Positions 1 through 36,830 of a stretch of 36,830 nt of DNA are shown here, one piece after another (position 1 is the first letter of the stretch; each line of letters opens with the position of its first letter). The DNA comes from Terramyces sp. JEL0728 (lineage: Eukaryota; Chytridiomycota; Chytridiomycetes; Rhizophydiales; Terramycetaceae): the NCBI GenBank assembly GCA_027603945.1, contig JADIIU010000124.1:1-36830 (forward strand). Direction: 5' to 3'. The translations under genes were made by a program, and so were the position numbers. Below the pieces are notes generated by a model. It was given only the letters and a program-made list of their open reading frames with translations, searched no databases and was not told the DNA's origin.

Positions 1-225
1 GTACCAATCGCAATGTATGTTAATTTGATGACGATTATCGATTCAGATAGTACCAAGCAAATCTAGACTGAATTAGTCAAAAAAGATTCTGATAATACAA
101 TTGGTTAAATATAATTTATTACGAAATTAATTGTTTTACATCACAGGAGGTTCGCTAGCAATTCCCTATGAGTCCGAAAATATTCAAGTTACTTTTCAAT
201 TGTTATTGGTTATAGATATTTCAAG
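1..225. other. Intergenic, nothing recognised
   Basis: AT-rich sequence downstream of the SPRY-protein stop. No ORF or RNA gene seen. Confidence 0.35.
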
Positions 226-2094
226 TTATGATATGGTTGTTTCATCCGTTTCTTGAACATTCATTTCTGGGTCAATTTCTGTTTGTATTTCATGTCCAGT
301 ATCACCAGATTCATTACGGTAGGGCACAGCATCTTTTTCAGTAACTGGCAGATAATTAAATTCCTGTATACTAAATTCTGTAGGTTTGTAGAATACTTGT
401 TTGGGTGTTCCAAAATTGAGAGATACAATACAATCACCGGTACAGCCAACACTTGGGTAAATCTTTTCGGGAAAGAATCCGTCTGCCACAAATTCATCTC
501 CAATCCTTGTTCCATTATGTGTAAAGTAAAACACAGTTTGGTTTATAGTGTGACTTTCAATCTTTTTATATTCTATTATTCGGTATCCTATTCCCAGCAC
601 ATCGCCTTCTTTTAGTTCCTCTCCGCATTCAATTCCAACTTCTTTTCGATCATTCAAGTATACTCTGCCTGTGCTACTATGGTACCCTATCGAATAAAGG
701 TCGTATCCAGGTAATCTAAATGGCGGGTACGGACAAGTGGTAAATCCAACGCTTATATTTGAATCATTGTTTAACAGTATTTTCAGCTCAAAGTAGCATT
801 CTTGGTTAATTGAATCTGAATTAAAGCTTGGCGGTGGTTGCGGTCCGTTGCTAAATACATCTCTTGGTTTTAAACATGCATTTGACTGGATACAGCATTC
901 TTGTTCAGTCATGAATTCTACAGTCTGCGTTCCGTATTTTGTCATTTTATCTATCTTTACATATGGTGGATCTTCAAACTCATAGTCATCAAAGTGTCTT
1001 ACGAGTAACATTGTAATTGCATTTTCCACTCCTTCCATTGATTCTGGTATTGGACAATCCGCATTGAGTGCTAATATTGCTTCTTCTGAATCTGGTTGAT
1101 AAAATGCTAGGAATTCGTCGGCTCTGGTTACTCGATCTTGCAAGTCTTGTTGTTCAAATCTTGTTCTTAAATCTGCAATTTGGTTCCTGAAAAATTTTTG
1201 ATGGACAAAGTAAATGATGGTTATAAATAGGAAAAGCATGGCAAAGGGAAAGAATGTGGATACTGAATCCAGTGGATTTGATGAATCAACGATATTCACT
1301 GTATATGAAGCTGCCCCATTGAAATTAAAACTCGTACTGCCAGTTATTGTGCCTTGAGATTGTGAAACATTAAAATCAATATTGAATAATGATTTTCCTG
1401 CAGTGAGGGAAATACTGCCATTATCAAAGTAAATTCGGCTGATATTATTGAATGCTATCTTTGATGAATCTGATATTTGGTAATTATCGAACCGATATTG
1501 TGTAATAATGGATGTACTTGTAAGATTAAATTGACCAAAGAGAATTGCTTTTGAAACTATCGACCCTATTCTGCCAAAAAAGGTAACATTCATGTTGTCC
1601 ACCGATACCGGACTTAAAGTGCTTGAAAAGAGCGGACTGGTGTTTAGCATTGAATCAATGTTTGTCTTTTTCCCCAGTGTTTCGTTCAACTTTACAATAC
1701 TTGAAATAAATTCGTTCGTCCAAGTCGTGTTTTCAAATACAAGGTTGATCAAATCCGTAGTGATATTCGCTTGCCCAGAATACAATACTTTATCATAGAC
1801 AGAACCGCTACCAGCCAGAATAAAATCTTCATTCAAGTTTGTATAGAGTGAATACACACTGGTCGTGTTCGTATACTGCGTAAAGTAATTTTGCAGAAAC
1901 TCGGTTGGTATCGAAAGGTATGGAGTGCAGAATACCTTTGCGTTGGCTAAACTAATTTGACGAGTGTTGGGTGTAGAGTAGCCAGAAATTGAACTGGAAA
2001 TAGATGTGCTTTTGAACTGAAATGTGTCTAGTTGGTTGTAAACTGTTGTGAATGAGAATAATCCAGTTGCAATGGCTGCATTTTGGGTTTTCAT
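226..2094 (-). CDS. SPRY-domain single-pass membrane protein, Ssh4/Ear1-like
   Basis: 622 aa, uninterrupted. The N-terminal ~275 residues are Ser/Thr/Asn-rich with many N-x-S/T sequons, so probably lumenal or extracellular. One strong transmembrane segment lies at about 278-300 (core FPFAMLFLFITIIYF). The cytosolic part carries a SPRY domain at about 400-570, with the block GFTTCPYPPFRLPGY followed by YSIGYHSSTG and a GDVLGIGYR strand. These match fungal Ssh4/Ear1 proteins, which recruit the ubiquitin ligase Rsp5 to endosomal cargo. A canonical PPxY was not found, but DPPY (~375) and LPGY are PY-like. The N-terminal region is far longer than in yeast Ssh4, where the membrane segment is near the N-terminus. 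The ATG at 2094 is chosen. A GTAAG donor-like site just upstream leaves a spliced upstream exon possible, but that frame has no ATG. Family confident; adaptor role inferred. Confidence 0.75.
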   Translation of the reverse strand: MKTQNAAIATGLFSFTTVYNQLDTFQFKSTSISSSISGYSTPNTRQISLANAKVFCTPYLSIPTEFLQNYFTQYTNTTSVYSLYTNLNEDFILAGSGSVYDKVLYSGQANITTDLINLVFENTTWTNEFISSIVKLNETLGKKTNIDSMLNTSPLFSSTLSPVSVDNMNVTFFGRIGSIVSKAILFGQFNLTSTSIITQYRFDNYQISDSSKIAFNNISRIYFDNGSISLTAGKSLFNIDFNVSQSQGTITGSTSFNFNGAASYTVNIVDSSNPLDSVSTFFPFAMLFLFITIIYFVHQKFFRNQIADLRTRFEQQDLQDRVTRADEFLAFYQPDSEEAILALNADCPIPESMEGVENAITMLLVRHFDDYEFEDPPYVKIDKMTKYGTQTVEFMTEQECCIQSNACLKPRDVFSNGPQPPPSFNSDSINQECYFELKILLNNDSNISVGFTTCPYPPFRLPGYDLYSIGYHSSTGRVYLNDRKEVGIECGEELKEGDVLGIGYRIIEYKKIESHTINQTVFYFTHNGTRIGDEFVADGFFPEKIYPSVGCTGDCIVSLNFGTPKQVFYKPTEFSIQEFNYLPVTEKDAVPYRNESGDTGHEIQTEIDPEMNVQETDETTIS

Positions 2095-2207
2095 GAATAT
2101 TTTTAGTCAAGTGCTTTTTTATCTTACCAGCCACCTCGGCAAAGTTGCACAAGACCAAATACAATACTAATAGTTTATTATGTCAGTGATTCAATACAGC
2201 CTGATGT

Positions 2208-4147
2208 TTACCATCCTAATCTGGAGATGAGTGCACTGATAAACCCATCGCAGTTTCCCAGTTTCGTTATTTTCAGTCCATGTATGTTTAGCAGCCAAAT
2301 CTTGCACAATTCAATGCCCATCGCCATACCTTCCCCTTCCACGTGAAATAGATAATATTCATTCGGTTTGGCAATAGTTATTTTGAAATTTTGCTTCATT
2401 TCAATCAAGGCTCGATGTAAATCTTGAAACATTGATGGTGGATCTAGTGTTGAAACCAACCCTTTCTTGAATTGGAATTTCATTGTATGGATTTCTGGCG
2501 GCGGTTTATGTATGAGATGCCATTCTGTGATATCTTGTTGATTTAACTGCAGGTCATTCGTGTCCGAAACCTTACTCATTCTATGAACTACAGAGACCTC
2601 TCTGCTTAGCGAATCTCCTTTCAGGTTGAGGTCCGTATCCGTTGTTGAACTTCTTTTATATTTGATATCGCTTGCATTGCTTTGGATTGACGCTCTGTGT
2701 CTATTCGGGGCTTTTTCTTTTACGGATTGGCTTCTTTTCATTGCATATCCAGCAGGGTTCTCCACAGGTTGAGAAGGTGATTCAGCGTTTTCAACACACG
2801 ACATTCGATTGAGAGAAACGTTACTGTCCTGAACATTGACAGATGATTGGCTGCTAGCTGCTGACTTTTCCGATTCCACAGAGATACTTTTTCTTTGTTT
2901 CAATTTTACTACATTTTTATTAGTGGATGCTCGACGATGTCTTTCGAACTGCTCGATATTTTTAGCCATTTCGGCATTTTTGTGATAATTGATGTTGTAG
3001 ATCGTAATGTTGTTTTCCAAAGTAACACTGGAAATCAGTTTTGCAAGAGCTTCCTTGTCTGTTAATAATGGCTCCGAGCGTTCTGGAGGATAGTCATAAC
3101 CAACATTTACCCATCTGCTACTCCAAAGCCCTTCCATATCAAGCCTCCTATTGGAATCATCGACCAATATTAATTTTAAAAGTGCGGTTATTTCCCAACT
3201 AAAGTGCTCTGGAATCTCGTACTGTACACCCTTGATTTTCTGAAATAGCGTTGATACAGTATCCCCCACAAATGGTAAATTGCCTGCTACCATTCCATAA
3301 AGAATAATGCCCATGGACCAGATATCTATTTTTGTGCCGTGGTAAGGCTGTCCTGAAATCATTTCTGGGGGAGAATAAGTAGGAGTGCCGCAAAACGTCT
3401 ATTATAAGAATGCAGATACCTTCATGTAATCGCTATTCTGAAATGCTCTTCCAAGTCCAAAATCCGTGACTAGCGCATTACATTGTTGGTCTAAGAGTAC
3501 ATTTTCCATCTTTAGGTCTCGATGCACAACATGAGACGAATGAATAAAATCCACTGCTGAAATAATCTGTCGAAAAATTCTACGCGCTTCAAGTTCAGTC
3601 AAAAACCCGTGTTTAGATACATGTCCGGCTAAATCCCCATTATAGGCATAGGCCCTACATTAAGAGGTCTTACATAACAATATAGACATCGTCGGGCGAT
3701 TCGAATACTTTGTATATTTTAATGATGTTTGGATGTTTGAATCGCATCATCAATAGCGCTTCTTGCTGGAATGAAGTGAGGGAATCTGTTACTGATGGGA
3801 CAGTTTCAAAGTCCATTGCTTTAGTTGTCTCTTGTTGGACTTTGTCAACAAACCGCGCCAAATTAATTTCATTTTCCTCCTTCAATGCTGGATTGGCTGC
3901 AATATCCTGCATTATATCCTGATAAATCTTTTTCCTTGCTTTTCGGAGCAATATTTTATCTACATCCTCCTGCATCTTTTTCTTGTTGGCATTCATTTCT
4001 TTGAGTTTTTCAATATTCATGATTTTTATCGCTACCTTGGTTAGCTGATTCCACCTTTTCTCCCGACGGTAGGTGCTTTCCCACCTTTACTTTTCCAAAC
4101 GCTCCTTCGCCGACAGTCTTTCCGATTTCGTAGTTTGATAGTTTCAT
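2208..4147 (-). CDS. Snf1/MARK-like Ser/Thr kinase with KA1 domain (copy 1)
   Basis: Four exons, 626 aa. Introns at 4036-4054 (19 nt), 3655-3673 (19 nt) and 3399-3419 (21 nt); without them the kinase appears broken. Visible: Gly loop GEGAFGKV, catalytic lysine VAIK (K35), HRDLKMENVLL, TDFGLG, activation loop TFCGTPTYSPPEM (an LKB1-type T-loop threonine by family), and WSMGIILYGMVAGNLPF. The C-terminal ~90 residues form a KA1 domain ending FISALISRLGW. Between them lies a Ser/Lys-rich linker. AMPK/MARK/NUAK kinases act in energy and polarity control; the substrate here is unknown. Odd: 87 residues separate K35 from the alpha-C glutamate (E123) instead of about 20, so a charged ~70-residue insert sits in the N-lobe. 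The next gene is a tandem paralogue with the same intron positions and insert. Confidence 0.9.
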
Positions 4148-4373
4148 AAAAATTATATTGCCAATCGTGGGAGAGAAAATCCAAGATAAACAAGACTGTC
4201 TGCAGTAGAGTTACTTTTTGAATTAATATCTGTTCTTTACAATAACAATTACAACTACTCGCTTTGGTGGATCAAGAAACTCGTAGGGTTAAGGTTGTAA
4301 CTCAAACAAGCAAATGCTATCCAATGCGAGAATAGAATTAGATTGCCAAACATTGAACAATATTTAGAATTTA

Positions 4374-6369
4374 TTACCAATTCAAATTTGTAATTAAATT
4401 CTGTATAAAAGTTTCTGCTTTACCAGTTTTTGTTATTTTCAACCCATGTAATTTTAAAAGCCAGATTTTACACAATTCAACATCCAGCGTGAACGATTCT
4501 CCTTCGATATGAAACATATAAAAATTATCCGGTTTAGATATCTTGATATTTTTCGTTCCAAGTTCGACAAGTGCTCGGTGCAGGTCTTGGAACATTGTTG
4601 GTGGATCTTGTGCTGACCAAAGCCCTTTTCTGAAACGAAATTTCATTGTACGTATTTCTTGTGGTGGTTTATGAACTAAATGCCAATCGCTTATTTCTTT
4701 GAATTTCAAATCATTGTCTGGAAATTGAGTGATGGAAACTTGACTCATTCTGCTGACTACTGACGACTCTCTGCTCATTTTCTCACTCTCTTCATTAGAA
4801 ATCATTTGCGATAATCTGTTTTCAGTGTTACTTCTTGGCCGGATGTTTGGCGCCTGTAATGAATGTCGTCCTTGGTGGTTTCCTCCTGGATGTAAGGAAC
4901 CACTGAATTTATTCGTATGAGGCGAATCTTCATTCGCAGAAATATTTCTGGCAATACTACTGGTTGAATTCTTGTTGGCTGCTGGATTTGCAATATCTTG
5001 TTTTGAGTTGGTTAAACTGGCTTTGGAAGTTGCTGGTGTTGATTTATCAATTTTGAGCTGTACTTGACTATTTGAATTTGCAGCATTTGGCTGTGAATTT
5101 ATACTTTTCTTTCTCCTCAACTCAGCTACGTTCACTGTCGCACTTCTGAGCCTCTGCTTTCTTTCAAACTTATCTATATTCTTTGCCATGGATTGATTTT
5201 GATGGCTATGGATATTGTAAATTGTGATATCGTTTTCGTGTATTACGCTTGAAATAAGTTTTGCCAGTTCATCTTTGTTCAAAGATGGTGGTTCAATTTG
5301 TAGAGGGTTTGTACCATGGCCCATATTTACCCAGCGATTATGCCTAATTCGGTCCATGTTTAATCTCGACTCTGGATCTGCAACAAGAATCTGACGCAAT
5401 AAATCAACCAGCTCCCAAGAAAAGTCTTTTGGTATTTCATAATCAGCATCCCTGAGCTTTTGAAGTAATGTCGATTCATAATCAGAAACAAATGGCAAAT
5501 TTCCTGCGTTCATCGCATAGAGAATAACCCCCATTGCCCAAATATCAGATTGCGTCCCATGATACGGCTTGCCCGCAAGTATTTCAGGTGCACAATAGCA
5601 CGGGGTACCACAGAAAGTCTATATAAGCTAGTCGTTACCTTCATGTAATCAGATTCGCCATACGCTCTGCTCAATCCAAAATCGCTAACAAGCGCGTTTC
5701 CAGATTGATCCAAGAGAATATTCTCCATTTTTAAATCTCTGTGAACTACATGCGAAGAATGGATAAAATCCATTGCAGAGACTATTTGTCGAAAGATCTT
5801 TCGCGCTTCTGTTTCGATTAAATGGCCGTATTGCGCAACATATTTTGCCAAATCACCACCAGGAGCGTAATCCCTACATCAACAACTTGCAGTACATTAC
5901 TATATAAATATCTTTGGTTGATTCGACTACCTGGTATATTTTGACGATATTTGGATGATTTAAACGCATCAACAATAGAACCTCTTTTTGGAACCCCGAC
6001 AGCGAATCAGTAACCGATGGCTCCTTTTCAAACTGGAGTCCTTTATTGGCACTTTCCTTGGCCTTTTGGACAAATTCAGCCAGATTGGCATTGTCGTTTT
6101 CCTTCCAATCGGGATTATTATTAAGCTGTTCAATTGCTTCAGCGTAAATCTTTTTCCGTGCTTTAACCGCAAGTATTTGATCGACCTTGTCTTGCGTTTT
6201 CTTTTTATCTTCTTCAGTTATTTGTAGTTCTTTAATATTCATTATTTTTATTGCGACCTTTGTTAGCTTTGAATACCTTTGCACCAGACAGTATGTGCTT
6301 TCCATATTTCACCTTTCCATAAGCTCCCTCTCCAAGCGATTTCCCAATTTCATAGTTTGATAATTTCAT
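4374..6369 (-). CDS. Snf1/MARK-like Ser/Thr kinase with KA1 domain (copy 2)
   Basis: Four exons, 644 aa, same strand as its paralogue at 2208-4147 with 226 nt between them. Introns at 6258-6276 (19 nt), 5874-5895 (22 nt) and 5619-5638 (20 nt) match the paralogue exactly in position and phase but not in sequence. Visible: GEGAYGKV, VAIKIMNI (K35), HRDLKMENILL, SDFGLS, TFCGTP followed by CAPEI, and a C-terminal KA1 domain (MKFRFRKGLWS start, end LITNLNW). It has the same 87-residue stretch between the VAIK lysine and the alpha-C glutamate. The linker between kinase and KA1 is low-complexity (Asn/Ser/His-rich) and diverged. All catalytic residues are present, so it is probably active. A recent-to-intermediate tandem duplication is inferred. 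Confidence 0.9.
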
Positions 6370-6646
6370 AAAGTTTCATTCCATTGTTATCTGATAACCT
6401 TGCTTACGCGATTGAGGAATAGGATTGAAAGTGCGAGTGAGAACTATGATGGATAAAAGTAGGATATTTTATACTGGCTACTGTGATGATATTACGTGTT
6501 TTTCTGGATGCAGCATTGATTATTGAATTCAAAAGAACAAATCCAGTAACCCGTGATAAGAGATTACCTAACCAATGCGAATACCATGAAGAATAGCCTT
6601 CTGCGTTCAATAAGAATATTCAAATACTTTTAAAACAACAAGCAAT

Positions 6647-8188
6647 TTATTGGACTCTCTTGGAAACAATAACAGGCAAAGTCTCAAGTCTCAGTGTAGG
6701 TTTGGTTATTCCGTTTGCTACAAACCCAGCAGCGAGTTTGAATTTATACTTTTGCAGCAGGTGGATAAGGAAAACTTTGGCTTCAATCAACGCCATCTTT
6801 TGCCCAATGCAGTTATGCTGGCCATCACCAAATGGAATGAACGCTCCAGGAACGTGTGGTTCGTCCCAGCGGTCTGGATTGAACTTATGAGGCTCTTTGT
6901 AGTACTTTTCACTCATTTGGATAGACGCAATTCCAACCGAAATCTTTGTTCCTTTTGGAATTTTGTAACCCATAATTTCAGTGTCTTCAACTGCTACTCT
7001 TTGCACTGCGTTGACAATTGAATAAGTACGTTGGACTTCCTTGATAAATTTTTCCAGGTACTTGTAGTTGTACAGTTGGTCTACAAGTGATGGGTCGTCG
7101 AGATTGACACTCTTGATTTCATCGTACAACTTTGCTTCGACTTCAGGATGATCACAAATCTTGTATAATGCCCAACCCATGGTAGCAGAAGTAGTTTCAT
7201 GACCTGCAAAAAAGAAACCTAGCAACTCCCCATAGATTTCTTCTTTGGTGAATCCCTGTGTTAATATTGCAGTACATTTTCTTGTTTTAGTAATCGATGC
7301 AAAATATCCATATCCCAACTTTCCTGAACGATCGTTTTATCATTGATTTTTTGGATTCTTTCATCTGCCAATTTGTCCAAGAACGAAAAAACAGCCTTCT
7401 TGTTTGTTTGGATGAAATTGCTGTGCAAAGACACTCCGAAAAGGCTCCACAGGAATCTAGGCGTGATAACCCTCCATCTAATAGGCACGCTAACAAGATT
7501 TTCCAGTTCTTGCCATTGCTAAATTAATATTTGCTTACCCATTCGATATCTTCTTGCAACTTTTTTGTGGATCCAAAGCTATGATTGAAGCCAACCATTG
7601 AGATAACATCCAAAGTGACAGATTTGAAAGCAACAGTGAAATCCAGGGTAACGCCAGATTTGCCTTGCAGCTTTTCTTCAATAACTGTATCCAGATCCTT
7701 CATTGTATCTTCAGCGACCTTGCCTGCGTGGCGAAGGTGTGTAGGGCCAAACGCGGGTTGGAGCAGCTTTCTGTGCTTCTTCCAGTGATCGTTTGATGGC
7801 ATCGCGAAAAGGGCATTGTTCAGAATGCCGATGCCGATTTTCATGATGACTGTGTCTGACTTTACAAACGTAGACGAATTTAGTATCCGCTTGGCTTCCT
7901 GCGCGTTCACTACAAATACTGTTGGTCTATGTAAAAGCGTAAATACCCAATAAAATCCATTCTTAAGATGTCTCCATACTTTTCAACCATTTGCGCAACG
8001 TATTCATGTCGTTTTGATCTGAAAAGTGCTCTCAGTAAGCCTGGATTTCCAATAATTGGATAGTTCGGTGGACCTGGAATCTTACTGAGCGGGTCGTTGT
8101 AATCTTGGATTCGATCATACACGATTTTAGCCAGTACAACAGCGGCCGCTGATATTGCAATCGATGACAGAGTTTGATTGTCGATCAT
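6647..8188 (-). CDS. Cytochrome P450 monooxygenase
   Basis: Four exons, 493 aa, the usual P450 length. Three introns of exactly 20 nt at 7927-7946, 7519-7538 and 7256-7275. An N-terminal hydrophobic anchor (about residues 8-25) and a proline-rich hinge (KIPGPPNYPIIGNPG) indicate an ER-bound microsomal enzyme. Visible: I-helix oxygen-activation motif AGHETT, K-helix ExxR as EVQR, the PERF-like FNPDRW, and haem-Cys loop FGDGQHNCIGQK. The sequence is CYP4/CYP5-like in the I helix and haem loop, but I do not assign a CYP family or substrate. Splicing at 7927-7946 restores DFIGPTVFVVNAQEAK across the B-helix region. It is divergently transcribed from the alpha/beta hydrolase at 8547 across 358 nt, so shared regulation is possible but not shown. 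Confidence 0.92.
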
Positions 8189-8546
8189 GAGGTGTGAGAA
8201 AGCAAGTTTTCGAAAGCTTTTAACATATATCGGCCGAACCTTGTCAGCAGATATCGGTTAACGGCAATTATGCATGATATCAAGCCTGTAAATTAGAGAA
8301 TATTGCTTTTATACATAGTTGCTTGAAGCGAGTCCCAGTCGTGAAATAAGGAACACCTCACGAACATAGCTATACCTTTGTCGGAGAAAAGACACTGCTG
8401 ATAAGATTGTCAAAGGGACTTTTGGTTTCAAACTACTGGTGTATCAGATGCTGTCGGATTTAGCTCAAGATCTAACTTTGCTTGTCCCGATCTTCACATG
8501 CTCAACTTAATCAACTAGAGATAAAAAAAAGTTTTCTAAAAACAAA
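8189..8546. promoter_or_regulatory. Divergent intergenic region, P450 / hydrolase
   Basis: 358 nt between two divergent start codons. No coding potential seen. The P450-proximal part has ATATCGG twice (near 8226 and 8251) and a CGGCCG, which resembles zinc-cluster (CGG) sites, but spacing and orientation fit no known pair. Treated as a bidirectional promoter by position only. Confidence 0.4.
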
Positions 8547-10115
8547 ATGCTAACCATCTACCAAATCACTGTAGAATGGATCCATCTCAATACTGGGATA
8601 CCAAAACCATTCATCACACCGCTAATACTCTCATTAGCTTTTCTCTTGTGGTATTTTTATAAGGTAGAAAAAGCTCAACTATTTCATGCTACAAAAACAG
8701 CAGAAATAAAGTACAAATCACCAGTTACAAAAGAAATTAAATCGCTTCAACTTCACCAAATGATTAATCTCACTTGTCCTAGTCTTCAAACTTACTTTCT
8801 CCCTCATCCGCTATTAACCAACGGACATTTACAAACCTTTCATGCCTCAATATTTGCAGATTATATTTTCGAGCCCAAAGTCAAATTCCATAGACAGGTC
8901 GTTAATACCCCTGACGGCGGTGTAATTTCTCTGGATTGGTCAGAATTGCCGGTTGGAAATGCAAAGAGGACTCCATATTTGTTTATTCTTCATGGACTGA
9001 CTGGTGGATCACATGAAACGTATGTTCAGGATTTAGTAGTGGAAGCTAAAAAGTATGGATACGCTTCTATTGTGATGAATTTTAGAGGATGCTCAGAAAC
9101 ACCAGTGAAATCCGCTCAATTGTATTCAGGATCGTTTACTGGAGATGTAGAGTTGACTATTCAAGAAATCAAAAAGAGAGATCCATCTGCGGTATTATTT
9201 GGTGTTGGGTTTTCACTTGGATCTAATGTAATTGTTAAATATGCTGGTAAAATGGGAGGTATGTCGTTTTTAACAAAGAAAACTGTCCGTTGATTGGTGT
9301 AGTCAGTATTGGAAACCCTTATGACTTTTTGGGCTCAATGAGAGCATTGCATCGCACATGGATTGGCAGATACCTGTATTCAATCAAGATGGGACAAAAC
9401 TTGGCAAGATTAGTAAACAAGTAATTGGATTTAATATAGACACCACCATGCATTCAAAGATTGTGAATGGTTGGATATGGATAAAGTAAACAAGGCAACA
9501 AATATATTGGAATTTGATGCTGCTGCAACTTCAAAAGGCTTTGGATATAAAACAGTCCATGAATATTACAGATTTGGATCTTGTGCAATTGACATTCCGT
9601 ATGTTACCGTTCCAACTTTGTTACTGACTGCTCTGGATGATCCAATTTCAAATTGCGAAGTAATTCCATATTATGAAATTGAATCTAACCCAAATGTAGT
9701 ATTAGCGACTACTGGGGCTGGTGGGCATTTAGGGTGGTTCAAGATATCTCCAGAAATCGTCCCTACACAGCGATGGTTTGCCAAACCAGTTTCAGAATTT
9801 ATTCATTCTATTTTTGAAGCTAGATTTTCACTCGATGAACCAATTCAAATTCAACAAGATCTTTTACCGATTGGTACTCCTTGGCAATCTTTACCCGAAC
9901 ATGCTTTTGAAGCTCAAAGGATATTACTAGGAATCAAAAGGTATTTTTTGCTAACAAGAAATTCTATTCAAGTCGGTAAGATCTCTGTTCTAGATTCAAC
10001 AGTACAAACAATTGAAAGAGTACCAGAAGAGACAGAAACTTCAAACGTTGCAGTGCAGGCAGTAATTGAGAAAAAGTCTGCCTCATCCCAAATTACAAAG
10101 AAACAAAGTAATTGA
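8547..10115 (+). CDS. Alpha/beta hydrolase, ABHD1/3 - Eht1/Eeb1-like
   Basis: Three exons, 509 aa; introns 9259-9278 (20 nt) and 9421-9439 (19 nt). One N-terminal hydrophobic segment (about 20-37) suggests membrane anchoring. Visible: HGLTGGSHETY (oxyanion side), NFRGCSETP, nucleophile elbow GFSLGSN, acid ALDDPIS and catalytic His in GGHLGWF, giving a complete Ser-Asp-His triad. These motifs are typical of the ABHD1/2/3 and yeast Eht1/Eeb1/YMR210W group, which act as acyltransferases/esterases or lipases on medium-chain or phospholipid substrates. The substrate here cannot be told. The C-terminal ~50 residues are polar and low-complexity. Confidence 0.88.
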
Positions 10116-10265
10116 AATTAATCGTAGACACCTTTCTTTATATCATGAAATTACTAAACATTAATTCTACAACCATCATGTTCTTTTTACTTGGCTTCTT
10201 GTTTAAAAAGTACTTTAAATAAACTCCAATGGAATATATTGTTTATTCTAACCGATAAATAATTC

Positions 10266-10529
10266 TTAACCGTAGCAAACTTCACATTTAATTTCAGATG
10301 CAAACGAAACAGGTGGTTTGGTTCCCTTGATTGGGCAGAGGGTTGAAGTTGCTTGGACATTGAATTTGTATTCAGTGCATTTGCCGTCATTCATGTACCA
10401 TACTGAAGTAGCATTGGTTGGATTGCAAAGTTGGTGTTGAGCAAAATAAGTTGGAATTTTGGTAGATGACCAACAAGGGGATTCGCAAGATACTAGAGAT
10501 AAAGCGGCAGCCAAGAGAGTGAATTTCAT
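10266..10529 (-). CDS. Small secreted cysteine-rich protein
   Basis: 87 aa, single exon. The ATG at 10529 is chosen because it begins a clear signal peptide (MKFTLLAAALSLVSC). The mature part has about six or seven cysteines, one N-x-T sequon and no recognised domain; it ends in CEVCYG. The size, signal peptide and Cys content are those of a secreted effector-like or wall-associated small protein, but I do not recognise the family. A TATAAATAG box at 10555-10563 lies only about 26 nt upstream of the ATG, implying a very short leader. Confidence 0.65.
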   Translation of the reverse strand: MKFTLLAAALSLVSCESPCWSSTKIPTYFAQHQLCNPTNATSVWYMNDGKCTEYKFNVQATSTLCPIKGTKPPVSFASEIKCEVCYG

Positions 10530-10833
10530 TTTGGATAAAGAGAAGCTATGCTGGCTATTTATACTTTTTTTCTTTGTATTAAAATTCCTTTCTTGGCTAT
10601 TGTTGCCCCACACCTTAGAATCCTGAACACAAATTAAAAACTTTTTAATAACTCTGTGCTACGAGTAACAAACAGTTAGGAATCGTTTCGCTGGGCTTGT
10701 TGTGCCAGAGCATCCATTGCCAGGAATTAGCTAGAGTTTGGCGAGAGTCAGCAACATGAATCAGGGAATTATTCGAATCAAATCATGCATGGTCATAATT
10801 TTCAACCCCATTTTTCTCAACTTTTCATCAAAA
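10530..10833. promoter_or_regulatory. Divergent intergenic region with TATA box for the secreted-protein gene
   Basis: 304 nt between divergent start codons. TATAAATAG reads on the minus strand at 10555-10563. The remainder shows no ORF with domain-like sequence and no RNA gene that I can recognise. Confidence 0.45.
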
Positions 10834-11333
10834 ATGCGAGCCTTGGATCTAGTCTACCTGGGATTCTTTGCATCACACATTCCAGCATCTCTCTTTATTG
10901 ACGGACAAGTCCTATTTCCAAAATCGTTCTTTCCCGATGCATGCAGGACCGCATTACAGCATTGGGTTGGAATTTCAAAAGATCCATGGATGACACAAGT
11001 GGTTTTCGATCAGCCAGTTGATCACTGGTTCAAATCAATTATATTCGGTACTCATTATATAATGCAGGTGAATTTATTTTCCAACTCCCGCTGTTCTTTT
11101 ATTTCATCTACGCAATTTTGAATGGTATCAGAGCAACCAATTTGAAATTACTCTACAGTGCTCATGTATGTACGACAATGATTCCGATACTAGGTGAGCT
11201 GCTCGTGTATAAAGCTCCGCTCGAAAGCAAAATCATTTTAATGGCTGCTTATTTGCCTTACTTGATTATTCCTCTTATTTTTATGGTTGATACTTTAGCT
11301 CATCAAAATAAGACAAAGTTAAAGAAAGAATAA
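10834..11333 (+). CDS. TMEM97 / EXPERA-family membrane protein
   Basis: Two exons, 159 aa; intron 11048-11067 (20 nt). The start MRALDLVYLGFF is chosen because TMEM97 proteins begin immediately before the first membrane helix; upstream in-frame codons would add a polar extension. The sequence LGFFASHIPASLFIDGQ and following FPKSFFPD matches the first EXPERA helix and loop of TMEM97 (sigma-2 receptor/MAC30). Four hydrophobic helices follow from the spliced frame (FIFQLPLFFYFIYAILNG and two more). A C-terminal lysine cluster (KTKLKKE) looks like an ER-retrieval signal. The family is related to emopamil-binding sterol isomerases and is tied to sterol trafficking; the exact role is inferred. Its stop lies 47 nt from the stop of the convergent HEAT gene. 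Confidence 0.85.
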
Positions 11334-11380
11334 AAAAGAATCGGTGATATAATCTAGGGTTATAAATAATGTATTTGGAA

Positions 11381-14300
11381 CTAGCTTGTCTCCACTAACG
11401 GGGCTGTAGGTTCCACTGAACTTTCCACCACCGGAACTACTGTCAGCTCCTTCTCTTCCGAACCCAGCTCTTTTGTTTTTTCTTGCTCAGCTTGAGTAGA
11501 AAATCTCCATTTAAGTAGCCCTTGAAGTAAATCTTTATCGGGGTATTCCTCCATATTGCCAAGAATAACTGCTTCCTTCATAATATTGATTGTGTCTGAA
11601 TGTTCATCCCCAGAATGGTCGGTAAATCCTTCCAACACTTCTCTGACTTTCTTCTCGCCCAGATGTTGCACCATGTTGATTGCAATACTACGTACTTCAC
11701 TGTCGGGATCTCTCCATAATTCAATTAATAGTTTGAGGATTCTTTGTTGCATTTCTCGTTCTTCAAAATGGATAATCAACTGTGCAGCTGTGGTTGCAAA
11801 ATCAGCTTTCTAGGGTTAGTTTTATATACCTTTCTAAACAGTGTATAATTTTCTTTTTCCATTCTGTCCATCGTGTCCGTAACAAAGTCCTTTACCAAAG
11901 GTTTTAGCTGTTCGTGTTCATTCAAGTTGTCAACAACTGCGACGAGGTAAACCAATGCGTCGATTACAACCATCCTGAAACCACGATGTTCCTCATCGAT
12001 TAATTTCGATATGAATTTGAATGCTTCGCATGTAAAGTATTCCGAGATTCCTTCTGTCAGAATATAATATAATCCGTACCCAGCAAGGACATTCTGCGAT
12101 AATATGGTCACTATACGTAGATAGTCGCTCTCAGAATCAACCTCGCCATTCCATTGATCGTTTTTGTTATCAATCAAGTCAACTTTTTCCGTTTTACCTG
12201 ATTTGACAACATCAAGAATGGCTTCTTGCGATAAATCACGAAGTTCTTGAATAGCTGCTATTTGTTCATCGGAAATAATAGGGATATCGGAAAATTGGTT
12301 GGCGAAATAGAACGACTGTTCCATATCAAAGTAAAGTGATTCTCGGAGTTTAGCTGATACGCTGCAGCATACTGAAATTATATTTTGTAATCTTTCGATC
12401 CATGTTTGCACATATTCACCTTCTGTTCCAAACGCGACTAGCAAATTCGATAAAAGACTGATTTTAATAGACATCATTCCAACATCCTTGTCTTCTTCGA
12501 TTTGCTCGTCGGTTTTCCCCTCTGCCTGCGGTATGATTTTCGCAACTTCTTCCAGGTTGAAAAGGATATCAGAAACTATCCTCTCTGCAATCATTGGTGA
12601 GAATTTTACCAATACTTTCAAGATGGACAATGGTCGGATTTTCTTTAGAGTCTCCATTTCCTCTTCGTTTAATGGATGAGCTGCGTTTGAAACTCCAGTA
12701 AGAATTTTCTTTTCTACATATTCAAGAATACTCAGAGTAACTGGTTCCATGGCGTTGGCGAATAGGGCTTCGTTCATTCCCAATCTCTTTGTAGCATCAA
12801 TGCGTTTCTTTGATTTAAAGTATTTGACATTAAATGGATCTGCGTTGGGATCAAACTCTTGGCCGTCGTCATCTTTCTTTGGCGTGGTATTGACTTGGAT
12901 TGCGACTTGGCTCATGCATGGTAGCGTGGCCAATTCCAATATTAAATCTCTAGGTCCAGTGATTGGAGCAAGCTTTCGAACATCCGCCAAGGCAAAATCA
13001 ACAAGATTGTCTTCCAAGACAATATTTCTAGCGGTTTCACGAATCTATATTAGAGTCTTTGCTACCTTGCTGTTGCAATCTCCCAAAAAGTTGAAGAGGA
13101 ACGAGATTGACTCATCATTTTGAAGGCTTTTTGCAAATATTCTGTATATTTCTAGTGATTGAAGTCTATCATGGGGATGTTTGGATCGTAAAAACTTTTT
13201 AGCTTGGACCGCCATTGATCTAAATAAAGGATGTCGCTCTCCACCGTTTACAAGAAGCCGTCCTGCAACTCGGTACACTTTTGCTCTTGCGCCAGTAGGT
13301 ATCGATTCGAGTAGAGTTTGGAATGAATCTAGAACATCCTTGTATCCATCTTGTGAGCCGATCAGTGAAAATTCAGCAACCAGGTGCGCTGCAAATATCC
13401 GTTTATCTTGAGTGTGTCTGCTACTGCTAGTGAGAGCGCAAAGATTAGCTACCAACGTTGTAATTTGTGTGGCACTTAGATTACGCAAGAACTCAAACAA
13501 ATAAACCATCGCAATCAAATCTCCTTCGGCAAGCACTGTATTTGTGGTTATTCTATCCAAAACCCCGTTTGCCATTGCTCTTGAATGATCCAGAATATTT
13601 GCCAAGCCAGCAATACTAGCTTCCAGCAATGCTTTGTTTTCTGTGTTTAATTCACAGGACAAGTTGGACAACAGTTTCCCAGCAGACTCTTCAAACAAAT
13701 CGTCATGGAGAATACCAAATTCTGCTAATACTAAAATCATTGGCCCCTAAAGTTATTCCCAGTTACATGTAAGTGTGGTAACTCTGCATACATATTCAAA
13801 TGATACAGCACTATTTCTTGCGACGATTGCGGAAGAGTGTGAACCATACTTTGAACCAGCTCTTTGAATCTTTCCATAAGCTTCTTTGATATTGTGGGAA
13901 GATGGAATAACTCATCTTCAGGAGGCTATAATTAACTAGAATTACCAATGCGTATGGCATCTCGACTATTAAATCGTCAATATTAAAAGATAGATCGCCA
14001 ATGTACTTTACGTTGACAGCCAAAGTGCTGTGGTCTGTGAGGATATCCTCCCATGTAATAATCGGCAATATCGGGCTGTCATCTGGATGTGGAAGGACAG
14101 TGCTACATCGCAAAACAATAAATGATTGGACATTTCTCCGGAATTTAGACCACAATAATCTGACATCGTAGTTCAAATCAGCAAACAGTGGCAGCAAAAT
14201 CCATACAATAGTAGTTGTCTCTAACGAATCCATAACAGATATCAAATTGATTATAGATGCCACTGCGTTGATTCTAAATATCGCCTTTGGATGCTTCAAA

Positions 14301-17300
14301 AACCGTAATAGATACTGGGCAGTGTCGAAATAAGGAGTTTTCGTGTCTGTAATTAGTCCAAGCGAATAAATGCTGAGCGAAAGAATCTGCTGGATTTCAT
14401 CTTGGCTAAGATGACTAATAATAGGATCTGCAATTGCTTCCAACGATGTTGGGTTTTGCAACAGTTTGATTTCATTTTTTAAAAAGCTTTCAAACTCTTC
14501 TGAATTTGAAGACGAAACTGCTTTGAAAATTAAAGGATAGATTCTCGCTGCTGCAGATACGACAGATGGATTCCTGTTGCCTAAAAACGATCTTGTGATA
14601 TCTCTGGTTTCTTGAAGCTTGCCAGACATTCCCTTTGGAAATACCAATAAAAATATTTCAAACAATCCAAGAATTGAAACAAGTAAGATTGGTGAATGAG
14701 CATTGTGCAGCAGCTCCATACACAAATCAAAGTATTGCTGAAATACCGCCTCGGATATACCTATATTAAATTTCTAGTTACCAGGAATTTTTAGCCTGAT
14801 CATTGCAGCAAATATTTCAATTGCCGATAGCTGGTACGTGATGTATTTTGAAACCAAGAACTGTTGCGTTATAAATTCCAGCAGTCCTCGAATCATCTCG
14901 CCGGTGCCATTGGTGCCTTTGAAGCAGCTAATAAGCGTTGCTATGCTTGCGGGTTGCCGAACGATCGGGTTCCAACTGCCCAAGCTGGGGAATAAGCACT
15001 GCATGAACCCACAGATATATCGTCGTTTGCCCATTGGGGTTGTAGGGATAACGTCTCTTCTGGCACCAGCATCGCCTAGCGGAGGAGGCGGAATACTGAA
15101 TTTCGTATAGAGCAATGCAACCCATAAAGGATTGTGAATATTATTCAAGTCATAATTGTACTCTTCTGGTCTGGCCAGCTGGTTGTCGGGTACAGATGCA
15201 AGGTAAAAGCCCCAGAATTTGTCTACCCTTGCAGGTGAAGCAATTGCATCAATCAAAGCTCGCAAATCTACCTTGTTTACTGCCATAGAAGTGGTAAGTT
15301 GGTCATACAGACGCATCTGTTGCAGCGGAGATACTCCTACAGAATCTCTGAGTTTACCCAAAGGCAGCAAAATTGGTGACAAGTATGATCCACCAAGCAG
15401 AGTCATTTTTTCAATTAAACATTTAACACTACTATTAAAGACAATTACTTTGCAGCATGTCCGTCTCCCAGAGATAAAAAGAGAATAGAGAGCGCAACAG
15501 CGACCAGATTGCAACTCTTCCAATACTCGCCCACGGATCCAATAAAGGTATACAATTCCCTTCGAACATTCTTGTTGCTACTAAACACTAATCCGTAGAT
15601 TAAGCCAAGAAGCTCGTCTCGTGCGGCAGCACCAAGTTGCTGCAGCGGAAACTTTTTCAACAACTCCAAGCCAGCAATAATAACTTTCTATATTAATAAA
15701 AGCTACTGGGTCTATTGTTGAATCTAAAAGTGCAGACATGTATTTCCACAAGAAGGAGATATCGTTTACAGTTGGATTTGTTATTCCAGGTAAGAGTGCA
15801 TCTACAGCTCTAATTGCGTGCAACTGTACTTGTTGATTTTCGTCAGAGCATAAAGGGACTAGCGTTTGCATCAAGTACATGTCGAGCTTTGTCGCTTTAC
15901 GTCCCCAAACTCGTATTAATTCCAATTGCTTCAGTTTTGATGGGACAGGGATATAATCCAGCGCATTTGCAAGTTTGTGGAGCATTAATCCACCTAGAGG
16001 AGGACTATTTTTAGCTAGCAAATCCATTAATTGTGAGTATGTGTGTTGCCATTGATCATTTTCCCACTTGTAGCTGATATTATAAAATTGGTCATAATTC
16101 AAGTCATTTGTTTCGTTTCTTGTTAAATTTGACACAAGCCGACGTACTGCTTCGCTGTCTACAGTTTCTATACGGTTGCTGATTGTAAGATAAACCGCTT
16201 TGGTCATGAAGTCCGAATCCATTAATCCAGGGATGATAAACTGCCATACTTGGGGTGTGTGAGTAACAAAGGTAGGACAAATGTTGATGATAGATAATAG
16301 GGCTAATGCTGACGAGTATCGGATTAACGCAGGCGAAGATTTAAAGTGATTAGATAACGAATAAAAGAAATCCTGGATTGATTCCGGCGAGGTTACTTTG
16401 GTAGCCGTCGCTGCTTTTTTCTTTTCCCTTTCAATAAAGTAAGTTTCAATTGCCCATGATAGCAGATCACAAGCGCTCTCTTGTTGGCTGGAAATAATTT
16501 CCAAGAATAGTTGTGGATATTCATGTCGTGGTTTTTCTAGTTCTGATTCGACGGCACTTGTTTCTGAAGCATTCTTGAATACTGTTTCCAGAATCTCTTT
16601 AATCATTTCAGCTTCTTTATCAGTCTATGTTAGATCCAGTTACTTTGTTTTGAAGCAGCATTAGAGCAGATACAACGTTGGTTGACAGTTCATGGTTTTC
16701 TACAGAGTAAATAGGCGCCAATAAGAGCATCGCGTCTATAATAACAACTCGATCAGGAAATATCGGTGAAACGTTTGGTATCAGTCCAAGTAGGAAATAC
16801 AGATTCCAGATAGCAGCCAACCGATCTTCATGAATAAATTTTTGCTGATTTTCATTTACAAGTTGTGCAATAGCACAGTTACAAATTCCACGAACCCTCC
16901 AGTCACTTGAATTGTTGTACAGTTCTAAACCAGAAATAATAGCTATTGACATTACCGAAAACGACTGTCCGACAAGTTTGAATAAAGCGTGAACACAGTC
17001 ATAGTATCCGGATTCGTTGGTTTCAAGTGACGCTAGTATCCTTGATAAATCTGTTTGGTTTAGTGAACTTTCAACCATTATTTCGGATAAGAATGAGATT
17101 AGCAACGCTGCTTCTACACGTACTTCACTCGAATAATGTCCTAGAATGGAAACAAGTTGGACGAGCAGCCTAACTGTGATAGATTCAAGCGCTTCGTCAA
17201 ATTTGGGGGTTTCCTTTTCATTGTTTTCTTCTTCGTCTTGATCGACTTCTTGCTCAGCTATCCTAGCACGTTCACGTAAAGTGCTTGTAATCAACTGATT

Positions 17301-17450
17301 GTACAGCTGCATATCTACATTTCCAATTACGGTCATATAAAATTGTGCGACTGCGTTGATCCAGTCCGAAATGTGTGGCTGGACTCCCTGCGGAAGTGTG
17401 AACGATAACTGGTGGGCGATATTATTATTATTTATTGGTGGTTTGGACAT
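11381..17450 (-). CDS. Very large HEAT/ARM-like alpha-solenoid protein of unknown family
   Basis: Nine exons, 1969 aa. Introns: 16625-16643 (19), 15688-15706 (19), 15429-15448 (20; alternative 17 via tandem TAGTAG acceptor), 14761-14781 (21), 13926-13945 (20), 13747-13766 (20), 13045-13065 (21), 11810-11829 (20). Total length after splicing is an exact multiple of three. The start MSKPPINNNN leaves 115 nt to the divergent gene at 17566. The protein is almost entirely amphipathic helices of HEAT/ARM type (e.g. LLIELWRDPDSEVRSIAINM near the C-terminus), with an acidic loop DQDEEENNEKE near residue ~95. A distinctive segment, WVALLYTKFSIPPPP, lies about halfway. I compared it mentally with Ecm29, focadhesin/RST1, HEATR5/Laa1 and MROH and could assign none. 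Presumably a scaffold; function unknown. Confidence 0.8.
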
Positions 17451-17565
17451 TTTGTTCGCGTTGAAACAGAACCCTGTTGTGAAACATGTGTGACACAAGC
17501 CACACCACCAAGTGTTTTGTTTGTTAATTTTCTTTTTTAAACCGTAGCCAGCACTGGCAATAATA

Positions 17566-18117
17566 ATGACCATTTATCCGCTTCAAAGTCTCACATCTCC
17601 CACTTGTATTTATAGTTGGATCGTAGGGAAGAGTGACGAAAAGCTTCAAGCAATAATTAAAGGAAAGTCGAAACCAGAAAGTTATCTGTTGATGGTTAAA
17701 TTGATTCGCAAGAAGGCAGCGATAGCGCTCATCGCCTCTTCGCAGAACGAACCTATAGGTACTTGACTTTTTATAGTAGGTTTCGAAGTGCCGGTGTTCA
17801 ACGGAATAACACCCTGCGATATTTCCATGGATGTTTTTCTGCTAAGCGAACCGCCTCTGTTTGACGATTCGCAGTTTACTCCAGATGACAATAACTTTTC
17901 TTGGCCAGAGACTGTGCCTGATAAAGAAGAGCAACCAAAGCCGGCATCTCCGCTCAAGGAAGACTTTCACTTTTTTGAAGATTATTCTGAAATGCAAGTG
18001 GATAACTGTCCGCTCAAACGTTGCGGGGACTATGGTTGTTTGGATTTGAAGCGAGCTAGAACCGACAGTGGGTTTGACGACCTTACAAACGTATATCCTT
18101 CTCCTCCTGATAATTAG
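17566..18117 (+). CDS. Hypothetical protein, acidic low-complexity C-terminus
   Basis: Two exons, 176 aa; intron 17759-17779 (21 nt), or 18 nt via the upstream TAG of a tandem TAGTAG acceptor, which would add one residue. The N-terminal half is mixed, with a basic run (KLIRKKAA). The C-terminal half is acidic and Pro/Asp/Phe-rich (PPLFDDSQFTPDDNNFSWPE), with a short basic patch LKRARTDSGFDDL that could be a nuclear signal or a regulated phospho-motif. No recognised domain. Divergent from the HEAT gene across 115 nt. A small nuclear or regulatory protein is only a guess. Confidence 0.6.
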
Positions 18118-18721
18118 TTTTATGTAAAAAGTTAATAGAAAATTGTAATGATTATTAGTTTCTGTCTTGCCATCGTTCCGATTAGTTTCTGCCTTCAAGC
18201 GGCAAATATTGCAGTGTAATGGAAGTCGAACCCTCAGTTAAATCTCAGTTACACCAAGTATACAGTTATACAGTGCATTTCCGCATGCCATCTCTTGCGG
18301 ATTAGGTTGCTTTAATCCACTTTCCTGATTTGAGCAGAATATAAATCAGAATGGAGTTGGTCTTGATAGCTGATAGTAGTCAGTTCATCCAGGACCATTC
18401 AAACTGAATATCATCAGAAACTAATAAATCTGAATATCACCACAAATCATTTCGTCAACCTTAGTTGTAGTACACGTGACAATGAGTGGGGAAATTACTT
18501 TTTCTTACTCATTTAAATTCTCGCAATACTTGCATTCGCACCAGAAAAATAAAGATAATGGGTTAGTGAATTGCGGATCTGTCGGAATACTTTTATACTT
18601 GTATTTGCAACTTGCCCCAGCTATTTTTCCTTTTTAATGAAATATCTTTGGTTCCAAATGTAACAACTGAGGGGTCTCGAAAAACTATAAAAAGAGAGAA
18701 AACACTCGCCAATGTTCAACA
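18118..18721. other. Intergenic, no gene recognised; TATA box for the downstream gene
   Basis: 604 nt, the longest gap in the window. It contains a short direct repeat CTGAATATCA (near 18404 and 18431) and a TATAAAAA at 18686-18693, 29-36 nt before the Rcf2-like ATG. I looked for tRNA boxes and C/D snoRNA motifs and did not find a convincing set. Confidence 0.4.
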
Positions 18722-19349
18722 ATGAAGAGTGCAATTGAGGTCAGGAAGGAGCAGGCAGATGAAATCCACAGCGGTGTCGTTAATAAAGGGTTGCAGTCTG
18801 CAGCCATCTGGGGTACCGGTGGTCTTGCTGGTCATTTCTTGGCTACAAAATATATTCCAGCCTACGCAAGAGGATACAGAGCATATAAAGTACTTTAATA
18901 TTCACCTAGCTATTCATACTGTGTATGATACCAACTGCAGCATTTTTCACAGTTACGGATGTTGAAGCAATGAATGCAGATAGGAGGTTCGCTCAGCAGT
19001 TCTCAGTCTCAAAATCAGATGAATTACAACAAGTAAAGACATCAATGACTGCTGAAGACTGGAAGAAAAAGTTTTGGGAAAACAAAAACTCTATTGTTGG
19101 TACATATTTTTAATGTTAGGATATACCTGGTTGGGATTGATGTCTGCAAGTTTAGTTTATAATTTCAGACAAAAGAATATCAATTTTACTCAGAAGTTGA
19201 TCAATTCCCGTTTGATTGCACAATCAGGAGCCTTGCTGGGTATTGCAGCTTTGGGAATCATGGCCATCAATATGCCAAAGGAGGAAAGTGTGGTCGTAGA
19301 CAAGTACTATGAGAGAATAGTAAATCCCGAATCGGACGCTAAACAATAA
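18722..19349 (+). CDS. Rcf2-like respiratory supercomplex factor (HIG1 domain)
   Basis: Three exons, 195 aa; introns 18890-18909 (20) and 19100-19119 (20). The N-terminal half has EIHSGVVNKGLQSAAIWG followed by a helix and TKYIPAYARGYRAYKLF, like the N-terminal part of fungal Rcf2. The C-terminal half is a HIG1 domain: YTWLGLMSASLVYNFRQ, then KLINSRLIAQSGALLGIAALG, two membrane helices around a basic loop with the conserved RxxAQ pattern. Rcf2 sits in the mitochondrial inner membrane and helps assemble and tune cytochrome c oxidase supercomplexes. The length is close to yeast Rcf2 (~224 aa). Family assignment good; detailed role from family knowledge. Confidence 0.8.
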
Positions 19350-19513
19350 TAAAAAATATCGGCCTCATATTGCTGAATCTAGAACTGCTTCTGATACAGG
19401 TTCCGGATACACTAGCCTACGCGGGACATTCCCTGCTGCATTTGAATCAGCTCCCTTGATAAGCAATTGCGTGGCAAAAGGTCACGTTTTGAATTTCTGA
19501 AAAAGCAATCACT

Positions 19514-20489
19514 ATGACTGTGGATATCACCTTGATTCTAGGATTAATCCTCACAGCATTCGCAATCCTATACAGCGTCTTGTATACCTACTCTTTGCCT
19601 CGCAAACCTACTCCAGAAGAGCTGCAGTTCTACAATACAAAAACAAAGAAAAAAGAACAGTTTCCTTCAATATCAGACAAGTCTACTGTGAATTTATCCA
19701 TCATTATTCCAGCTTACAATGAAATTGACCGATTGGAGATAATGATGAATGAAACTTTAGAGTATCTGAAAAACAGTGCTTACAGTTATGAAATTATTAT
19801 TGTGGATGATGGAAGCACTGACACCACTAGCGAACTTGGGTTGAGCATTGCTAAAAAGCAGTCAAAGAATGGTGAAATTAGAGTAATGCGGTTGGAGCAA
19901 AATAGAGGCAAAGGGTATTTTCCATTTTACTTAGCGGTGCTGTTATTCAAGGAATGGCGGTGTCTAGAGGAGAATATGTGTTGATGGTGGATGCAGATGG
20001 AGCAACAAAGTTCTCTGATATTGATAATCTGTTAAAAGCGATTCAAGGAATTGCCAAGGATGGCTATGGAATCGCAATTGGATCTCGAGCTCATATGGTC
20101 GATACTGATGCGGTTGTCAAGGTACCTTTTATTAACAATAGCGCTCTGCGTTCAGGAATTTCTTGATGAGAGGATTTCATTTGTTGGTTTATATCCTTGG
20201 GATCCAATCAATCAAAGACACTCAATGCGGTTTCAAATTATTCACAAGAAGCGCAGTGAAAACGATTGTGCCAAATATGCACGTTGAAGGATGGATATTT
20301 GATATTGAAATGTTGATTATCGCATCCAGAAATAGTATTCCAGTAGCTGAAATACCCGTCACTTGGCATGAGGTTGATGGAACGAAAATGAATCTACTTA
20401 AAGATTCTATTCAGATGCTCGTTCATTTGCTGATGATACGGCTCAACTATCTGTTTGGGATCTGGGATGACAAGAAAATTATTCAATAA
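19514..20489 (+). CDS. ALG5: Dolichyl-phosphate beta-glucosyltransferase Alg5
   Basis: Three exons, 311 aa, normal for Alg5; introns 19915-19934 (20) and 20122-20141 (20). An N-terminal transmembrane anchor (about 5-26) precedes a GT2 fold: [33 protein letters not shown] (restored by splicing), the metal-binding [16 protein letters not shown], and [10 protein letters not shown] with downstream [14 protein letters not shown]. The enzyme makes dolichyl-P-glucose from UDP-glucose at the ER membrane, the donor for the last glucoses of the N-glycan precursor. Intron 1 sits exactly at the conserved GKG loop, which makes the boundary unambiguous. Its start is 164 nt after the Rcf2-like stop. Confidence 0.95.
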
Positions 20490-20849
20490 TACTAATATTT
20501 GAAATTGTTTAAGCATTTATTGGATAAGTGAGTCGCTAAACTGAACCGCACTGGAGATTGCTGAATTACTAAAGAGCCATTTGAACAAGTTACAATGTGA
20601 TTGCCAAATATGGTGCTTACAGCAAGATATTCTTAAATGGCAATGCTATTGAAATTTTCCGGACGACGCGCAGGAACAAAGACCGCGATTTTACCTTTAG
20701 AATACTTTTAATTTGCTGGTTAGAATCGAATAGCGTCATAAATTATCCATAAAATAAACCATTTGTTTTTATTTGGTTAGTTGATTTGGTCTTTCTATAA
20801 TTTGAATGCCATAATTTTTTCCGACATTACCATTTCGTAATAATTCACG
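20490..20849. other. Intergenic, nothing recognised
   Basis: 360 nt between ALG5 and the cyclase gene, AT-rich towards its 3' end. No ORF, RNA gene or repeat that I can support; presumably ALG5 3' UTR and cyclase promoter. Confidence 0.4.
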
Positions 20850-23730
20850 ATGTCAATGAAAGTATCTGCATTGCGAAAGACTACAGAAAAGTCGAAAAAG
20901 AATGCAGCAGTAACTAATTCTGGACCAACTCTGGGAATCCCGCAAGAAGGAAACAATGAAATTAGACGATATTCGGGTCGAGCAAGCGAATTGCTACTGC
21001 CTGGAGATGCAGATGATGCACATTCCAACACTAGCCGCACAAGTTTCAATGTCCCCAACGTGGAACAACCAGAAGTTCAAAGGGCTGGAGTCAAATCAGA
21101 AGATGCATATCTCGATTTGAGGAATCAAACTGAAATAGTTGAACGAAATGTAGCTATTGGAGAAGCTGAAGTGCTTAAAAATAAGGAAATTGCATTCTTG
21201 ATGCGCCAAAATGAAATGGCAATCTCAAACTTGACTACTGCGCAAGTAGTCTCGCATCTAATCTAGAATATCGACTTTCAGAAAATGAAGCAATTGTACG
21301 ACCGCACGCTTGTAGCTAGGCGTGAAAGAAAGCTGAACAAGCGAGAAACCAGAAAAACTATCAGAGGAGCGAAAAAGAGAGACTTGATTATTCAGCAACA
21401 AGAAAAGTCTGCGCTTGCTGCGTCCAGAGTAAAAGAAACAATTGCTGAAAAACGTCTTGCTTTCGATTTGCTGAATGCGCATATGAAAGAAGTCCATGAT
21501 ACACAGCGAAATACTCTGATTAGCTCTCAAGACAGAAAACAGAATTACGAGAAGCTTATCTGTGACTTGGAAACTAGTACGCTCAAGGTATTCGCTGGTT
21601 AATGCAGCCTGAAGTACGAAACACAATCATGAAAAAGCTGCAAGTTAGACACTCTCATCAAGGCCATCTAAACAAGCTAATTAACGACAACCTTCGAGAG
21701 TTCCAGTTACTAGAGTTGCAACATATCAAGGAAAAGTTTGAATTGGAAATGGTTTCATTTGATGAAGTTGGAAATAGAAAGATTGTCCATGAAAATAGAC
21801 TTGCAGAAATGAAGTTGAGACATATGAATGAAATCCACGAAGAAAAAGAAAATGTAATGATGAAGAAAGAGGCTGCAAAAGAAATCCAGCTGCATCAAAA
21901 GCACGAAAGAGAGTTGAGAAAATTGCATAATGAGCAACGGCTGGAAAGGAAGCAGCTGAGAGCAAAACAATTGGAAAAGTAAATACCTCTAATGTAGGCT
22001 TGGGGCTGTATCTGGGAATCTTGCTTCGTCTAAAGGCGGTTCGATGCCTGGGTCAGTTGGTGGTTCAAAAATTGGCTCAAAAATTGGTTCAAAAGTTGGT
22101 TCGATTCAAGGATCTAAAATGGGTTCAGTTGCGAATTCTGCTCCGCGATCCAGAGACGAGTTTGCTGGAGCTGACGTCGTTACAGATGCCACCACAAATA
22201 AATCAACTCTGCAGCAAGGATTAGCTGATTTGCTCAGAGAAGTAGCCGATGAAGCTGAAAATAATGACGACAATGAAATAGAAAATGGAAGCAAGTATCC
22301 TAAATCAGTGCAGCTGTTGATGATTAAGCATCGAAAAGAACTATCGGAACTGGAAAGAGAAATCAAAAAGGAATTAAACGATTTCTCCCTTGCTTATGAA
22401 GTCAAATCGTCAGATATGGAAGCAGCTCAACAAGCAGCCTGTGAAACTTTACTTGAACAGCAGTATAATCTGGTCGAAGAGACTAGAGAAGCACAAGAAA
22501 AGGAAATCAAGATGGAAGAAACCATGCACGACAATGAAATGAAAATGCTTGTCGAAAGAAGAGTACTAACAAGTGTCCTTGGATCCATTTCAGATGGCAT
22601 CATCAACATCAATCCGCAAGGAATAATTACAAGATTTAACAGGGCTGCAGAAACTATCTTCCAATGGAAAGCTTCTGATATTCTGGGTAGAAATGTTTCT
22701 TTGTTGATGGGAGATGATAATGCTGAAAAGCACAACCATTATATAAAAACCTACCTTACTACTGGTGCTGCAAAAGTAGTAAATTCTGGCAGAAGAGTAC
22801 AAGGAAAGAGAAAAGATGGAACACACTTTACGATGCATTTGTCAATCAGTGAACTTAAAGAAGGTGAGATGCATTTATTCACTGGCATTGTTCATGATTT
22901 GACCGAAGAGGTACCTGGAATTAACATAGATTGCCGAGGAAGAACGGCAAAAAGCCATTGAAACTGCCAAAAAGAAAGAGCTGGAAGCGTTTGCAGAGAA
23001 ATTGGACCATGAATCAAAGAAATGTGATGATTTGCTGCGCCAGATTTTACCTGCATCTGTTTCTGAAGCATTGATGAATGGTAGACAAGTAGAACCACAA
23101 CATTTCGCAGCAGCTTCGGTCTTTTACTTTGACTTGGTCGGATTTACCACAATATCCGCGCAGGTATCACCTTTAGAGATTGTTGGGTTGCTGAATGACT
23201 TGTATGAACAATTCGACAACGTAATTGCAAACTACGATGCATACAAAGTCGAAACTATTGGTGACTCTTACATGATTGCATCTGGTGTTCCAAAAGAAAT
23301 AGAAAACCATGCTTCAGAATTAGCTAAAATGGCAATCCACCTACTTGAAGTAGCCAAGGGATGGGTTTACAAACCAAATCCAAATATCAAGATCCGATTG
23401 AGAATGGGAATAAACAGTGGACCGGTGATCACCGGTGTGGTAGGCACAAAAATGCCTAGATACTGTTTGTTTGGAGAAACTTGCATGATTGCATCTAAAA
23501 TGGAATCTTCTGGATCCCGTAATTACCATTAATCTAGCAATGAGGATTCATATCAGCGAAGCAACGCACGACTTGCTGAGCAAAGACGAGACTTTTAGAA
23601 TGACAAAGAGACAAGAGGTAGAAATCAAGGTAAGCGGAATTAATGGCAGGGGAAAGGCATTGTTACAACTTATTGGCTTGACTCCAAGGACGAGTTCGAT
23701 CCGCTTGGACAAGAAATAATCACTCAATAA
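20850..23730 (+). CDS. Coiled-coil / PAS (FixL-like) / class III nucleotide cyclase, guanylate-type
   Basis: Seven exons, 920 aa. Introns: 21246-21266 (21), 21588-21607 (20), 21979-21997 (19), 22911-22929 (19), 23519-23537 (19), 23630-23649 (20). The last two restore ESSGSPMRIHIS and the terminal KGKG/TYWL signature. Order: variable N-terminus; Lys/Glu-rich coiled coil (about 100-370); GSK-type repeat (~380-400); second coiled coil; PAS at about 550-667; linker helix; cyclase catalytic domain at about 700-905. Metal-binding aspartates D735 (FDLVGFT) and D779 (ETIGDSY) are present; E775 and C846 (YCLFGE) are the guanine-selective pair. No transmembrane segment, so soluble. Odd: catalytic Asn and Arg positions are Met853 and Lys857. 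PAS residues H608, R628, L644 and I646 coincide with the FixL haem pocket. Zoosporic fungi use cGMP in motility and phototaxis; an oxygen/redox input is inference. Confidence 0.9.
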
Positions 23731-23934
23731 ATTTCATTGAACAGTTATAGTATAGCTGTCACAGTCGCATTCTCCAAATTCTAAAATCGCTGTGGAAACG
23801 TACATTCTGTCTTACTGGCTATTTTGTTTTGACGACTCTGTGATATCCACTAGTGATAATTGCCAGATTGTTTCAAAGGGGCTACTTTTTCTTTTCCATT
23901 TCTCAGTCACATACCAAGTCACAATAATATGGAC

Positions 23935-24096
23935 GTAGTCACTTTTCTAACTTAGTTCCAGTTAAAGCAAGATGTCCCGCAACAAAAGCTTCCAGTACGT
24001 GCGTTACTAACAGCAGGCAAGTGTATTTCTAACCATAGGTAACAGCCGACTAATTTTAGGTTTGAATGAATTTAATTTAGGTATGGGTGCAATTAG
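23935..24096 (+). other. Cluster of tandem, partly abutting intron-like units
   Basis: Five consecutive units each start GT, hold a YTAAY branch-like site and end AG: 23935-23955 (21 nt), 23995-24013 or -24016 (19/22, tandem CAGCAG acceptor), 24021-24038 (18), 24039-24059 (21) and 24060-24080 (21). The last three abut with no exon between them. A sixth, weaker GT...AG stretch runs 24081-24096 (16 nt). They cover the 5' end of the gene ending at 24792 and make its exact splicing undecidable from DNA alone. Confidence 0.6.
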
Positions 24097-24792
24097 CAAG
24101 ATTCGGTCTGGATCAAGTACATGTTGATCTGGTTGGTAGGCAGACTCAGTTGCATGTACATCCGCAAACACATATGGACGGTCTGGTTCGGCAGCTGATT
24201 CATGACGATGCATTTAGAGACGAAACAGCAAACTTGGGAACAGCAAAGCTCAGAGTGTTTACTAGACTCGTGCTTAATAATGGCAGACATGCTCCGATTG
24301 AGGAATTGGAACCGTATACGCTCGTGGACGGGCTGGGACAGAATGGAACGATGCCGTTGATTGTCGTCGCTCCGCCAAGGAATAATCTTTCATTTGGAGA
24401 AGAAATGGAATCGCTAGCTTATTCTCAGAATGCACAATACACAATGGTAACCGCAACTAATCTAGCCATATATGGTCCAGCCAATGAGACATTCAGTACT
24501 CTTTGCTAACATAGCTTGGACTAGCAATACCAACTTATGAAGACTATGGAGATGATTCTAAACCTAGACGCAAAAAAGCCGGCTCAGATTCACCAAATTC
24601 CAAATCAATCGAGGAAAAACGCAAGGCAGATAGGATCAGACAGCGTAAATGCAGAGCTAGGAAAAAGGTATTTTGGATTTGACGAAGCAACTAAAGCTGC
24701 AGCAAGAGATGCAGGGACTGGCAGAGTTGCCGGGAATGGCGTCTTTTAGTCAACAAATTCAAATACCACCAGAAATGCGTGATTTTAAATAA
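23972..24792 (+). CDS. Ubiquitin-like (Crinkler-type?) header with basic C-terminal tail; 5' end uncertain
   Basis: Body is clear, 5' end is not. Introns 24447-24465 (19), 24496-24514 (19) and 24668-24687 (20) join ...QYTM / PYMVQPMRHS / LGLAIPTYEDYG... / CRARKK / QLKLQQEMQG and give a stop at 24792. With ATG 23972, a 4-nt micro-exon at 24017-24020 and removal of 24021-24080, the product is 226 aa and in frame. An alternative uses ATG 23929, a 21-nt intron and removal of 23995-24080. The N-terminal ~90 residues (VHVDLVG ... MDGLVRQLIHDDAF ... LGTAKLRVFT ... MPLIVVAPP) look like the ubiquitin-like header of Crinkler proteins, but this is a weak match. The C-terminal helix KRKADRIRQRKCRARKK is bZIP-like in charge but lacks the invariant basic-region Asn. 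Nuclear role is a guess. Confidence 0.5.
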
Positions 24793-24932
24793 ATAGTAAG
24801 TTATTACCAGTGATCTGTCTACGTGCGAAACAAGACCTTGTAAACCCAAGCAGTCCAGCCTCACACGAGTCTCTTTGCATATGTAATTAATCGACGCTAG
24901 CATTCAAAACGTGCTGATATTTTTTGCAAAAA

Positions 24933-25927
24933 ATGCAAGCGATTTTTGTTGGCACTGGAACAAGCGGGAACGTACCATACATTTCTTGTTTAATCGAAGA
25001 GCCAGTGACCTGCAAGGTATGCAAATCAGCGCTCCAGACCACACAACCACCAACTGAATTATCGTTACCACTGATAAGTAAAAACAGAAGGAGGAATACC
25101 TGCTGTCTAGTCCGTGTTCCCCATCCTGATGGCCGCATGAGGTTATTGCAGTTAATATAGGAATATACTCATTGACTGTGGAAAGACGTTTTACGAATCT
25201 GCATTGACGTGGTTCACACAGTACCGGATTCGAAATTTGGATGGGGTGATACTAACCCATGGACATGCAGATGCAATGATGGGTACATTTTACTAATGAA
25301 GGCTTGGATGATTTGAGGCAGTGGACAATGGCACCAGGGAGTAAACCAGGATTGCAAGAAACAGTGAACATCTATTTGGATGCGGATACGATGAAGGTAG
25401 TCGGCAGTGCATTTCCGTACATGGTTGATAAGGCGAATGCTACTGGTAGTGGTGAAGTTGCTTCATTAAAATTCCATTCAATTAGTGATTCAGAGCCGTT
25501 TGAAATTGATGGGATACGCATCCAGCCGTTCAAAGGTTTCTTTTGTTAATTCAGTGGAACATGGTAAAGTAAAAGGCGGCGAGCCTTACTATGCTCTTGG
25601 ATTCAGGATTAATGATTTTGCATACGTGTCAGATACAAATAGGATCCCACAAGAGAGTATGGATGTAATTAAAGGATCAAAGACAATTGTAATGGATGCA
25701 CTTAGACGTACTGTTTATTAATTGTAGCGGCACCGCACTCGTCCCATTTTTCATTCCAGCAAGCTTTCGACACCCTGGAGCAGCTCTTGCCAGATGAAGG
25801 CAAAGGCTACTTTGTTGGTCTAACGCATGACCTTGACCATGACCAAATTATTGAATGGATTCAAGACCAGCATGGTTCAAAGAACATTACGTGTGCTTAC
25901 GACGGACTAAAGATTGATATTAAATAA
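24933..25927 (+). CDS. Metallo-beta-lactamase-fold hydrolase (PhnP / SPAC/SPBC C777.06c-like)
   Basis: Five exons, 305 aa; introns 25142-25160 (19), 25283-25301 (19), 25536-25554 (19), 25708-25727 (20). The ATG at 24933 gives [16 protein letters not shown], the usual N-terminal strand and Gly loop. Visible: Cys pair [21 protein letters not shown], metal motif [16 protein letters not shown] (THxHxDH variant with Ala in place of the last His), [23 protein letters not shown] and LTHDLDH. The CxxC and RRNT block is characteristic of the fungal C777.06c/PhnP-like group, which in bacteria includes cyclic phosphodiesterases. Substrate unknown. Intron 2 falls directly after the HGHADAMMG metal motif. 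Convergent with the OSR1-like kinase; the stops are 54 nt apart. Confidence 0.88.
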
Positions 25928-25981
25928 ACATTGTGCATTATAGCAAACTACTGTACTTGTAAATACAAACTTTTTTATTAA

Positions 25982-28066
25982 TCAAATTTCCGAGTCGACA
26001 GAGCTACTTCTTTGCACCGCCAACAACCCGTTCTTGTTTAAAAGATTAACAAAATCTTGGATGATCTGTGATTGTAATTCCACCCGCTGTTTCAGCTGAG
26101 TGATTTTTTCTGCATCGGGTAAATCACCTGGGATAGGTTGGAGAGTCTGAGATAAAAGTGGATGTGCTTGTGCTAGAATTTCTTGTGTTGTTGCATCAAT
26201 TACTTTGAATCTGCTCTTTCTATCTACCGTTAATCCTAGCTTACCGCCTGTGGAGGCAATCGAGCTTACAGTAGCTTGATTTGGAGACATTGACAATGGG
26301 TTATCGGTGATGACAGTAAACTTTCTTGGAATTTTGGGTCCTTCAGTAGCAGGGATAACCGGCGATGTTTTTGCACTTGGCGGCAAGTTTTGGAAAGCAA
26401 ATCTACCAGCTTTTCTCTCTAGAGCTACTGTTAACTCGGAAATTACAATTGTAATTTTCAGACATGTTTGTTTCAGACGATCCTGTTAGCGTTTGTGTCA
26501 GTGGTAAATTTGGCAAAACTGGAGCAGCTCCTGAATTGCTTGTAACACTGTTAGCATTTGCACCTAGATTTGTCATGCTTGCTTGTGAATTGACACTAAA
26601 CCTTCCCTTTTTCACTTCAGGAGCTGCTGGCGTTTCAGGCTGCGGTTCGGGTTTGACAGCTGGTGCATTTGGATTATCAACTACGAATCTACTTTTCCTT
26701 GGGAGAGTTGAATCTATGGACCCTTTATGTTCAGATTCTCTAACTTCTACCATTAATAGCTCTAACCTCCAAACGATACAGACTTTGGTCTTTCCAATGT
26801 GTTTGATGGATCATTGGTTAATTCGTCTCTAATGATATTCTCCAATCTCTTTTCATCTTTTTTCTCTGGGTATGGAAGTGATCTTTCACCAGCAGACTTG
26901 TCATCGAAATCCCATTCATCTCCAGTCTTTTCCGCAGTCAGCTCCTCCAAATTTACTTGCGACTGCGTTCTATGCTGTCTCTCAGTAATTGGTGTCAAGT
27001 CTTTCAACAATGTCCCAACCAAATACTGTGGTTTCTTGGCTGTTTTAAAGAACGGGTGGGTCAACAATTTTTCTGCAGTTGGTCTCTTTGTAGGATCTTT
27101 TTGGAGACATGAATCAATCACATCTTTGAATGATTTCGAGTATTTATGGAATGTCTTTTCGCGATCCAAAGTGGGAGGACTATTCTGTAATGTCAACATC
27201 AACACTTTCTAGGATTAATGGCATGTACCATTGGCGGATACTTTGCGTAGGGAGCGTGTCCATTGGCAAGCTCGAGTGCTGTGATACCAAAACTCCAGAC
27301 ATCAGCTTTAAAATCATATCCAGATTGGTCCATAACTTCTATTTGTTAGTTTTTTATAACCTGGGGCCATCCAACACGGAGTCCCGACAAACGTTTTTCT
27401 GCTGGCGTTTCTATTCCCATTTTCACTCAAAGATGAGGAAACTCCAAAATCTGCAAGTTGAACTAACCCATCGGTATTCACCAATAGATTTCCAGCCTTA
27501 ATATCACGGTGAATCAGCCCTTGCGCATGCAAATACTCTAAACCCTGTAAAACTTGCTTGAGAATAGTTGCAATAACGGCTTCCTCCATCCCGTTCTTGT
27601 ACGCTGTTTTCATAATATCCAATCCAGATCCGGCAGATAAAAACGGTGTGACAATAAAGAGCTTGCTCCCATTAACAAACGATCCATAAACTGGCAGTAA
27701 ATTCGTGTGCTTTGATAAAGTCATAATCTGCAGTTCGCGCTACATTAACAAATATTACTCGCAATTCATCAATTTGATTACGTTCAAACAAATCCAAATC
27801 TATAACTTTGATACTCACAGGCAAGTTTTGCAACTTGTAATTTGCCAAGTATACGGTTGCTGACGAGCCTTGACCTTTGGTTAGTAGCGAGTACCAATAA
27901 CTTGTTTTAATTCATAATCTTCTGGTTTCATTGAAAATCCTTCGGTTGGTACAGCTGTATTTGAGGTTGTACGTCGCATAGTTCCGTTTAGTCTCATTCC
28001 AATCCCTCCTAGTTTGGCTTCGATTGCATCCTTTGCTGTTTCAGCTATAGACTGCCTTCGCTCCAT
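25982..28066 (-). CDS. Ste20-family Ser/Thr kinase, OSR1/SPAK/Fray-like
   Basis: Seven exons, 654 aa. Introns: 27875-27894 (20), 27740-27758 (19), 27339-27360 (22), 27209-27228 (20), 26747-26766 (20), 26429-26447 (19; 22 with tandem CAGTAG acceptor). The ATG 28066 gives MERRQSIAE. Visible: [43 protein letters not shown], the Ste20 signature [42 protein letters not shown], and [20 protein letters not shown]. These identify the OSR1/SPAK branch, which in animals is activated by WNK kinases and controls ion transport. The C-terminal tail lacks a recognisable CCT domain but holds RFxV motifs RFVV (~423), RFSV (~454) and RFKV (~577), plus KFTV (~542), and ends in a predicted helix. Conserved T-loop Thr is present. 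Confidence 0.9.
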
Positions 28067-28486
28067 TTTATTTGCGGATTGTAAGTTCAAAATTTCTTCC
28101 TCTCTCCAACAGCCACTTTCACGTTTTTTGCAATGATGAAATATTCAGAATTTAGTGCTTGAAAATTCAAAAACTTTGCCGTTCGAGGATACCACTGGTT
28201 GAGAGATGTTTGTCCGTGTTATATGGTTGCCCAAAAGTTTCTCGTTTGTTTTATTCCCAGAGCATATCTTTATGACCAGGCTGAACTCGCCGTTTGATTA
28301 GCACAAAGAAACAAACTGTGTGCTTGGTGGAACACAACTTTTGGTCACCAATTGACTAAAGAATCTCAATTTAGCCCATTGGATCGTTGAACGGTGGCGG
28401 CTACCTGCTGATGACAATTGAGCAGCTATCAGACCTGATTCTCGTCAGACAACTCTAGATTCGTACTCGCTACACTGCAAAGCAAT
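28067..28486. other. Intergenic, nothing recognised
   Basis: 420 nt between the start of the OSR1-like kinase and the stop of the aminotransferase, both on the minus strand. It should hold the kinase promoter. No ORF, tRNA or repeat that I can support. Confidence 0.4.
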
Positions 28487-29772
28487 TTATTCAAGTAATT
28501 CAGCCAATCTGCGACAAGCTTCATCCATCTCTTCTTCGGTAGCATAAGAATAAGAAGCCCTGACATACCCAGTATCTCTCTTGTTTGGATAAAATTCCTG
28601 CATTAGTAAAAGTTACCACTCCAGGCACGAGCAGGATTTTGGCTTCGCGAGCTTTGTTTGTTATCAGGTCGAATGAATCTTTGATTGGTAGTTTTATCCA
28701 TACAAACATGCCAGCTTCAGGTACAGTCCATTCCGCCTTGCCTTTCAAGTGAGTTTCAAGGCTCTTTAGGAATGCGTCTCTTCTTTTTGCATAGAAACCG
28801 GCAACCGTTCTTGTATGTTCCAAGAATCCGTTTACCCCCCATTTGTTCAGGACAGTATGGACCAAAAGCTGGCTTACACCAGATGGATGCAAATTAGTAG
28901 CCATTCCGTGTAGTACAATTCGTTCAATTAAAGCTGGTGGGCCAGATACCCATCCAACACGCATACCTCCAGACAAAATCTTTGATACAGAATCAAAACG
29001 CAACACCCTGCCATCGCAATCTAGTGAAAAGTAACTAGGAGTAAGAGGAGTCTTGAATTGCAAATAATAATATGGATCATCCTAAATTAATAAAAAGCAC
29101 CTCCAAAATAATAATATTATACCGTTGTGCGATATCGTATACTCTCTTTTTCCTTTCGTAAATAGTAGATAACCCGGTTGGGTTGCCAGCAGTTGGAACA
29201 GTGTACAACACTTTAGGTCTCGTTTGAGCATCCGGCCAGTTTTCAAGTGCTTGTTCCAGTGCATCCGGCTGAATTCCTTCACTATCAACAGGTATTTCCA
29301 AAAACTTGGCCCCCAATGGTCGGAGGAAAGCCAATATCCCGACATATGTTGGTGTTTCAATCAGAATTGTGTCTCCAGGATTGATCAATGCTTCCATTGC
29401 CTTGGTAATCAAATCTTGGCTTCCATTACCTACGCAAATGTCATAAGATTGATAAGGCGGATTATGAACTTGCTCTTGCAATTGGCGTAACCAATCAACT
29501 AATTGCGATTCGCCAGAAGTCGTGCCATACTGGAGCGCTTTATCCAGCACTTTATCTTTCAATTCAATAGTTTCGCCAGTCTTTAATTTTACGGAAATGG
29601 ATTCAAATGGAAATGTTTGAGTGTTGGGAAGACCTCCTCCTAATGAAATCATTCCAGGAACTGAAAGGTATTTTTGCATCGCCCGAATTGCCGAGTGTTT
29701 GCGTAGCTTACTGTTCTCTGAAAAGAATTTTGTATAGTCCATTATTTGGTTAAAAGTTGAAAATCTTTTCAT
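28487..29772 (-). CDS. PLP-dependent aminotransferase, 2-aminoadipate / kynurenine (AADAT/KAT II, Aro8-like)
   Basis: Three exons, 415 aa; introns 29082-29100 (19) and 28598-28616 (19). N-terminal MDYTKFFSENSKLRKHSAIR followed by MISLGGGLPNTQTFPF resembles human AADAT closely. Visible: ALQYGTTSGESQLVDWL, VGNGSQDLITKAME, ETPTYVGILAFLRPLG, YTVPTAGNPTGLS, IILEDDPYYYLQF (restored by splicing), PLP lysine in DSVSKILSGGMRVGW, and the C-terminal substrate arginine in GYVRASYS. By family it transfers amino groups among 2-aminoadipate, kynurenine and aromatic amino acids with 2-oxoglutarate, in lysine synthesis or aromatic catabolism. A second in-frame Met at MDYTKFF could be the start of a cytosolic form. 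The first 11 residues (MKRFSTFNQI) are weakly targeting-like. Confidence 0.93.
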
Positions 29773-29862
29773 CTCTATGGTTCTTGGAGTTGGAAATTGA
29801 GCGCGTGATAATTATTTTTGAGTAAGATTACGGTTGGCCAAAACCGTGGTGAACCCGTCGAT

Positions 29863-30090
29863 TCAACCAAGGCCATATGGAATCCAGTGTCCATCTGCTG
29901 GGAATTGAATTGCCATTCTCAAATGAGCCTGACCATAGATTGAGAGTGCTTTTACTGAATTATCGACAGCGCTATTTACAGCAGTAAATAGTAGGATCAA
30001 GACTATGGCTCCAAAACCACTTGAAATAATACTCAGTGGAATAATTCCAAGAATGTTTCTCCATGGACTACTGGAATAGAAATGGCTCAT
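29863..30090 (-). CDS. Small single-pass membrane protein
   Basis: 75 aa, single exon, start ATG 30090. One hydrophobic segment (about 14-38, ILGIIPLSIISSGFGAIVLI) follows a short polar N-terminus; the C-terminus ends GHWIPYGLG. The codon pattern and clean C-terminus look coding, and it is divergent from eS28 with 113 nt between start codons. The size and topology resemble small accessory subunits of mitochondrial complexes, but I do not recognise a family. Confidence 0.55.
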   Translation of the reverse strand: MSHFYSSSPWRNILGIIPLSIISSGFGAIVLILLFTAVNSAVDNSVKALSIYGQAHLRMAIQFPADGHWIPYGLG

Positions 30091-30138
30091 TCATTTCATG
30101 GTAAAACTTTTTGGTAGGAACAATTTTCAAACATTAGC

Positions 30139-30150
30139 AAGGGTTAGGGC
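30139..30150 (+). promoter_or_regulatory. Telobox-like site (AAGGGTTAGGGC) in the eS28 promoter
   Basis: Two overlapping TTAGGG-type units lie 54 nt upstream of the eS28 ATG. In many fungi, Tbf1-type factors bind such teloboxes at ribosomal-protein genes. The sequence is seen; the factor is inferred. Confidence 0.5.
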
Positions 30151-30203
30151 TAATTTTTTTTTCAGGCATTTGCACTGCTTTTTTTCTCACCTTACAAAAC
30201 AAA

Positions 30204-30484
30204 ATGGTAGGAGCAATCAATGCAGCAAATGCGACAAAGAACAGGACTAACAATAGGATTCCGCAAAAGCTGCAACAGCAAAGAATGCTCGTGTCACCAA
30301 AGTATTAGGACGTACCGGATCACGGTAAATACAAATTAATTATAGTGGTGGAGTCACTCAAGTCAGAGTTGAAATCATGGAAGAAGGAAACCGTTCCATC
30401 ATCCGTAACGTTAAAGGCCCAGTTCGTGAAGGAGATATTTTAGTTCTATTGGAATCCGAACGTGAAGCCAGACGTCTTCGTTAA
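30204..30484 (+). CDS. RPS28: 40S ribosomal protein eS28
   Basis: Three exons, 69 aa. Exon 1 is only the ATG (30204-30206). Intron 1 (30207-30256, 50 nt) separates it from GATTCC..., giving [20 protein letters not shown]. Intron 2 (30325-30345, 21 nt) restores [15 protein letters not shown]. The rest, [20 protein letters not shown] and [10 protein letters not shown], is nearly invariant in eS28. It binds at the head of the 40S subunit near the mRNA exit. Intron 1 is the only intron in the window longer than 22 nt, has a GACTAAC branch site, and directly follows the start codon, as in many fungal ribosomal-protein genes. Confidence 0.95.
30207..30256 (+). other. 50-nt intron directly after the eS28 start codon
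   Basis: Donor GTAGG, branch-like GACTAAC at 30244-30250, acceptor AATAG. It is needed to join the ATG to the conserved eS28 N-terminus, and no other ATG is in frame. It is 2.5 times the usual intron length of this genome. Confidence 0.75.
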
Positions 30485-30756
30485 ATATGTTTAAATAAAC
30501 AATTGGAATTTAATACAGGATAAAATTGGATTAAATGCGGATATTGGAGTATTGTTTTCACTCAGTTGGAGTAATGGGAGGCTGTAAACGACTTTGAAGT
30601 AATTCGTTTTATCCATTTTGAATATTCTAAATTATAAGCAAACAGCGAATACTTGGTGAGACAAGATGAGCACCTCTTACCAGTCTGCAGAAATCTCCAA
30701 GTTTAGTTCTGTTATGATAGTTGTCCAATAGTTGAGTTTGTAAAATCAAAAAACAA

Positions 30757-33684
30757 ATGGCGACGCACACCATTTTAGTAACGATATTTGAAGGTACACG
30801 GAATAATAACGCAAGGGAAAAACTTTATAAAGCGTCATGACCAAGTATATATCCAGTGCAGGTTCAACAACGAGATCCTCACCACAGATCCAGTCCTACA
30901 GTCGAAATCACCAATATTTGACACTGAGCTGGCTTGGGATATAGAGCACAAACAACTCTCCTTCTTGCGGTCCCAACGAGGTATACCCTGACTTATCCAG
31001 CAACCCTAAAACTTCAAGTTTACTCGATAAACAACCACTCCCAGCGCGAACTTTTGGGCTATATTATACTCGACCTGCGTGCAGCTAGCGGACAGCCGCC
31101 GTACGCAGAGAAATGGTATACGCTTATCAACACAAAGAATACTTCGCCTTTCAAACCGCAGCTGAAATTATCTTTTGCAGTTTCCAGTGCGAAAACTGCG
31201 TTTATCCTTGAACCAAAGAGTCCAAACTCTAAAGTCAACAGTCCGTCAATCAGACCTAAAGTTCATTTGACTAGTGAAGGGTATTATCAAGTTGGGCCGT
31301 ACGACAAGAACCAGCATACTTATACTTTATGGATTACCATTGCTTTTGCACAGCATTTATTATTGATCAAGCCAGAACCGAATCAGATTGATTTCTATTT
31401 CTATTATACTTTATTAGGTGCAGATATACAAACTGGTAGATTCCAAAATTTGTCTGATCCAAATTTCCCAGCTGAACGTGTTTCTATTAGGTTTAGAGCA
31501 TTTCCTTCCGATTTATCTCTCTTGTTGGTTCAAATCAACAAGCTGGTTATTTATCTGTGCCAAGGAAGTGTGGTGCTTGGAGTTTGCGAGGTATCAATGC
31601 AAACTCTTGCAAAGAAAGTAGATCAGGACGATGTAGTATTTGAAGAAAACGTTTATCCACTTGTTGGAACCAAGATGGGAGTGGATTTTGGCAGTGATGG
31701 AATTATTCCTGGTATTGGAGTTTCGTTAGCACTGAAACGAGGAGAATTTGAAGGAGCTGGAGTTGTCAGGGAAAGCAATGCCTTTGAGAGTGTTCCGCAG
31801 ACTCCAATCTTTACTTTAGCCAAACCGGATATTCCAAGCAATGTCGCGCACAACACTGTTATTGCAACCGACAAACCCATTACTCCAGTCCAGGTTGCAG
31901 AGGCAAAAAAAGACACGAACAAACCGAATTTCGTTGATAACCACAATGCAAACACAAAGACATCAGGGACTAATGCAAACACAAAGGCGTCAGCAGCAGA
32001 AAAGCCAGTCAAGTTGCTTTCTGTGGATGTACAAGAACCAAGAACTTCTATGGATGACAAGAGAAAGAATTCAACAGTCGAATCAACGAATATCCCACCT
32101 GTACAAGTACCAGATTCAAATTATTCAATTTTGAATCAGAGCCATAAATTACAAAGGGAATCTGAAATTTCCCACCGGACCGAAATACAGAATAATGCAA
32201 AGACTAGCTACGAGCTATTTGGGGCAACGTCAAATGAATGGCACCAATACAGATTCTCTATTGAATTGCGTTCAATTAGAGATTTCAAAATGAAATCAGC
32301 TCAAGTATTCTTGCAGTACACTTATGCCCCATTTGGCAGCTCAACTCCTACTTCTACTCATCCAGTTGTTCAAATTGTACAGAACGAGGCTGAATTTTTG
32401 CTTCCGCATTCATTTTGTGCTTTTGAATTTGCAATGCTGCAGGATCAGCTAGAAGCCGCACTAGAAACAGTACCGCTACTAGTTAAAGTATTCCATAAAG
32501 ATCCGCATCAAAAGAACATCCTGTTGGGCGAATGTTCGGTTGAGCTCCATCATATTTTGCAAGCATCAAAAACAAGTAGTGGCTCGCAATCACTCCAAAC
32601 CCTAGATATATTTACTCCTATTATTTCTTCAGGAATAGTTTCTGAAAAGTACAAGAGCTTTGGAGAGTTGCGCACTATTTTTTCCCTTGAAGATTTTGGA
32701 CAAATTGACATGGATGAGCTTGGAGGAAAAACTAAGGATGGTGGAAAGGTAGAGTTGGATAAACGATATACATTTCAATCTAATAACGATATTCATGGAA
32801 CAATCCAGTATGAAACTGCGGTGGAACTGGAGTTTTGGAAGCATACAGAGCAGGAAAAGTTTTTACTTGAATTGGCAGAGAAAGAACGTCAATTGGAAGC
32901 CAAGTATGAAAAAGAGTATGAAGCAAGGGAAAGAGAGCGCGAAGCAATAATGCATGCCAAATTACATGAATACAAAGATAAAGTGGCAAAACTTGGTGAA
33001 CTTGCAAATAAATTACAAGATCGAGAAGCGTTGATTAGAAAGGCAGAGAGTGATTTAGCGAATAGATCAAAGCAACTTGAAATTGATACTCTGCGGCAAT
33101 CGGATGCACAGAAAGACTCAAACAAACGGTTGGCAGAGTCACTGTCCCATGCCACTCAGCTATCACAGCAGCGATTGGAAGAAGCTGAAAAAAGCGCAAA
33201 GAACTATGAAAAAGAACGAGATTTAATACGTGCTCGCGTGTTGCAACTGGAAATTGAAAATGCAAAACTGAAATCAGACAAGAGCAATACCGTGATGATC
33301 CAGCAATTGCAGCAGGAAAAGGAAGTGCTTGAACAGAGATGTAAGCGGCTTGTATCATCACGACACGAGCTAAAGAAAAAGTACAAGCAAGTAGTTCAGC
33401 TGTACCAAGATACAAAGACAAAAGTATTGTCTGAAAATAGCGATACTAAATCCCAGCTTACGCAGCTCGCCAAACAAGTAACCGACTTACAAGAAAAGAA
33501 AGTTGAACCTAAAGTCAAGCCTGCTGATGAAAACAAGGAAAATGAACTGGATTCAAGTACACGCAATGCAATAGAGCGTATAAAAACTGAAAAAGCGCAG
33601 CTGCTAGAATCAGGACTGTACAAGGAAACCGATCCGCTAATCAAAGAATTCAACAGCAACCTAACGCTCTTGCTATCCAAATGA
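30757..33684 (+). CDS. CEP120: Centriole/basal-body protein CEP120
   Basis: Three exons, 961 aa; introns 30794-30815 (22) and 30981-31000 (20). The N-terminal C2 domain matches animal CEP120 closely: ILVTIFEGKNFIKR, LTTDPV, FDTELAWDIEHK, LLGYIILDLRAA, EKWYTLINTK. Two more C2-type regions follow (about 110-240 and 440-580), separated by a Thr/Asn/Lys-rich disordered linker. A long C-terminal coiled coil (about 670-900) is of the kind that mediates dimerisation and centriole targeting. CEP120 promotes centriole elongation and daughter-centriole assembly. Its presence implies a centriolar life stage, so a flagellated zoospore. Its stop lies 15 nt from the stop of the convergent heat-shock gene. 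Confidence 0.9.
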
Positions 33685-33687
33685 GTT

Positions 33688-33700
33688 AATAAACTTTATT
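33688..33700. terminator. Opposed AATAAA poly(A) signals between convergent genes
   Basis: AATAAA lies on the plus strand at 33688-33693, just after the CEP120 stop, and on the minus strand at 33695-33700, touching the heat-shock gene stop codon. Both mRNAs must run into each other's 3' coding end if cleavage occurs 10-30 nt downstream. Confidence 0.55.
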
Positions 33701-34116
33701 TAATTGATTTGAATACGCTCATCGATTTCTTCTTGTTGTTTAGGCATAACCAATTCCAAAACACCGTCGTTCAACGTAGCTGTGATTTGGTCCCTAGGGA
33801 CACTATAAGGCAAGCTAATCGATTTCGAGAATTTGTCTACTCGCTCTCTAATATGATACGAGTCACTGTCTTTCTCTATTTTTTCACCAGACAGATTCAA
33901 CATGCTACCTTTTACTGAAATATTAATCTGGTCCTTTTTGTAGCCTGGTACATCTGCTTTCACGACATAATTCTTGCTTGTTTCTTTGAAATCGATTGAT
34001 GGGAAATGAAAGTCTGTCAAGTGTGGTGTGTAAAACAGCAAGTCGTTGTGTAGTGGGAATTGTTTCAAGTGTGTAGCTGCTCGCAGTTCAGGAAATATTT
34101 TGCTTATTAATGACAT
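33700..34116 (-). CDS. Small heat-shock protein (Hsp20 / alpha-crystallin)
   Basis: 138 aa, single exon. After a ~35-residue N-terminal arm comes an alpha-crystallin domain: FKETSKNYVVKADVPGYKKD, INISVKG, LNLSGEK, FSKSISLPYSV, and the signature NDGVLELVMPK. The C-terminal IxI-type motif IQI (ERIQIN) is present. It is an ATP-independent holdase chaperone that forms oligomers. The upstream region has heat-shock elements and a TATA box, so stress induction is well supported. The lack of introns is common for heat-shock genes. Confidence 0.95.
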   Translation of the reverse strand: MSLISKIFPELRAATHLKQFPLHNDLLFYTPHLTDFHFPSIDFKETSKNYVVKADVPGYKKDQINISVKGSMLNLSGEKIEKDSDSYHIRERVDKFSKSISLPYSVPRDQITATLNDGVLELVMPKQQEEIDERIQIN

Positions 34117-34140
34117 TGGGGTTTGGAATAGATGGAGGTT

Positions 34141-34146
34141 TTTATA
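34141..34146 (-). promoter_or_regulatory. TATA box of the small heat-shock gene
   Basis: TATAAA on the minus strand, about 25-30 nt upstream of the ATG at 34116. That is the usual TATA-to-transcription-start distance, so the leader should be only a few nt. Confidence 0.5.
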
Positions 34147-34199
34147 GGTTTGTGTGACTCATTGTCATGCATTGTTGATTCGATCCTGTTTCTAAAATG

Positions 34200-34232
34200 T
34201 TCCAGAACACGTTTGGCGGTTGCTGAATGTTC
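34200..34232. promoter_or_regulatory. Heat-shock elements of the small heat-shock gene
   Basis: TTCCAGAA at 34200-34207 and GAATGTTC at 34225-34232 are two canonical TTCnnGAA / GAAnnTTC pairs, 55-90 nt upstream of the TATA box. HSF trimers bind arrays of nGAAn units; these fit well. Confidence 0.75.
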
Positions 34233-34409
34233 TAGGTTGGTTCCGTGATAATAGTACCGAGAATGCACTCAGGCATTGTGCAGGCAAAATTGGGTTGACA
34301 GGCTGTATTCTTGATCTGTTTAGCAAATATTTTATAGAAAGAGAATAAAGATTATCAGTGAAAGCTTCGGTAACAGTATTTTATTTACATACCTTCTATT
34401 ACTACAGTA

Positions 34410-35291
34410 CTAATGGGAAATTACTTGCACAGGTATACGCAAAGTATACTTGTTTCCGTCTTCAACCTCAACATCAACAGAAAGCAAATGCTGGACATTG
34501 ATATAATTCCCCTTGACATCAGGGCCAACGAAATCTTGCAGTCGTAAAATTTCCAGTGGCATCATTACGGTTCCATCCTGGATTTCAAAATCAGATTCCG
34601 ATAGATGGACAGTAAGCAAGTTTTTTTCTTCTTTTTTGATTATATTCATTGATACGTCCCATGAATGAGGTCTGTGCTTTACTCGGAGACCAGTTTGTTC
34701 AACCAGGGAGTATTTCACGCTATTGATTTTGCGTGTGCCCACCACAACCAGCTTTGGTCGGAATGGGCTGATTAGAAATTGAGTATCGTCATCGGAATGT
34801 AAGAGTAGTATTCTAGACCCTTCGATTGAAAACAACAAGTTTGAAGGATTGGCGAATATTTGGTACGTAGAAAGTAGCTTATTGACGACATTGGTAGGAA
34901 TGACGACATTAAGCTTGCTATTACAGATATTAGTCTTGTTGAAATAAAATTCAACTTTATATGAGATGCTGGCATTGGTGACTTTGACTGAGCGCAAGAA
35001 ACCCTCGGGAGAAATCGGCTGTTGGACGCTGATTTGATCAGTGAACTTTTCTACTTTGTATTCCTGGCTGAGAAATACATGATCTTCAGATATCTTGTTC
35101 ATGACAGATTCAGTGCCGATTATCTTGAACGAGAAATTGCCCTGGGTGTTTGAAGTTATTGTAAAGTTGAAAAATGGGGATTCTTTTGCAATAAGGATTT
35201 CAGGGATGATGTGTAAGGTAATTTGCCTTGTTCCCGAGATGTAGACATGTCGGGAATTGCTTGGCAGTGGAATAGGAACTTGGTAAGGCAT
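34410..35291 (-). CDS. Arrestin-fold-like protein, tandem copy 1
   Basis: 293 aa, single exon. The ATG at 35291 (MPYQVPIPLP) is chosen because an upstream in-frame start would be non-ATG and the paralogue begins at the equivalent point. It is predicted all-beta: HVYISGTRQITLHI, FSFKIIGTESVMN, QPISPEGFLRSVKV, FANPSNLLFSIEGSRILLL, FLISPFRPKLVVVG, and a C-terminal DVKGNYINVQHLLSVDVEVEDG strand pair. The last block resembles the arrestin C-domain (KYISVEHxLxVxVxxEDG type). No PPxY was seen. It may be a divergent alpha-arrestin or Vps26-like trafficking adaptor; I am not certain. About 60% similar by eye to the copy at 35507. Confidence 0.65.
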   Translation of the reverse strand: MPYQVPIPLPSNSRHVYISGTRQITLHIIPEILIAKESPFFNFTITSNTQGNFSFKIIGTESVMNKISEDHVFLSQEYKVEKFTDQISVQQPISPEGFLRSVKVTNASISYKVEFYFNKTNICNSKLNVVIPTNVVNKLLSTYQIFANPSNLLFSIEGSRILLLHSDDDTQFLISPFRPKLVVVGTRKINSVKYSLVEQTGLRVKHRPHSWDVSMNIIKKEEKNLLTVHLSESDFEIQDGTVMMPLEILRLQDFVGPDVKGNYINVQHLLSVDVEVEDGNKYTLRIPVQVISH

Positions 35292-35506
35292 ATTGACCAG
35301 AGAAAGGAAAACGTTTTTCAAGCCGCCCAAATCGGGTCAAATGACGAGATTGGCAGCCACCTTTATTTTGGCTGTGCGTTAAATCACATTAACAATGTCT
35401 GTGATGGTCATTCCGCTCCAATAATCGTTTTGTCTGTTTCCAAGTTCGGCAATGAAGTGTACAAATTGCCAATAACATTACAAACCAGCTACTCATTTAT
35501 TAGATA

Positions 35507-36364
35507 TTAATGGGAAATAACTTGGATTGGAATCCCAAGAGTATAGTTGTTCCCATCTTCAACATACACATTAACACTCAAAGAATGTTGGATGCTGATG
35601 TAATTGCCCTTGACATCCGGTTCAACAAACTCTTGCAATCGTAAAACTTCCAGTAACATTAAAACAGTTCCGTCTTGGATTTCGAAATCTTCTGGTTCCA
35701 AATTGACGTTCAGGAGTGCGCGTCGATCTTTTTTAATGACGTTCATTGAAGGATCCCAGCTATGCGGTCTGTATTTAACCTTGAATCCAGTCTCTTCTAC
35801 CAACGAGTAGCTGACCCTTTTAATCATTTGTCCGCCAACAATTACCAGTTTTGGTCGGAATGGGCTGATCAGGAATTGACGGTCTTGATCAGTGTGTAGA
35901 AACAAGATCCTTGAACCTTCAATTGAGAATAGTAGATTAGATGGGTTGGCAAACAGTTGGTAATTTCTTGGTATTTTCTCTTTCCAGCTGTTTGGAATGG
36001 TTACATACAGTCGACATGTACAAATATTGATTTTGTTGAAATAAAATTCAGCTTTATACTTGATACTGCCGTTCTTTAGTTTGACTGAGCGTAAAAATCC
36101 TTCAGGTGAAATGGGTTGACTGACATTGCCAAATGGACCACTGATCCTGTATTCTTGTTGGAGGAAACCATGCCTCTCGTTCATTACAGTCTCGGTGCCA
36201 ATAATCTTGAACGAAAACATGCCATCAGTATTGCTATTAATATTAAATCCAAAAAATGCAGGATTTTTTGACGAAAAGGTTATTTCTGGGTTGATGAGTA
36301 CTGTAATTTGTGTTTCACCAGACAAGTAAACGTATCTGGAATTGCGTTTGGTTTCGATTGACAT
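35507..36364 (-). CDS. Arrestin-fold-like protein, tandem copy 2
   Basis: 285 aa, single exon, start MSIETKRNSRYVYLSG at 36364. It shares the whole length with the neighbour at 34410-35291, including QPISPEGFLRSVK, LFANPSNLLFSIEGSRIL, QFLISPFRPKLV, RPHSWDPSMNVIKK, DFEIQDGTV and IQVISH at the C-terminus. A TATA-like ATATAAAA at 36398-36405 sits 34 nt before the ATG. The longest near-identical blocks are in the C-terminal half. The assignment to the arrestin fold is from the C-terminal strand pattern only. The pair are the products of a local duplication. Confidence 0.65.
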   Translation of the reverse strand: MSIETKRNSRYVYLSGETQITVLINPEITFSSKNPAFFGFNINSNTDGMFSFKIIGTETVMNERHGFLQQEYRISGPFGNVSQPISPEGFLRSVKLKNGSIKYKAEFYFNKINICTCRLYVTIPNSWKEKIPRNYQLFANPSNLLFSIEGSRILFLHTDQDRQFLISPFRPKLVIVGGQMIKRVSYSLVEETGFKVKYRPHSWDPSMNVIKKDRRALLNVNLEPEDFEIQDGTVLMLLEVLRLQEFVEPDVKGNYISIQHSLSVNVYVEDGNNYTLGIPIQVISH

Positions 36365-36512
36365 TTTGGTTCATTGTGGAATGGTCAAAATTGTGGGTTT
36401 TATATGGAGAAAGTTCTACCACAAATATGTGGGCAAAAAATTACCACAGATAATGTGTGATTCTCAGCCGACACTATGACGCAAAATTAAACTATCTGGT
36501 TCTTTTCTACTT

Positions 36513-36830
36513 TTATTGTATGAATAATGAAGTATCGACATTTGCACAAGCAGTGTTGACAGACGCAATGTTGTTTTTGACGTTTTTGGAGTGATCAGCG
36601 ATTTTGGCTTGGTCGCCAGTAATATTGGCTTCGTTCAGCAAGCATTGGTTCTTTAACACTTTGTTGCGGAGTTTTTGGCACTGAATGGCAGCTTTGGTCT
36701 TGGCATCTTTGGCTGCAGCTATTGCAGGATTGAACAATTGCAATTCAGCAGATTCACCAAGCTCACCTTTTTGGGATAGGGTTTTTGGGTCAGATCCAGG
36801 CGGACATACCTTGTCAGCATTGGCCAGTGC
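36513..36830 (-). CDS. Partial CDS, unknown Ala/Asn/Lys-rich protein (5' end outside window)
   Basis: The 105 C-terminal residues are open to the window edge: ALANADKVCPPGSDPKTLSQ then GELGESAELQLFNPAIAAAK. Four or five cysteines (VCPP, QCQ, QCLL, ACAN) are spread through helical Ala/Lys/Asn-rich sequence, ending NVDTSLFIQ. This pattern resembles secreted helical proteins, but the N-terminus is missing so no signal peptide can be checked. No family recognised. Confidence 0.5.
   Translation of the reverse strand, partial: ALANADKVCPPGSDPKTLSQKGELGESAELQLFNPAIAAAKDAKTKAAIQCQKLRNKVLKNQCLLNEANITGDQAKIADHSKNVKNNIASVNTACANVDTSLFIQ

Follow-up and report, generated by a model that had tools for sequence, protein, structure and literature searches.

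Introns in the window

The genes on this 36,830-nt stretch of DNA (the window) are broken by segments of about 20 nt, which raises the question of whether these are spliceosomal introns and whether their narrow length range belongs to one locus or to the whole genome. The organism, Terramyces sp. JEL0728, had been called fungus-like in the first-pass annotation, and proves to be a true fungus of the Chytridiomycota with a nuclear genome of 15 Mb; the strain presumably comes from a culture collection and we take it to be free-living. Our preferred reading, to which we give a probability of roughly 0.93, is that the segments are ordinary U2-type spliceosomal introns that form a near-minimal module throughout its nuclear genome, and probably also in that of its relative Boothiomyces.

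Gene models of the window were built with learned motifs and a length preference, and those of at least 60 AA were counted, smaller ones being discarded without counting. This gave 57 introns across 16 of 21 genes, with one of 16 nt, 17 of 19 nt, 23 of 20 nt, 10 of 21 nt, five of 22 nt and one of 50 nt. The earlier count was 50 introns (18, 22, 6, 3 and 1 of 19, 20, 21, 22 and 50 nt) in 16 genes; the number of genes stood, while the total has risen to 57. The statement that nearly all introns are 19–22 nt long agrees with 55 of the 57 modelled here, and nearly all donors are indeed GTA (50 GTA, five GTT and two GTG). Nine of the 57 are less secure, namely those at 23935, 17606, 30794, 30981 and 10108 and four inside 23995–24080. 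Pfam matches were obtained for nine of the ten spliced window proteins scanned. All coordinates given below are those of the gene models, and a Pfam scan of the spliced protein is mentioned where it adds to them.

Two kinase paralogues on the reverse strand have all three intron sites in common. In kinase 1 (2208–4147) the introns at 3399..3419 (21 nt), 3655..3673 (19 nt) and 4036..4054 (19 nt, GTG donor, immediately preceding VAIK) match, in aligned residue and phase, those of kinase 2 (4374–6369) at 5619..5638 (20 nt), 5874..5895 (22 nt) and 6258..6276 (19 nt), the paired lengths being 21/20, 19/22 and 19/19. The cytochrome P450 gene (6647–8188, reverse strand) has three 20-nt introns (7256..7275, 7519..7538 and 7927..7946), and the Pfam scan of its spliced protein gives one unbroken P450 match over residues 38–465. 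On the forward strand, the alpha/beta hydrolase gene (8547–10222) contains introns at 9259..9278 (20 nt) and 9421..9439 (19 nt), both with Pfam scan, and a less secure 20-nt candidate at its 3′ end, beyond the conserved domain (10108..10127). The EXPERA/EBP-family gene (10834–11333, forward strand) has a 20-nt intron at 11048..11067, and in the Pfam scan of the spliced product the domain is unbroken at 40–146.

Intron removal also regained conserved sequence, in Prp8 as well as in the kinase motif WMAPEV. This motif lies in kinase 3 (25982–28066, reverse strand), where the 22-nt intron at 27339..27360 has a GTT donor and a low motif score; the kinase APE loop is restored at its junction, as the first-pass annotation had proposed. 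The Pfam scan covers this intron and those at 27209..27228 (20 nt), 27740..27758 (19 nt) and 27875..27894 (20 nt), and the gene model adds 26425..26446 (22 nt) and 26747..26766 (20 nt, GTT donor). The GKG loop assigned to Alg5 is likewise recovered, in the junction RGKGGAV at the 20-nt intron 19915..19934 of a forward-strand family-2 glycosyltransferase (19514–20489), which we take to be Alg5-like and which has a second 20-nt intron at 20122..20141 (both with Pfam scan). Further introns with Pfam scan were found in a metallo-beta-lactamase-fold gene (to 25927, forward strand) at 25142..25160, 25283..25301 and 25536..25554 (19 nt each, the first and third with GTT donors) and 25708..25727 (20 nt), and in an aminotransferase gene (28487–29742, reverse strand) at 28598..28616 and 29082..29100 (19 nt each, the latter with a GTG donor), whose spliced product has an unbroken domain at 68–400.

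The remaining models are all on the forward strand. The protein encoded at 17566–18117 has a 21-nt intron at 17759..17779 and a less secure 21-nt candidate with low motif score at 17606..17626, and the one at 18722–19349 has two 20-nt introns (18890..18909 and 19100..19119). The gene at 23929–24792 gave no Pfam match and is bZIP-like by eye. It contains a less secure 21-nt candidate at its start (23935..23955), a candidate cluster of four intron-like modules of 22, 16, 21 and 21 nt (23995..24080), the last three head to tail, and introns at 24447..24465 (19 nt), 24496..24514 (19 nt) and 24668..24687 (20 nt, with the branch variant TTGAC); the exon start after the cluster, at 24081, is the same in P0122 and P0123. 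In the gene at 30204–30484, whose product we take to be ribosomal protein eS28, a 50-nt intron right behind the ATG (30207..30256), the sole long one among the window models, is followed by a 21-nt intron (30325..30345). Two less secure candidates of 22 and 20 nt lie near the start of the gene at 30757–33684 (30794..30815 and 30981..31000).

Agreement with public gene models

Introns of 19–22 nt are already annotated in public gene models, which are themselves predictions. The model of a HEAT-repeat protein (11381–17450, reverse strand), with eight introns at 11810..11829 (20 nt), 13045..13065 (21 nt), 13747..13766 (20 nt), 13926..13945 (20 nt), 14761..14781 (21 nt), 15429..15448 (20 nt), 15688..15706 (19 nt) and 16625..16643 (19 nt), is letter for letter identical to GenBank protein HDV01_001114. 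For the PAS-guanylate cyclase (20850–23730, forward strand), GenBank protein P0121 agrees at five of six junctions, those of 21246..21266 (21 nt), 21588..21607 (20 nt), 22911..22929 (19 nt), 23519..23537 (19 nt) and 23630..23649 (20 nt). At the sixth, 21979..21997 (19 nt), the GenBank protein misses 22 residues that two Boothiomyces homologues have. Eight database proteins were inspected, and in three or more of them (P0001, P0121 and P0122) one tiny intron was apparently read as coding or swapped for a longer one; such mishandled models are a warning for gene finding in tiny-intron genomes. A limited literature search found no paper remarking on the 19–22-nt introns of Terramyces.

Tests against chance and distribution in the genome

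A sample of 236,830 bases on 21 contigs (the 20 largest and the window; 1.6% of the assembly) was scanned with a codon model, taking all 256 dinucleotide pairs as possible ends of 15–30-nt jumps. The first codon model was trained on GT-AG gene predictions, the second on long ORFs only, and GT-AG was the best of the 256 pairs under both. With the first model the gain was 764 for GT-AG and 641 for the next pair (mean 347, sd 128), and jumps of 19–22 nt numbered 74 and 39, respectively (mean 14.7). The ORF-only model gave gains of 379 and 332 (mean 189, sd 63) and 63 and 29 jumps of 19–22 nt (mean 10.2). These introns were located without use of GTA or TAAY (motif-blind); 65 of the 74 from the first model nevertheless begin with GTA and 47 have TAAY 1–5 nt before the AG, as do 53 and 38 of the 63 from the ORF-only model, against a background of 27–33% and 7–9% for all GT..AG spans of equal lengths.

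A gene-free count of the motif GTA...TAAY.{1,4}AG gave 72, 86, 54 and 23 matches at 19, 20, 21 and 22 nt, and 4–25 at all remaining lengths from 13 to 60 nt, so 22 nt taken alone is no peak. Two altered control motifs also climb at 19–21 nt (57/54/38 and 11/36/35), an increase probably due to overlap with the same introns. Relative to the ORF-only genes, 78 of the 19–21-nt motif matches were sense, 16 antisense and 118 neither, in a tally that omits matches where both strands carry genes. Across the genome, a strict 20-nt pattern matched 1,739 times vs. 91 for its reversal, a 19-fold excess, and the motif-informed model predicted 19–22-nt introns on all 21 sampled contigs. A narrow intron length mode below about 25 nt is present genome-wide rather than at one locus, and at the level of sequence GT-AG introns with a mode of about 20 nt are confirmed across the whole sample.

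The same data refute the reading that indels from assembly or sequencing, with motifs arising by chance, account for the breaks; nothing emerged in its favour, and we regard its probability as negligible. A 19–22-nt GTA...TAAY..AG module is unexpected of an indel; moreover, GTA and TAAY recur in motif-blind introns, the length peak appears in the gene-free count, the pattern excess extends over the genome, and the same junctions occur in GenBank proteins, one of them identical throughout.

It is improbable, to a lesser degree, that the introns are real and yet many longer ones are invisible to a short-intron model, "almost all" then being an overstatement. The 50-nt intron in the window would fit this, as would a gene finder with a flat prior (15–120 nt), which placed 121 of 326 jumps outside 19–22 nt in genes of at least 300 coding bases. 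However, the 121 are thinly scattered over many lengths, as expected of chance joins, the motif count stays flat over lengths of 23–60 nt, and all 18 introns of Prp8 (6), the HEAT-repeat gene (8) and U2AF65 (4) are 19–22 nt long, those of the latter two genes having been modelled with a length preference.

Branch site and spacing

Introns typically start with a GTA donor, with little consensus past these three letters, and carry a branch site of the form YTAAY and a YAG acceptor 5–6 nt past the branch A. TAAY was present in 51 of the 74 motif-blind introns and absent from 23. The branch A falls on nucleotide 14 or 15 in 44 of the 51, so that the short donor-branch spacing noted earlier is borne out in sharper form. 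The combinations of donor-branch and branch-AG spacing were (14,5) in 16, (14,6) in 14, (15,5) in seven, (15,6) in five and others in nine. No polypyrimidine run of six or more was observed in the nine bases upstream of the AG in 205 introns. YTAAY is complementary to the branch-recognition stretch of U2. U12-type introns have a long invariant donor and a TCCTTAAC branch.

Spliceosome genes

Of the components singled out for inspection in the first-pass annotation, U2, Prp8, SF1 and U2AF65 are present in the genome. The U2 snRNA is canonical (140 bits, its letters including GTAGTA). The Prp8 gene has six introns of 20, 19, 22, 21, 21 and 21 nt, and its spliced product aligns with human Prp8 across residues 6–2311. 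U2AF65, with four introns of 20, 20, 19 and 19 nt, scores 251.7 bits unspliced, short of the cut-off of 310.3, and 334 bits spliced. Genome searches run without a positive control detected neither U1 nor U6, nor RED, a factor required in human cells for short donor-branch distances.

The non-detection of U1 and U6 in those searches would suit a reading in which the segments are excised at the DNA level, as internal eliminated sequences are, or bypassed in translation. We consider this very unlikely: the ends are GT-AG, YTAAY is matched to U2, the genome encodes U2, Prp8, U2AF65 and SF1, and the Prp8 and U2AF65 genes themselves hold such segments.

A possible mechanism of splicing

We infer from the sequence features that RNA is spliced at the 19–22-nt segments as U2-type introns. 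Tolerance of a 13–14-nt donor-branch spacing by the spliceosome follows only on condition that splicing does take place at these segments. Splicing would proceed by intron definition, with U2 pairing with YTAAY and the GTA end held by U6/U5. The first AG past the branch would serve as acceptor, which would make a polypyrimidine tract unnecessary, and the two nearly fixed spacings combined would yield lengths of 19–22 nt. With 13–14 nt between donor and branch A, the U1 and U2 snRNPs could probably not sit side by side on one intron, so the donor would probably be handed over quickly from U1 to the tri-snRNP. The introns may have been shortened by deletion bias until both spacings hit a mechanical minimum. 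More tentatively, and in our view rather doubtfully, early spliceosome assembly itself may have changed, such that U1 and U2 are never on the same intron, recognition is sequential, U2AF is kept for another job and a ruler of two spacings sets the length.

Comparison with known systems

To our knowledge, 19–22 nt is about the shortest intron length of any organism. A spliceosome with conserved Prp8, U2, U2AF65 and SF1 would apparently be working at a donor-branch distance of 13–14 nt, and comparison with chytrid relatives makes it testable how small introns can become and whether U1 and U2 need to bind jointly. In human systems a distance of about 50 nt between 5′ splice site and branch is reported as necessary, and in one pre-mRNA a distance of 35 nt abolished early assembly (PMC6692369). 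Numerous introns of 18–21 nt within a narrow range are described for the Bigelowiella natans nucleomorph (PMC10245619), and those of Terramyces fall in the same size class; the chlorarachniophyte nucleomorph, however, is a remnant algal nucleus with extreme genome reduction, unlike a 15-Mb fungal nuclear genome. The free-living heterotrich ciliate Stentor coeruleus has introns of 15–16 nt that start with GUA and whose branch A, in a 15-nt intron, is the tenth nucleotide (PMC9505925). As described there, it shares with Terramyces the GTA start and 5 nt after the branch A, but its donor-branch distance is 4 nt shorter and its branch consensus weak, compared with the clear YTAAY of Terramyces.

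Mikrocytid introns (16–17 nt; PMC10245619) are similar in their narrow length range and conserved sequence. Yet they number 224 and occur in a parasite whose spliceosome is highly reduced, whereas Terramyces gives 1,739 strict-pattern matches and retains U2AF65 and SF1. Yarrowia lipolytica and Trichomonas, as covered in PMC2483917, likewise keep their branch motif at a fixed distance of a few nt ahead of the AG and have no polypyrimidine tract; their introns are longer (means apparently about 269 and 101 nt), and only the 3′ half is compact. Among fungi, Cryptococcus neoformans is reported to have many ultrashort introns (<60 nt), some in the 20–40-nt bin (PMC11913375), but its mean intron of 63 bp (PMC8476143) does not point to a 19–22-nt mode of the Terramyces type. 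With Terramyces, the question of the smallest intron that a spliceosome can process may be put to a fungus instead of a nucleomorph, a ciliate or a parasite.

Ultrashort GT-AG introns and their length distribution

To separate introns from chance joins, a codon model was run on 236,830 bases (1.6% of the assembly), made up of the window and, from each of the 20 largest contigs, positions 10001-20000. The model could jump over 15-30 nt, and all 256 dinucleotide pairs were tried in turn as the ends of such jumps. GT-AG gave the highest score gain (764; runner-up 641; mean 347, sd 128 over 256 pairs) and the most jumps of 19-22 nt (74; runner-up 39; mean 14.7), yet this pair is below average in frequency in the sampled DNA. 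As the first codon model was itself trained on GT-AG gene predictions, the scan was rerun with a second one whose training set was confined to long stop-to-stop ORFs, and GT-AG was again best both in gain (379; runner-up 332; mean 189, sd 63) and in 19-22 nt jumps (63; runner-up 29; mean 10.2). The introns found in this motif-blind way begin with GTA in 65/74 (first model) and 53/63 (ORF-only model) cases, and carry TAAY 1-5 nt upstream of the AG in 47/74 and 38/63, against a background of 27-33% and 7-9%, respectively, for all GT..AG spans of equal lengths. The 256-pair scan replaced two designs that were dropped: an ORF-pair overlap test, uninformative with only 7 pairs, and a weak jump penalty, under which chance joins flooded the tail (GT-AG gain 589 vs. 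567 for the top scorer among eight other pairs; 50 vs. 18 jumps of 16-24 nt).

When counted without any gene model, the motif GTA...TAAY.{1,4}AG occurred 72, 86, 54 and 23 times at 19, 20, 21 and 22 nt, and 4-25 times at each of the other lengths from 13 to 60 nt. Since the count at 22 nt falls within the latter range, the motif peak lies at 19-21 nt and 22 nt is marginal. Altered control motifs were also raised at 19-21 nt (YAAT..AG, 57/54/38; TAAY..GA, 11/36/35), probably through overlap with, or a one-base shift from, the same introns. Set against ORF-only gene models, in which broken genes stay uncalled, 78 of the 19-21 nt matches were sense, 16 antisense and 118 near neither, matches covered on both strands being left out of this tally. 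With a flat length prior of 15-120 nt and learned motifs, 220 of 456 jumps measured 19-22 nt and the remainder were thinly scattered. Extrapolation from the small sample (175-220 introns in 237 kb) suggests a genome-wide total of about 11,000-14,000 introns.

The first-pass annotation had proposed that nearly all introns here are 19-22 nt long. A mode of about 20 nt is borne out by the rank of GT-AG in both scans, by the gene-free peak at 19-21 nt and by one strict 20-nt pattern, which matched 1,739 times in the whole genome vs. 91 times when reversed. We consider it very probable (roughly 0.93) that these are real spliceosomal introns.

Source organism and comparison of boundaries with proteins

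The assembly holds 15,016,339 bases in 231 contigs, the window being contig C124. Placement of the organism was based on proteins. Two spliced models, the PAS-guanylate cyclase (20850-23730) and the HEAT-repeat protein (11381-17450), match GenBank proteins of Terramyces sp. JEL0728, with Boothiomyces as the nearest other genus (77% and 88% identity, respectively). Prp8 in this assembly shares 98% identity with its counterpart in Boothiomyces sp. JEL0866. Boothiomyces is classified in Terramycetaceae, Rhizophydiales, Chytridiomycota (taxonomy look-up), to which Terramyces belongs as well. Contigs C18, C26, C3 and C42 each carry kinase matches that come in pairs, tens of kb apart and with scores that are the same or nearly so (e.g., C18:59977 and C18:121750), which suggests large recent duplications or a duplication in the assembly.

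GenBank entries were compared at the protein level. The eight-intron HEAT-repeat model is identical, letter for letter, to HDV01_001114. The Prp8 gene contains six introns of 20, 19, 22, 21, 21 and 21 nt; three came from the gene finder, and those of 22, 21 and the last 21 nt were placed by hand using protein motifs that we took to be conserved. The last of them takes the place of a premature stop. Spliced Prp8 has 2,329 residues, and its alignment with human Prp8 spans 6-2311. Compared with it, the GenBank JEL0866 protein shows a single net length difference, an additional RLSFTNC (seven residues) at the first junction, and the remaining small differences lie away from junctions. Because the first Terramyces intron, when read through, gives KVDFTNCRK at the same site, RLSFTNC appears to come from a homologous 21-nt intron that was retained as coding sequence and whose end, deduced from the peptide, looks like ACTAACTGTAG. 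If so, this tiny intron would be common to Terramyces and Boothiomyces.

The cyclase model equals its GenBank counterpart except for 22 residues missing from the latter at 21979-21997; two Boothiomyces homologues keep these residues, and the JEL0866 homologue has seven more there. Database models of the two genera seem to mishandle some tiny introns, with 22 residues lost in the GenBank cyclase (P0121) and seven gained in both the Boothiomyces cyclase homologue (P0122) and JEL0866 Prp8 (P0001). The cyclase itself carries PAS and guanylate cyclase domains, with a coiled coil seen by eye, and has homologues in Kappamyces and Globomyces.

In the two paralogous kinase genes at 2208-4147 and 4374-6369, all three introns occupy equivalent sites (aligned residue/phase 31/0, 151/2 and 230/0), with paired lengths of 19/19, 19/22 and 21/20 nt. 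A Pfam scan of 10 of the 16 intron-bearing window proteins gave a family match in nine, that of kinase 1 being split in two stretches; the bZIP-like protein was without a match. U2AF65 scored 251.7 bits unspliced (cut-off 310.3) and 334 after splicing.

Anatomy of the introns

For the 51 TAAY-bearing introns of the motif-blind set, we noted where the branch A lies and how many bases follow it; the pair was (14,5) in 16, (14,6) in 14, (15,5) in 7, (15,6) in 5 and another combination in 9, so that length results mainly from two spacings with two main states each. The branch A is nucleotide 14 or 15 in 44 of the 51, in agreement with the short donor-branch spacing described in the first-pass annotation. 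The larger motif-informed sets, whose motif shares are partly built in by the learned motifs of the finder, gave donors GTA 191, GTG 8 and GTT 6, acceptors TAG 146, CAG 46 and AAG 13, a G+C content of 30% and no six-pyrimidine run within 9 nt upstream of the AG (0/205 introns), with phases 0, 1 and 2 at 121, 61 and 38 among 220. In-frame stops were present in 36/43 introns of 21 nt vs. 98/177 of other lengths (p 0.0005), which resembles the ciliate pattern described in PMC5014332; as 21-nt introns lacking a stop easily escape detection, this excess was given no weight.

Head-to-tail tandem introns were rejected as a rule, with 0 pairs at gap 0 among 400 matches scoring >7.5 in 278 kb. One weaker-scoring cluster of four intron-like modules lies in the window at the start of the bZIP-like gene (23995-24080), the last three of which abut directly, without any exon separating them; the cluster could be one longer intron or be removed stepwise. 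The sole long intron in the models (50 nt, 30207-30256) directly follows the ATG of a putative ribosomal protein eS28.

Splicing machinery

A canonical U2 snRNA was found at 140 bits with its GTAGTA stretch present. The U2AF65 gene has four introns of its own (20, 20, 19 and 19 nt) and its family-model match reaches the C-terminal end; SF1 scored above the cut-off in two exon pieces. Searches run with no positive control found neither recognisable U1 and U6 snRNA genes in the whole genome nor RED. The window and 14 of the sampled loci (20 in all) were also scanned against Rfam, with no match in any of them. The Rfam U6 model returned two weak matches below the cut-off, which were not U6-like. 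Possible reasons for the missing U6 and U1 include a gap in the assembly, divergence, the limits of the searches and, for U6, an intron within the gene; the last was not supported, as split-U6 patterns gave 6 and 5 matches vs. 3 and 1 when reversed, i.e., chance level.

Proposed mechanism and comparison with known systems

We propose that these are U2-type introns at a near mechanical minimum. A spacing of 13-14 nt leaves hardly any room for U1 and U2 to bind at once, which makes a handover likely; the donor would then be passed on rather than U1 and U2 being co-bound. For human systems, PMC6692369 reports that about 50 nt from donor to branch is needed, that on one pre-mRNA a distance of 35 nt was enough to abolish assembly, and that SMU1-RED relieve the strain of a short donor-branch distance. 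The halt of lengths near 19 nt is probably best accounted for by deletion bias meeting a functional floor, as proposed for mikrocytids (PMC10245619).

Tiny introns are already present in GenBank gene models. The literature matches listed, mostly titles and abstract starts, include no report of ultrashort introns in Terramyces or Boothiomyces and none of any fungus with a mode of about 20 nt, and the first-pass annotation likewise knew of none; in the chytrid genome papers examined, the passages returned by a word search mention no such intron lengths. Terramyces is apparently an undescribed case among ultrashort-intron genomes and, as far as we have seen, the first in a fungus. Known sizes are 18-21 nt in nucleomorphs, 15-16 nt in heterotrich ciliates and 16-17 nt in mikrocytids (PMC10245619), and a 2025 Trichomonas paper likens the 23-nt intron of that organism to those of Stentor and Bigelowiella alone (PMC12316389).
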